Translations under genes and position numbers: made by a program
Shown here: positions 1 to 43,167 of the stretch, one piece after another
Position numbering within the stretch: position 1 is the first letter of the stretch
How the letters are laid out: each line of letters opens with the position of its first letter
Virus record (IMG/VR): IMGVR_UViG_3300047440_000037
Location: 1-43,167 of that record
Strand: one strand, 5' to 3'
Source of the DNA: a virus
DNA: 43,167 nt
The notes under the pieces: generated by a model
What the model was told of the DNA's origin: nothing
Database searches by the model: none
Seen by the model: the letters and a program-made list of their open reading frames with translations, nothing else

Positions 1-425
1 GACGCTGATCTGAGTAAGGCGTTGGACGCCTCAGACGAGCTAGGCGGCTGGCGTAACGAACTACGCAGCGAAGCCATGCGGCGTATTATGAATATGGACC
101 GCATCATCGACGGGTATAAGGTGGTGAAGGCGCGCAAGCAGCGCACGGTACTGGACCCCCTCAAGCTGATCCAGCGCGTATGGGATGAAATGGGCATTGA
201 GTGGGCGCGGCGTATGCTGCCTGACCTAGCCTGGGTTCCCAACCTACAGCCTACGCTGCCGGAAGCTTTAAAGTGTATTGGCACGCCCAAGCACATTGAA
301 GACGTTATTAAGCAATACGCCCGCCAGAATAAAATGAAGCGGGGTGAGTGGAAAACCCTTTACGATACCATCGTGGGGGCGTATATTCGAGAAACCAACA
401 GCGGCCTTACATTGGAAAAGGCCAT
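1..425. repeat. Left copy of imperfect terminal direct repeat
   Basis: This segment matches 42743-43167 over its whole length without gaps. Bases 1-101 and 371-425 are identical, and I count about 49 mismatches between 102 and 370. Both copies lie in the same reading frame of the DUF2800 nuclease gene and encode nearly the same protein. The simplest reading is an overlap of a circular or terminally redundant genome in which two strain alleles were assembled at the two ends. Confidence 0.9.
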
Positions 426-504
426 TGATGGCAGGCCAAGCCATAGACGCGGCTCTGAGTTTGGCTCACTACAACAACCGCCAAGCAGCACAACAGTACT
501 TTAA
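1..504 (+). CDS. DUF2800 RecB-like nuclease, C-terminal part
   Basis: This is the 3' part of a gene whose 5' part is at 42035-43167; the frame is open from base 1. Joined across the circle at 42742/1, the gene encodes about 403 residues, a normal size for DUF2800 proteins (PD-(D/E)XK RecB-like nucleases found in phage recombination and replication cassettes). The 167 residues here form the helical C-terminal region and contain none of the catalytic motifs. The stop codon TAA at 502-504 lies inside a CTTTAAA motif. DUF2815, DNA polymerase, VRR-NUC and SNF2 helicase genes follow, the order often seen with this family. The break is a contig edge, not a biological truncation. Confidence 0.85.
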   Translation, partial: DADLSKALDASDELGGWRNELRSEAMRRIMNMDRIIDGYKVVKARKQRTVLDPLKLIQRVWDEMGIEWARRMLPDLAWVPNLQPTLPEALKCIGTPKHIEDVIKQYARQNKMKRGEWKTLYDTIVGAYIRETNSGLTLEKAIDGRPSHRRGSEFGSLQQPPSSTTVL

Positions 505-524
505 AACAGCAAAGGATACTAAAG

Positions 525-1211
525 GTGACTAAGCCCTATACTGACCAGCCCAACGGAAAACCAATCTTCAACGAGTTCATTACGCCCGTTGGTAAGGTCG
601 TACACTGCTACCACGATAAGCCCCAACTCAACACTACCGAGAAAACGAACCTCCCGGTACTCGACGAGAATGGCATCCAAAAGGCAGACTTTAAAGTTAC
701 CCTGTGGTGGTCGAAGTCTGAACTGAACAGCACCCTTATCACTCTCCGTACGCTCGCTGCGACTACGCGCGATCAAGCTTGGGGACCGGGTGCGGCGACG
801 GACAACTGGTTCCGCCTTGAACCGTTCCTGCGTGATGGGGATAGTCCTGAACACAACACTATGAAGCGCGAGTACTTGTTCGGCGGCGTCTATCTCAATT
901 TCAAGACTAAAGCCATCCCGACCCGTCACGCTACGGGACAAGTGACCTACGCGGGCGCTCCCGGCCTTATTGGCCCCCACAACGAAGACCTACTGCCTAC
1001 CGATATGTACGCTGGCTGTATGGCCCGTGTTTCCGGCATCATGTTTGGGACCGAGTATTCCGGTCGCAATTTCATCAGCGTACGCCTCAACAATATCCAA
1101 AAGGCCGCTGACGGGGAACGCATGGGCGGGGGCGGTAAGCCGGACGCGAAAAAGCAATTCGATCCCCTCGCCACCGCGCCGGAAGGTGGCTTCGGTACGA
1201 CCGTCCTTTAA
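525..1211 (+). CDS. DUF2815 family ssDNA-binding-like protein
   Basis: The 228-residue product resembles DUF2815 proteins, phage proteins thought to act as single-stranded-DNA-binding or recombination-mediating factors next to DUF2800 nucleases and family A polymerases. The N-terminal half is beta-rich and the tail is low in complexity, with a run of glycines near residue 200, as in many SSB-like proteins. The start is taken as GTG at 525, 20 nt after the nuclease stop and preceded by AAAGG. The TAA stop at 1209-1211 is embedded in CTTTAAAG. The role is inferred from family and position; no catalytic residues are expected. Confidence 0.8.
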   Translation: MTKPYTDQPNGKPIFNEFITPVGKVVHCYHDKPQLNTTEKTNLPVLDENGIQKADFKVTLWWSKSELNSTLITLRTLAATTRDQAWGPGAATDNWFRLEPFLRDGDSPEHNTMKREYLFGGVYLNFKTKAIPTRHATGQVTYAGAPGLIGPHNEDLLPTDMYAGCMARVSGIMFGTEYSGRNFISVRLNNIQKAADGERMGGGGKPDAKKQFDPLATAPEGGFGTTVL

Positions 1212-1212
1212 A

Positions 1213-1572
1213 GTGTACCTCTCGGAACCAAGTACTGAACGCTGGAAGACCCTACCCGGCTTTGAGCTACGGTACTTGGTTTCCGATCAGGGGCGTGTAC
1301 TTTCATTCGTACGTGAGTGGAAGATACTCAAGCCGAGCGCCAGCCCTAGTGGACACCTTACATTATACCTGCAAGGCGGTATATACAAAGGCGTACATGA
1401 GCTAGTACTGTTGGCGTTCGTCGGCCCTAGGCCCCCAAAGATGGAGGCGAGGCATTTAAATGGCATACCGAGCGATAACCGGCTTAGTAATTTAGAGTGG
1501 AACACCCGCAGCCGGAATAACCTCGATAGGCGAAACCATAAGCGCAAAGTACTAGCATGGCCGAACCTCTAA
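1213..1572 (+). CDS. NUMOD4/HNH homing-type endonuclease
   Basis: This 119-residue protein has an N-terminal NUMOD4-like segment (W-K-x-L-P-G-F near residue 11, then Y-L-V-S-D-Q-G-R-V) and a C-terminal HNH_3 fold: V-H-E-L-V, then A-R-H-L-N-G with the HNH histidine and asparagine, then N-R-L-S-N-L-E-W. Such proteins are free-standing nicking or homing endonucleases that spread by cutting alleles lacking them. The GTG start at 1213 sits in the CTTTAAAG that ends the DUF2815 gene. The 3' end overlaps the polymerase start by 16 nt. It interrupts the otherwise regular SSB-polymerase order and is probably a mobile insertion. Confidence 0.85.
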   Translation: MYLSEPSTERWKTLPGFELRYLVSDQGRVLSFVREWKILKPSASPSGHLTLYLQGGIYKGVHELVLLAFVGPRPPKMEARHLNGIPSDNRLSNLEWNTRSRNNLDRRNHKRKVLAWPNL

Positions 1573-3734
1573 GAACGCACATAGATTGGGAAAGCCGTAG
1601 TCTCGTTGACCTACTGAAACTAGGTGAACATGCCTACGCGCGCCATTTCTCGACCACGCCATTGATGCTTACTATCGGGACAGCGCCCAAGGGGCAGCAA
1701 CCGACGTTTGATACTATCGACTTCTTTAAAATACCCGGCTACGCGGAAAGCCGATACCCCAACCGGCAAGAGGGCGATCCGCTACTTAATTCCTTTAAAG
1801 TACCATGCCCGCCAGCACTGCTCGCGGCGATTGAACGGGGCGACGTGATCGTCGCCCACAACGCCCGTTTTGAGCAAGCCATATGGTATTACATTTGCCA
1901 TCTGGATTGGGGCTGGCCCATGCCCGCCAATTGGTCCTGCACCGCTGCTAGAGCGCGGTACTACGGTATTCGCGCCAGCCTAGACGGAGCCGCTAGTGAC
2001 CTTGAAGTACTGTCGCAGAAAGACGCTCGCGGTAAGCAATTTATCAACGACTTCTGCAAGCCCCGCAAGTACCAAGGCCCTAAGAAAGATAACATCGTTA
2101 AAGAACTTTGGTACGAGCCGCATCAGAACCCAGCCGGGTGGCAAGCGGGTATCGAATACTGTACTACTGACGGTATGGCCGAGGCGGACGTTGACGCCAT
2201 ACTCCCCGACCTGCCCCCGTTTGAGCAAGCGGCGTGGCTTTGGGACTTCGCCATCAATACGCGCGGCGTACCTATTGACCTTGAGAGCGTCGAACGAGCC
2301 ATAGCGTACTCCGAGCACTTCACGCTTGAGAGCGAGAAACACTTTAAAGAGATCACCGACCTGCGGCCTACCCAGCGCGACCGGGTACTGGAATACCTGC
2401 AACAGCGCGAGGAAATCGCTGACCTGGGCGACCTGCGGAGTAAGACTTTAAAGCGCCTAGTGACTGCCGACTTCCCCGAAGACCTACGCGACGCCATCAA
2501 CATACGCCTGGACAACTCCCTGGCCTCTGTAAAGAAGCTGGTTACTATGGCGCGGGTGACGGACCCGCTGGATTGTAGGGCGCGCGGCGGTCACTTGTAC
2601 GGCGGGGCGCATACGATGCGCTGGTCCCACAAGCGCGTACAGACCGGCAACATGAAGCGGTCGGACCCCGAAGTCCTGGCCCAAATGTTCGCCTACCTCA
2701 CCGGGAACACCTGGGGTGCCCAACCGGAGAGCCCGCTAGGCGTCCTGGGGGCCTCGCTGACGGCCCGTGAGCGCCTCCCGTGGGTGGATGCAGCCGAATG
2801 GCGCTTCTACCGCCCCCTGGCCGCTCTAAGCGTCTCCATGAAGGGGTTCATTCAGGCCATCCCCGGCCATGAACTGATCGACGCCGACTACAGCCAGATC
2901 GAAGCCCGCGTACTGGCGTGGCTGGCGCGGTGTATGTGGCTCCTAGACGCCTTCCGCGTCGGGCAAGATCCGTACGTGAAATTCGGTGCGGAACATATGT
3001 ACAACCGCGCGTATGACGACTGCTTCGAGTTGGTCGGGAACAAGCGGCAAGTACGGAAAGACTTTAAACGTCAGCGCCAGATCGCCAAGTCAGCCGTGCT
3101 GGGCGCGGGGTTCGGCCTTGGGAAGCGCAAGTTTGTTGAGTACTGCGACAACTCCGACCTGATTATCACGGAAGCCGAGGCGGATATCACGATCAGCGCG
3201 TACCGCGCAGCGCACCCGGAGATTGTCGCGTTTTGGTCGCGCGTGGAAGCCTGCGCCATCGGGGCGACGGCGAGCCCCGGCCAACGCTTCGCCCTGGCAG
3301 GTACGGACGTGAGTTTCTATACTTGGCACATCGACGCAGAACGGTACTGGCTAGTGTGCGAGCTACCGAGCGGACGCTGCCTGTACTACTACCGGCCCAA
3401 AATCCAGCTACAGCAGTACTACGGCAAGGTGAAGGATCAGCTTACCTTCCGTACCGAGTGGGTGGGCCGGTCGTACCGGGAAGCCACGTACGGCGGGAAG
3501 CTTACCGAGAACATCGTACAGGCCATCGCGCGTGACGTGCTGGTCGTTGGCGGTTTAAAGGCCGAGGCGGCTGGATACCCGACGATCATGCTGGTACACG
3601 ACAGCAACGTGACCATGCCTTTAAAGGGCCACGGCTCTCCCGACCATCTGGCGAATGTAATGTGCCAGCCGGAACCGTGGTACACCGATTTACCCGTAGC
3701 AGCAGAAGCAAAGAGAATGGATCGCTACCAATGA
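1557..3734 (+). CDS. polA: Family A DNA polymerase with 3'-5' exonuclease domain
   Basis: This 725-residue replicative polymerase has an N-terminal DnaQ-like proofreading domain (D10-W-E12 as Exo I; V-A-H-N-A-R-F-E as Exo II near residue 100) and a C-terminal Pol I palm and fingers. Motif A is D-A-D-Y-S-Q-I-E with catalytic Asp444, motif B lies around K-S-A-V-L-G-A-G-F-G, and motif C is V-H-D-S with Asp682. Motif C is usually V-H-D-E, so Ser683 replaces the common glutamate while the essential aspartate is kept. There is no 5'-3' exonuclease domain. The gene carries seven TTTAAA motifs read as Phe-Lys or Leu-Lys. The start ATG at 1557 lies within the end of the HNH gene. Confidence 0.93.
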   Translation: MAEPLRTHIDWESRSLVDLLKLGEHAYARHFSTTPLMLTIGTAPKGQQPTFDTIDFFKIPGYAESRYPNRQEGDPLLNSFKVPCPPALLAAIERGDVIVAHNARFEQAIWYYICHLDWGWPMPANWSCTAARARYYGIRASLDGAASDLEVLSQKDARGKQFINDFCKPRKYQGPKKDNIVKELWYEPHQNPAGWQAGIEYCTTDGMAEADVDAILPDLPPFEQAAWLWDFAINTRGVPIDLESVERAIAYSEHFTLESEKHFKEITDLRPTQRDRVLEYLQQREEIADLGDLRSKTLKRLVTADFPEDLRDAINIRLDNSLASVKKLVTMARVTDPLDCRARGGHLYGGAHTMRWSHKRVQTGNMKRSDPEVLAQMFAYLTGNTWGAQPESPLGVLGASLTARERLPWVDAAEWRFYRPLAALSVSMKGFIQAIPGHELIDADYSQIEARVLAWLARCMWLLDAFRVGQDPYVKFGAEHMYNRAYDDCFELVGNKRQVRKDFKRQRQIAKSAVLGAGFGLGKRKFVEYCDNSDLIITEAEADITISAYRAAHPEIVAFWSRVEACAIGATASPGQRFALAGTDVSFYTWHIDAERYWLVCELPSGRCLYYYRPKIQLQQYYGKVKDQLTFRTEWVGRSYREATYGGKLTENIVQAIARDVLVVGGLKAEAAGYPTIMLVHDSNVTMPLKGHGSPDHLANVMCQPEPWYTDLPVAAEAKRMDRYQ

Positions 3735-3985
3735 ACAAGCGCATTACTATCCCCGTCAATGTTGGAAGCTTCGTACTTACCGCCATTGAGCAGGCCAACG
3801 AGGGGCGGGAGTGCCATATGGTGATGATGGTGTTCCCGCTAGAGGCTAACGGCAAGCTGGGTCAGCCCGCGTTCCTGTCCAGCCTGGAACCCGACGTTAT
3901 GGAAGACGTGGTAGTACAGGTCGCCGGTAACTTCGCCCTCATCGACAAAAGTACTCGCATCATCGACGGAATTGACGAGCAATGA
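3731..3985 (+). CDS. Hypothetical protein, 84 aa
   Basis: This small gene is translationally coupled to the polymerase through an ATGA overlap. The N-terminal half looks beta-stranded and the centre is hydrophobic (V-M-M-V-F-P-L). It has no Cys or His clusters and no membrane segment. I do not recognise the family. Its place between polymerase and VRR-NUC suggests an accessory replication-region gene, but no function can be assigned. Confidence 0.75.
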   Translation: MNKRITIPVNVGSFVLTAIEQANEGRECHMVMMVFPLEANGKLGQPAFLSSLEPDVMEDVVVQVAGNFALIDKSTRIIDGIDEQ

Positions 3986-4317
3986 AAATCACCCATACCA
4001 ACAACGTGTACTCCATGGTTTTAAAGGAACAGGAGTGGTACGGCGGCGACGGCGTTCACCAGGACATACTGCGCGCCCAGGCCCAGGTTGACGCCCAGGA
4101 ACACGGCTGCCGCTACATCAGCATCATGGTGGAGCCCGACGCCGTACTGTCTATCTCGCCGGTCGCGGGGCGGCATCAGGTGTGGCGTCATACCTTCCCC
4201 ACGACCACGGAGGAGGAGTTGTACGAGAAGCTTCTGTCCCTGGCGGGGCGGTATGTAGGTCCAGACAAGCTTACTATCAAAGAGGCGAGGGCGGTGGCAA
4301 TGAGGGTGTTCGGATGA
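3982..4317 (+). CDS. Hypothetical protein, 111 aa
   Basis: The gene begins with an ATGA overlap with its upstream neighbour and ends by overlapping the next gene, so it belongs to a tightly packed operon. The product is soluble and mixed alpha/beta, with an acidic helix around residues 75-90 (T-T-E-E-E-L-Y-E-K-L). There is no motif I recognise. A TTTAAAG site near 4020 encodes Leu-Lys. Confidence 0.75.
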   Translation: MKITHTNNVYSMVLKEQEWYGGDGVHQDILRAQAQVDAQEHGCRYISIMVEPDAVLSISPVAGRHQVWRHTFPTTTEEELYEKLLSLAGRYVGPDKLTIKEARAVAMRVFG

Positions 4318-4505
4318 GCGTCATAGTACAGATCACGGACAGCGTCGCCGTCGAACACCATGACGCCAACGAGTACCATGTAACGAGCGGTTGCCTGATC
4401 GTGCAACACCGGACCCGGCACCGCATGGGCGACTACATCAAGCCCATCCGAGCGTACGCACCGGGGCAATGGCTGACAGCGAGGGTGAACGATGATACGC
4501 TTTAA
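4314..4505 (+). CDS. Hypothetical protein, 63 aa
   Basis: The start ATG at 4314 overlaps the previous stop, and the TAA stop at 4503-4505 sits inside CTTTAAAG. The protein is small, beta-rich and histidine-rich in the middle (V-E-H-H-D-A-N-E-Y-H). I do not recognise the family. Its reality rests on the close coupling with genes on both sides. Confidence 0.65.
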   Translation: MSVIVQITDSVAVEHHDANEYHVTSGCLIVQHRTRHRMGDYIKPIRAYAPGQWLTARVNDDTL

Positions 4506-4686
4506 AGTAGGCGAGGTGGTGCAGCAGGGGTTTAGTACGGATACCAAGTATGAAGTCATCCGGGTAATAAAGCTTACCCGGACTTCCGAAATACTATACG
4601 AGGTTATCCGCATCCCTGCCTTCACCGATCAACCGCGCGTGTTCCGTCAGGACGCGCTAAACCCGTGGGGGACGACAAGTGCGTGA
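4492..4686 (+). CDS. Hypothetical small protein with KOW/SH3-like look, 64 aa
   Basis: The first residues M-I-R-F-K-V-G-E-V-V are followed by short alternating hydrophobic strands (K-Y-E-V-I-R-V-I), which resembles small SH3-like beta-barrel proteins; this is a weak structural impression only. The gene overlaps the end of the previous gene by 14 nt, and its codons 4-5 are the CTTTAAAG motif that also holds the previous stop. It overlaps the VRR-NUC start by 8 nt. Confidence 0.65.
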   Translation: MIRFKVGEVVQQGFSTDTKYEVIRVIKLTRTSEILYEVIRIPAFTDQPRVFRQDALNPWGTTSA

Positions 4687-4990
4687 GAGTAAGGTCGAGG
4701 AACGGCTGCGGGTGGGCTTGGAGGGCAAGGGCTTTAAAGTACTCAAGCTCACCTGCCCCGGCACGAACGGAGTACCTGACCGTATGATCCTGCGGCCCAA
4801 GTGGTCGCCGGGTCCGCCCTGGTACATTGAGCTTAAAGCGCCCAAGAAGCATGAGGCGCGGTTGCAAGAGATTATCCGCCAAGACTGGCGCGAGCGCGGC
4901 GCGCGAGTGCTGAATATGGTTGACACGTACGCCAAGGTGGATGCGCTCATTGACGACCTGTACCATCGTTGCGTACACGAGGCACTTTAA
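4679..4990 (+). CDS. VRR-NUC domain nuclease
   Basis: This 103-residue stand-alone VRR-NUC (PD-(D/E)XK superfamily) protein has the classic signature: E-x-x-V-E near the N-terminus, G-V-P-D-R-M at about residues 31-36, and the catalytic E-L-K-A-P at about 52-56. These enzymes cut or resolve branched DNA; phage versions usually sit beside an SNF2-like helicase, as here. A GTG start at 4679 puts the full domain in frame. The TAA stop forms part of CTTTAAATG, whose ATG starts the helicase. Confidence 0.9.
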   Translation: MRESKVEERLRVGLEGKGFKVLKLTCPGTNGVPDRMILRPKWSPGPPWYIELKAPKKHEARLQEIIRQDWRERGARVLNMVDTYAKVDALIDDLYHRCVHEAL

Positions 4991-6682
4991 ATGTCCCTTA
5001 TGACGATGCCCGACCTGCTGTCCGACGAGCCGTTCCATTGGGACGAGCGCCGGGTACGCATGAGCGATGGCGCTCCCATGCGCTCCTACCAGCTTCGGGC
5101 GGCGTACAAGATATTCACTGGCGAGGCTCGCCGCTGCCCGTACACGGGCGTCAAGAACGGCCCTGAGCGCGACGGTACGGCGGTCCATATCGACCCCGGC
5201 CTGGGTAAGACCATTGCCGCCCTGACCGCTATCAGCGAGTGGGTCAAGCAAGGCGTGGTGAAGAAGCCCGTACTTGTCGTGGCCCCGATCAAGGTATGCG
5301 AGACGGTGTGGCGTCAGGAGGCCCAGCAATGGAGCCACACGCGCCATCTGACCTTCCAGCTTATCCGGGGCGACGAGAAGACCCGCGCGTTCGGTCAGAA
5401 GCGCCGTACTAACATACACCTAATTAACCCCGAAATGCTCCAATGGTTGCAGAAGTACATTCGCGCCGATTGGGAGGGGGAGTACGACGCTCTTATCATT
5501 GACGAGAGCAGCATGTTTAAAGATCACCGGGCCAAGCGGTTCCGCGTGCTGTCCAACTACGGCACGCGCATACAGCAGCGCGGCCCTGACGGCAAGGTCA
5601 TTCGCTGCCCCATCACCGACGCCACGTCACCCGTACCCGCGCCACGCTTTAAACGTACTGCCGTCCTGACCGGCACGCCCGCCCCCAGCGGCCTACAGAA
5701 CGTGTGGGCTCCCTTCTACCTACTGGATCACGGCGACCGCCTGCACAAGCAGTTTGACACCTTCCAGGGGCGCTACTTCCGCAAGACGCAGCAAACGTCC
5801 GCGCACAGCTTCAAGTACGCCGCCCTGCCAGGGGAAGACCAAGCCCGGCCAGCGTGGCAAGCTGCGGACGGTAGTAAGGAACGTATTCACGAACTGATCG
5901 CGGATATCACCATCGAGCTTAACGCCGCAGACTACGGCGTACTGCCCAAGCAGCTACCACCTGTAAAGCACTACGTTGACCTGCCCGCCGAAATCCTGCC
6001 GTACTACCGCCAGCTAGAGAAAGAGGCGGTATTCGAAATGCTTAAAGACCCCATCGTTGCGGCCAACGGGGGCGCTAAGAGTATGATGTGCTGGCAGATT
6101 TGCAACGGCGCAATTTACGGCACGGACGAGAACGGTAAGAAGGAATGGAAGCACGTTCACGACCGTAAGCTGGACAAGCTAGTCGAGGTAATCGACGGCC
6201 TAGACCAGCACGCGCTTATTCCCTACTACTTCAACCATGACCGGGACAGGATCATCGCTCGCTTTAAAAAGGAGGGTATCCCGTACGGTATCATCAACGC
6301 CAGTAACGCGGAGAGAATGATTGACCAGTGGAACGCCGGGGGCATCCCCAACTTACTCATCCATCCTCAGTCAGCCGGGCATGGCCTCAATCTGCAATTC
6401 GGCGGGCACAACCTTATTTGGTTCAGCACTATATGGTCTTTGGAGCGATACTTACAGACAAACGCCCGTTTGGCCCGTAGCGGGCAGAAGAATGTGGTGG
6501 GTATCCACGTCATCATGGCTCGCAACACTACTGATGACGTACGTTATAATTCGTGGTTCGAGCGGGGCGACGAGCAGACCCGCTTCCGACAAGCCACTTT
6601 AAAGTATCAAAAGCAAATGGGGATCGACCTGTACGCACACCCGGAAATCACGAATACGCCCTTTGGAGGAATAACGCTATGA
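4991..6682 (+). CDS. SNF2-like DEAD/DEAH helicase
   Basis: This 563-residue superfamily 2 ATPase has Walker A D-P-G-L-G-K-T (Lys73), motif II D-E-S-S (Asp171, Glu172), motif III L-T-G-T-P-A-P, and motif VI Q-T-N-A-R-L-A-R-S-G-Q near residue 490. Both RecA-like lobes are present. It matches the phage SNF2/DEAD helicases that accompany VRR-NUC, DUF2800 and family A polymerase. Likely roles are fork remodelling or recombination-dependent replication. It starts immediately after the VRR-NUC stop, in the context CTTTAAATG. Confidence 0.92.
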   Translation: MSLMTMPDLLSDEPFHWDERRVRMSDGAPMRSYQLRAAYKIFTGEARRCPYTGVKNGPERDGTAVHIDPGLGKTIAALTAISEWVKQGVVKKPVLVVAPIKVCETVWRQEAQQWSHTRHLTFQLIRGDEKTRAFGQKRRTNIHLINPEMLQWLQKYIRADWEGEYDALIIDESSMFKDHRAKRFRVLSNYGTRIQQRGPDGKVIRCPITDATSPVPAPRFKRTAVLTGTPAPSGLQNVWAPFYLLDHGDRLHKQFDTFQGRYFRKTQQTSAHSFKYAALPGEDQARPAWQAADGSKERIHELIADITIELNAADYGVLPKQLPPVKHYVDLPAEILPYYRQLEKEAVFEMLKDPIVAANGGAKSMMCWQICNGAIYGTDENGKKEWKHVHDRKLDKLVEVIDGLDQHALIPYYFNHDRDRIIARFKKEGIPYGIINASNAERMIDQWNAGGIPNLLIHPQSAGHGLNLQFGGHNLIWFSTIWSLERYLQTNARLARSGQKNVVGIHVIMARNTTDDVRYNSWFERGDEQTRFRQATLKYQKQMGIDLYAHPEITNTPFGGITL

Positions 6683-7008
6683 TCCTGGTCTTTAAAGACT
6701 TCCTCGAAGCCATCAAGCGCGGTGACGAGCGGCGCGACCTGTTCATCTGCAAGAACAAGGCCGAGTTGAAGTACGAAATGCAGCGCATGATGGACGACGC
6801 CTTCGCGATGAACCTGAACCCGCAGATGCGGATTACCCAGAACGTCATCAACTTCGGCCCGTCGTTCGCCATGTTCCGCGTCGTGCATCCGTTCCTTGAT
6901 ATGTCCTGCAAGGGTATCCAATTCAACGCCATCCAGGGGCTCATGCAATTCGATATGTACGAGGATATGGAAGACGTTAAAAAGAACTTGGAGGCGCAGG
7001 TCCGGTGA
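6679..7008 (+). CDS. Hypothetical protein, 109 aa
   Basis: The start at 6679 overlaps the helicase stop (ATGA). The protein begins M-I-L-V-F-K-D-F-L-E-A, with Phe-Lys encoded by CTTTAAAG, and has methionine-rich central helices (M-Q-R-M-M-D-D-A-F-A-M-N). It has no recognised domain. The next gene begins with a similar N-terminus, hinting at a shared short motif or a small local duplication. Confidence 0.75.
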   Translation: MILVFKDFLEAIKRGDERRDLFICKNKAELKYEMQRMMDDAFAMNLNPQMRITQNVINFGPSFAMFRVVHPFLDMSCKGIQFNAIQGLMQFDMYEDMEDVKKNLEAQVR

Positions 7009-7319
7009 TCGAGACTTTTAAAGACTTCCTCGGTGCGTGGCGGGAAAAGCGGCTTGAGGAAGACGCGACGTGGCGCAGCTACAACATACCGGACGCGGTG
7101 AAGCCGGAGCATATACGAGAAGCTTTAAAGCTACTCAGCCTCGTCTACGCGGGCGAGTTGGCTATAGGCCAGTTTATGCGCCTGTACGAGATTACCGATC
7201 AGGCCGAGGCCATCGACATACTACAACAGTGGTATATCTGGCACAGGAAGGCGAGGGGCTACAGTACGCCCCTCGCCCGCCGTCGCACCCGCCCTAAAGT
7301 CCCCCAGCATCCAGCCTAG
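7005..7319 (+). CDS. Hypothetical protein, 104 aa; last gene of rightward arm
   Basis: It starts with GTG at 7005, overlapping the previous stop, and begins M-I-E-T-F-K-D-F-L-G-A, close to the start of its neighbour. The body is helical and the C-terminal 15 residues are basic (R-R-R-T-R-P-K). The 3' end overlaps the convergent tail-fibre gene by 26 bp and contains a strong stem-loop at 7250-7277. Function unknown. Confidence 0.75.
   Translation: MIETFKDFLGAWREKRLEEDATWRSYNIPDAVKPEHIREALKLLSLVYAGELAIGQFMRLYEITDQAEAIDILQQWYIWHRKARGYSTPLARRRTRPKVPQHPA
7250..7277. terminator. Stem-loop at the convergence of the two arms
   Basis: Ten-base arms GGCGAGGGGC and GCCCCTCGCC are perfectly complementary around an 8-base loop that is itself palindromic (TACAGTAC). 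The site lies just past the tail-fibre stop on the minus strand and near the end of the last rightward gene. It could therefore stop transcription from both sides. Neither side has a clear T-tract, so intrinsic termination is uncertain; RNA stabilisation or blocking of colliding transcription are alternatives. Confidence 0.5.
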
Positions 7320-9837
7320 CAAGCACGTCCGCAAGCTGGCTCTCAAGTACGTTGATCCGGTTCCTGGCGTTAGTGAGGCGCGTACGTTCGGTATTGAGTC
7401 GAGTGCGCGCCTCCTTTAAAGCGCCAATGAAGAAGGCCGTCAGGCCCATGTAGTTCATCGCGTACGGCGTCTCCACGCCATCCCCGTCGATGGTGGGCTG
7501 GATCACAAGGTTCTCGAACGGCGTACCGATCAGGTCTTGCGCGATAACGCCAGCGCCGAACACACCGATGCCCGCTTGCGCGTCGTCCTGATTGGTCGCC
7601 TGCAAGTACGTGACAGCGTTCAGCCCCGCAATCGCATCCAGGCCCAGCGTGATAGGCTGGATATTGGATTTCAGCCGCAGGTCGGACGTAGCGACCCATT
7701 GAACGCACGTAGCCACGCCGGTACTGATATCGAAGTCGAAGGCGTTGGCCGTACCGTTGCCTCGGCTAAACAGTATCTTGGGAATACCGCCACCGGCGAT
7801 GGACCCGATCACCGCCTTCGTACCGAGATTGTTCTCGTTGAAGGCGATAGCGGGGCGAGTACCGATCATCTTTAAAGCATACGGCGCGATGAACCCCGCC
7901 CCGGAGCTAACCGGGCTGACTATCTCCGAGCCCGCGCCGATATTGAAGGATTGATCGTTGCGCTTAATACGCAGCGGAGTCGCGAGGAAGGCACCGGCAT
8001 TATCGTACAGGTGGATACAAATGTCGTTGCCGACGTTACCCGCCGCTTCCCCGACTTGCAGCGCGAAGTGCCCTCGGACAGCGCCCGAAGCCGCATCAGC
8101 CAGGATCAGGCCGGTTTTAGTAATCAGATTATTTGCTGTGACAGCGCCCCGGTGTACCGCGTCCCCGGCCGCGTTAATCGTCAATTGCACGTTGTTGTTA
8201 GCAACGAACGTGAGGGTCTGCGAGGGCAGATAGTACTGCAAATACGAGAACGTCGGGCTACGTCCGTCGAATATGATGTTCGATGCATCCGTACTGCCGT
8301 CAATACCGAAGTTGCCGCTGCCGATAGCAATAGCCGCTTTAGCCGTCAGGTTTTGTACGGTCGCCCTGTTACTCTGTAGGACAAGCTGTTCCAGGCCCTC
8401 CGAGTACCACCCCAGCTTATGCGTCGCCCCGGTGTACTGGAAGTACGCATGGTTCGGGTCGGCGCGAATATCAAACTCTAGGTTCGCGTAAGTCGCGTCA
8501 GTGCCGCCCCGGATCGTCAGCGAATTAGCCGGGGCGCCCGTAACGGTTAGCGAGCCCGCAGCCATGAACGGCGCTGAGACTTGGTTCCGCACGTACATAT
8601 TGCCAGCGGAGTTCACGCTGAATTGCGTGGCGCTGTTGGAGGCGTACGCGAGTACCTTGTTCGCTACGTCGTATTGCAGCAGGGCATTTAAAGCACCAGC
8701 ACGATTGTCGAACACGATGTTCGAGAAATTCGCATTGCCGTCGATATCGAAGTTCATAGTACCGATATAGAAGGCAGGTCCGAAAATTTGACCGGGAAAC
8801 GACGTGAATGAGTCACTACGGCGTACTGCCATAGCACTACCCATGAAGTTGCCGCCGTCGTCGTAGCGGTTCAGGAACCAGCCCCCGCCAGCGTTAGCCC
8901 CGCTTTCCGCCGTACTGTCCTGCCCCCACGACCAGCGGGCGGATAGGTTGCTCGTCACGAAAAACAACTTATTCATCCCAGGCGGGCCGTCGATAGCAAT
9001 ACTATTCGCCGCCGTGATGCTTGCAGATGACAAGCTACCGCGCAGGGTTAGCCCGCCAGCCGCCGAGAATACGGCGTTCGTTGCGCCGTTAGCGAACCAT
9101 TGCAGGTTCCTAGTATTCGTGGCGTACTGGAAGTACGCATGGTTCGGGTCCACACGAATGTCAAACTCCAAGTTGGAGAACGACATATCGCTATTGGATC
9201 GAATACTCGTACCCACGGTGAGGGACTGAGTAGCCGCGATACCGGGCGCGAATACGGTCGCTTCAAACGAGGCGTTACCGTTCGACCGCGCGATACGCAG
9301 CGGTACGCCCAAAAACTGCGAAGTGTCGGAGAAGCGGTTAATCACGTAATCCGAGCCGACGTTGCCGCCCGGTGTAGCGGTCGCTTCCGTACCCGCCGCA
9401 AAGCGCGCCCCGCCGCTCTCCGAGTAAAACAGGAACCGCCCCAGCCCTGCCGCTCTATCAATGAACACGCTGTCGGTAGTAATGAGCCTGCCGAGCGCGC
9501 TCACGCCCGACGCACTGATACGCAGCCGTTCCTGGCCGCTCGCGACCAGCCCTAGGTTGCCCGCCGATTGCAGGTACATACCCGTCGTAGTATCGGAGAG
9601 AAACTGGATAGCCGGGGATGCTTCCGTACCGTTACCCAGGCCGGTGATCTTGTTCCCGCCAAGCTTTAAATCACCTCCCCACGGGATCGACCCGTTGCGG
9701 AGAAGTACTTGGTTCATCCCTGCGGCGAAGTTATCAAACTCGCCGTCCATACGCTCGCTCTCGATCTTGATACCGGCCAGCTTGTCAGCCGTCCAGTTGA
9801 ACGCGCGAGTGAAGTTGCCTGCTGCATCGTACGGCAT
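7294..9837 (-). CDS. Tail fibre/spike with C-terminal S74 chaperone domain
   Basis: The product is about 847 residues. The N-terminus (M-P-Y-D-A-A-G-N-F-T-R) is a typical podophage fibre attachment segment, followed by G-G-N-K-I-T-G-L-G-N-G-T. The middle has about five beta-rich repeats marked by F-D-I-R-x-D-P-N-H-A-Y-F-Q-Y and variants. The C-terminus has S-D-L-R-L-K-S-N-I, the signature of the Peptidase_S74 intramolecular chaperone, which helps trimerise fibres and cleaves itself off at the serine. A coiled coil ends the protein. The ATG at 9837 lies just after CTTTAAAG; a longer open frame upstream overlaps the neighbour and is rejected. It probably determines host receptor binding. Confidence 0.88.
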   Translation of the reverse strand: MPYDAAGNFTRAFNWTADKLAGIKIESERMDGEFDNFAAGMNQVLLRNGSIPWGGDLKLGGNKITGLGNGTEASPAIQFLSDTTTGMYLQSAGNLGLVASGQERLRISASGVSALGRLITTDSVFIDRAAGLGRFLFYSESGGARFAAGTEATATPGGNVGSDYVINRFSDTSQFLGVPLRIARSNGNASFEATVFAPGIAATQSLTVGTSIRSNSDMSFSNLEFDIRVDPNHAYFQYATNTRNLQWFANGATNAVFSAAGGLTLRGSLSSASITAANSIAIDGPPGMNKLFFVTSNLSARWSWGQDSTAESGANAGGGWFLNRYDDGGNFMGSAMAVRRSDSFTSFPGQIFGPAFYIGTMNFDIDGNANFSNIVFDNRAGALNALLQYDVANKVLAYASNSATQFSVNSAGNMYVRNQVSAPFMAAGSLTVTGAPANSLTIRGGTDATYANLEFDIRADPNHAYFQYTGATHKLGWYSEGLEQLVLQSNRATVQNLTAKAAIAIGSGNFGIDGSTDASNIIFDGRSPTFSYLQYYLPSQTLTFVANNNVQLTINAAGDAVHRGAVTANNLITKTGLILADAASGAVRGHFALQVGEAAGNVGNDICIHLYDNAGAFLATPLRIKRNDQSFNIGAGSEIVSPVSSGAGFIAPYALKMIGTRPAIAFNENNLGTKAVIGSIAGGGIPKILFSRGNGTANAFDFDISTGVATCVQWVATSDLRLKSNIQPITLGLDAIAGLNAVTYLQATNQDDAQAGIGVFGAGVIAQDLIGTPFENLVIQPTIDGDGVETPYAMNYMGLTAFFIGALKEARTRLNTERTRLTNARNRINVLESQLADVLARLDAGGL

Positions 9838-9848
9838 CTTTAAAGTCC

Positions 9849-12110
9849 TTATCTCTTTACCAGCTTGCCGAGCCCGCGACGAATTGCGCGACCACCCACG
9901 CCAGCGCCAACGCCAATACCCAGGCCACCAAGTACGCCCATTGCCCCAAACGCAGCGCCGCCCACCGGGGCCATACCAAGCGACACGCCCGCGCCACGTA
10001 TCCACGCATTGCGGGTTGCTTGTGTTTTAAAGGCGTCGTCCGCTGTATTCGCCAGTTCCAGTCCTGCCGTGTACTGCGCTTCGGAAATGGGGTTATCCGG
10101 GCGGCTGTGCGCCTCGTCAAGCAATTTACGATACCGCGACGCCACCCGGTCGGGGTGTTTCTGACCCTCAAGCGCAAGCTGCGCGAGTTCGCGGTGAGTT
10201 TCACCCGCACGCTGCGTGGCCTTCAACTTACTGCCCGTAAGCTGATCCGCCAGCTTATCTGCCAGCGCCAGCCGAGTATCCGTCGTACCGACACGTCCGG
10301 TAAGCTCCTTAGCCGACGCACCCGCTTCTTCCGCCGCCACCCGTTGCCCGTGATACCCACGTACTGCGCTTTCCAGCGACGGGTCCGCAGCAATAATCTC
10401 CGCAAGCGGGTTGCCGGGTTGCAGAAGTTTATTCACGTCGCCCGACTTCTTGGCGGCGTTTAGCTCGTTCTGCACAACTCCCCGTACCATGTTGTCGATA
10501 GGCGCGGCACCGGCCACGGCCCTAGCTTGCGCTACGCTATCCCGCCCACCAGCGATGATCTGCCCCGGAATACGATTAGCCTCCACGGTCGGCACAGGTA
10601 TGCCCTTCTGCATACCGACGAGGCGCTGACCCTCTTTAAGCTTCTCGTACGTCGCAAGGCGTTCCTTACCCAGCTTGTAGTTTTCTTGTACTTTGGCGCT
10701 CAAACCGTCAACATACTTATCCATCACGTCAGAGACTTCGGCGTACAATTTTGCGCCCTCAGTCCCGGCGATGGCCTTGTACTTCTCGATTTTGCCCGCC
10801 TGCACCTGACCCAGCCAGCGCCGCAGTACGTCCACATTCTCTAGGGACGGCTTCGTGACAATGTACAGCTTGTTCGTATTGGGGTCGGTGAATACCTTAC
10901 GTCCCGAGTTCTTGAGTTGCTGCAACTCCCGCGTCGTACCCTCAATGTACGTGCGCTTGGGTTCCAGGGATTTAACCACCCGCTTGTGCAGCTTGGCGAC
11001 TTCATCGGACACGCCAAGGCCAACACCCGTACCCCGGATAGGATCGGGATTTAAAGCAGCCTTGGAGCGGGCGAGCAATTCCTTGCCTTCGGGCACGTCG
11101 GATACACCGATACCCTGGTCCGCCTTGGCCTTAGCTTCCGCCAGCATTTCAGCGCGGTGAACAGTATCACTTTCTTTCAGCGCCGCCTGCGCCTCGTCGA
11201 AGTTCTTTAAAGATGCCGTACGCGCCTGATCGCCAAAGTCAGCCAGATGGCCGGGAGTACCCACGGTCGGCGGCGCAGGCGTCGCAGAACGCGCCGATTG
11301 CTCGGCGGCTCGCGTACTCAGCCCCGTACGGCGTGCGACCAGCTTCTCCCTAATGGCCGCAACACGCGCCGCCTTAGCTTCGGCAGCCGCAGCAGCTTCC
11401 GTAGCCGCCGTGCCCTCCGCAGTAAGGAATTTCTCGGCATCCCCACGCATCCAGGCTGACGCCTGCTTGGCCCGCCTACCTGCATTTAAAGTATCTGTCA
11501 CCGCAGCGGGGGCGCTGGGTAGGGATACCTTCGGGAGTACCCCAGGCGGAAGTTTCTTTAAAAGCGCCCGTCCGCCCGTCGCTACGATGGCCGCTGGCAC
11601 GAATGGGTCGTCCGCGAGAGTATGGGCGATACGCTTCCCCGTACCGAACTTCTCCCAATTCGCATTAGCAAATTCATCGTACTTCGCAGTACCGACGTTA
11701 GACTTACCTTTCAGGCCGAAGACGTTATTACGGTCCAGACCGCCCGCTGCGATTTCACCGGCAGTTTCCACCCCCTCCGCAATAGCTTTACCCGTCTTAA
11801 TAGGGTGCGCTATGGCGTTAGGAATATCATGGAAGACCCCGCGCGCAGTCGCATCAATCGCTCGCCCCGCGCTGGGGATCATGTTCTTTACAGCGCGCCC
11901 CGCTTCATCCAAGTACGAGGCGTTGGGGTCGAACGCGGTACGCGCGCTGGCCGGGGCGGGCATACCGCCTTCCTTGCGCGCCCGCGCGAGGGCTTCATCC
12001 AGTACTTCACGCTTGGTCGGTTCCGGCTTAGGCGCGGCTTCGGCATCCGCCATACGAGCGCGAGCGTTCGCAATAGCGATAATACGTTCCTGCTCGATGG
12101 TCAGGGCCAT
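9849..12110 (-). CDS. Large internal virion / ejection-type protein
   Basis: This 753-residue protein is alanine- and lysine-rich and mostly helical, and starts M-A-L-T-I-E-Q-E-R-I. A glycine- and alanine-rich hydrophobic stretch near the C-terminus (G-V-S-L-G-M-A-P-V-G-G onward, through G-L-G-I-G-V-G-A-G-V-G-G) could insert in membrane. This architecture and its place between an M15-peptidase protein and the tail fibre suggest an internal virion or DNA-ejection protein. The family itself is not recognised. Start and upstream stop share TAATG. Several CTTTAAAG-type sites lie within it. Confidence 0.72.
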   Translation of the reverse strand: MALTIEQERIIAIANARARMADAEAAPKPEPTKREVLDEALARARKEGGMPAPASARTAFDPNASYLDEAGRAVKNMIPSAGRAIDATARGVFHDIPNAIAHPIKTGKAIAEGVETAGEIAAGGLDRNNVFGLKGKSNVGTAKYDEFANANWEKFGTGKRIAHTLADDPFVPAAIVATGGRALLKKLPPGVLPKVSLPSAPAAVTDTLNAGRRAKQASAWMRGDAEKFLTAEGTAATEAAAAAEAKAARVAAIREKLVARRTGLSTRAAEQSARSATPAPPTVGTPGHLADFGDQARTASLKNFDEAQAALKESDTVHRAEMLAEAKAKADQGIGVSDVPEGKELLARSKAALNPDPIRGTGVGLGVSDEVAKLHKRVVKSLEPKRTYIEGTTRELQQLKNSGRKVFTDPNTNKLYIVTKPSLENVDVLRRWLGQVQAGKIEKYKAIAGTEGAKLYAEVSDVMDKYVDGLSAKVQENYKLGKERLATYEKLKEGQRLVGMQKGIPVPTVEANRIPGQIIAGGRDSVAQARAVAGAAPIDNMVRGVVQNELNAAKKSGDVNKLLQPGNPLAEIIAADPSLESAVRGYHGQRVAAEEAGASAKELTGRVGTTDTRLALADKLADQLTGSKLKATQRAGETHRELAQLALEGQKHPDRVASRYRKLLDEAHSRPDNPISEAQYTAGLELANTADDAFKTQATRNAWIRGAGVSLGMAPVGGAAFGAMGVLGGLGIGVGAGVGGRAIRRGLGKLVKR

Positions 12111-14185
12111 TAGAACTTCGCCCTTTCTTCCGGTGTCATGTACTGCCACGTCTTAGCGTCCACGCCAGCGGGCGCGGGCTTAGTCGGCGCGGTGGGCGCA
12201 GTTTTGGGCGCGTACGGGTTCATGCCGACGCCAAGCGAAGTCGGGTCGCGCCCAAGTGCCTCCGTCACGTTGCCAGCACCGTACTTGCTCGAAATCGCGC
12301 GGCCCTGCCTACCAGCGGCGACTTCCAGAATACCGTGCATCTTCTTAACGTTCTCGATAGCGAGCTTCGGGTTGGTATTCGGCGTTACTACTGTCTTCTC
12401 AAACTCCGCTTTCTCATGCGGCGTCAGGGTAGCGCCGAAAGTACCTTTCCGCACGTCGTTGACGAGGCTCGAATACGTTTCCCACCACCCGGCAAGCTTA
12501 GGGTTGTTACCCACAAACTTGTTGGTGGCGATATCCATATTGTTCGCCCACTTGCCGAAGTACTTCTCGTTTGCATCCGTGGACAGGAACGTAAGCGCGT
12601 CCAGCCGCCCGCCAAGGTCAGTAACCTTCGACGCGACGTTCTGCGGCATGGCGGCGTCTTTAATCTTCGCCTGCGCTGCGGCCAGGGCTGCGCCGTTCCC
12701 CATGCTTTCAATGAGTACTTGGTTAGCGCGGTCCTTAGCCTTCTCCGCTTCCTCACGACGATACTTGACCCAATCGTCCGTGCGTCCGCGATTACTCGCC
12801 ACGGTAGCCGCAGTAGCCGCGATCTTACCCGCCTCAACACGGCCCTGACTTGCTTTAAAGAGGTCCATATCCGTGCCGTACTCAGCGTCGATCATGCCCT
12901 GTTCACGCGCCGCCGCCGCCTCGTTCATCTTGTCCTGCTCGGACAAGCCTGCCGAGAACATTTCACGGCCTTCATCGTACTGGTACTTATTCTTGTCGCG
13001 CATAATATCGTATGCGGCTTCCAGAAGCTCCGACTTACGCGCTGCGACCGACTTGGGCCGATCAGGACGCTTTACAGCTTCCGGCAACGCCTCCACGGCT
13101 TCCTCAGTAGGCGGAGCGAATGGATCAGGGACGCCGCCGATATTATCCTTGCCAGCGCCGCCTTGCAGTACTTCCGTACCCTCGCCACCAGCCGCCTGAC
13201 TATTGGAAGCCATCATGCGGTCGGACGGTTCAACGTGTACGTGATCGCCCTCGTTTATCACGTCGAAGCCGGGGAACGCCTTGCGCGCCTTCGCCTCAAG
13301 CAACCTCATGCTCTCGCCGGGTTTAGGCACGAAATCGTACGCCTGTGGGTTATCCGGCGTACCCCGCGTGTGGAAGCTATTGTTTACTCCACCCACGTCC
13401 TTGTTGTGTTTAGGCGTACGGTAGCCGCTAGTGATCCTAGCGCCTTCGGCCTTTAAAGTGTCAGCACCACCAGCGAGGCTCAGGTCGCCGCCCGCTAGTA
13501 CGTCGTTGCCGCTACCGCCGCTGACGAAGCCATTGGGAGATACCGGAAAAGGGTTGCCGCCTCCTGGCGTGCCTCCCTGCAAAGCGCCGGGGGCGATCTG
13601 CGGACCCGGAGGGGCCATAGGCGAGCCCGGAGGGGGCAAGGGCGGCGTTTGGGGGTCCAAGGCACCCGCAGCGGCCCGAAGGTCCAAAGGGGCCTGTGGC
13701 GGCATCTGAGGGGCTTGGGGCGGTCCAGCTTGACCTTGGGGCGGGGGAGGCGGCGGCGGGGCCGTACTCTCCGGGGTCGGGGAAGTAAGAGCGGGAGCCT
13801 GCCCTGCGGCCATCGCGGCGGCTGCGGCGGCTCTTTGGTCCCGCTGGATTTTCGCGTCGGCCTGGAACTCATTCGTATCCAGCGTATCGGCTTCTTCCTC
13901 GCCGTACGCCTGCAACTGCTTGTCCGACAGCTTCTTCCCCGCCATGCCGCCGAGTACGCGAGCAATGCCATCAACGTAGGCGTACTTGCCCTCCGCAACC
14001 GGAGCGGTGCTGGCACCCTGCGCGATTGCATTTAAAGCAAGCTTGGTCTTCGGGTCCGCCGCATATGCTTTTTGCACAGCGGCAATGCCTGGCGCGGTTG
14101 TGTACTTCTTACCAGCACGCGCTGCTTTTCGCTTCGCCAACTCAGCGGCACGTACAGCCGGGTCTGACCAATCGAGTTGTGCCAT
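12110..14185 (-). CDS. Virion protein with M15-type murein peptidase domain
   Basis: The 691-residue product has a helical N-terminus, a long proline- and glycine-rich linker (about residues 125-225, including a run of seven prolines), and an M15_3-like D,D-peptidase or L-Ala-D-Glu endopeptidase domain at about 240-325. Key positions are S-G-Y-R-T-x-x-H-N, S-F-H-T-R-G with its zinc-ligand His, A-Y-D-F and the final H-V-H-V-E. A long helical C-terminal region follows. The family hydrolyses peptidoglycan peptides, so the protein probably opens murein during DNA entry. No separate endolysin is seen, so it might also take part in lysis, but that is speculative. It shares TAATG and TGATG junctions with its neighbours. 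Confidence 0.8.
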   Translation of the reverse strand: MAQLDWSDPAVRAAELAKRKAARAGKKYTTAPGIAAVQKAYAADPKTKLALNAIAQGASTAPVAEGKYAYVDGIARVLGGMAGKKLSDKQLQAYGEEEADTLDTNEFQADAKIQRDQRAAAAAAMAAGQAPALTSPTPESTAPPPPPPPQGQAGPPQAPQMPPQAPLDLRAAAGALDPQTPPLPPPGSPMAPPGPQIAPGALQGGTPGGGNPFPVSPNGFVSGGSGNDVLAGGDLSLAGGADTLKAEGARITSGYRTPKHNKDVGGVNNSFHTRGTPDNPQAYDFVPKPGESMRLLEAKARKAFPGFDVINEGDHVHVEPSDRMMASNSQAAGGEGTEVLQGGAGKDNIGGVPDPFAPPTEEAVEALPEAVKRPDRPKSVAARKSELLEAAYDIMRDKNKYQYDEGREMFSAGLSEQDKMNEAAAAREQGMIDAEYGTDMDLFKASQGRVEAGKIAATAATVASNRGRTDDWVKYRREEAEKAKDRANQVLIESMGNGAALAAAQAKIKDAAMPQNVASKVTDLGGRLDALTFLSTDANEKYFGKWANNMDIATNKFVGNNPKLAGWWETYSSLVNDVRKGTFGATLTPHEKAEFEKTVVTPNTNPKLAIENVKKMHGILEVAAGRQGRAISSKYGAGNVTEALGRDPTSLGVGMNPYAPKTAPTAPTKPAPAGVDAKTWQYMTPEERAKF

Positions 14186-16020
14186 CAGGCGTACACCTTC
14201 CCATAGTCAACGAGCATGTAGCCGTCTTCGTCGTAACTTACGGCGTCAGGCCGTACTCCGAGGACTTCCTGCGCGATCACGCCGAACTGCTGCGCGGCGT
14301 CGCCAATGTATTTAAAGGCATAGGTCGGAATACCATTGGCGAGAGTACCAATGCGAACGATGTTATCCTTCAAACGCTTGTCTGAGAACGCCATCGCCGC
14401 CGATCCAGCCGCGCCGAATATGGAGCCAAGCGCCTGGGAACGCGCCGCTTGCTTGGCTTGCTGCTGCTGCACCGCCGTTTGATAGTTACTCTGCACCATG
14501 CCCTGATAGTCGCCACCCTGCACCTGCGCTTGCGGAACGGCGCTGAATTGCGGCGCGGCGGCTTGGTTGCCACTCATAAGCGACGCAATGTCATTTAAAG
14601 GCATATTGCGGAGGTAGGCGGCTTCCTGAATTTGCTGCTGGCGTGCGGCGTTGTTAAACGACGCCACCGCACCCGCTTGGTTAAAGTACTGGTTTTGGTT
14701 CTCGTTGTTCATCGCAGCCTGAGCGGCGTTCATGCCGAACTGCTGTTGTAGCGCACCGTTGTAAAGGTCCGCATTTTGAATTTTCTGCTGGAACCGAGTA
14801 TCCTGCGCTTGGTTGAAGAACTCCGCAGCTTGCCCGCGTTGAGCGAACGCCTGCTGTTGCGCGTCATTGTACAGACCCGCCGAGCCGACTTCTTGCCCGT
14901 ACCGCTGTTGCTGGGCCTGGTTGTACAACTCAGCCGAACCCTGCTCCTGCTGATAACGCTGTTGCTGCGACTGATTGTAAAGCTGCGCTTGGGAAAGGTT
15001 CTGATTGTAGTTTTGGTTCTGTATTTGCGCGGCTTGGTCGCTCGCTGATAGTTGCTGGCCGAAGCCCTGTTGCTGGGCCGCGTTCGTGAACTGGCCCTGC
15101 GTATTGACTTCGTTCTGCCCTTGCTGCCTAGCTCCCATAGCCAGCCCGAACAGGCGCGATTGTTCCTGCGCGCCAGCACTTTGTGCGGAGTACGCCGCCT
15201 GATTGTAGGCGTCGTTGCGGTCGCGGGACAGGTTGTCACTGTCGCGGCGGTACGCATCCGAGTTTTCGGTGATCCCCTGCGCTGCCAACCGGGCGCGCTG
15301 GTCGTCGTCCATCTGTTTAAAGCGCGGGTCCAGCCGGGAGGCGGCTTGGTTGTACACGCTGTCAGCCATACGCTGACCTTCGGCCCCGAAGTCCGACGTG
15401 CCAGGGAGCTTAGTAAGTCCGTTGTAATCCAGCCCTTGCTGGATACCCTTACCAGCGAGGCTGGGGTCCATAGCTTGCGCCGTACCCGCGCCAGCGGAGC
15501 CAGTCTGCACGTCGCGGGCGTTCACCGTGTCTTGTACGTTCCGGGCGTTCACGTCGCCGCGCACGCTGCCGACCTGTAGTTGGTCCTGCACTACGCCAGC
15601 TTCGGCGTTACTCCGCACGGGGCCAACCGGCTGCACAGTTTGCAGTTGATACGGGTTATTGCCCCCGTACCGGGTCTGTAGCTGCTGCATCCCGTCGTAA
15701 CTGAACGGCGTAGCTTGCGCGTCGGCTACCCGACCGACGTTGTTCTCGGCCAGCCCATTTAAAGCGAGCGCGACCCGGTTGTTCGAGTCGTACTTAGCTT
15801 GCTCGGCGGGGCTGTACGATTGTGTCGAAGAATAGATCGGCGTACCGTCCGCGTTCGTCCCGTTCTGCGAGTACGTCAGGCTCCCTTCCGGCGTGTACTG
15901 GTTGATCCGGTTCAGGTTCGCCTGAGTAATGGCCGCGTCCCGGTTCACCTGGGTCTGAGCCTGGGCCGTCGCCATCGGGTCCGGTGCTGCTGGGGCCGCT
16001 GGCCCCGACTTCTTGCCCAT
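14185..16020 (-). CDS. Q/N-rich virion protein with C-terminal S74 domain
   Basis: This 611-residue protein has a glutamine-, asparagine- and alanine-rich body. Its region around residues 330-440 is built of about 16-18-residue repeats with the pattern Q-Q-Q-R-Y-x-Q-E-x-G-S-A-x-L-Y-N. The C-terminus carries F-S-D-K-R-L-K-D-N-I and G-V-I-A-Q-E-V, a shortened Peptidase_S74 chaperone domain. It is often annotated as a tail-fibre-domain protein in podophages, but position and composition also fit an internal or tail-tip protein. The start ATG at 16020 is preceded by CTTTAG, a degenerate copy of the dispersed motif. Confidence 0.75.
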   Translation of the reverse strand: MGKKSGPAAPAAPDPMATAQAQTQVNRDAAITQANLNRINQYTPEGSLTYSQNGTNADGTPIYSSTQSYSPAEQAKYDSNNRVALALNGLAENNVGRVADAQATPFSYDGMQQLQTRYGGNNPYQLQTVQPVGPVRSNAEAGVVQDQLQVGSVRGDVNARNVQDTVNARDVQTGSAGAGTAQAMDPSLAGKGIQQGLDYNGLTKLPGTSDFGAEGQRMADSVYNQAASRLDPRFKQMDDDQRARLAAQGITENSDAYRRDSDNLSRDRNDAYNQAAYSAQSAGAQEQSRLFGLAMGARQQGQNEVNTQGQFTNAAQQQGFGQQLSASDQAAQIQNQNYNQNLSQAQLYNQSQQQRYQQEQGSAELYNQAQQQRYGQEVGSAGLYNDAQQQAFAQRGQAAEFFNQAQDTRFQQKIQNADLYNGALQQQFGMNAAQAAMNNENQNQYFNQAGAVASFNNAARQQQIQEAAYLRNMPLNDIASLMSGNQAAAPQFSAVPQAQVQGGDYQGMVQSNYQTAVQQQQAKQAARSQALGSIFGAAGSAAMAFSDKRLKDNIVRIGTLANGIPTYAFKYIGDAAQQFGVIAQEVLGVRPDAVSYDEDGYMLVDYGKVYA

Positions 16021-16447
16021 CTAAAGCCTCGCCAATAAAGCGGCACTCCGACCGCAATAGCCCATAGATCAAGGCATCCCGGCGACCGTCATATCCTAGT
16101 CGGACGTTGCCTTCAAGAACGAAACCGAGGCCCGTTAAAAAGTCACGGGCTCGCTTATTTCCCTTCACCGTGATCGAAGTACATCGGATACACCCGAGTT
16201 GATTGAATATGTAAGTAAAGATCGCCTTGCAAACGTGCGGACGCCAAGCAACGGCTGTCTCGCCAGCGCACGAAATCTCGCAGTCGGTCTTGCGGAAGTT
16301 GCTGATTACTACCCCGGCGACGAAATCCTGCTTGTCGTCTACCACCATGAACGCCTGAAACATGCCGGGGGTTAGCTCCATCCCGGTCTGTTCGCTCACG
16401 TACGCGCCTACCATTGCGGTAAGATCGCCAGCCGGTAAAGCAATCAT
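15794..16447 (-). CDS. GNAT-like N-acetyltransferase
   Basis: The first 140 or so residues resemble GNAT acetyltransferases: alternating strands, then T-S-I-T-V-K-G-N-K-R-A-R-D-F-L near residue 91-105 and L-G-F-V-L-E-G, a common GNAT C-terminal pattern. Similar genes occur among podophage tail genes; the substrate is unknown. The frame stays open for 75 codons into the following S74 protein gene (227-nt overlap), with a proline-, glycine- and aspartate-rich tail unlike the enzyme domain. The true end may be nearer 16020 if a frameshift or lost stop is involved. Confidence 0.7.
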   Translation of the reverse strand: MIALPAGDLTAMVGAYVSEQTGMELTPGMFQAFMVVDDKQDFVAGVVISNFRKTDCEISCAGETAVAWRPHVCKAIFTYIFNQLGCIRCTSITVKGNKRARDFLTGLGFVLEGNVRLGYDGRRDALIYGLLRSECRFIGEALDGQEVGASGPSSTGPDGDGPGSDPGEPGRGHYSGEPEPDQPVHAGREPDVLAERDERGRYADLFFDTIVQPRRAS

Positions 16448-18015
16448 ATACTAGCCCTTACGGTCTGCTCCATCAGTATGCGAGTTGCAAACCAATGTAT
16501 CTGCGAGGATAGGGACGCCGCCTCAAACCATAGCGAGGCAATGTACCCGATCCTGCCTACGGGGATAAAAATATTCTGCGTCGTCGCCGCGCCAGCCCAA
16601 TAGTCTTCGCCCCACTTGGCGACGTTCCAGATAGCCCCCTGCGGCGGTGTAATCGCGCTAATTACTAGGGGCTTCTCGCTCTCGAAATTGACGTTAATAC
16701 CACAGGCGATGCCGGGTATGCCGTCAGCTTGCAGCGCCAGGGACGCCATGTGGAACTGCTTATCCATGACGCCGATATTTTGGTCGTTGTCGAACGTGTT
16801 CCACGCCTGACGAGCAACGCCAACGACTTCTTTACCGTTATCCGTGACACCCTCGTCAGCCATGATAACGCGACCGTCGAAGGTGCTAAAGTACGCACGA
16901 CGGTTAAAGAGGCACCAGTCCAGCGCGGGCTGCTTGACGAACCGGCCCCAGGCGTTCGTATCCGTGTTCATGGCGAATTGTTGGTACTCGCCGGAGATAG
17001 CGCCCGTGATCGGCATGTTGATTATAAGCATCTGGCCGCGCGGGTAGATCATACCGCACCAGCCATGCACGAATTGATACTTGGTGCTGTCGGTGTAGTG
17101 CCGCCCCAATTTAGCGGTGATGTACTCGTCGCCCTTATTACCCTCACCCGACTGGCGGATTTGAGCGAAGGACATAACGCCTTCCTCGGTGATGAAGTAC
17201 ACGTCCGACCGGAAGCGCAGCCAGCCCTTCTTACCGATAGGCGGCGGACCGTAGTACCTGCCCACCAGCGACCATGTAGCCGAGTTGGAGGGGTCGATGC
17301 CCGAGTACAGGATATACTCGCCCTCCGTGGTCACGAACAGCGCGAAGTCCTGCGGACCCGTGCCGGTATCGCCCATCGAGAAGGACGTGATCGTGGCGAG
17401 ACTGCCACCCTTTAAAGATACTTGGGACAGGTCGAAGTAGGACGCTGCACCTTGGATCGCCCCCACGGCGAGGTAGTAGAACCCGAGTTGGTCTTCTTGG
17501 GCGAGAAACACACGACCTTTAAAGGTATGCGGGGAGTGCAGCGAGTTGGGGCCACCCGTAACGCCGGTAATCACCAGCGGGGCGGTCGCGACACCGTTAA
17601 AGGCAATAGGTTGATCGAGGCCCGAGAAGATCAGGAGCCACTGAGTAAGCGCGTTCGAGAACATCGTAGTCTGAACACGATTACCATTGCGACCCGAAGT
17701 CAGCGGGGGACCGACCGGCCCCGGCGACGACACATTGTAGATACTGCCGTTGCTGAAACCCAGCATAACCGCGCCAGTACCGCCCGTGTAAACTTCCAGG
17801 CTCTCCACCGGCCCCGGCAGTCCCGTGGCGCTATTTAAATGCCCTCCACGGGTATCAACGGACGTGTTGTGCGGGAACCAGTTGTCCAGTACGAACGCAT
17901 CGTTGTGCGGCATGGACGAGTAACTGTCACGCCCGTTCAGCCCGCCAGTCGGGGCCACAAGCATCGCGGGGGCGCTACGGCGCGTACGCTTAGGCTCACG
18001 ATGCTTTACAGGCAT
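16444..18015 (-). CDS. Tail nozzle/stopper-like beta protein, 523 aa
   Basis: The protein is beta-rich, with D-N-W-F-P-H-N and D-T-R-G-G-H-L-N near the N-terminus and repeated short strands, as in beta-propeller or nozzle proteins of podophage tails (P22 gp10-like packaged-DNA stabiliser or T7 gp12-like tail tubular B). The genes around it, adaptor upstream and fibre and ejection proteins downstream, match that role. The start shares TAATG with the previous gene, and a CTGTAAAG variant motif covers codons 2-5. The exact family is inferred. Confidence 0.7.
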   Translation of the reverse strand: MPVKHREPKRTRRSAPAMLVAPTGGLNGRDSYSSMPHNDAFVLDNWFPHNTSVDTRGGHLNSATGLPGPVESLEVYTGGTGAVMLGFSNGSIYNVSSPGPVGPPLTSGRNGNRVQTTMFSNALTQWLLIFSGLDQPIAFNGVATAPLVITGVTGGPNSLHSPHTFKGRVFLAQEDQLGFYYLAVGAIQGAASYFDLSQVSLKGGSLATITSFSMGDTGTGPQDFALFVTTEGEYILYSGIDPSNSATWSLVGRYYGPPPIGKKGWLRFRSDVYFITEEGVMSFAQIRQSGEGNKGDEYITAKLGRHYTDSTKYQFVHGWCGMIYPRGQMLIINMPITGAISGEYQQFAMNTDTNAWGRFVKQPALDWCLFNRRAYFSTFDGRVIMADEGVTDNGKEVVGVARQAWNTFDNDQNIGVMDKQFHMASLALQADGIPGIACGINVNFESEKPLVISAITPPQGAIWNVAKWGEDYWAGAATTQNIFIPVGRIGYIASLWFEAASLSSQIHWFATRILMEQTVRASI

Positions 18016-18722
18016 TATCCGAACCCTACCTCTGGCACGTAGCCCTCAGTCAGCGGCGCACCGTCCCACGGCGGACGGATGGCGACCGGCATGGAACCGA
18101 AGGCCAGGGATTGTGCGAGCCGGGAGTTGCGCGAGATTTCGTACTCGTCAAACTCCTCGGTGTAATCCAGGCCCTTCGCACGACGCAGCCGCCACTTGAG
18201 GCCCTTCTTGACCAGTTCCTCATGTACGAGGGAAACGTCCTGATCGTCGCCGTACGTGAAACCCAGCGTCACGCCGTCAGCCTTCACAATACGGTTCTTG
18301 GTCTTGTACTCGTACACCAAGGTTTCCGCCGCCTGCGGCACCGGGAGTATGTGAAGCTTTAAAGGGTTCCCGTACACACGGAAGCGGTACTGGCCGATAT
18401 CCGGCATGTTCTGCTTCTGCCGCGCCCAATCACCGGGCGTCAGGGAACCGCGCAACGCCTGATACCGCGCCGCCGCGTACATGGTATCGTCAATCTCATG
18501 CTCGAAATCAACGGGGAGCGCGTACGCCTCCTGTCCCGGCACAGTAAGGATGGAACCCACCATCACCAGCACCGGCCAGTCCATCAGCGACAGATCTTCC
18601 AGGCTTTCTTTAGCGAGACTGAGTAGCTGCCGCGAGAGTTGGTCAGCGCCGGTCACGATAGCGGTAGGCCGCTGTATCCCTACGGCGTCCACAGTATCGT
18701 GGCAGATTTGCAGTAGGGGCAC
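18015..18722 (-). CDS. Head-tail/tail tube adaptor-like protein
   Basis: This 235-residue protein has the look of podophage head-to-tail adaptors (P22 gp4-like or T7 gp11-like). It has an N-terminal helix pair (I-C-H-D-T-V-D-A-V-G, then S-R-Q-L-L-S-L-A-K-E-S-L-E-D-L), a beta sandwich with L-P-V-D-F-E and Y-R-F-R-V-Y-G-N-P-L, and a C-terminal helix. The GTG start at 18722 is preceded by AAAGGGAGG, a strong ribosome-binding site overlapping the TTTAAA motif that ends the upstream gene. Confidence 0.72.
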   Translation of the reverse strand: MPLLQICHDTVDAVGIQRPTAIVTGADQLSRQLLSLAKESLEDLSLMDWPVLVMVGSILTVPGQEAYALPVDFEHEIDDTMYAAARYQALRGSLTPGDWARQKQNMPDIGQYRFRVYGNPLKLHILPVPQAAETLVYEYKTKNRIVKADGVTLGFTYGDDQDVSLVHEELVKKGLKWRLRRAKGLDYTEEFDEYEISRNSRLAQSLAFGSMPVAIRPPWDGAPLTEGYVPEVGFG

Positions 18723-18734
18723 AGCGGCCTCCCT

Positions 18735-19412
18735 TTAAATGATCGACGCGGTGGCGGGGATCAGCGGGGCGGGGATATCCACCCTCGGCGGCGTCGGCTG
18801 CGGCGTACCCGGCTGCTTCTCCGCGTCTCGCGCGTCCAGCTTGTCCGACAGGGCCTTGATCTGCGCTTGCAGGTCCGCCTTGTCCGTATTGGCGCGTTCA
18901 AGCTGCGCGGCCAGTTCCGTAGCGAACGCGCCGTTCTTGGCGTTCTCCATGTACGCCTTGGCCTTCTCGCGCCAAGTACGACCATCGGGGCCGACGACGC
19001 CCAGGCGATCATCGGACAGCGCGGCCATCGCCTCGACGGTGAAAATCTTCGCGACCTTTAAAGACGCGACCATCGTGCGCGTCATTTCCGGCCACTGAGC
19101 CAGCGGAGTACCCGACAGGCTCGCGTCGTTCTTCTCGGCGCTGTCGAAGTCTTCGATGTACTTCTTGTATTCCTCGTACTTCACGCCGTACTTGGGCTTG
19201 ACCGCCTTCGCCTCCGGGGCGAGATAGCGGACGGCCTCGAAGATCGGCGTACTGTTGCCCGAGCCGGGCGAAATCACTTCGACGTACACAACCTCGTCGA
19301 AAATCGGGCGACCGTGCTGCTCCGACAGCCAAGCGTTCTGTGCGGCATCGCGCCAGATACGCAGCGCGGAGCCGTCGTCGGTCTTGTATTGGGGGTCGCT
19401 GTGCTGATCCAT
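18735..19412 (-). CDS. Virion-region protein with C-terminal coiled coil, 225 aa
   Basis: The N-terminal region is soluble. The middle contains S-G-T-P-L-A-Q-W-P, then helical segments with A-A-L-S-D-D-R-L-G-V-V-G that resemble a helix-hairpin-helix. Residues about 160-200 form a coiled coil (L-A-A-Q-L-E-R-A onward), followed by a proline-rich tail. Proteins of this layout are common beside podophage capsid genes, but their role is not established. The TAA stop lies inside the motif TTTAAA. Confidence 0.72.
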   Translation of the reverse strand: MDQHSDPQYKTDDGSALRIWRDAAQNAWLSEQHGRPIFDEVVYVEVISPGSGNSTPIFEAVRYLAPEAKAVKPKYGVKYEEYKKYIEDFDSAEKNDASLSGTPLAQWPEMTRTMVASLKVAKIFTVEAMAALSDDRLGVVGPDGRTWREKAKAYMENAKNGAFATELAAQLERANTDKADLQAQIKALSDKLDARDAEKQPGTPQPTPPRVDIPAPLIPATASII

Positions 19413-19434
19413 TATTGCTCTCTCTGAAAATGAC

Positions 19435-19456
19435 GGGGAACCTTTAAAGGTCCCCC
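19435..19456 (-). terminator. Motif-centred stem-loop downstream of capsid/decoration genes
   Basis: Arms GGGGAACC and GGTCCCC, with one bulged base, enclose TTTAAA. Read on the minus strand, the hairpin lies between the decoration gene and the next gene and is followed within a few bases by TTTT. It could be a partial terminator or 3'-end stabiliser that sets capsid and decoration levels above the downstream tail genes. Confidence 0.45.
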
Positions 19457-19483
19457 GCCAACACGACCACCCAGGACGGAAGG

Positions 19484-19990
19484 TTAGGTGATCTGACCTT
19501 GCATGAACGGGTTGTTCAGGCTGACGTACGCCTTGCCCGCCGACGGTACGCCGACAGCGGTGACGGCACGCGCGCCAAGAATTTGTTGTCCCGCAGCCGC
19601 CGCACTCGTCACAGCGCCGGGGGTGGCGCTGGCGAATACGGGACCGGCGACGACGCCAGCGATGGCGTTGACTTCCGCGACACCCGTGATCTGATACCAG
19701 CCGAATTGGCCGACACCGATGGCGGCGGACGCCACGCCGACGAGCGCGGACGAGTTACCCGCACCAGCCGCGAGGCGGGCGGCGGTCGGCGCACCGGGGA
19801 TGGGGTTGATGATAACCATATCCCCGATCAGTACACCGGCAACGCCAGGGCCGTACACGAAGTCCGCCGTACCCAGCGTGTCGTCCACGAACGTAGTGAC
19901 GCTACCCGCAGGGTACGCCGAAGCAGGGTTGGCCCCACCCGGCGTCAGAACACCGAGCGATGCGTTGGGGCCGCTTTCCCAATTAGCCAT
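19484..19990 (-). CDS. DUF2190-like capsid decoration protein
   Basis: This 168-residue protein is rich in alanine, glycine and valine and low in charge. Short strands and the pattern G-V-A-S-A-A-I-G-V-G-Q-F-G-W-Y-Q-I-T-G-V fit DUF2190 or similar beta-barrel capsid-decoration proteins. It lies directly after the major capsid gene. The ATG overlaps a TTTAAATG motif with GGAGT upstream, almost the same start context as the capsid gene. Confidence 0.72.
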   Translation of the reverse strand: MANWESGPNASLGVLTPGGANPASAYPAGSVTTFVDDTLGTADFVYGPGVAGVLIGDMVIINPIPGAPTAARLAAGAGNSSALVGVASAAIGVGQFGWYQITGVAEVNAIAGVVAGPVFASATPGAVTSAAAAGQQILGARAVTAVGVPSAGKAYVSLNNPFMQGQIT

Positions 19991-20024
19991 TTAAAGTACT
20001 CCATGAAAGGAGTGGAAGGGGTGA

Positions 20025-20044
20025 CGGGAGTTTTAAAGCTCCCG
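20025..20044 (-). other. Near-perfect palindrome around TTTAAAG between capsid and decoration genes
   Basis: CGGGAG and CTCCCG arms enclose TTTTAAAG, giving a 20-base inverted repeat with a single G-T pair. It sits in the 67-base gap between two highly expressed virion genes. A role in mRNA processing, stability or attenuation is plausible. No T-tract follows on the minus strand, so it is not a convincing intrinsic terminator. Confidence 0.45.
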
Positions 20045-20057
20045 CCGTGCGATAGTA

Positions 20058-21029
20058 CTAGTCCTTGAGGACCGCCTGCATCATGCCGCCCGAAAGCGTC
20101 ATGTTGCCAGCCCAGCCCATGAGCTGCACCATCGCGTCTTGGTTCGTACTGAACCGCTGCTTCTCGCCCAGGGCGACGTACCGGCGCTTGGTGTGGTGGC
20201 GCAGGTAGATGTAGTCGCTGTTGAGGAAGAACATATGGTTCGCGGGGCAGCCGCCGCCGATACCGCCGTCGAACACCACGTCCGCCGACTGGTACTTCAG
20301 GCTCTCGAACCCGGCTTCGGCCATCGCCGCCGACGTGAAGCGTTGCTGCGGCTGCAAAGCCTCCCAATACAGACGGTAGTAGTTGTTGTCCGTCATAATC
20401 AGGTCGGGCTTCTCGTTGCCGCGAACCACGGACAGCCACGTACGGTTCATGTACGAGAGAATGTTCGCGGTAGTCGCGGCGGCGCCGAAGTCCGTGGTGG
20501 CGTCGAACGACTGGTTACGCCAGAACGACCAGTTCGCCCGGTTGATATTCCCGACGATCCCGGTGTTCACGTCCGCCACCAGCAGGGCCAGCCCGCCGAT
20601 GGACTTACCGCCGGCAGCGGTGCCGTCGCCGTACACGGCGAGGCCCATTTGGTTCTTCATCGTACGTTCGGAGTTGCCGATGCGGCTCTCCAACAGGTCG
20701 ATGAAGGCTTCGTCGCCGCTGTTCATCAGTTGTTCGAGGCCGCTGATGGTCACGGCGACGGCGCATTGCTTCCAGTTGTACTCGGCGGCGCTGAACACCT
20801 CTTGCGGGCTGATGTTCAGAGGGTCGTACCCGCTGTACCACCCGAAAGTACCGTTCTCGGCAAATTCGAGTTCCTGGATGATTTTGGACCCGCCGTCGGC
20901 GGGCTTGGCCTTACCCTTCCGCTCCATGCGGTCGAGTAGGGCGTGAGACTTGGACACGTTGTCCGCGAGCGCGCGGGAACGGTTCTCAATCGTCGTGGTG
21001 ACGACTTCGGACAGGTTGGGGACAGCCAT
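20058..21029 (-). CDS. Major capsid protein
   Basis: This 323-residue protein is of the HK97-fold type expected at this position, downstream of terminase, portal and scaffold. The N-terminus (V-T-T-T-I-E-N-R-S-R-A-L-A-D-N) is followed by G-G-S-K-I-I-Q-E-L-E-F-A-E-N, like the N-arm and E-loop region of podophage capsid proteins, and S-D-Y-I-Y-L-R lies near the end. The gene has no internal TTTAAA over 972 bases but has one at its start (TTTAAATG) and one just after its stop. GGAGTG precedes the start. Confidence 0.85.
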   Translation of the reverse strand: MAVPNLSEVVTTTIENRSRALADNVSKSHALLDRMERKGKAKPADGGSKIIQELEFAENGTFGWYSGYDPLNISPQEVFSAAEYNWKQCAVAVTISGLEQLMNSGDEAFIDLLESRIGNSERTMKNQMGLAVYGDGTAAGGKSIGGLALLVADVNTGIVGNINRANWSFWRNQSFDATTDFGAAATTANILSYMNRTWLSVVRGNEKPDLIMTDNNYYRLYWEALQPQQRFTSAAMAEAGFESLKYQSADVVFDGGIGGGCPANHMFFLNSDYIYLRHHTKRRYVALGEKQRFSTNQDAMVQLMGWAGNMTLSGGMMQAVLKD

Positions 21030-21050
21030 TTAAAGGCACTCCAAAAGGGT

Positions 21051-22196
21051 TCAGGAGGCGGCGGCCATACTTGCCTTGATGGTGTCTCGGAGACTACGGT
21101 TCGGATCATCCGGGGCCGTAGGTGCAGCCGTAGGAGTGCCGGGCTTGACACTCACACTGGCAGAGCGTGCGCGATCCACCTTCTCCGCACCCTGACGCAG
21201 ACGTTCCGCTTCACCAGCGGCGGCTGCCGCTGCTTGCATCTTCGTCCGTACTGTCGGGCTACCCCAGCAAGCGCGGTCATACGCTTCCTGTAGGATTTGC
21301 CGGTGCGGCATGTTGGGGTTCTGCGCTTGTACGGCACTGATAAAAGGCAGTACGTCGTTACCGAGTTCGTCGAAGTACGGGCGCAGGGGCTTACCGTCCT
21401 GGCCTTTCTCCGATGCGAAAGCTACGATACCTTGTACGGTCTGATTGTGCCGCTCCTGCATCTGCTGCTGTGTTTCCTGCTGACGCTGCTGCTGCAATTC
21501 AGCGACTTGCTGTTGCAGGGCTGCGTACTGCGGGTCCACGGGTTCTTGTCCGAGTACCAGTTCTTCAAGATCGACGCCGTTGTTCTCAGCGATATACTGG
21601 ATGAACGCCGCTGGATCACGACCCGCGAAATCGGACAAGGCGAGTAGCTGATTTAAAGCTACTGCCTCAGTCATGCCGTTCATAGCCCACGCCTGACGGC
21701 GAGGAGCAATCAATTGCTCGACCTGTTCGAGTTGCGCGAACCGCTGTTGGCGGCTGTTCACGTCGTCCATTGTACGCGCAAGGTACGCTTGCGTTTCCGC
21801 CGGGAGCGACTGGAATACTGCGGGGTCAATGCCCTGCGGCGCTGCCACTACGGGCGCTGCTGGCGGGGCGTTGGGATCGAGTACAGGCGGGGCCGATTGT
21901 GCGGATTGTGCGGCGAACGTACCGTCGGGGTTACGTGCGCGGCCACCGTCCTGGCTCGCAGCCGGGGGCGTATCCTCGCCACCCTTTAAAGCACTTGAGA
22001 TTTGATCGCGGATACTGAGGGGCTTTTCGCTCGTATCCTCTTTCAGCACGGTCGGGCGAGGCTGTACCGGGCGCTGATTGTTCAGTTCCAGCGCGTCCTG
22101 GCCGTGCGCCGGTACGTTGCCCTCGTTGACGCTGACGGTGGCTTCGCCAGTACCGTTCAGGTCCGAGACAAAATCAGCGTCCATCGGATCGGCCAT
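21051..22196 (-). CDS. Scaffolding protein (probable)
   Basis: The 381-residue product is acidic at the N-terminus, with disordered proline- and alanine-rich stretches, a glutamine-rich coiled-coil centre (A-L-Q-Q-Q-V-A-E-L-Q-Q-Q-R) and a basic helical C-terminus. That is the usual layout of phage capsid scaffolds. It lies just before the major capsid gene in transcription order, as scaffolds do. Confidence 0.75.
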   Translation of the reverse strand: MADPMDADFVSDLNGTGEATVSVNEGNVPAHGQDALELNNQRPVQPRPTVLKEDTSEKPLSIRDQISSALKGGEDTPPAASQDGGRARNPDGTFAAQSAQSAPPVLDPNAPPAAPVVAAPQGIDPAVFQSLPAETQAYLARTMDDVNSRQQRFAQLEQVEQLIAPRRQAWAMNGMTEAVALNQLLALSDFAGRDPAAFIQYIAENNGVDLEELVLGQEPVDPQYAALQQQVAELQQQRQQETQQQMQERHNQTVQGIVAFASEKGQDGKPLRPYFDELGNDVLPFISAVQAQNPNMPHRQILQEAYDRACWGSPTVRTKMQAAAAAAGEAERLRQGAEKVDRARSASVSVKPGTPTAAPTAPDDPNRSLRDTIKASMAAAS

Positions 22197-22197
22197 G

Positions 22198-22602
22198 CTA
22201 GTCCGCCTTTATGGTTGAAGCTACTTCCGCGTGAACGGCAGCTTGTACTTTGACTTGTTCGTCGTAAGTGGCTTGGGGGAGCGCCTTAACTTCTTCAATA
22301 CGGCGCTTAATGGCTTCGCCAATGTCGCGCGTTTTCGGCGCTTCGGCGGGTCCGCTTCCCACTCGCTCATTACCGACCTCGATTACGTCATGGGCCTTTA
22401 AATGGTCCCGGTGCGCCGAACGCGACGTAATCATCGTACCGTCGATGGGCGACTTGTACTCGCCAATGTCGCGGACGTACATGGGGGAAGGAAGGTCGGA
22501 GCGGTTCTCGCTTACTGCTTCCGGGGCCTGGTAAATACACACGCCGTTCTCGTACTCAGCGAGTAATTTACCACCACGATAGACGGCCCGATAGCGTTGC
22601 AC
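22198..22602 (-). CDS. Small virion-region protein, 134 aa
   Basis: I take the GTG at 22602 as start because GGAGCGAGTAGG lies just upstream and the preceding portal gene ends at 22658. The centre has I-G-E-Y-K-S-P-I-D-G-T-M-I-T-S-R-S and R-D-H-L-K-A-H-D-V-I-E-V-G-N, a pattern common in small podophage proteins encoded between portal and scaffold. The C-terminus is helical. Function unknown. The frame is open far upstream but only as a shadow of the portal gene. Confidence 0.72.
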   Translation of the reverse strand: MQRYRAVYRGGKLLAEYENGVCIYQAPEAVSENRSDLPSPMYVRDIGEYKSPIDGTMITSRSAHRDHLKAHDVIEVGNERVGSGPAEAPKTRDIGEAIKRRIEEVKALPQATYDEQVKVQAAVHAEVASTIKAD

Positions 22603-22657
22603 TAACCTACTCGCTCCGACTGGTCCCAACCCCTGTAAACCCACCCCCCTAGGGGCG

Positions 22658-24844
22658 TCAATCCCCCTCGGGAGCCGTTGGCTCCGGTGCGGCCTCAATG
22701 TCCCGTTCCTGGGCCTCTGCGGCGGCTTCCCGGTCGGCCTGATGGTCGGCAAGGTCCAAGTCCTGTTTCTCGCGGTCACGGTCGCGGTCAGCCTGGGCGT
22801 CGTCAAGCCACGCACGCTCGACGGCTTCATCCCGTACTGTGACTTCCTCGCCGTCTTCCAGGGCAAACTCAGCGAGGGCGGCGTCATGGAGAACTTTAAA
22901 GCGTTCGTTCTTCTCCATTTCCTCCTTGACACGTACTTCACGTTCGCGCACCCGGAGTTCCGCCAGTTTAAGGTCGAAGCCGCGCATTGCCTCTTGGTGA
23001 CGGTTCTGCTCCGCAATTCCCTCGTTACTGATCTTGGCCTGCTCGGCTTGCGACCGCGCTTGCTGGTCCTTCTCCTTGATTTCCAGTTCGCGACCCTTGG
23101 CTGCGTTTTCAGCCTGTACTTTCTCCTTGGCGACGTTGGCAGCGGCCTTCTTGCCGTCCTTATCCTCGTCCTTCGGACGGTTAGCCATCGCCTTAGCCAC
23201 CTTCTCAAACTCGTCTTGGATCGGGCGCGACGACGGGAAACTACGTACTGTGAACAGCAGCAGTTGACCCATGAGCGGGCCAAGCTCGGGGGTAGCCTCA
23301 ATCGCCGGTACTGCTTGCTGCATGAACGCGCCAGCGGCGGCAAGGAATTGCGCCCGGTCAGTACGCTCTTGTTCCTGGTCAGCCGCCAGAGTACTGTCAG
23401 TCTCGATGCTGATGGCGGCGAGGCGGCGAATGTCGGACTTGATAAGGTCGCAGGCCGCTTTAAAGGTCTGCACCTGCTGTTGGAGCGACTGGTCCTGCTG
23501 TACGGCCTGCGGGTCGGGGATGGAGACACCGCTGAATACGGCCAGCGTCTCCGGGGAGCAATGCTCCGCGATCAGTTCACCGGCCAGGGCGAGTAAGTCG
23601 CGCGCGAACCGCTGGATTTCCGCTTGCATCTTTTTGACGCGCGCACCGGCCCAATCGGCTTTGATGTTTTGCGCGCCCAGGGTTTCGGATGCTTTAGAGA
23701 CACCGCGTACGATATCCGAAAAGCCCGTAATCTCGTAGATTTCCGCCTTACATACTTCGCGGGCCTTGAGCAGTTCGTTGAGGGTTTTGACGACCGTATC
23801 AATCGGCACCCATTGTACTGACCCGTTGATGCCGCCATTCTGCGCGAACAGCGCCCAGGCGTCAACCGCGATCATGCGGTTTCCCGCGCTCGGGTTGAGT
23901 ATGTCAGACAGCTTCGCCTGCGAGCCGTCGTACAGGCCGACCACCCGCAGCGCCTCGCCCAGCAGCCGGATGCGCTTGGTCAGGACGTTTAAAGTCTCCG
24001 CCTGCGACTTGTACTGCGAGTACAGCGGGCGGGGAACGAAGGTGCGGGTGTTGAAGATGGCGCGGATCGGACGCGGGCAGGGGAAGAACCGCTTGAGCTT
24101 TAAAGGGTCCGGCTTGTCGTCCAGCAGTTCTGGCAGGCCCTCGCCGTACCAGTACACCGTCTTAGTACGCTTGTCCCAAATCTCCCACACTTCCGCCGTC
24201 TCGCCGGGGTTGTCCGTCTCCCGGTTCAGGCTCTCCCGTGTGGTGTACGTGAGCTTGTTGGCCTTGTCCGCGCCAAACCGCTTAGTCGCATCCTTCTTGT
24301 CCAGCCAGAGGCGCTTGGCGACCCACGGCACCTGCTTCCAGTTACGCGCGACGCCGCAGAGGAAGTCCTGCCAGTACACATACTCCATGTGTACCATTTC
24401 ATCCAGTAGTTTGGCGTCCTTGCCCTCGCCCTCGATGTTGGCGTCGTAGCGCACCCAGCCATTACCCAGGCCCGGTAGCAGGAAGTCCTCGACTACTCCA
24501 TCCATGAGTTCGTCGAAGTCTTCCTCCTTCATAACGTAGGTGAGGGAGTTTTCCAGGATCAGCGCGGCCACCTGCGCTACGTCCGTCGCCGTGTCCTTGC
24601 TGCGAAGCGTGACGTACGGCACCGGCGTTTGCGCGTACAGGTTGGGCCTGATCGTCTCCGTGGACGAGTACAGGATGTTGTACTTGTCCTTCGACGCCGC
24701 CTCGTTACCGTCCGCCTTCTGGAGCCGGTACACGTCAACGACCTGATCGCCGCCGTCCCAAAACCCTTTAAAGCGTTTCTTCGCGCGCTCCAACTCACCG
24801 CACCAGTACGAAGCTTGATCGTCTTGGTAAACCTGAGCGGCCAT
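22658..24844 (-). CDS. Portal protein
   Basis: The 728-residue size and the start (residues 20-70: F-K-G-F-W-D-G-G-D-Q-V-V-D then S-S-T-E-T-I-R-P-N-L-Y) match P22-like podophage portal proteins, the dodecameric channel for DNA entry. The C-terminal third (from about residue 560) is a highly charged, long coiled-coil region rich in Glu, Lys and Gln, like the barrel extension of P22-type portals. It shares TAATG with the terminase gene. Confidence 0.85.
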   Translation of the reverse strand: MAAQVYQDDQASYWCGELERAKKRFKGFWDGGDQVVDVYRLQKADGNEAASKDKYNILYSSTETIRPNLYAQTPVPYVTLRSKDTATDVAQVAALILENSLTYVMKEEDFDELMDGVVEDFLLPGLGNGWVRYDANIEGEGKDAKLLDEMVHMEYVYWQDFLCGVARNWKQVPWVAKRLWLDKKDATKRFGADKANKLTYTTRESLNRETDNPGETAEVWEIWDKRTKTVYWYGEGLPELLDDKPDPLKLKRFFPCPRPIRAIFNTRTFVPRPLYSQYKSQAETLNVLTKRIRLLGEALRVVGLYDGSQAKLSDILNPSAGNRMIAVDAWALFAQNGGINGSVQWVPIDTVVKTLNELLKAREVCKAEIYEITGFSDIVRGVSKASETLGAQNIKADWAGARVKKMQAEIQRFARDLLALAGELIAEHCSPETLAVFSGVSIPDPQAVQQDQSLQQQVQTFKAACDLIKSDIRRLAAISIETDSTLAADQEQERTDRAQFLAAAGAFMQQAVPAIEATPELGPLMGQLLLFTVRSFPSSRPIQDEFEKVAKAMANRPKDEDKDGKKAAANVAKEKVQAENAAKGRELEIKEKDQQARSQAEQAKISNEGIAEQNRHQEAMRGFDLKLAELRVREREVRVKEEMEKNERFKVLHDAALAEFALEDGEEVTVRDEAVERAWLDDAQADRDRDREKQDLDLADHQADREAAAEAQERDIEAAPEPTAPEGD

Positions 24845-26391
24845 TAGTTGAGCCTTTCCTCAAAGCGGTAGTCGTTCGCTTCTTCGTGCGCCGACCATAA
24901 ATCATTCATTGTAGCGTGTTGCAAGAGCTTTATCGTCTCAAGTACAGGCGGGGCGGGACGCGGGCGTGCCCACGGGCGCGACATAAAGCCGTAACGCAGG
25001 GTGTCGGGGGCGTGGTCTTCTCCGTCCGTATCGCAATCTTCCGCGTTGTCTATATCGTGTTGGAGGGCCGGGAGAGTACGAATAATGTGTACGCATACGT
25101 TAAACACGTACCACATCGGAGTGCCGACGCCGTAGTCTTTGGCAGGATCGCCGTCAGTACCACATAGACGATCCCTAACCATATCCCAACCGCCAATGCG
25201 GTTATTATCAGCCTTACGAAAAAGTACATGCTCCATCGCCATACGTTCGGCGGGGCTGGGGCCACTGTGCTTACTGTAGGCTGATGGGTCGATTGCTCCA
25301 TACGTGATGATATCCCCTGTCTCGCGACGCTTGATTTCCTGCGCCACCCGCGTCGCCGGCCACCGTAGCCCAACATTAGGCGTGCCATTCCATCCGTAGA
25401 ACTCGCGGTAGGTTACGATTGCGCCCGTAGGCAGATATCGACCATCCGGCAGCGCGTAGGGCTCGGACACGACAGCGTGCCAGAGTACGCAGAAGGGGGT
25501 CGCACTCCCCCAATCCATACTGCGAAAGCGCATCCAATGAGCGGGGATTTTAAAGGGTGCCAGTACGTGCCGGGTGATGCTGAACTCAGGGAAGAACGCT
25601 CCCGTGATGACATTCCAGTCTCCATCCAGCCATGCTTTAACTAGCTCGGGGCTACCAATCTCGTGTAGCCTCGCGATGTACCCAGGGTCGTTCCGCATCA
25701 GGGCCAGGTTATCCTGCACCCTCGACGGGATATACATGCGTGTGGTCGTCCACGGGGCCTTCTCGATTACTCCCGTGAAGATATTGAACTGATCTGTTAT
25801 CTCGGTACTCTCGATCAACTCCATGCCAGTCGGGCAAGGGTCGATGAAGTACGCCTTGACGGCATGGTGCCCCGGCCCGCCAGGGTTCGCGGAGCTACGG
25901 ATACGTTTAAAGGGAATGTTCGCCGATGCTTGGCGTAGGCACGCCTTGAGCTTCTTGTACGAGTTGAGGTTGGGCCAGTTGGTTAGCTCGTCCCAGCCGA
26001 TCCATGCGTACTGGTGTCCCTGGTACTTGTCGCAGTCGGCCTCACTCTCGACGTGGCGCATCTTTAAAGTAGCGCCCGAGGGGAAGACGAAGGTGCGGTC
26101 TGCTACCTTATATACTGCGCCGTAAGGGGCGAAGATTTCCTTCGCGCGCTTTATAAGCTCCTCAAGCTCGGGGTAGGACCGTCGGAATATGATGCCAGCC
26201 CACGGCGAGCCCAGGTCAATATCCTGTAGGTAGTCGCCTAGCAGGAAGTCCGACTTACCCCCACCACGCGCCCCACCGAACATTATCTCGGTAACGAACT
26301 GCGCCGCTACGGCCAGGGATTGTGGCCCAGGCTGCGGCTCCCACAGTGGGGGGCCATTGTGGCCAATACCCGGCTGTAGCGGCGCGTTCAC
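24844..26391 (-). CDS. terL: Terminase large subunit
   Basis: This 515-residue packaging motor has an N-terminal ATPase with Walker A G-G-A-R-G-G-G-K-S (Lys46) and Walker B W-I-G-W-D-E (Asp134, Glu135). A C-terminal RNase H-like nuclease has D-W-G-S near residue 290, A-I-D-P-S, and the late acidic D-G-E-D-H-A-P-D. It cuts concatemers and pumps DNA into the prohead with the small subunit and portal. The start is GTG at 26391. Confidence 0.92.
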   Translation of the reverse strand: MNAPLQPGIGHNGPPLWEPQPGPQSLAVAAQFVTEIMFGGARGGGKSDFLLGDYLQDIDLGSPWAGIIFRRSYPELEELIKRAKEIFAPYGAVYKVADRTFVFPSGATLKMRHVESEADCDKYQGHQYAWIGWDELTNWPNLNSYKKLKACLRQASANIPFKRIRSSANPGGPGHHAVKAYFIDPCPTGMELIESTEITDQFNIFTGVIEKAPWTTTRMYIPSRVQDNLALMRNDPGYIARLHEIGSPELVKAWLDGDWNVITGAFFPEFSITRHVLAPFKIPAHWMRFRSMDWGSATPFCVLWHAVVSEPYALPDGRYLPTGAIVTYREFYGWNGTPNVGLRWPATRVAQEIKRRETGDIITYGAIDPSAYSKHSGPSPAERMAMEHVLFRKADNNRIGGWDMVRDRLCGTDGDPAKDYGVGTPMWYVFNVCVHIIRTLPALQHDIDNAEDCDTDGEDHAPDTLRYGFMSRPWARPRPAPPVLETIKLLQHATMNDLWSAHEEANDYRFEERLN

Positions 26392-26394
26392 GTC

Positions 26395-26802
26395 TTACTC
26401 GTCTTCTGGCAGGTTGACGCGACCCGGCTTGAACACGGCGCGGTTCAACGCCATGAAGCCCTGCTGGAAGTGAGTACGGGCAATTGCCAGCCAGCGCCCA
26501 TCAGCGACAATCTCCGGGTCGTCGCCGGTCGCCTCGATAGCCCGCAGCAGCCGTTCCTCGTCCACTTTAAAGGTATTGACGAGGTTCAGCGCCGCCGCCT
26601 TCTGATCGTTGTACCCCTTGACGGGTGGGGCTTTAAAGCCATCAGTCCCGTTGCCCAGGTTGTCAACCATAGTAATCTCCTTGATGCGGTCTAGTACCGC
26701 CCGTAGCGCATCCACGGCGCGGTCTAGTAGGAGATACGCCAGCTCTAACTCGGCTTCGCGAGTACGGGGCGGATCAGCAATGTCGCAGGGGTCGGTACTC
26801 AC
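26395..26802 (-). CDS. Acb2/Tad1-hairpin-like small protein (DUF7681-like)
   Basis: The last 35 residues read D-G-R-W-L-A-I-A-R-T-H-F-Q-Q-G-F-M-A-L-N-R-A-V, which closely resembles the C-terminal helix of phage proteins annotated with the Acb2/Tad1 hairpin domain. Acb2 binds cyclic nucleotides and blocks CBASS and Thoeris signalling. This protein is 135 residues with a central N-x-x-x-x-x-D-Q-K-A-A-A-L-N helix and an extra N-terminal helix, so it is longer than small Acb2 proteins. It lies between the terminase subunits. Similarity is from memory of the pattern, and activity is inferred. Confidence 0.65.
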   Translation of the reverse strand: MSTDPCDIADPPRTREAELELAYLLLDRAVDALRAVLDRIKEITMVDNLGNGTDGFKAPPVKGYNDQKAAALNLVNTFKVDEERLLRAIEATGDDPEIVADGRWLAIARTHFQQGFMALNRAVFKPGRVNLPEDE

Positions 26803-27032
26803 TGTATCAGCCCGTATGGCGAAATGCCCGTCGAGCCTAGTGCGAAGTACTCACTCACCATCGCGTTCACCCACTCCTGCGAGTGTGCGCGGGGGTCTTG
26901 CAGGGAGGCCACGTACCCGAGTAGCTGCGCCACCACCAGCAGGGCGGCGTCAGGCGGCAGGTCGTGGTACGCGAGCGCGGCGGCTAGGTCAGTACGTAGC
27001 GCGTCCGCGCGGCGGTGTGCGCTGGGGCTCAT
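26799..27032 (-). CDS. Hypothetical helical protein, 77 aa
   Basis: This protein overlaps the small-terminase stop by ATGA and the next start by GTGA. It is helical and alanine- and leucine-rich (D-A-A-L-L-V-V-A-Q-L-L-G-Y-V-A-S). The hydrophobic stretch is amphipathic rather than a clear membrane span. Function unknown; the coupling suggests co-translation with the terminase genes. Confidence 0.7.
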   Translation of the reverse strand: MSPSAHRRADALRTDLAAALAYHDLPPDAALLVVAQLLGYVASLQDPRAHSQEWVNAMVSEYFALGSTGISPYGLIQ

Positions 27033-27538
27033 AGGTCTATGCCTTTAAAGGGGCACTCGACAGGGGTGAAGTCCGCGTCCAGTACGTTGGAGTTGTCAGG
27101 TGCGGGTAGCGCGCGGTTGGCCGTGTTGTCCTTCATCGCCAGCCATTCCTCGTAGCTCGTAGCGCGGGGCATGAGGTTGGCTATGTTTACTTGGACCGTG
27201 GGGCGGTTGTCGTCGTTATTCTGGAACTCAGGCACGCGGGCCTTAAGTAGCGTAGTCAGGAGGCTGTCCGAGTACTCTTGCTGGGTGTCCACCAGCACGC
27301 CCTTGTAGTACACCCCCTTCTCGATACCATGTACGGCCCGACGCGTGGCCTCCGAGATTAGGCCAGCCACACCATTCTGCATGGCCTCAGTAAGTATGCG
27401 ATCCGTCTCAGGATCATCCTTGCGCCACTGTTTCACGAACTGCATGGACACGCCTGATTTGCGGCACGCGTCGAGTAAGTCGGCGCAGTTGCCTTCCAGG
27501 TGTAGTACGAGATTGTCCAGGGTTTCCTGATTACGCAT
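27029..27538 (-). CDS. terS: Terminase small subunit (probable)
   Basis: The 169-residue product has an N-terminal helix-turn-helix-like region (L-L-D-A-C-R-K-S-G-V-S-M-Q-F-V-K-Q-W-R-K-D) typical of small terminases that recognise pac sites. A helical middle (A-T-R-R-A-V-H-G-I) and a flexible C-terminus follow. It is the first gene of the leftward virion arm, immediately upstream of the large subunit cluster. Confidence 0.82.
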   Translation of the reverse strand: MRNQETLDNLVLHLEGNCADLLDACRKSGVSMQFVKQWRKDDPETDRILTEAMQNGVAGLISEATRRAVHGIEKGVYYKGVLVDTQQEYSDSLLTTLLKARVPEFQNNDDNRPTVQVNIANLMPRATSYEEWLAMKDNTANRALPAPDNSNVLDADFTPVECPFKGIDL

Positions 27539-27609
27539 GGGTGCCGGGGTGAGGGAGGGAAAGGCGCGCTCGCGTGTGGGATGCTGGAGGGGGATTAGGT
27601 GGGTGTCAA

Positions 27610-27666
27610 GCCCCCTGCATCGTTCCCGCTAAGCGGGAGCGTTGCTAGGATTTCGGCACAGGGGGC
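27610..27666. other. Nested stem-loops in the terminase leader
   Basis: An outer stem of GCCCCCTG (27610-27617) and CAGGGGGC (27659-27666) encloses an inner stem CGTTCCCG / CGGGAGCG with loop CTAAG (27621-27641). The single-stranded part lies on one side only. It sits 70-130 bases upstream of the small terminase start. It could be a leader-RNA structure or a small RNA; a packaging (pac) site is another option. Confidence 0.45.
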
Positions 27667-27931
27667 GAAATGTACTATGGAAGGGGTAGGGTTGAAGTAT
27701 GGTACTATGTTGACTACTGAATTTTTGGAAAATTTTGGTGCGGTGGTATATATTTACAACCGTACCCGCCCTGCCGCTGAACCCGGTGGCATACTTACTA
27801 GTGCAGTAAGTACTAGATACCTTTACAGTTGACGAGTACGAGTAAATTACATATGTAATATTAAATACGCGAGAGCTTTACAGTCAATGAGTACTAGTAA
27901 GTATTGAATACAGTACTAAGCAAGTAATGAA

Positions 27932-27987
27932 TACTGTAAAGGTCATGCATACTAGTAGGTATGTACTGTAAAGGTCATGCATACTAG
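27932..27987. repeat. Two 24-bp direct repeats, 32 bp apart
   Basis: Bases 27932-27955 and 27964-27987 are identical. The shared core includes GTAAAGGTCATGCATAC and starts with the variant motif CTGTAAAG. Two further CTTTACAG copies in inverted orientation lie at 27821 and 27876, each followed by similar GAGTAC-AGTAA sequence. The arrangement resembles operator or iteron arrays. Confidence 0.75.
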
Positions 27988-28101
27988 GTAGCAGTAGCGG
28001 GAGGGTGCCCGGCGCCTATAAAGGTCGTGAGTATTGTAGTTTCAAGTATTCGCTACTGAGTATTGTACTCAAACTAGTAGGCGAAGTAAGTAGAGAGGTA
28101 G

Positions 28102-28117
28102 TGTAAAGCGCTTTACA
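28102..28117. repeat. 16-bp perfect palindrome
   Basis: TGTAAAGCGCTTTACA is its own reverse complement and is made of two inverted TGTAAAG half-sites joined at GCGC. The same half-site recurs through the region. This looks like a dimeric operator for a DNA-binding protein. Confidence 0.7.
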
Positions 28118-28389
28118 GTGCTTCCGTACTCAGCTTGACTGTAGAAAATTCCTCTCTATGTATGAGTATGCATGCATGCATCAAAACACCCATATATATA
28201 CAAGTATAGTTAGAGTCGTGTTCAAATCTACATATATAGGAGCTTCACCGTAGCGATTTTGGAACTCCCGATATCTCGAACCTCCAATTTCCCGAGCAAA
28301 ATCAATGGGTTACGGAAATCGCTCGACAGTATAGATTGCATCGAATATTCTAATCTATGTTCACCCCGATTATACATTAGAGGCTAGTA

Positions 28390-28881
28390 GTGCTCGACAC
28401 ATACTCCAGTATAGACCAGACTATTGCGTGGTCTATAAAGCATAGGCCATATCTAAATCAGCAAGCCTTGAATAATTTACCGCAGATACATTGCGACGTG
28501 TTCTTACTACTGCGCTCAGGACAGTATTACGTAGTACTCGACTGGTCGCGGCGTGGTAATACTCCAATCGCGCTAGACGCTTACTTGATTACTCAATCGG
28601 GCATGGTCGCGGTATGGGATAGCCAAGTAACGCGCGGGGTTCCTCAGTACTGGACAACCCTAACAGCGCCGTTCATGGCACGCGTACACGCTACAGTGTT
28701 GCAGCTAGTACATGGCACGCGCGAGTTGTACGGCCCGGTATCACTGTTATGCCATTACGTGCCGCAGTCAGACCCGCAACCCCTAGATGCGAACATGTAC
28801 ACAACACCTGTAAAGCGCATGGGGCCTAAGCCGGGCGCGCGTCGCAAGCCGCGCGTCACCCGCTTGCCTGATATCCTATAG
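28390..28881 (+). CDS. Hypothetical protein, 163 aa; first gene of rightward arm
   Basis: A GTG start at 28390 is preceded by AGAGG. The protein has a central beta-rich stretch (C-D-V-F-L-L-L-R-S-G-Q-Y-Y-V-V-L-D-W) and a basic C-terminal tail (R-M-G-P-K-P-G-A-R-R-K-P-R). It has no recognised domain. As the first gene after the control region and with a basic tail, it may be an early host-takeover or DNA/RNA-binding protein; that is inference. Confidence 0.65.
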   Translation: MLDTYSSIDQTIAWSIKHRPYLNQQALNNLPQIHCDVFLLLRSGQYYVVLDWSRRGNTPIALDAYLITQSGMVAVWDSQVTRGVPQYWTTLTAPFMARVHATVLQLVHGTRELYGPVSLLCHYVPQSDPQPLDANMYTTPVKRMGPKPGARRKPRVTRLPDIL

Positions 28882-29310
28882 GCTTACTGCGGTATGCCTG
28901 TCGGTTATACCCTACTATTCCTATAGGGGTTAAAAGTACGAAAAGGGAACAAATCGCCCAAGCCGTTTTTCCATACTCGGACCTACCCCAAGCCCAAACG
29001 CCGCCAGCGGGCTTCCTAGGGGCTCCTAGAGGCATATGCGCTGATGCATAGCCGCGCGTTCCTGACTTACTCGGATGCATAGCGCACGCTATTCATCGAA
29101 CGACGTTAGCAACCATTGTTATCCGACTTACTGTAAAGTGTGTCTTCTAAATCACACTTTTCCATGAACAAAGCCGGAACACGCGAAAAAGTACATGCCC
29201 GGCGTCGATTTCCGTTTGAGCCTGTAAAGGGTAAGGGTATTCATTCCCTGCCCTTTGGGCGTCAGACACACCCCGGCGCAAGCCGCGCCCGCACACTAGG
29301 AACCGCACCC
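28882..29310. promoter_or_regulatory. 429-bp gap with palindromes and variant motifs
   Basis: I see no convincing gene. Two copies of the palindrome CCTATAGG (28875-28882 and 28920-28927) could pair as a stem just after the upstream stop. CTGTAAAG occurs at 29131 and 29222. An in-frame upward extension of the next gene to 29140 is possible, but its composition is unlike a protein and the good ribosome-binding site is at 29299. It may hold a promoter for the protease-ATPase cassette. Confidence 0.4.
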
Positions 29311-29502
29311 ATGACTTACCGCGAATTAGCCGCGCGCCTCGCAACCCTCTCGCCCGAGCAACTGGACGCGCAAGTCACCTATTGGGATAGCGTGACTGAC
29401 GAATATCACGCGCTGACGCACTTGGACGTGGCGCAAGTCACTGACGTGCTGGACGCGTCGCATCCGTACCTTACCGCCGCGTCCGCGTGGCAACCGGCTT
29501 AA
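29311..29502 (+). CDS. Hypothetical protein, 63 aa
   Basis: The start ATG at 29311 has the leader AGGAACCGCACCC, repeated almost exactly before the next gene at 29533. The N-terminus T-Y-R-E-L-A-A-R-L-A-T-L-S-P-E-Q-L-D resembles small phage and bacterial proteins in which a helix-turn-helix-like hairpin is followed by an acidic strand (V-T-Y-W-D-S-V-T-D-E-Y). Function unknown. Confidence 0.7.
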   Translation: MTYRELAARLATLSPEQLDAQVTYWDSVTDEYHALTHLDVAQVTDVLDASHPYLTAASAWQPA

Positions 29503-29532
29503 CCCTGTAAAGCAACCGAAGGAACCGCACCC

Positions 29533-30150
29533 ATGACGACTCTGTATGACACCCGCGAACAGTGGCTGAACGCTTTCATTGAGGCGGCGCGCCCGCAGTT
29601 CGAGGCGGTAAACGCGCCTCTCCCGTCCAACCTCCGCGTCAGCGTCGGTTTCACATCGCGCGGCGCTGGACGTGGCAAGCGCGTCCGCATCGCTGAGATA
29701 TGGTCTGACAACGCCAGCGCTGACGGACACTACGAGATTTTCGTCACGCCTACGCTCCCTGACGTGGCGCGCGTTTGCGATGCGGTAACGCATGAACTGA
29801 TCCACGGCGCGGTTGGTCTAGACGAGGGACACGGCGCGCATTTCAAGCGCGTGGCAACGTCGCTAGGCCTGACTGGCCCCGCTACCGCCACGGTCGCGGG
29901 CGAGGGATGGTACGCGTGGGCCCTTCCGATCATTGAAGCCCTAGGTCCTATGCCCTACGGCGCGCTCTCGGACGACGGCGCATCGTCGCGCCGTAAGAAA
30001 CAGGCAACGTCGCTACTCAAGCTGCAATGCCCGGCGTGCGGGTTCCTGGCGCGCGTCACTAACAAGCATATCGCGCCGCATCCGTTCCTGAACTGCCCCG
30101 TTCCTGACTGCGCGGGCGAACTCATTTGCGAGGCGACCGAAGACGAGTAA
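29533..30150 (+). CDS. SprT-like zinc metalloprotease with zinc ribbon
   Basis: The 205-residue protein has the metalloprotease signature H-E-L-I-H (His87, Glu88, His91) followed by G-H-G-A-H-F (His100/His103), which supplies the third zinc ligand as in SprT/Spartan proteins. A C-terminal zinc ribbon with C-P-A-C and N-C-P-V-P-D-C ends the protein. Spartan-type enzymes degrade DNA-crosslinked proteins; a phage role could be clearing protein from DNA or removing a host factor. It is followed by the MoxR ATPase and an unknown partner, and CTGTAAAG lies 28 bases upstream. Confidence 0.87.
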   Translation: MTTLYDTREQWLNAFIEAARPQFEAVNAPLPSNLRVSVGFTSRGAGRGKRVRIAEIWSDNASADGHYEIFVTPTLPDVARVCDAVTHELIHGAVGLDEGHGAHFKRVATSLGLTGPATATVAGEGWYAWALPIIEALGPMPYGALSDDGASSRRKKQATSLLKLQCPACGFLARVTNKHIAPHPFLNCPVPDCAGELICEATEDE

Positions 30151-30221
30151 GAGCGCAACCGGAGGCGCGGTACGCCGCGCTTCCCATTGCACCCCTACAT
30201 GCACTGTAAAGGCACCCTCAA

Positions 30222-31529
30222 ATGGCACGCGATACCGCCACATACGATCCAACGCAGGACGCCGCGCAACGCATCCTGCGCGCCTATCCGACTATGAACG
30301 TTGGCAAGTACGTCCCGATTGACGCCCGCAACGCGTTACACGCGCTTGCGACGCAATGCGGCGCTACCACGTACGCCGCTGATTGCGCGTCCGACGCTGA
30401 CTTGCTCGGACTGTGGCGCGTGGCGCTGAAATCGCCGCAGAGTGCGCGGCGTACGGCTGAGAAGCTAAATGCGCGGCTGGACGCGTACGGCGCGCGCACG
30501 CCCGCTCCCTCGCCCGACGCCAGCACGCCGCAACCCTCGGACGCGTCGTTTGACGTGGCGCAAGCTATACGCGCCGCAACCGAACCGCTGGCGCAACGTA
30601 TCGCCACGCTAGACGCTGACGTACGCGCGGACTTCGCGGACCTACTCGCCAGCGCGTCGCGTAGCACGTTGGACGCTATGCGCGACGCGCTGGCGACCGA
30701 GGCGCACGCAGCCGCGACGCGCGCTTTACAGTCGATGCAGCCGACGCGCGTAGAAGTCACGCGCCCGGATATGCCCGCTATACCTCTCGGATTGGCGCAC
30801 TGTCAGACGCCGCGCCTCATTCGGTATCTGGCGGCGGGCGTGAATGTGTACCTGTACGGGCCAGCCGGTTCGGGCAAAACCACGGTCGCGAAGCAAGTCG
30901 CGGACGCCTTTAACGTGCGTGCGTACTACGCCGCGAAAATCTCAGACGAATTCCAACTGCTAGGGTTCATGCAACCGGCGACCGAGAAGCACCCGGAAGG
31001 CGTCTGCGTACGCACGGCGATGCGGGAAGCGTACGAATTTGGCGGCGTCCTACTGTGGGACGAATTCGACGCCAGCGACGCCAACGCGGTCGCAGCGATG
31101 AACATGGCAACGGCGAACAAAATCTGCCAATTCCCGGACGCGCTTGTGCGTATGCACCCTGACTTCAAACTGATTGCGGCGGGTAATACGGCGCTGACGG
31201 GCGCGACCGACGAATATCAGGGACGCAATCAGCAGGACGGCGCGGCGGTTGACCGCTTCGTGTTCCTTAAATTCGACTATGACCTAGACCTAGAGCGGGC
31301 CATCGCCCCGAACGCAGATTGGTGCGCGTACGTGCAGACGGTACGCGAGTGCATCGCAGAACGCGGCCTTAAGCATCTAGTGACGCCTCGCGCGACGCTG
31401 GACGGCGCGGCGCTGATTGCGTCGGGCGATACCTGGACGGAAGCCGCTGACGCGTGCATCTGGAAGGGACTAGACCGCGATACCGTGGACACCCTGCGCG
31501 ACGCCGCGCGCTATGCCTTTAAAGGTTAA
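30222..31529 (+). CDS. MoxR-type AAA+ ATPase
   Basis: The 435-residue protein has a helical N-terminal region of about 190 residues with coiled-coil character, then an AAA_5/MoxR core. Walker A is Y-G-P-A-G-S-G-K-T (Lys219), Walker B is L-L-W-D-E-F-D (Asp280, Glu281), sensor 1 is A-A-G-N-T, and an arginine lies in D-R-F-V-F-L. MoxR ATPases usually work as chaperones with a VWA-domain partner to remodel or activate complexes. The next gene is the likely partner. The leader has CTGTAAAG 11-18 bases before the ATG. Confidence 0.9.
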   Translation: MARDTATYDPTQDAAQRILRAYPTMNVGKYVPIDARNALHALATQCGATTYAADCASDADLLGLWRVALKSPQSARRTAEKLNARLDAYGARTPAPSPDASTPQPSDASFDVAQAIRAATEPLAQRIATLDADVRADFADLLASASRSTLDAMRDALATEAHAAATRALQSMQPTRVEVTRPDMPAIPLGLAHCQTPRLIRYLAAGVNVYLYGPAGSGKTTVAKQVADAFNVRAYYAAKISDEFQLLGFMQPATEKHPEGVCVRTAMREAYEFGGVLLWDEFDASDANAVAAMNMATANKICQFPDALVRMHPDFKLIAAGNTALTGATDEYQGRNQQDGAAVDRFVFLKFDYDLDLERAIAPNADWCAYVQTVRECIAERGLKHLVTPRATLDGAALIASGDTWTEAADACIWKGLDRDTVDTLRDAARYAFKG

Positions 31530-31533
31530 GACC

Positions 31534-32370
31534 ATGCAAACCCGCGTTACCCGCACCCTCGCCCGCTATCACTTCGCCAGCCTGCGCGAGTTGGCCCAAT
31601 ACATTGACGCCACCCCGCGCGTCTGGAAGCAAAACGCGGGCGCGAAAGAGTACGCCTCGCAAGATTGGGACTTGAACGCCGGGTATGACGGCGCGGTGGA
31701 AATGACGCGCAGCGGCTGGCTCGAAGGCGCGCAGCGCGCGCAGAAGGCTTTAAAGGCTTTCGCGCCCGCGACGCCGCAACCCTCGCGCAAGCTTGACGTT
31801 GTGGGCCAGCGCGTCAGCGTCCCACACTTCCTGACGGGCCAGCCTAAGAACATGGTACGGCGCGTGCGTACGGCTGACGCGGGTTCCGGGCGCGTCCTGA
31901 CGCTCGCCGTTAGCGTGGTCGCGTCTGCGTTTACGTCAGCCGAAGCAATGTCCAATTACGGCGTTGCGGTCGCGCAGTACGTCAATCAGTTGGAGCGCAG
32001 CGGCGTCCGCGTTCACCTGATAGGGACGCTGGCGGTGGAAAGCGACGCGCAGCGGCTGGCCCTAAGCTGGACGATTAAGAGCGCGGGCCAGCCGCTCAAT
32101 CTCTCGGCGCTCGCCTTCGCCATTGGACACCCGGCGATGCTGCGTCGCATCGGGTTTGCGTTCATGGAACGCCAGCGCGACACCCGCGAGTTTCCCTCAT
32201 ACGGTGGAGCGCGCGACGCGCTCTTGTCGGACCTGATCGACGCGCCCGCTGGCGTTGTCATCCTTAATGGCATGAAGCAAGCCAACACCCACGCGCGGAC
32301 GCCGGAGACGGCGCTTGCGTACGTCAGCGCGCAGATTGACGCCGCGCAGAAGACCCGGAAGGCGGCCTAA
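31534..32370 (+). CDS. Unknown MoxR-partner candidate, 278 aa
   Basis: I start at ATG 31534, just after AAAGG. The middle (V-L-T-L-A-V-S-V-V-A-S onward, then Y-V-N-Q-L-E-R-S-G-V-R-V-H-L-I-G) is arranged like strand-helix-strand of a von Willebrand A fold, but the metal-binding D-x-S-x-S is missing. It resembles uncharacterised phage proteins (DUF7192-type by memory) encoded next to MoxR ATPases. The adjacency suggests a degenerate VWA-like adaptor; this is inferred from position and pattern. Confidence 0.7.
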   Translation: MQTRVTRTLARYHFASLRELAQYIDATPRVWKQNAGAKEYASQDWDLNAGYDGAVEMTRSGWLEGAQRAQKALKAFAPATPQPSRKLDVVGQRVSVPHFLTGQPKNMVRRVRTADAGSGRVLTLAVSVVASAFTSAEAMSNYGVAVAQYVNQLERSGVRVHLIGTLAVESDAQRLALSWTIKSAGQPLNLSALAFAIGHPAMLRRIGFAFMERQRDTREFPSYGGARDALLSDLIDAPAGVVILNGMKQANTHARTPETALAYVSAQIDAAQKTRKAA

Positions 32371-32371
32371 C

Positions 32372-32554
32372 ATGGGAAACTTTAAAGCCAACGCGGCGCT
32401 CACAAGCGCGCTACTGCGCGCAGCGGATACGCTGGCGCATCTGCGTCCAGCCTGCGACGCCAGCGGCAAGGCGTTGGACCGCGCCGCCTTCCTGTCATGG
32501 CGTGACGCGTGCGTCAGGCTTGCCGTACGCGAGACGCGGGAGGCGGGGCAATGA
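32372..32554 (+). CDS. Hypothetical protein, 60 aa
   Basis: The gene starts M-G-N-F-K, with Phe-Lys from CTTTAAAG at codons 4-5. The product is helical and alanine- and arginine-rich (L-L-R-A-A-D-T-L-A-H-L-R). It is coupled to the next gene by ATGA. Family not recognised. Confidence 0.65.
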   Translation: MGNFKANAALTSALLRAADTLAHLRPACDASGKALDRAAFLSWRDACVRLAVRETREAGQ

Positions 32555-32874
32555 CAACCTTTAAAGCTAAGGACGTGGAGGCGTGGCGTATCCCCGCTGA
32601 CCTAGCCGAATTGGAAGCGGCGCTAGACGTGGGACGGCTTCACGTACGCATGAACCACGGCGCGTGGTGGATCGTACGGCGCGGCGGCAAGACGCGGCGT
32701 TGGGTACGCGACCCGCAACGCTGGCGCGTCCCTATACGCGTTGGCCTGCGCGAGACTGGCGCGGCGGAACCCTATAACCTGTCCATCTTTCGCATCAGGC
32801 CGCCAGGGGCCAAATCCGCCCCGCTGGCGGCCTCTAGGCGTCCGACCCTGCCACCCCTACCCGGAGACGCCTAG
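32551..32874 (+). CDS. Hypothetical basic protein, 107 aa
   Basis: It begins M-T-T-F-K-A-K, again placing CTTTAAAG at codons 3-5. The centre is rich in Trp and Arg (W-W-I-V-R-R-G-G-K-T-R-R-W-V-R-D-P), which suggests nucleic-acid binding. The C-terminal 30 residues are proline-rich and likely disordered. No family is recognised. Confidence 0.65.
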   Translation: MTTFKAKDVEAWRIPADLAELEAALDVGRLHVRMNHGAWWIVRRGGKTRRWVRDPQRWRVPIRVGLRETGAAEPYNLSIFRIRPPGAKSAPLAASRRPTLPPLPGDA

Positions 32875-32975
32875 CGCCGTCCTGGGGCTTCCTGGGGGCC
32901 TTGACGCCCGACGCCTAGGCAAGCTAGGCTTTGGCAGATCGGCACCCGATTACACCTGTAAACTGAGGATCACAC

Positions 32976-33491
32976 ATGAGCAACTTTAAAGGCACCGCCG
33001 GTCGCATGGGGCTGACCATGCGGGAAGTATGCGAGCTAGACCCCGAAGGCGTCACGTACACGTTTGTCGAGGGCGGCCCCAGTGGCACCCCCACGCACAT
33101 CGCCGTGAAAGTCCTGCTGGACGCCGTACGCGGGCGCATGGATACGACGTATTGCCTCCTGGGCGGCATGGTCCCGGCGCTCGAACGCGGCGACCTGGGG
33201 GTTGAGGAGGCGCACGCTTTAAAGTTCCCCGAGGCGGCGCTAGAGGTTCCCGGTATCGTGGGCGAGTGGGGCAACGATCACGTAATGATCGACGGCGCGC
33301 ATCGCGTGTGGCGGCGCTGGAAGCGCGGAGACGCGGGGTTCCATGCGTACGTGGTCCCGGAAAGCGTGTGGCGGCATTTCGTGGTGCTGGACGTGCCTGG
33401 GGATGCGGCGTTTTGGGACGACTTCAACCGCAACGCAGTCATCCGTACGCCTGAGATGGAACGGCTTTTAAAGCTCCTGGGAGTGAAGTAG
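32976..33491 (+). CDS. ParB/Srx-like fold protein, 171 aa
   Basis: The segment V-M-I-D-G-A-H-R-V-W-R-R-W at about residues 101-113 resembles the D-G-x-H-R box of ParB N-terminal-like and sulfiredoxin-like proteins, and the flanks are alpha/beta. Phage members of this group are often of unknown role; some ParB-like domains bind CTP or act as nucleases. The gene starts M-S-N-F-K, with CTTTAAAG at codons 3-5, and the 100-base gap before it contains CTGTAAAC at 32956. Confidence 0.65.
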   Translation: MSNFKGTAGRMGLTMREVCELDPEGVTYTFVEGGPSGTPTHIAVKVLLDAVRGRMDTTYCLLGGMVPALERGDLGVEEAHALKFPEAALEVPGIVGEWGNDHVMIDGAHRVWRRWKRGDAGFHAYVVPESVWRHFVVLDVPGDAAFWDDFNRNAVIRTPEMERLLKLLGVK

Positions 33492-33493
33492 CC

Positions 33494-33736
33494 ATGACCG
33501 ACGCTCGCCCGCCTTGGCCCGCATCCGTACGCCCGACGCGAGTAAGGCGGGACGAGCCCGACCAGCAGGAATTGGACCTAGAGCCGTTCCACTTGGACGC
33601 GGCACCTTTAAAGGACGTGTGCCCGCCCCCTACGCGCTACGGGGGCGACGAGTACAAGTGTCGCACCTGCGGCGTCATTTGGAGTATTGACGAGCCCCGC
33701 CCGCCGTGCGATCATACTGCATCAACCAAGGGATGA
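33494..33736 (+). CDS. Small zinc-finger-like protein, 80 aa
   Basis: The N-terminal half is proline-rich and acidic. The C-terminal half has C-R-T-C-G-V-I-W-S then C-D-H, a possible treble-clef or ribbon zinc site. It follows the previous stop by 2 bases. Function unknown. Confidence 0.65.
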   Translation: MTDARPPWPASVRPTRVRRDEPDQQELDLEPFHLDAAPLKDVCPPPTRYGGDEYKCRTCGVIWSIDEPRPPCDHTASTKG

Positions 33737-33740
33737 CCCC

Positions 33741-33974
33741 ATGAAGCTCACCATCAAGAAACTCCCCAACGGCGATTTTGTCGTGCTGGCGGATCGCAAG
33801 CCCCTTACTATGGTCCTGACGCTGGACGTGTTCGCCCGCGAGTGGGACGCCTTTACAGTCGTTCCGAACACCGCCGACGTGTACGCCTACGACCAGTGCG
33901 TCGCATCGTCCAAGTCGCGCAGCCGCCTGCTGGAAAACCTGCAAGCGTTCGCCTCCGTACTGGCTCAGGCATAG
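33741..33974 (+). CDS. Hypothetical protein, 77 aa
   Basis: The ATG at 33741 follows the previous stop by four bases. The protein is alpha/beta with a beta hairpin at the N-terminus (L-P-N-G-D-F-V-V-L-A) and a C-terminal helix. CTTTACAG occurs at 33851. No recognised family. Confidence 0.65.
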   Translation: MKLTIKKLPNGDFVVLADRKPLTMVLTLDVFAREWDAFTVVPNTADVYAYDQCVASSKSRSRLLENLQAFASVLAQA

Positions 33975-33985
33975 GGAGCTTTAAA

Positions 33986-34213
33986 GTGGCCAACCGCACG
34001 CTTGACCGCAACGACAACTTGACGCACCGCGAGTGGCCCGTGAGCCCGTCGCGGTACCCCCTGACCGGCCCGTCGCGTGGGTACGCCTACGCCCCGCCTC
34101 CGCGCCATCGTACCTTCCTGGGCGGCTTCATCATGGGTATTGCGTACCTGTGCCTGATGCTGTTCGCCTTCGGGTTCGCCGGGTACATGCTCGCCGTCAC
34201 GTACTTTAAATAG
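33986..34213 (+). CDS. Small single-pass membrane protein, 75 aa
   Basis: GTG at 33986 lies in CTTTAAAGTG. Residues 1-45 are polar and basic; residues about 46-71 form one clear membrane span (G-G-F-I-M-G-I-A-Y-L-C-L-M-L-F-A-F-G-F-A). The topology would leave the N-terminus in the cytoplasm. It is a candidate holin-like or membrane-modifying protein, but no endolysin gene is adjacent. The stop is within TTTAAATAG. Confidence 0.68.
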   Translation: MANRTLDRNDNLTHREWPVSPSRYPLTGPSRGYAYAPPPRHRTFLGGFIMGIAYLCLMLFAFGFAGYMLAVTYFK

Positions 34214-34214
34214 T

Positions 34215-34301
34215 ATGTGGATCGCGCACCCCATCGGCTTCGTCATCTTCCTCATATTCATCGGCGGCTACGTGTTCGGCTGTAATTGCGATGACGACTG
34301 A
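34215..34301 (+). CDS. 28-aa membrane micropeptide
   Basis: ATG at 34215 follows the previous stop by one base. The peptide is almost entirely one membrane helix (I-G-F-V-I-F-L-I-F-I-G-G-Y-V-F-G) with C-N-C-D-D-D at the end. The next gene starts inside its 3' end. Being paired with another one-span protein, it could be part of a lysis or membrane module. It is short and therefore tentative. Confidence 0.5.
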   Translation: MWIAHPIGFVIFLIFIGGYVFGCNCDDD

Positions 34302-34473
34302 GCAAGTAAAGGCGTTGCAAAGATACATCAGTGCGACGGTGTATTTTATGTTGCACCATCGCGAGGGTGGTGGTAGTGTACTTGAGTACCTGGCGGCGAG
34401 GAAGCATTTAGAAGCTACCCTCGGCGCTGACTTCCCCACCCAACCCAAGCGGGACTTCCCCGACTTACTTTAA
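34291..34473 (+). CDS. Hypothetical protein, 60 aa
   Basis: The start overlaps the micropeptide gene by 11 bases. The product is helical, with L-E-Y-L-A-A-R-K-H-L-E-A-T-L in the C-terminal half. Its last codon CTT and TAA stop form part of CTTTAAAG. Function unknown. Confidence 0.6.
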   Translation: MTTEQVKALQRYISATVYFMLHHREGGGSVLEYLAARKHLEATLGADFPTQPKRDFPDLL

Positions 34474-34481
34474 AGGGCATC

Positions 34482-34700
34482 ATGCGCTACTTCATCCAAA
34501 TCGAAATCAAGAACGCGGAGGACAAGTTCCGCGTCAAGCGCGTACTCGCGCACCTGCTGTCCAGCCCCGGCGAGTGGGATGGCCCCCTGCCCGAGACGGA
34601 AATGACCTGCCGGGAGACTGGCGGCATCCAAGAGCTTCACGCGTACGAGCGCGACGGCTTCACCATGAAGGGTCACGTCAACCCCATCGGAGGGCTTTAA
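34482..34700 (+). CDS. Hypothetical protein, 72 aa
   Basis: This small alpha/beta protein begins M-R-Y-F-I-Q-I-E-I-K-N-A-E-D. The TAA stop lies in CTTTAAAG, two bases before the ATG of the next gene. No recognised domain. Confidence 0.65.
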   Translation: MRYFIQIEIKNAEDKFRVKRVLAHLLSSPGEWDGPLPETEMTCRETGGIQELHAYERDGFTMKGHVNPIGGL

Positions 34701-34702
34701 AG

Positions 34703-34894
34703 ATGACTGACAAACCCAAGGCACGACGCGGGTTCGCCGCGATGGACCCGGAGAAGCGGCGGGAAATCGCCCGCAAGGGCGGCGCGAGCGTCAAGGCGTA
34801 CAACCGTAGCTTCGCACGCGACAAGGCCCTGGCGATCAGCGCCGGGAGCAAGGGCGGGACCAACTCGCGCGGCGGCGGAAGGCCCAGCAAATGA
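34703..34894 (+). CDS. KGG-repeat stress-protein-like small protein
   Basis: Residues 10-52 carry two KGG units: G-F-A-A-M-D-P-E-K-R-R-E-I-A-R-K-G-G and A-I-S-A-G-S-K-G-G. This resembles bacterial KGG-motif stress proteins (YciG/YmdF-like), small basic disordered proteins. Phages carry similar genes, of unknown role, possibly nucleic-acid binding. CTTTAAAG lies immediately before the ATG. Confidence 0.72.
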   Translation: MTDKPKARRGFAAMDPEKRREIARKGGASVKAYNRSFARDKALAISAGSKGGTNSRGGGRPSK

Positions 34895-35073
34895 GCGAGC
34901 CCCGCGCGTGTAACTGTGGCTCGGGGAAGCCCCGCCGCGCCCTGTACGACGCGCGGGGTATCTTCTGCGCGTACGTCTGCAACACCTGTGAAGCGCCTGT
35001 AAAGGCGAAGTACCGGGATGACGTGTTCAACGATAGCACCTACTGGCACGACGAACCCATAGAGGAAGACTGA
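34891..35073 (+). CDS. Small zinc-ribbon protein, 60 aa
   Basis: Two cysteine pairs, C-N-C-G-S-G near residue 7 and C-N-T-C near residue 30, plus a lone Cys between, suggest a zinc ribbon. It overlaps the previous stop (ATGA). A CTGTAAAG copy at 34997 is in frame. Possible DNA or RNA binding; function unknown. Confidence 0.65.
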   Translation: MSEPRACNCGSGKPRRALYDARGIFCAYVCNTCEAPVKAKYRDDVFNDSTYWHDEPIEED

Positions 35074-35090
35074 CGTATAATACGTCAGTC
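35068..35090. promoter_or_regulatory. Perfect 10-bp inverted repeat containing TATAAT
   Basis: GACTGACGTA and TACGTCAGTC are perfect complements with a 3-base spacer, and the centre reads TATAAT (35076-35081). The site spans the stop of the upstream gene and lies about 30 bases before the next start. It could be a hairpin terminator, an operator, or a -10 box inside an operator. No good -35 is visible and no T-tract follows. Confidence 0.5.
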
Positions 35091-35116
35091 TTACAATAGA
35101 CGAGGATTAGCTTTAA

Positions 35117-35425
35117 ATGAACCCGAACAGCAAGGGCTACCCAGCCGAGTTGATCTACGACAACTACAACGACGCGCTCATTACGATGAGCGAGGCGGTG
35201 GAGCAATTCATCGTACTCCTGGCCGGGGAGGATGCGCCCGCGCTGCCACGCACGCCCAACGGCAGGCTCCGCGCCTTCCTCGACGTGGCCCGCAACAAGG
35301 GCCAAGTGGCCCACCACCACGGCAAGCCCCCGGAGGCGTGCCCGTACTACCCCAACGAAGACCGCGAAGCGTGGTTTGAGGGGTACTACCACGAACGCCT
35401 GAACGCCTCCGTGGGAGAGCTTTAA
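35117..35425 (+). CDS. Hypothetical protein, 102 aa
   Basis: The start is in CTTTAAATG with GAGG upstream, and the stop is in the next CTTTAAATG. It is helical, with Y-N-D-A-L-I-T-M-S-E-A-V-E-Q-F near the N-terminus and a C-P-Y-Y-P-N-E-D motif late. Family not recognised. Confidence 0.7.
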   Translation: MNPNSKGYPAELIYDNYNDALITMSEAVEQFIVLLAGEDAPALPRTPNGRLRAFLDVARNKGQVAHHHGKPPEACPYYPNEDREAWFEGYYHERLNASVGEL

Positions 35426-35686
35426 ATGAAACCTACCCCCGAACAGGCCGAAACGATCCGCCTGGGCATCGCCATGAGCGAGGCCATCATGGAGACGGTA
35501 GCCGAACTGTTGCGCCTGATCCCTGACGGCGCGCACGTTGGCATCGTGGCGCTTACTCACGCCGCCGCGCGCTTTGAAATGAAGTGCCGCGCCCCTGGCC
35601 TGTCGAACGCCGAGTACCGCAAGCACTATCACGAAGTCCTCGACGAAGTGATGGACTACGAGGAAAAGCAGAGGGCTTTAAAGTAG
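35426..35686 (+). CDS. Hypothetical helical protein, 86 aa
   Basis: It begins directly at the previous stop (TAAATG context). The protein is predicted to be all helical, starting P-T-P-E-Q-A-E-T-I-R-L-G, and ends in a charged coil (Y-E-E-K-Q-R). The C-terminus A-L-K is encoded by CTTTAAAG. No function is assigned. Confidence 0.7.
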   Translation: MKPTPEQAETIRLGIAMSEAIMETVAELLRLIPDGAHVGIVALTHAAARFEMKCRAPGLSNAEYRKHYHEVLDEVMDYEEKQRALK

Positions 35687-36163
35687 ATGCCCCAACTCCC
35701 GATCACCAACGAAATACGAGCGGACGACCTAGCCAGTGCCTTTAACAGCAGCACCGAGCGTCGGCTGTGGCGGGCTACGAAGGGAGGGACGCGCTTGCTC
35801 CCGACCGTCCGCTTTATCTCGTCAGGCTCGATGGTACAGATCACGTACCATTTAAAGTACCAGCACTTCACGGTGGTCTTCTCCCGTGCAAGCTGCGCCT
35901 TTGGCGACTTCCTCGCCAGTACCTTCCGCGACCTGTCGGCCATCCTGGCGGCGCTCAAGGCGTCTGGATACCCCTTCGCCGCTGCCGTGGACCCCGCCGC
36001 CGTCCTACGGGTGGAGTACGACCCCCGCTCCAAGGTCGCAACCGTGGCTGTAGCCCTGACCGGCGACGACTGGCAGGACGCCGAGCCGATGCCTTTAAAC
36101 GTACCGGAGAGGAGCGAAAATAATACGAAAATAACTGTTGACCCGCCCGAGTACGACCTGTAG
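35687..36163 (+). CDS. Hypothetical protein, 158 aa
   Basis: ATG at 35687 follows CTTTAAAGTAG, where the previous gene stops. It is mixed alpha/beta with W-R-A-T-K-G-G-T-R-L-L near residue 28 and strands around residues 45-60. It contains two TTTAAA sites. I do not recognise a family. Confidence 0.7.
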   Translation: MPQLPITNEIRADDLASAFNSSTERRLWRATKGGTRLLPTVRFISSGSMVQITYHLKYQHFTVVFSRASCAFGDFLASTFRDLSAILAALKASGYPFAAAVDPAAVLRVEYDPRSKVATVAVALTGDDWQDAEPMPLNVPERSENNTKITVDPPEYDL

Positions 36164-36203
36164 AACACCCTTACCAACTCACACACCCGCAAGGAACAAC
36201 CCA

Positions 36204-36854
36204 ATGTCTGAACAACCCGCTCCCAACCCGGCCATTGCCGAGTTTGAATTTCCGCAGATCACCGGCAAAGTCACGTTCGACTGCGCGACCATCCCCGCTG
36301 ACGTGCGCCTCGACTTCCTCAAGGGCGCTGTCCGCGCCTACATCGCCAACCGGCTGAACGCCGCCGCGACCCGCTACAGCAAGGACGAAACCGTCGCCGC
36401 CTGGGCGCAATACGAAGCCGCGACCGCCTCCGATCCGCTGCAAAGCATCGTGCCGCAGCCGACCGCTGCGCTGCCCGACGAGCCGAACTTTAAAGAGGTC
36501 TACGACCGCGCTGTCGCTGACCTCGCCGCTGGTACGATCCGCCGCCAGGGTGCCGAGCCGAAGGCCCGGAAGACCAAGGACCCGCTGGTTTCGCTGGTCA
36601 CGGACGCCGTTGTCCGCGCCATCTACAACGACCGGCGCGCGGCGAACCCCAAGTACTCGTTCTTCGACGCCCGCAAGGAAGTCGGGACCGACGGCGTGGC
36701 GTACCTGCACGCCATGATCGAAGCCAAGGTCGCGGAGGGCGTTGACCGCGCCCAACTCGAAGCGTCCCTGGAAGAAAAGTACATGGGACCGGCCAAGCGT
36801 ATGCTGGGCCAGGAAGTCAGCAAGAAGGGCGCTGCTCTCCCGTCGATCCTGTAA
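36204..36854 (+). CDS. Hypothetical protein, 216 aa
   Basis: AAGGAACAACCCA precedes the ATG at 36204. The protein has an N-terminal strand (I-A-E-F-E-F-P-Q-I-T-G-K-V), helical middle and charged C-terminal helices. Its codons are strongly biased to C and G at third positions, suggesting high expression. It is the last gene before a strong terminator. The family is unknown; a structural or DNA-binding role cannot be excluded. Confidence 0.72.
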   Translation: MSEQPAPNPAIAEFEFPQITGKVTFDCATIPADVRLDFLKGAVRAYIANRLNAAATRYSKDETVAAWAQYEAATASDPLQSIVPQPTAALPDEPNFKEVYDRAVADLAAGTIRRQGAEPKARKTKDPLVSLVTDAVVRAIYNDRRAANPKYSFFDARKEVGTDGVAYLHAMIEAKVAEGVDRAQLEASLEEKYMGPAKRMLGQEVSKKGAALPSIL

Positions 36855-36892
36855 CGACCCCCCGGTCTACAGGAGTACGACGGTACGAGGGA

Positions 36893-36930
36893 GGGCCGGG
36901 GTTCCTGCGAGGGAGCACCCCGGCCCTTTT
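36893..36930 (+). terminator. Rho-independent terminator
   Basis: GGGCCGGGGT (36893-36902) and ACCCCGGCCC (36917-36926) form a perfect 10-bp GC-rich stem with a 14-base loop, followed directly by TTTT. It lies 39 bases after the stop of the 216-aa gene. A CTTTAAAG motif follows at 36931. Confidence 0.85.
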
Positions 36931-36959
36931 CCTTTAAAGTAACAGCAAGGACACCCCAC

Positions 36960-37151
36960 ATGCAACCCGTACCCTTGAAGCCGTGCCCTGTGCGCGTAGT
37001 AATCAGGGACGACAACGACCCCGACGCCCCGCCCATCCACGACAAGACGGCGGACCACAACGACCGCTTTTTCCGCGACTGGATCACCAAAACAATGTGG
37101 TGGGCGCTGCGGAACGGTAAGTCAGTGAGCATGTACCCCGAAGCACCCTAA
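36960..37151 (+). CDS. Hypothetical protein, 63 aa
   Basis: This is a short acidic and histidine-containing N-terminal region (R-D-D-N-D-P-D-A-P-P-I-H-D), then an amphipathic helix with two tryptophans (W-I-T-K-T-M-W-W-A-L). The upstream CTTTAAAG lies 22 bases before the start. Function unknown. Confidence 0.6.
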   Translation: MQPVPLKPCPVRVVIRDDNDPDAPPIHDKTADHNDRFFRDWITKTMWWALRNGKSVSMYPEAP

Positions 37152-37175
37152 CACCTTTAAAGAGTACCTGTACCC

Positions 37176-37361
37176 ATGAAACTTGCAGAAGTATTAGAAC
37201 AACTGACCCGAGCCTGGGCGCGTACATCGCCCAACGAACGCCCCAGCAACCCCGAGGTTGTACTGATCGTCAACGGCGTGGCGCACCCCATTGGCGACGT
37301 GTGGTTTGAACACGGCCAAGGCAGCAAGGGCGCTATCTGCATCGGGGATGACCCACGATGA
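37176..37361 (+). CDS. Hypothetical protein, 61 aa
   Basis: It has an N-terminal helix and a C-terminal beta hairpin (V-V-L-I-V-N-G-V-A-H-P-I-G-D-V). It overlaps the next gene by ATGA. CTTTAAAG occurs about 15 bases before the start. Function unknown. Confidence 0.62.
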   Translation: MKLAEVLEQLTRAWARTSPNERPSNPEVVLIVNGVAHPIGDVWFEHGQGSKGAICIGDDPR

Positions 37362-37585
37362 CCCTGTACGTGTACCTTGTGTGGCACTACACGGACGCTG
37401 ACCACGCCTCACGGCTGGTAGGCGTATTCGCCAGCAAGAAGCAAGCGGCCATCGTCTGCGCCCACCTGGGGCCGGAGTACCGCTACGTCGCCAACTCCAT
37501 CGCCGGGTTCCCCTGGTTCACCGTCGGCCTAGGGTTCGGGTTCCTATGTGCCATGACATTCATCGTACTAAGCCGAGGACTTTAA
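37358..37585 (+). CDS. Small protein with C-terminal membrane segment, 75 aa
   Basis: A soluble N-terminal half (S-K-K-Q-A-A-I-V-C-A-H-L) is followed by one membrane span at about residues 50-72 (W-F-T-V-G-L-G-F-G-F-L-C-A-M-T-F-I-V-L). It is tail-anchored in appearance. It might act in the inner membrane during host takeover or lysis. The TAA stop lies in CTTTAAAG. Confidence 0.65.
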   Translation: MTLYVYLVWHYTDADHASRLVGVFASKKQAAIVCAHLGPEYRYVANSIAGFPWFTVGLGFGFLCAMTFIVLSRGL

Positions 37586-37587
37586 AG

Positions 37588-37776
37588 ATGCCACGCCTCA
37601 AGCGCGACGCTGACGACGTGGAAGTCTCAGCCATCGCGACCGTTGACGGTATGCAGGCTATCCGCATCACCGACTACGTTCACGTAGTCTTCACCGGCAG
37701 GAACAAGCTGATGAGCGTGTTCCTGACGCCCGACCAAATACGCGAACTGCGTGGCATGTTGGATGGAGCCCTTTAA
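37588..37776 (+). CDS. Hypothetical protein, 62 aa
   Basis: CTTTAAAG immediately precedes the ATG, and the stop is in another CTTTAAAG. The product is beta-rich (V-H-V-V-F-T-G-R-N-K-L-M-S-V-F-L) with a final helix. The next gene starts inside its 3' end. No recognised family. Confidence 0.62.
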   Translation: MPRLKRDADDVEVSAIATVDGMQAIRITDYVHVVFTGRNKLMSVFLTPDQIRELRGMLDGAL

Positions 37777-37939
37777 AGGTCAGTGGTCCCCTGGGGCCTT
37801 GTATGTGGTTGTACGCCCTGAAATCACCGGGCCTGGGTGGGTTTTAAAGGTGTACAACTTCGCGACGTGGCGTCACAAAACAGTGATCTACGGCACGGAG
37901 GCGGAAGCCCGTACAGCGGCGGGATGGTGGCTCATCTGA
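37763..37939 (+). CDS. Hypothetical protein, 58 aa
   Basis: ATG at 37763 gives M-E-P-F-K-G, with CTTTAAAG at codons 3-5, the same placement as several other genes in this arm. The protein is beta-rich with two aromatic-basic strands. A GTG at 37751 would extend it by four residues. Function unknown. Confidence 0.58.
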   Translation: MEPFKGQWSPGALYVVVRPEITGPGWVLKVYNFATWRHKTVIYGTEAEARTAAGWWLI

Positions 37940-38210
37940 GGCCCCTTGCGCGTCGGCGCGGTTGCCCGTACAAGGGGCGCTGCGTTTGCCACGCATAGGG
38001 GCGAGCCCCCCTCTCTCCTAGGCCCCCTTGCCGGGGCCACAAGGCCCCTAGGGACCGTTCCCCGACCCTCCCTAGGGGCCGACCCGGCAAGCGCCCACAG
38101 ACCCCCTCAGAGCCCCGCTTGACAGCATCCCCTAGACCGGCCTAACCCTGGCGTCCGCCTGGGTTCGGAAGGCAAACCGTACCCTCTACACTTTCACCGC
38201 ATAGGCAAGT
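37940..38210. promoter_or_regulatory. GC-rich 271-bp gap with CCTAGG words and possible promoter
   Basis: No gene is seen. GCCCCTTG (37941-37948) and CAAGGGGC (37971-37978) could form a stem. At least four CCTAG or CTAGG words follow between 38018 and 38140. TTGACA at 38119 with a poor -10 (CTAACC, 17 bases on) is a weak promoter candidate for the primase-helicase gene. Confidence 0.4.
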
Positions 38211-40430
38211 ATGCACCAGCAACAGCACGACTACGGGGAGTTACTAAACGCCTTTACAGCGTTTACTTCCCCCGGTCAGGTCTTCGAAGTCAGACTACTT
38301 CACCACAACAAGAAGCGGACTGACGCCGGATACTTCGACCACCCCTCCCACGCGGCCACGGCCATAGCGGCGCTGCAAGAGCAGTACGCGGGGATTTACT
38401 TCACGCCCAACCCGGTTGACCCGTCGCTGATTGCGCGGTCGAGTAACCGTATCGACTCCTGGGCGCAGCACACTACGATGGACCCGCAGATCGTGCGCCG
38501 TCGCTGGCTGCTGGTTGACATTGACCCTGACCGCGTACCTGGCATTAGCTCGACAGACCTAGAACTGTCCAATGCCTTTAAAGTGGTCAACACCATCGCC
38601 AACATGCTTGAGCTAGAAGGCTGGCCGCGCCCCTTCATCAACCTCTCTGGCAACGGCGCGCACGCCCTGTACCCGATGGACGAGCCCAACACGGAGGAAG
38701 TACGCGATGCTCTACAAGTCTTCCTCAAGACACTTAATGGACGCTTTAAAGATCACGGTTGTTCAGTCGATACAACGACATTCAACGCATCGCGTATTTT
38801 TCGAGTGCCGGGTACGTGGGCGCGGAAAGGCGATAACATACCAGCGCGTCCGCACCGCAAGGCTTACATGGTTGCGGCTCCATCCCAGCGAACCGACGTA
38901 ACGCTGGCGCAGGTACGCGCCTTCAACGAGCGCAATTTAAAGTACCTGGGTACGACGGAGCTAAGGAAGGGTGTTAAGCTCCCTTTAGAGTACCCCGGAG
39001 ACGAAGCAGTCTATCGGGGTTTGAACCAAAAAGCTTTGGACCGCGTTAAGGATTGGGTTCCCGTACTATTCCCCGACGCACGCGAGTACAAGAACGGCTT
39101 TCGTATCTCGTCCGACGCGCTCGGGATGCACTACGAGGAAGACCTGACCATCCACCCGTTCCCGCTCGGGATCAAGTACTTCGGCGTTGCGGACCAAGAT
39201 GACGCCACGGAGGGCAGGCGCACCGCTGTCAGCGTAGTGGCCGAGTTCGTCACCGAGGGCAGCAAGCTTAAAGCGGCTCAGTTACTCGCTGATACTTTAA
39301 AGCTGCCGCTCACCGAGTTTGATATTTTGTCGCAGGCCCCGTTGGTTCAAGGGCTTGACCTGTTCGGTGGGTCTGCTAACCTACCTGGGACGGCGGCGAC
39401 CGCTCCGCAATACGACTTCCGGCGCGTCCCGTCAATGGCAGACCTGCAAGCACGCACCTTTAAAGAACCTGTATGGATCATCCCCAATGTTCTGCCAACT
39501 GGAGCCATACTTCTCGCAGCACGGCCCAAGATGCGTAAGACGTTTCTGGCGCTACAACTGGCGCTCGCCGTATGCGGCGGACGTAGATTTCTCGATTACC
39601 CTGTCAACCAAGGCGACGTACTTTTTCTCGCGCTGGAAGACAATGAACGGCGGCTTAAGTCTCGCATTAAGCTGCTTCAAACCCTTGAACTCAACCCGCC
39701 TGATCTGTCAGGGTTCCGTTACTGGACTGGCGGTGTGGATATATCGCCAGCCGGTCGCCAGTACGTCGCGAACCCGGAGGAAGCCGCCCGAGCCTATGCA
39801 GCATTTCCCCGTGGGGAGGCTGGGGTGGACGCTTTAAACGCCTTCCTCGATATCTTCCCACGTACCAGCCTTGTCGTGATCGACACGTACGCGCACTTCC
39901 GCGAGCAATCGAACAATCGCGACGTGTACCAGCGCGACTACGACCAAATGATGCCGATAACGAAACTTTGTGCTAGACGCGAAGTCTGTTGCGTGGTAGT
40001 ACACCATGAGAAGAAGGGCCTCGCCGGTAACGACAGCGGCGACTTCATGGAGGACGTTTCAGGTACTACTGGCATCACCGGCGCGGTTGACGGGATTATG
40101 TCCATCAAGGGTCGCCGGGGGTTTCAGGACCAAGCGGAGGAACGCAAGTTACTCTTGACAGGCCGGGACATTCCGCATGACCTAGACCTAGATATCAGGT
40201 TCGACGCAGAACGGGGAGGCTGGCTAACAGCCGCGCGTCAGGACGCAAAGGCAGCTATTTTAAAGATGCTGGCGCTTCACCCCTACATGACCCAAGCCGA
40301 CGTTACCGGGTCATTCCCCAACGTACCCAAGTCCCGCATTGTGCAGGTCTTGACACAGATGAAATTCGAACACACCATCGTTCACGACCGCCTCGGGTAT
40401 CATCTGCCTAACCCCTTTAAAGGAGACTAA
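38211..40430 (+). CDS. Primase-helicase (AEP-type primase plus RepA-like AAA ATPase)
   Basis: The 739-residue protein is a fusion. The N-terminal third has D-I-D-P-D-R and, later, S-G-N-G-A-H-A-L-Y, the catalytic-acid and nucleotide-binding signatures of archaeo-eukaryotic-type primases/PrimPols. From about residue 425 there is a RepA/DnaB-like AAA_25 ATPase with A-R-P-K-M-R-K-T (Lys443), L-F-L-A-L-E-D near residue 467, and L-V-V-I-D-T-Y as Walker B. Arg442 stands where Walker A usually has glycine. A C-terminal winged-helix-like segment follows (Y-M-T-Q-A-D-V-T-G). It supplies priming and fork unwinding for the family A polymerase. Confidence 0.88.
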   Translation: MHQQQHDYGELLNAFTAFTSPGQVFEVRLLHHNKKRTDAGYFDHPSHAATAIAALQEQYAGIYFTPNPVDPSLIARSSNRIDSWAQHTTMDPQIVRRRWLLVDIDPDRVPGISSTDLELSNAFKVVNTIANMLELEGWPRPFINLSGNGAHALYPMDEPNTEEVRDALQVFLKTLNGRFKDHGCSVDTTTFNASRIFRVPGTWARKGDNIPARPHRKAYMVAAPSQRTDVTLAQVRAFNERNLKYLGTTELRKGVKLPLEYPGDEAVYRGLNQKALDRVKDWVPVLFPDAREYKNGFRISSDALGMHYEEDLTIHPFPLGIKYFGVADQDDATEGRRTAVSVVAEFVTEGSKLKAAQLLADTLKLPLTEFDILSQAPLVQGLDLFGGSANLPGTAATAPQYDFRRVPSMADLQARTFKEPVWIIPNVLPTGAILLAARPKMRKTFLALQLALAVCGGRRFLDYPVNQGDVLFLALEDNERRLKSRIKLLQTLELNPPDLSGFRYWTGGVDISPAGRQYVANPEEAARAYAAFPRGEAGVDALNAFLDIFPRTSLVVIDTYAHFREQSNNRDVYQRDYDQMMPITKLCARREVCCVVVHHEKKGLAGNDSGDFMEDVSGTTGITGAVDGIMSIKGRRGFQDQAEERKLLLTGRDIPHDLDLDIRFDAERGGWLTAARQDAKAAILKMLALHPYMTQADVTGSFPNVPKSRIVQVLTQMKFEHTIVHDRLGYHLPNPFKGD

Positions 40431-40431
40431 C

Positions 40432-40851
40432 TTGTCCGGTATTCTGGAAGCCATCTACGCCGAGTTGCAGGCCATTCGCGCCCAACTCGCCCAACAGCAG
40501 CCCGCTCCGCAGCAGTACGCCCAAAGCGCTCCGCAGCAGCAGCAGTATATCGCTCCGCAGCCCGCCCCGCAACAGCAGTACATCGCTCCGCCGCAGCAAG
40601 CACCCGCCCCGCAGCAAGCACCCGCCCCGCAGCAGAACATCACCGCCGACACCATCCTGGCGCTGATCCAGCCGCACATCGGCAACCCCGTGACGAAGGA
40701 AGCCCTCGGCGGCGCTATGCGCGCTATGGGCATCAACGCGCTCCCGGAGACGCAGCCGCACCAATTCGCAGAACTGTACGCGCGCTTCCAAGCCGTACTG
40801 GCCCAGCCGCAGCAGCAGCAGCAGGCCCCGCAGTCCGCGAACATCATCTAG
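40432..40851 (+). CDS. Pro/Gln-rich protein with helical ends, 139 aa
   Basis: The start is TTG at 40432, chosen because AAAGGAG lies seven bases upstream and the frame gives a good N-terminal helix (S-G-I-L-E-A-I-Y-A-E-L). Residues about 22-68 are a low-complexity run of Gln, Pro and Ala; residues 70-125 are a compact helical domain. It may be a replication accessory tethered by a flexible linker. The CAG/CCG repeats are expandable tracts. Confidence 0.7.
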   Translation: MSGILEAIYAELQAIRAQLAQQQPAPQQYAQSAPQQQQYIAPQPAPQQQYIAPPQQAPAPQQAPAPQQNITADTILALIQPHIGNPVTKEALGGAMRAMGINALPETQPHQFAELYARFQAVLAQPQQQQQAPQSANII

Positions 40852-40876
40852 GCCCGCGCAGTTAGCCTAGATAGGC

Positions 40877-40926
40877 CCCCGGTACGCCGTTTGGCCCCAC
40901 CTCTCGCGTACCGGGGACAACCTTTA
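40877..40926 (+). terminator. 11-bp perfect stem-loop in an intergenic gap
   Basis: CCCCGGTACGC (40877-40887) and GCGTACCGGGG (40916-40926) are perfect complements around a 28-base loop. It lies between the Pro/Gln-rich gene and the next gene. There is no T-tract, so it may act as an attenuator or RNA stabiliser. AAAGGAG with the CTTTAAAG motif follows. Confidence 0.5.
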
Positions 40927-40937
40927 AAGGAGCCACC

Positions 40938-41222
40938 ATGAAGCCACCAGCCCACCTTCCCCAGCACGTACAGCGCATCTACGCCGAAGGCGACGAACTG
41001 TCGCAGAAACTCGGCAAGGTCAATGCGTTCATCCAGGGCGAGGCTTTTAAAGAGCTTGCGCCGTTGGACGCGCACCTGCTCTCGCTGCAATCCGAACTCA
41101 TGCAGTCCTACCTGCACGTACTCACCATCAGGCTCGCCCGCGCCAACGACGCGCACAACGGCGTACTGCCTGACACCGCCACGGCCCTGAGCGCCAAACC
41201 GGGTATCATTCGGGCAAGCTGA
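40938..41222 (+). CDS. crAss001_48-like helical protein, 94 aa
   Basis: Residues 22-68 (L-S-Q-K-L-G-K-V-N-A-F-I onward, then L-L-S-L-Q-S-E-L-M-Q-S-Y-L) match the pattern of a widespread small phage family of two-helix proteins called crAss001_48-related. Function is unknown. AAAGGAG precedes the ATG inside CTTTAAAGGAG. Confidence 0.65.
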   Translation: MKPPAHLPQHVQRIYAEGDELSQKLGKVNAFIQGEAFKELAPLDAHLLSLQSELMQSYLHVLTIRLARANDAHNGVLPDTATALSAKPGIIRAS

Positions 41223-41461
41223 TGTTCACCAAAGACAACAGCAGGCACTACAGCGGCGTGAAGATCGTACGCGCATGGCATTGCAGCCGTCGCGAGTACT
41301 GTCACTATCGCGGCTGGGTAGTGCCAGAGACAGAGGGTGTTGACGAACCCGGTTACATCGTTGAGTATGAACCGGACGAACACCCCAACCATCCGAACCA
41401 CGACGGATACATTTCGTGGACCCCTGCCAAGGTGTTTGATCGTACTTACACCGAACTCTAA
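41222..41461 (+). CDS. Hypothetical protein, 79 aa
   Basis: The start overlaps the previous stop (TGATG). The protein has C-S-R-R-E-Y-C and histidine-rich H-P-N-H-P-N-H-D segments that could bind metal. It is soluble. No family is recognised. Confidence 0.62.
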   Translation: MFTKDNSRHYSGVKIVRAWHCSRREYCHYRGWVVPETEGVDEPGYIVEYEPDEHPNHPNHDGYISWTPAKVFDRTYTEL

Positions 41462-41477
41462 CAGAAGGCACTTTAAA

Positions 41478-41813
41478 GTGAGCGAAGACTCGATCCCCGA
41501 CACCCCGTACGTCCCTGCCGTGGAGCCGACCCCGCCCCCGCCGCCTGCCGAGCCGCCCGAGCCGACAGTACCGTCTGAACCCCCGCCTACGGCCCCCGAA
41601 GGTGACGTACAAGTCGGTGCTACCACAGTACACGCGGTTACGCCGTCTAGCGTCGTGCCGCCCGAGCCGTACAACCCGCCCGCGCCGACCCTGGAACCAA
41701 CCGCCCCGGAAAGCGTTGACGACGGCGCTACGGTCGAGGTTGAAGACCCCGACGAGGAGGAAGACGACGGCGAGTTTGAAGCCGACGAAGGCGACGAGCC
41801 CGACGAGGAGTAA
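41478..41813 (+). CDS. Disordered proline-rich, acidic-tailed protein, 111 aa
   Basis: GTG at 41478 lies in CTTTAAAGTG. Nearly the whole protein is proline-, glutamate- and alanine-rich, with P-P-P-P-P-A-E-P-P-E-P-T near residue 15-26, and the last 30 residues are almost all Asp and Glu. It resembles an acidic intrinsically disordered protein, such as a DNA mimic or a scaffold-like tail. This could block a DNA-binding host protein, but that is conjecture. Confidence 0.62.
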   Translation: MSEDSIPDTPYVPAVEPTPPPPPAEPPEPTVPSEPPPTAPEGDVQVGATTVHAVTPSSVVPPEPYNPPAPTLEPTAPESVDDGATVEVEDPDEEEDDGEFEADEGDEPDEE

Positions 41814-41860
41814 ACCGCGCCGCGACGGCTTCGCGGTACTTCAAGGCGAGGTACTTTAAA

Positions 41861-42025
41861 ATGTCTGACGACAACATGGGCTACGGCGGGCGCGCGATCC
41901 ACGTCCCAGCCAGTTCGACTAAGGCGGGCGTCACTCCCGAGCCCGTTGAGACTACGGCTGACGTGGAGCCTGCCGACGACAAGCGCGACAAAACGCGCGG
42001 CGACAAGACGAAGCCGCTGGTGTAA
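41861..42025 (+). CDS. Small charged protein, 54 aa
   Basis: The ATG follows CTTTAAA directly. The product starts M-S-D-D-N-M-G-Y-G-G-R-A-I-H-V-P and ends in a lysine/aspartate-rich tail (D-D-K-R-D-K-T-R-G-D-K). It is likely disordered. It sits 9 bases before the DUF2800 gene. Function unknown. Confidence 0.6.
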   Translation: MSDDNMGYGGRAIHVPASSTKAGVTPEPVETTADVEPADDKRDKTRGDKTKPLV

Positions 42026-42034
42026 GAGCAGGGC

Positions 42035-43167
42035 ATGACAGTACACGCTAAGAACCGGCCACCCTCCGCTGCGAAGCGTTGGCTGTCATGCCCGTATTCT
42101 GCCCTGGTTGAACCCCTGTACCCGCGCGACGACACCGCGCAGTCTTTAAAGGGCGATACCTGGCACGAACTGATGCAGGCGCTAATTACGTTCGGCACGC
42201 TCCCGCTGGAAGCCGACCCCGACGCCGCCGACGCGCTGCAAGACCTGTACGACTATGTACTGGCACGCGTTAAAGTAGCTGGCCCCGGCGCTCGCGTGTA
42301 CGTCGAAGTTACCCTGACCATCCCCGAGACAGGGGAAATCGGTACTATCGACATTCTGATCGTCGGCCCGTACTTGATCGAAGTGATCGACTTGAAGTCA
42401 GGTTACATCGTCGTTGACGTGTTCCAGAACGCGCAAGAGCTAACGTACCTCCTGGGTGCCATCGCCCTGCACGGCGAGCGTCCGCAGTACCGGCTAACCA
42501 TCCACCAGCCCAACTACGACCATATCGACGGCACGCTGCGCCATTGGTCGCCCGTGGACCTTGACATATACGCGCACCGGACAGCCGTACTCGCGTCCGT
42601 GGAGCAGCCTGATCGCATCTTCGCAGGCCACCATTGCAAGGCCACGTACTGCCCCCATCGCGGCGCGTGCGAGCCTTTCCGCCAGTACGCTTTAAATGAC
42701 CTCTCGCTAGGCTGGCACAGCAGCGAGTTGAAGTCCATGAGCGACGCTGATCTGAGTAAGGCGTTGGACGCCTCAGACGAGCTAGGCGGCTGGCGTAACG
42801 AACTACGCAGCGAAGCCATGCGGCGTATTATGAATATGGACCGGCGCATCGACGGCTACAAAGTCGTGAAGGGCCGCAAGCAGCGCACAATACTTGATCC
42901 TTTAAAGGTCATCCAGCACGTATGGGACGAATTGGGTATCGAGTGGGCGCGTCGGATGATACCCGACCTAGCCTGGGTGCCAAATCTGCAACCCACGCTC
43001 CCTGACGCTTTAAAGTGTATCGGCACCCCCAAGCACATTGAAGACGTTTTAAAGCAGTACGCCCGTCAAAATAAATTTAAGCGGGGAGAGTGGAAAACCC
43101 TTTACGATAACGTCGTGGGGGCGTATATTCGAGAAACCAACAGCGGCCTTACATTGGAAAAGGCCAT
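42035..43167 (+). CDS. DUF2800 RecB-like nuclease, N-terminal and catalytic part
   Basis: The gene runs off the contig and continues at 1-504, giving about 403 residues. Residues 103-106 are G-T-I-D and 116-122 are E-V-I-D-L-K-S, so Asp106, Asp119 and Lys121 form the PD-(D/E)XK active site. Q-N-A-Q-E-L-T-Y-L follows, like the RecB QxxxY motif. Cys19 with Cys201, Cys206 and Cys212 are arranged like the iron-sulphur cluster of Cas4/AddB-type nucleases. It likely resects DNA ends for recombination-dependent replication. Confidence 0.9.
   Translation, partial: MTVHAKNRPPSAAKRWLSCPYSALVEPLYPRDDTAQSLKGDTWHELMQALITFGTLPLEADPDAADALQDLYDYVLARVKVAGPGARVYVEVTLTIPETGEIGTIDILIVGPYLIEVIDLKSGYIVVDVFQNAQELTYLLGAIALHGERPQYRLTIHQPNYDHIDGTLRHWSPVDLDIYAHRTAVLASVEQPDRIFAGHHCKATYCPHRGACEPFRQYALNDLSLGWHSSELKSMSDADLSKALDASDELGGWRNELRSEAMRRIMNMDRRIDGYKVVKGRKQRTILDPLKVIQHVWDELGIEWARRMIPDLAWVPNLQPTLPDALKCIGTPKHIEDVLKQYARQNKFKRGEWKTLYDNVVGAYIRETNSGLTLEKA
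42743..43167. repeat. Right copy of imperfect terminal direct repeat
   Basis: This is the partner of 1-425: same length, identical first 101 and last 55 bases, about 49 mismatches in between. The two alleles encode segments differing at about 12 residues. This copy has three TTTAAAG motifs (42901, 43009, 43048), while the left copy has only one, at 267. Confidence 0.9.

Follow-up and report, generated by a model that had tools for sequence, protein, structure and literature searches.

Which process keeps a single A+T-rich palindrome at a hundred places in the genome of a tailed phage? The stretch of DNA analysed here, referred to as the window (43,167 bp), carries terminase, portal and head genes. 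It contains 104 copies of the hexamer TTTAAA, where 5.2 are expected under an order-1 Markov model, and 58 copies of the octamer CTTTAAAG (0.37 expected; about one per 744 bp). Among all 8-mers of the window, CTTTAAAG has the top z; its backward-read control has 0 copies. TTAA occurs 150 times, and 104 of these are part of TTTAAA. The observed excess is smaller under a maximal-order model (104 vs 88.9 expected) because the sub-words of TTTAAA are also inflated, and TTTAAA is the top-ranked hexamer even so. These exact counts agree with a sequence-only reading of the same DNA, which had given about 104 and about 58 copies and had claimed a strong excess. The whole-genome spread that it described holds in part: TTTAAA start positions run from 267 to 43048 in coding and non-coding DNA, but none lies between 27044 and 31518. 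The contig ends are two copies of one 425-bp stretch, 88.5% identical, and one TTTAAA site is therefore counted twice (267 = 43009). An overview of the sites and of the proteins discussed below is given in Table 1.

Table 1 Sites and candidate proteins in the window, with positions counted from its first base
Feature	Position	Strand	Description
Dispersed set	266..43055	.	104 TTTAAA cores; mean spacing outside the early gap 376 bp
Octamer contexts of the 104 TTTAAA, part 1			CTTTAAAG 58; CTTTAAAT/ATTTAAAG 20; CTTTAAAA/TTTTAAAG 15
Octamer contexts of the 104 TTTAAA, part 2			CTTTAAAC/GTTTAAAG 9; ATTTAAAT 2
Site in DNA polymerase gene	2446..2453	.	Thr-Leu-Lys; aligned site in 8/8 CTTTAAAG genomes
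Site in gene 16444-18015	17517..17524	.	Phe-Lys-Gly; aligned site in 8/8 genomes
Early stretch without TTTAAA	27050..31517	.	Successive cores 4,474 bp apart; CTGTAAAG/CTTTACAG variants fill the stretch
Five CTGTAAAG/CTTTACAG sites	27821, 27876, 27934, 27966, 28111 (27821..28118)	.	A+T-rich non-coding DNA separating divergent arms
SprT-like protein	29533..30150	+	Below Pfam cut-off; 11/15 records with sites, 0 of G015, G014 and fragment G013
MoxR/CobS-like AAA+ ATPase	30222..31529	+	12/15 records with sites, 0 of G015, G014 and fragment G013
DUF7192 protein	31513..32370	+	Occurrence as AAA+ ATPase: 12/15 with sites, 0/3 without
Conserved 158-aa TBP-like protein	35687..36163	+	AlphaFold model pLDDT 69; best match half of TBP, Z 6.8
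Conserved 216-aa helical protein	36204..36854	+	In 13/15 records with sites (other two are fragments), also G015; candidate reader

A pooled synonymous-codon shuffle (500 rounds) was performed over 50 window genes from the gene calling of this analysis. Coding TTTAAA occurs 74 times, compared with 3.7 ± 1.9 in the shuffles (maximum 11, n=500), and coding CTTTAAAG 41 times, compared with 0.9 (maximum 4). The Phe-Lys dipeptide itself is doubled in the coding genes of the window (40 vs 18.8). In six annotated outside phages, TTTAAA is at expectation or lower, and CTTTAAAG has 0 copies in all six records, one of which was covered for 50,000 of its 56,024 bases. The sequence-only reading had named beforehand, as findings that could refute it, a codon-preserving shuffle with similar counts and the same density in unrelated genomes; the excess survives the former, and the latter is not seen in these six phages.

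The excess of CTTTAAAG is common to seven relatives, whose whole contigs hold 24-46 copies where 0.3-1.0 are expected. More remote relatives show a drift of the inner word to ATTTAAAT, CATTAATG, CTATTAATAG and CATTAAAG, with the central TTAA constant. Even sister phages differ in their commonest word, which is ATTTAAAT in G012 and CTTTAAAG in L027. One-base deviations from CTTTAAAG are commonest at the first and last base; exceptions at inner bases are CTGTAAAG (5.1-fold, eight genomes), CTCTAAAG (4.0) and CGTTAAAG (2.7). The site-bearing genomes have a G+C content of 46-60%, the word itself being A+T-rich. Scans of genome contigs for the host yielded no useful relative.

TTTAAA sits at the centre of a symmetric footprint of 18 bp, RRrNNC-TTTAAA-GNNyYY, which is present in coding as well as non-coding DNA. 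An outward pyrimidine at dyad ±9 is found in 628 of 855 coding flanks, where codon phase predicts 455.6 (z 11.9), and in 279 of the 373 non-coding ones, against an expectation of 184.8 (z 9.8). The pyrimidine excess occurs in every site-bearing lineage, irrespective of its inner word (z 14.7, 4.1, 6.8, 3.1, 4.7, 4.1 and 10.1), and CTGTAAAG, CGTTAAAG and CTCTAAAG have pyrimidines on both outer sides at 63-77%. Around TTAA in G013, G014 and G015, no flank deviates above z 3.5. The two flanks vary independently, with no pair above z 2.4, as predicted by half-site recognition; an RNA hairpin was rejected because of this lack of covariation. Coding flanks deviate also at offsets 10 and 12 (z 4.0 and 3.7), non-coding flanks do not. 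In a blind scan, unrelated palindromic tetramers deviate at their outer bases as well (in the CTTTAAAG genomes GGCC reaches z 7.9 and CCGG z 6.2; in G013 and G015 together the maximum is z 4.8), so that z values of 3-5, as seen in four lineages, agree with the footprint without proving it. The claim of a footprint is carried by the non-coding flanks and by the effect size. The outer signal is weak in short loci (L005 50%, L033 57%, L006 58%, L029 59%), and in L013, which is without sites, it reaches 79% of 34 flanks. In G013, G014 and G015, no alternative palindrome stood out by its outer bases: the top z was 4.8 (GGCC), no better than meaningless words elsewhere. GTAC was rejected as a member of the same system: it is in 2.5-fold excess, has no comparable footprint, and is also present in G013, G015, BUCT555, ctMlz233 and Mx8.

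Purifying selection acts on individual sites, as alignments of related genomes show. Of 530 aligned pairs with Phe-Lys encoded by TTTAAA, 408 (77%) retain this spelling, compared with 21-35% for control codon pairs, and the TTA codon is kept in 52% of cases within the word and 11% elsewhere. When all distances from gene ends are pooled, 16 of 102 aligned coding positions hold a site in at least five of eight genomes. For the two aligned sites listed in Table 1, the window positions were assigned from the reading frame and the list of TTTAAA positions.

The CTGTAAAG/CTTTACAG variants occur 19 times in the window, 11 of them at 27821-30731. When the TGTAAAG-type variants are added (126 sites in all), the largest gap of the window genome is 1,653 bp. 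The segment between the divergent arms that holds five such variants (Table 1) is likely a control region. A site-free early region was rejected as a general rule, being true of the window and nearly of G005, and not of the other seven genomes. With the early gap set aside, the observed spacing in the window has a CV of 0.70, compared with 1.0 for random sites. Under a random-placement null, spacing is more even than random at P<=0.021 in seven of nine genomes; it is not significant in G005 and G011 and, by CV, also not in G017-G019. Only three control hexamers of equal count qualified. Their CVs are 1.10 or more, like that of TTTAAA including the gap (1.16), and in one of them gaps below 100 bp are rarer still than for TTTAAA (share 0.05 vs 0.08); the claim of evenness therefore rests on the random-placement null. 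Pooled over nine genomes, site density is highest at gene junctions, with 6.08 per kb no more than 15 nt from a start or stop, and 2.36 per kb in non-coding and 1.29 per kb in coding DNA away from junctions.

The junction density, together with 87 sites in the 20 nt preceding 412 starts (13.8 expected), would suit a gene-start signal, that is an operator, promoter or ribosome-binding element at each junction. However, 395 of 614 sites (64%, nine genomes pooled) lie within genes away from junctions, contrary to the earlier idea of a junction-only signal. Coding sites are conserved too, at the 16 of 102 aligned positions given above, the palindrome has no direction, and junctions may simply be the cheapest places for a site. 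A gene-start signal is therefore highly improbable. An artefact of composition or codon usage has nothing in its favour after the tests; it is refuted by the codon shuffle, the outside phages, the non-coding footprint and the conservation, and its probability is practically nil.

The sequence-only reading had also suggested a methylation target, and the word could be a methylation site that is created and protected by methylation-guided mismatch repair of the host or the phage, with abundance as a by-product. An octamer palindrome about every 744 bp, the commonest one-base deviations at its first and last base and alternate palindromes in relatives are in line with such a process, and protection by repair could also give conserved positions. 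However, a scan (Pfam or PHROGs) of 42 of the 50 called window proteins found no methyltransferase; the sole match, phrog_11801, covers residues 64-115 of the helicase at 4991-6682. Moreover, a methyltransferase with a 6-8-bp target predicts no pyrimidines at dyad ±9, and the word shift between the sister phages G012 and L027 would require a change of enzyme. This origin is accordingly rather improbable. The sites could also be TTAA-centred targets of a dimeric enzyme for nicking, priming or recombination: a dimeric nuclease such as I-PpoI would fit a constant TTAA flanked by drifting half-sites, 18 bp in all. The chance of this is very small, since cleavage at about 120 places would put the genome at risk and no such nuclease was seen among the proteins scanned. 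Primase recognition does not need two-fold symmetry, which weakens the reading as primase sites.

On balance, the words are probably genome-wide sites of a symmetric DNA-binding dimer, likely a transcription silencer or genome organiser. That the word is the site of a protein dimer is likely, and the earlier idea of a protein-binding site gains support from the 18-bp footprint in coding and non-coding DNA, the site-by-site conservation and the drift of the inner bases. Confidence in the dimer site and in the overall reading is slightly lowered because of the palindromic-tetramer and hexamer word controls. A homodimeric, sequence-specific double-stranded-DNA-binding protein would read the two-fold symmetric 18-bp site. 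The phage would maintain about 120 such sites (104 TTTAAA and about 20 TGTAAAG-type variants), one per about 340 bp, with a higher density immediately before start codons and a small group where the two arms diverge. Together with the grouped sites, the bound protein could silence or block transcription from dispersed positions; alternatively, it could be a phage-specific nucleoid protein. A function in transcriptional silencing or regulation is plausible, if tentative. Compared with known phage silencer sites, those of the window lie mostly within genes and are without direction. The window proteins scanned, many of them small and without a family, include no recognisable integrase or repressor, and a lysogeny silencer is therefore without support from gene content. 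Genome compaction, packaging or protection is a less likely function. The reader may possibly be encoded by the host. We also consider, speculatively, a self-written code: the lineage may have inscribed a symmetric address about every 340 bp, essential genes included, by which a DNA-binding dimer of its own would coat or silence the genome or label it as self; address and reader would drift in concert, so that sister phages use different dialects.

No reader was found, and no serviceable known DNA-binding domain is present among the window proteins scanned. Gene co-occurrence was compared between 15 records with sites and three without (G015, G014 and the fragment G013), for families in seven or more records; G016 and G021 are fragments, so that gene absence there is weak. 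The AAA+ ATPase and the DUF7192 protein are missed in these two fragments and in G017, where absence is likewise weak, with only about 2 kb from TerS to the first called gene. DUF7192 has no PDB relative by sequence. It was rejected as sufficient, since Rhizobium phage P106B has DUF7192 and no CTTTAAAG in the 50 kb examined.

The word CTTT-AAAG corresponds to the AAAG half of a TATA box made palindromic, and the TBP-like protein is attractive as a reader because of this likeness. Its model matches one TBP repeat with an rmsd of 3.1 over 83 and 2.6 over 79 residues; Z values below 8, such as that in Table 1, are common by chance, and there is no sequence-profile match. As a universal reader it was rejected, since it occurs in G015, which has no sites, and was not found in the site-bearing G016-G021, where the gene adjoining the homologue of 36204 is a different one. 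The model of the helical protein (pLDDT 81) has no Foldseek match at E<=0.001, and a second structural comparison gave HMG boxes at Z 3.7, within the chance range for helical models. The zinc ribbon at 33494-33736, which the sequence-only reading had put forward, is present in G015 (without sites) and was not detected in G008 and G016-G021 (with sites). Similarly, the early protein at 28390-28881 was rejected, as it is found by profile in G015 (E 1e-9) and not in G018-G020. Some open frames facing known genes gave co-occurrence patterns of this kind too, such as 6226-6360 on the opposite side of the helicase gene (14/15 records with sites), and were discarded as shadows.

Protein sequences that are bent to keep about 100 binding-site-like words suggest that a genome-wide reading of DNA matters greatly to the virus, and, if true, this would give a virus a novel means of marking or organising its entire genome. 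Related phages with the word, without it and with drifted words make the purpose of highly iterated palindromes directly testable. To our knowledge, no phage system has such a site density within coding DNA, and none appeared among the papers listed in searches of an open-access library. An 8-bp palindrome can be the entire target of a ribbon-helix-helix dimer, as in MetJ, whose boxes serve few promoters; in contrast, the scan of the window proteins turned up no ribbon-helix-helix protein.

HIP1 (GCGATCGC) of cyanobacteria is an 8-bp palindrome in great excess, in the order of one per kb. One-base deviations from it peak at the two end bases, some relatives have alternate palindromes, and methylation-guided mismatch repair has been proposed for it (PMC4390886). 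The window likewise has one octamer palindrome in extreme genome-wide excess (58 vs 0.37), deviations that concentrate at the end bases, and relatives with alternate palindromes. It differs in being a phage rather than a cyanobacterial genome, in its A+T-rich word at 46-60% G+C and in the extra outer base at dyad ±9, with no methyltransferase found in the proteins scanned. The stoperators of cluster A mycobacteriophages are asymmetric 13-mers, which the L5 repressor binds as a monomer. They mostly share one orientation relative to transcription, lie in short intergenic spaces and number up to about 30 per genome (PMC6550527, PMC9283540). Both systems have many dispersed sites of one kind in a phage genome, which in the window are putative binding sites, both also have sites in a promoter region, in the window a putative one, and in both the site sequence drifts between phage lineages. 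In contrast to stoperators, the sites described here have a palindromic core with symmetric flanks and no direction, number about 120 per genome, and lie to 64% within genes away from junctions, and no repressor or integrase was recognised among the proteins scanned. Cyanobacterial HIP1 and the L5 stoperators are thus the closest known systems, and that of the window differs from both.

Ranked by z, the palindrome CTTTAAAG comes first among the 8-mers of the window (order-1 Markov, as for all word expectations here). The sequence-only reading had counted about 104 TTTAAA cores and 58 CTTTAAAG sites, and both counts are borne out, with 5.2 and 0.37 expected. The mismatch spectrum is narrow. With the strands pooled, the 58 CTTTAAAG (vs. 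0.37 expected) are accompanied by CTTTAAAT (20 vs. 0.55), CTGTAAAG (19 vs. 0.82), CTTTAAAA (15 vs. 0.63) and CTTTAAAC (9 vs. 0.85); by z, the remaining one-base variants are led by CGTTAAAG, with 4 copies vs. 1.4 expected. Synonymous codons were permuted in one pool over the 50 window genes found by our own simple caller, which served for all genomes here and misses some genes. This left 3.7 ± 1.9 coding TTTAAA (maximum 11 in 500 shuffles) compared to 74 observed, and 0.9 CTTTAAAG (maximum 4) compared to 41. The excess is therefore not a matter of codon usage. CTTTAAAG is also absent from six annotated phages outside the family. Within the window, Phe-Lys is spelled TTTAAA in 35 of 40 pairs, such pairs occur at about double the expected number (40 vs. 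18.8), and 39 of 54 TTA codons lie within the word; the protein sequence itself is bent to keep it.

The word is the centre of a symmetric 18-bp footprint. In the flanks of 614 TTTAAA from nine genomes, the outermost base, at ±9 from the palindrome centre, is a pyrimidine on the outward strand in 628 coding flanks out of 855 (codon phase predicts 455.6) and in 279 non-coding flanks out of 373 (vs. 184.8). The same preference is weaker at ±8 and ±7, and past ±9 a slight deviation is seen in coding flanks only, at offsets 10 and 12. The variants CTGTAAAG (42 sites), CGTTAAAG (39) and CTCTAAAG (26) have 63–77% pyrimidine at both outer sides (raw, eight CTTTAAAG genomes). The consensus RRrNNC-TTTAAA-GNNyYY follows; as its half-sites are equal, the reader is probably a protein dimer. 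An RNA stem was rejected, since covariation between the flanks is absent (highest z 2.4). When the 16 palindromic tetramers were scanned blind in the eight genomes, TTAA had the largest value at ±9 (z 11.6), followed by GGCC (7.9), CCGG (6.2) and TATA (5.4); the highest z in the site-free relatives G013 and G015 is 4.8. Given the high values of the other tetramers, a large z alone is not proof of a footprint, and the claim rests on the flanks in non-coding DNA and on the size of the effect (75% vs. 50%).

Single sites are under selection. Among 14 genes aligned between the eight genomes, Phe-Lys spelled TTTAAA is kept in a second genome in 408 of 530 ordered pairs (77%; pairs of related genomes, thus not independent). 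The controls TTCAAG, TTTAAG and TTCAAA are kept in 26/99, 4/52 and 6/49, and other dipeptides of two-fold-degenerate residues in 6,232/18,056 (35%), falling to 534/2,572 (21%) for those with A or T at both third codon positions. For TTA codons the figures are 273 of 525 pairs inside the word vs. 117 of 1,096 elsewhere. Among the 102 coding positions aligned, a site is present in a single genome only at 59, in at least five of the eight at 16 and in all eight at 2. The two strain copies at the window's contig ends have one site in common, and the end copy has two sites that the start copy lacks. Retention and replacement of sites both occur.

Sites are spaced more evenly than by random placement, the null used here (a control by other words is too small). 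With the early gap excluded, the coefficient of variation (CV) in the window is 0.70 vs. 1.0 (0 of 2,000 trials), with 8 gaps below 100 bp vs. 23.7. The CV is below random in 7 of 9 genomes (P ≤ 0.021) and not significantly so in G005 (P 0.79) and G011 (P 0.076). The scarcity of close pairs suggests that a stretch needs a nearby site and gains little from a second one. Adding TGTAAAG-type variants brings the total to 126 sites, with no gap above 1,653 bp and a whole-genome CV of 0.72 (P 0.0005). A TTTAAA-poor early stretch as a general rule was rejected, seven relatives having 3–9 TTTAAA there. Up to 15 nt from a start or stop, the density is 6.08 sites per kb; the rest of the non-coding DNA has 2.36 and the rest of the coding DNA 1.29. 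The 20 nt upstream of 412 starts hold 87 sites vs. 13.8 expected. Five variant sites lie within 300 bp between the divergent arms of the window.

As the sequence-only reading had led one to ask, related phages share the word: G001, G005, G006, G007, G008, G009 and G011 have 24–46 CTTTAAAG vs. 0.3–1.0 expected. More distant relatives have different words around a constant TTAA, and pyrimidine is again in excess at ±9, a position set in advance from the first group of genomes.

Words and outer-base signal in more distant relatives
Relative	Word (copies)	z at ±9
G012	ATTTAAAT (15)	4.1
G017	CTTTAAAG (50)	6.8
G018 and G019	CTATTAATAG, CATTAATG, TATTAATA	3.1
G021	CATTAATG, CATTAAAG	4.7
G016	CATTAAAG	4.1
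G020	mixed, e.g. AGTATTAAGA, CTTAATAC	10.1

The four weaker signals (z 3.1–4.7) are consistent but not conclusive, because unrelated tetramers also deviate in the blind scan. In G013, G014 and G015, all without a word of this kind, TTAA flanks show nothing over z 3.5. By single locus, most long loci show the outer signal clearly and several short ones (L005, L006, L029, L033) only weakly; L013 has a chance high value (79% of 34 flanks). In the polymerase tree, G012 and the locus L027 are sisters (bootstrap 100) between which the commonest word drifted: five aligned sites are common to both, and none of the three CTTTAAAG of L027 that can be aligned is intact in G012. G013 is joined with G015 (bootstrap 100); the nodes separating loss from repeated gain have weak support (62, 70). 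Loci from a capsid search below 82% identity have at most one CTTTAAAG each, and L051 (70% identity) has 12 TTTAAA vs. 4.2. A TATACACTTAT-like word is repeated 11–16 times in L042 and L044, capsid-gene loci of relatives.

Viral contigs were also scanned for two CTTTAAAG 180–210 bp apart with outer Y and R, which at least 120 stretches matched. Among the matches listed are eight Podovirus-like contigs outside the family (L240, L222, L221, L268, L253, L173, L229 and L207; G024–G031) with 34–41% G+C and 5–19 CTTTAAAG each, two of which (G027 and G029) are near-copies of each other. Several of the eight have clusters of sites in non-coding DNA close to the small terminase gene. A spacing of 18 bp is seen in five pairs, two of them in the near-copies, and 9-bp spacings are also present. 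Pyrimidine is found at ±9 in 75% of flanks of the 70 pooled CTTTAAAG (raw; about 16 of 140 flanks are forced by the search). The contigs share a terminase with the window's family (34–37% in L222, L173 and L207) and otherwise only doubtful short frames. Cultured phages related to some of them have 0 (HTVC115P), 1 (CRP-1) and 1 (HMO-2011) extended sites. CTTTAAAG in these contigs may reflect convergence or a shared reader.

The window, a single IMG/VR virus record (43,167 bp, 59.6% G+C), is from a tailed phage. Its replication arm is T7-like (family A polymerase, helicase, Gp2.5-like protein, exonuclease), and the structural genes (terminase, portal, major head protein) form a divergent arm. 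No near relative was found by megablast against 50,697 annotated phage records. Given its matching contig ends, the record probably covers one full circle of a genome about 42.7 kb long, closed by two strain variants. GTAC is present in 447 copies, 2.5-fold over the Markov expectation and with no comparable footprint. Its excess is 1.4–2.6-fold in G001–G015, including G013/G015 without CTTTAAAG, and 2.2–2.5-fold in BUCT555, ctMlz233 and Mx8; observed/expected is 0.0 over 22 kb in L120, part of G020. CCGCGG, CGGCCG, GCCGGC and GGCGCC are strongly avoided in the window (0–3 copies vs. 38–41 expected), as if under restriction. Otherwise unrelated conserved proteins, including the primase-helicase of G017 and G019, have a common type of C-terminal tail, LP(S/D)(I/V/L)L or SII/NII, which may be a docking peptide.

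Coordinates of features in the window
Feature	Position	Remark
Contig ends	1-425; 42743-43167	88.5%-identical copies of one 425-bp stretch, part of exonuclease gene
TTTAAA-free gap	27044-31518	4,474 bp; contains 11 of 19 CTGTAAAG
Protein with C-terminal tail	28390-28881	
SprT-like protein	29533-30150	11/15 records with sites, 0/3 without
AAA+ ATPase	30222-31529	12/15 with, 0/3 without
DUF7192 protein	31513-32370	12/15 with, 0/3 without
Small KGG-motif protein	34703-34894	early arm
Protein weakly like ribosome modulation factor	35117-35425	early arm; below Pfam cut-off
TBP-like model	35687-36163	Z 6.8
Protein with C-terminal tail	36204-36854	
Protein with C-terminal tail	40432-40851	

Candidate readers were sought by co-occurrence with the sites over 18 genomes or fragments, limited to sense-gene families in at least seven records. 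For the AAA+ ATPase and the DUF7192 protein, fragments make up two of three misses and one of three site-free records, and G017 is not assessable; neither protein is an obvious DNA binder. The TBP-like model, the most attractive lead, fails to co-occur with the sites. The reader may be a host protein.

The dense, position-conserved, two-fold symmetric sites and the small cluster between the arms are best fitted by a dispersed regulator or genome-organising protein. A methylation-repair origin, as proposed for the highly iterated palindrome HIP1 of cyanobacteria (PMC4390886), accounts for the abundance and the outer-base deviations but leaves the ±9 position unexplained. Stoperators, the L5 repressor sites of cluster A mycobacteriophages (PMC6550527, PMC9283540), are likewise dispersed and drift between relatives; they differ from the window's sites in being asymmetric, oriented and intergenic.

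Follow-up and report, generated by a model that had tools for sequence, protein, structure and literature searches.

A densely iterated palindrome selected as DNA within phage genes, and a SprT-like zinc-ribbon protein as its probable reader

The stoperators of cluster A mycobacteriophages, which are sites for the gp71 repressor of phage L5, are asymmetric, oriented with transcription, and mostly intergenic; Chi, KOPS, and DNA-uptake words are oriented as well. To our knowledge, no SPRTN protein reads a sequence word, and we know of no link between SprT and HIP1, the iterated GCGATCGC word of cyanobacteria. HIP1 has been discussed together with CGATCG methylation (PMC6604393), and SPRTN is presented, in two further papers, as a DNA-dependent protease for DNA-protein crosslinks (PMC5127644 and PMC9240642). 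Our search of the open-licence literature found no account of a word such as the one described here or of SprT-like phage proteins.

The stretch of DNA that we analyzed (the window), the whole of a 43,167-bp virus record, has a GC content of 60%. It contains 104 copies of TTTAAA and 58 of the palindrome CTTTAAAG, where 2.9 and 0.26, respectively, would be expected; TTTAAAG, matched on both strands, is found 160 times, compared with 2.65 in shuffled sequences (shuffle maximum, 7). The word is the full palindrome, and it lies mostly within genes and on both strands (Table 1). All close relatives, which come from many metagenomes, carry the word, with 24–46 copies of CTTTAAAG in near-full-length records and 0–1 copies of a reversed-word control. 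The word is present in contigs whose capsid protein shares 82% identity or more and missing from those at 68% or below. Its dialect changes between close relatives, and variant words follow lineage (CATTTAAATG in G015 and L079, and CTTTTAAAAG in G003). We also noted a local array in L127 (G022), at 17067–17172, with four CTTTAAAG copies 31–34 bp apart, i.e., about three helical turns. In G001 (L031), the variant CGCTTTAACGCG is repeated inside one small gene that lies between those for SprT and the terminase small subunit; this gene may have been acquired, and its word may be a separate dialect. A second set of words around GTAC is enriched over the whole window (AGTACT, 30 copies, 4.7-fold; AAGTAC, 6.6-fold), and GTAC-type words are enriched also in relatives that lack CTTTAAAG, such as the word-free G012.

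Table 1. Positions in the window of the sites, genes, and regions discussed
Feature	Position	Strand	Remark
Left copy of 425-bp terminal overlap	1..425	+	Probably assembly bubble, two strains
Left allele divergent stretch, phrog_69 exonuclease gene	102..370	+	Single TTTAAA at 267
104 TTTAAA sites, 58 of them the full palindrome CTTTAAAG	266..43054		Genome-wide except 27050–31517
Largest TTTAAA-free stretch (4.5 kb)	27050..31517		
Terminase small subunit-to-SprT region	27821..29512		Nine variant words CTGTAAAG/CTTTACAG, no TTTAAA
Variant word CTGTAAAG	29505..29512	+	28 bp upstream of SprT start codon; proposed autoregulatory operator
SprT-like protein with C-terminal zinc ribbon (phrog_6361)	29533..30150	+	Proposed word reader
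MoxR-like AAA+ ATPase (phrog_249)	30222..31529	+	Second cassette gene, common to word-bearing genomes
DUF7192 protein (phrog_1909)	31513..32370	+	Third cassette gene
Exonuclease gene (phrog_69)	42035..43165	+	Open at contig end
Right copy of 425-bp terminal overlap	42743..43167	+	
Right allele divergent stretch, phrog_69 exonuclease gene	42844..43112	+	TTTAAA at 42901, 43009, 43048; near-word TTTAAG at 43076
Genes with hydrophobic C-terminal ends	525–1211, 4991–6682, 27029–27538, 36204–36854, 40432–40851		Also exonuclease relatives

The original prediction concerned the two ends of the window, which align without gaps at 88.5% identity and both represent the 3′ portion of a single exonuclease gene. 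The 49 differences all fall inside the divergent stretch, between flanks of 101 bp (1–101) and 55 bp (371–425) that are identical. They touch 42 codons, 30 of them synonymously and 12 not, and 36 of the 49 are third-position changes, in keeping with the near-silent divergence that had been described there. The codons at four sites also read exactly as first given. At site 1, CCC CTC AAG on the left allele stands against CCT TTA AAG on the right, so that P-L-K is retained and three silent changes yield TTTAAAG; site 2 is GCT TTA AAG on both alleles; site 3 is GTT ATT AAG (V-I-K) on the left and GTT TTA AAG (V-L-K), with the word, on the right; and at site 4, AAA ATG AAG against AAA TTT AAG (N-K-M-K against N-K-F-K) produces the near-word. 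The right allele thus has three TTTAAA and the left allele one. Site 2 is kept in G001, G002, G005, and G011, and as TTTAAA in G003, while relatives have no word at sites 1 and 3; this suggests that the right allele gained its words at these two sites. The allele pair nevertheless proves nothing alone, because it comprises two events only and a word-count gap of at least two separates random 267-bp stretches of the window genome in 8% of draws. The claim that these alleles reveal selection on the motif therefore exceeds what the pair can carry, although the word is indeed enriched genome-wide. Likewise, they are alleles, as proposed, but both need not sit in one genome: since the flanks are identical, the terminal copies probably stem from the co-assembly of two strains of a circular phage rather than from a gene duplicated in one genome.

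The broader proposal, that selection acts on the copies as words of DNA and not through the amino acids they encode, is supported across the genome and far beyond two alleles. Across ten related genomes, TTTAAA was kept in 492 of 607 comparisons at conserved Phe-Lys and in 368 of 462 at conserved Leu-Lys (80% retention). Synonymous controls were far lower: the hexamer encoding a two-fold dipeptide was kept in 38%, four-fold sites agreed in 38%, and word-less Leu-Lys hexamers were kept in 26%. Of the 41 Phe-Lys pairs in the window, 35 are encoded as TTTAAA, and the word takes in 44 of the 59 TTA codons. Protein sequence has been bent too, because Phe-Lys occurs at about double its expected frequency in word-bearing genomes (41 against 19 in the window, and an excess of ~1.5- to 2.2-fold in CTTTAAAG relatives) but not in word-free relatives (~1-fold in G012 and G008). 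About half of the word turnover between genomes accompanies amino-acid changes. A neutral artefact of composition or codon usage could account for the two-allele differences, which by themselves are within chance; as an explanation of the word it has next to no probability, being refuted by the 35- to 220-fold enrichment, the 0–1 reversed words, the 80% against 38% conservation at synonymous sites, and the dipeptide enrichment.

Sites avoid each other. With the largest gap set aside, only 8 gaps in the window are shorter than 100 bp, against 24 expected. Spacing is significantly more even than random placement in G002, G004, G005, G010, G011, and G015 and in the unrelated Pan1, Henoccus, Yang, and L203; evenness was not significant in the window when the 4.5-kb gap was included, nor in GardenState, Zeta1847, L234, L256, and L260. 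The variant CTGTAAAG is concentrated at 27.8–30.7 kb, where TTTAAA is absent, and relatives have GCTTTAAAGC repeats in the region between the terminase small subunit and SprT. Adjoining the terminase small subunit, at about 27725–27800, a block AAAATTTTGGTGCGGTGGTA ... CCTGCCG ... ACCCGGTGGC is conserved in several relatives within a fast-changing intergenic region, and it is possible that this block is a cos or pac site. Could the word itself be a signal for replication, recombination, or packaging (Chi-like, pac-like, or a primase site) that the shared replication or terminase machinery recognizes? The intergenic clustering of GCTTTAAAGC repeats by the terminase small subunit and the conserved cos-like block would fit, as would the often even spacing. 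We consider this improbable, since terminase subunits, polymerase, primase, and helicase are all shared by the word-free relative G026, the word, a palindrome, lies in genes of both orientations, and related words occur in unrelated phages.

The gene content of G026 (42.8 kb) points elsewhere. This relative lacks both the word and the SprT-MoxR-DUF7192 cassette, while it shares the capsid, portal, terminase, polymerase, helicase, primase, exonuclease, u40, and u41 genes. Of the larger genes that the word-bearing genomes have in common, G026 is without three only, the neighbouring SprT-like, MoxR-like, and DUF7192 genes; a few small, poorly conserved genes (e.g., 3982–4317 and 7005–7319) are missing from it, yet they are missing also from the word-bearing G015. 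In two Rhizobium phages, P106B and RHph_X2_24, a relative of DUF7192 is encoded next to an ATPase gene or close by; neither phage gives a SprT match or carries such a word, and hence SprT alone is implicated within the cassette. The MoxR-type ATPase and DUF7192 were ruled out as readers on the same grounds. The terminase small subunit, despite a helix-turn-helix-like stretch, and u40, u41, and u46 were rejected because all are present in the word-free G026. The two Rhizobium phages (L150 and L153) have over-represented words of their own around CCTGGACG, with 24 and 16 copies (32- and 18-fold, respectively).

The SprT-like protein of the window matches the phrog_6361 profile (E = 1.4e-36), as do 21 of 21 aligned members. 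Its match to PF10263, at 18 bits, is below the curated cut-off of 25.6, which the GardenState and Celaena members pass and most others do not. A model of the protein (pLDDT 75; built from the window-clade alignment) gave no significant fold match in a Foldseek comparison with the PDB, and a sequence search of the PDB was uninformative. The HExxH motif is intact in the window (HELIH) and lost in the word-bearing G001, G002, G015, L226, and L249–L260 lineage. Because HExxH is lost in word-rich lineages, protease activity is not essential to the word, which would be maintained by binding rather than by proteolysis. There is one exception to the pairing of word and gene: G021, a nearly complete contig in which SprT was not found, has the word in 24 copies with weaker enrichment. 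Its retention of shared sites is the lowest among CTTTAAAG genomes (32%), which fits a recent loss of SprT; G021 is also among the most diverged.

The association extends to unrelated phages. R5C and Pan1, which have a SprT relative, have the word GTTTAAAC, and the actinophages Yang, GardenState, Zeta1847, Henoccus, and VroomVroom, also with a SprT relative, have GTGTAAAC. GTKTAAAC sites number 17 in R5C, 16 in Pan1, 42 in Henoccus, 20 in Yang, 22 in Zeta1847, 16 in GardenState, and 18 in VroomVroom, with no reversed word, and are absent from GMA4, Zemlya, Hexbug, BillyTP, and RexFury; none of the comparison phages that lack this SprT family has such a word. We then scanned IMG/VR with the SprT family and obtained 74 loci, 52 of them non-redundant and outside the window clade, to which we applied a panel of six words chosen from earlier genomes (Bonferroni P < 0.01). 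As controls we used 40 contigs, mostly capsid or terminase relatives, none of which was matched by the SprT scan. A panel word was enriched in 34 of the 52 SprT loci and in none of the 40 controls (Fisher, 3e-12, a P value that overstates independence, as SprT loci share ancestry), and reversed words were enriched in none. About a third of SprT loci had no significant panel word; among these, other palindromes were picked out post hoc (GTGTACAC in L197, L204, L206, and L213, and CTATTAAT in L232). A palindromic, highly iterated word in coding DNA might also be kept, as for HIP1, through host or phage methylation or restriction, and ATTTAAAT and GTTTAAAC coincide with known restriction sites. 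However, no methyltransferase was found among the window genes searched, the gene-level correlation is with SprT, and dialects shift between close relatives, so that methylation or restriction is a highly improbable explanation.

Dialect follows the zinc ribbon. Where the residue five past the conserved ribbon arginine (R+5) is tryptophan, the word is GTKTAAAC in 34 of 34 significant cases. CTTTAAAG occurs only with histidine (11) or glutamine (1) at R+5, and histidine is found also with seven GT...AC words. In FP1, the ribbon cysteines are lost and the word is absent; in Celaena, a VRxTxKW stretch is lost and the word is likewise absent. Of 56 loci, 17 (2.96 expected) have a word in the 100 bp that precede SprT, a number reached in none of 200,000 simulations. 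Sites are enriched just downstream of SprT too (nine loci), so the upstream signal is partly a general gene-boundary effect. In ep3 and Persinger, which have only four words each, one of the four is 26–27 bp upstream of SprT. A different factor, such as a phage repressor, a sigma factor, or a host protein, might instead read the word, with SprT a co-carried gene and one regulated target among others: G021 retains the word without SprT, some of the actinophages compared here have genes for sigma factors or further DNA-binding proteins, and four of the words in GardenState fall within repeated stretches that resemble promoters. We regard such a reader as unlikely, because SprT is, among the genes looked at, the one common gene found across the word-bearing phages of Pseudanabaena, Dinoroseobacter, Arthrobacter, Streptomyces, and E. 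coli, and because dialect tracks ribbon residues and the word is absent where the ribbon has decayed.

Three further features of the window are recorded here. The gene at 26395–26802 (minus strand) encodes an Acb2/Tad1 hairpin domain protein (PF24729, E = 1e-15) and is, by this match, likely an anti-CBASS or anti-Thoeris sponge. The gene at 35117–35425 (plus strand) shows weak similarity to ribosome modulation factor RMF (E = 1e-5, below the cut-off). Short hydrophobic C-terminal ends (LPSIL, NII/SII, FGGIxL, FxGIDL, and TVL/NIL) are common to replication and packaging proteins and look like a common docking tail. A host search with the major capsid protein against bacterial genomes gave no match.

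On comparative sequence evidence, CTTTAAAG is probably recognized by the SprT-like zinc-ribbon protein that the phage itself encodes. We suggest that the ribbon, probably dimeric, binds this palindrome; that the protein might control its own gene through the site just upstream of the start codon; and that it would decorate the whole phage genome at a spacing of ~0.4–5 kb. Selection for coverage would then make and keep sites even inside genes, as the exonuclease alleles may illustrate. The weakest step is the role, most likely that of a genome-marking DNA-binding protein that organizes, guards, or clears phage DNA; by analogy with SPRTN, the ancestral metalloprotease domain may strip proteins from DNA. 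We give about an even chance to a wider proposal, a widespread phage-encoded system in which palindromic dialects (CTTTAAAG, CATTTAAATG, CGTTTAAACG, CGTGTAAACG, and perhaps CGTGTACACG and CTATTAATAG) are each read by a SprT-like zinc-ribbon protein that coats the whole genome of its phage at selected sites, a virus-specific mark that would have begun as an autoregulatory operator and then spread genome-wide, bending proteins. If true, a family that is annotated as protease or function-unassigned in many phages would become one of sequence-specific readers with a specificity code legible in the zinc ribbon, and the word would be a clear case of DNA-word selection shaping codons and amino acids of unrelated genes. 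Why a phage gains from marking its whole genome would then be a question for cultured phages of Arthrobacter, Microbacterium, Streptomyces, and E. coli.

Among known systems, Chi, KOPS, and DNA-uptake words are likewise short genomic words under DNA-level selection within genes, but the window word is palindromic and phage-specific and lacks the orientation of Chi. With SPRTN and other SprT metalloproteases, the candidate reader has in common an HExxH-type SprT domain (PF10263, a weak match) and a zinc-binding tail; unlike them, several phage members without HExxH still keep the word. HIP1 is also a highly iterated palindrome retained in coding DNA, yet it is cellular, GC-rich, and tied to methylation, whereas the phage word is CTTTAAAG and not GCGATCGC. 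The window word differs from stoperators in that it is a palindrome rather than an asymmetric, transcription-oriented site, is mostly intragenic and denser, comes in several dialects, and has a SprT-like zinc protein as candidate reader; it resembles them in its many sites dispersed across a phage genome for one phage protein, here a candidate, together with operator sites.
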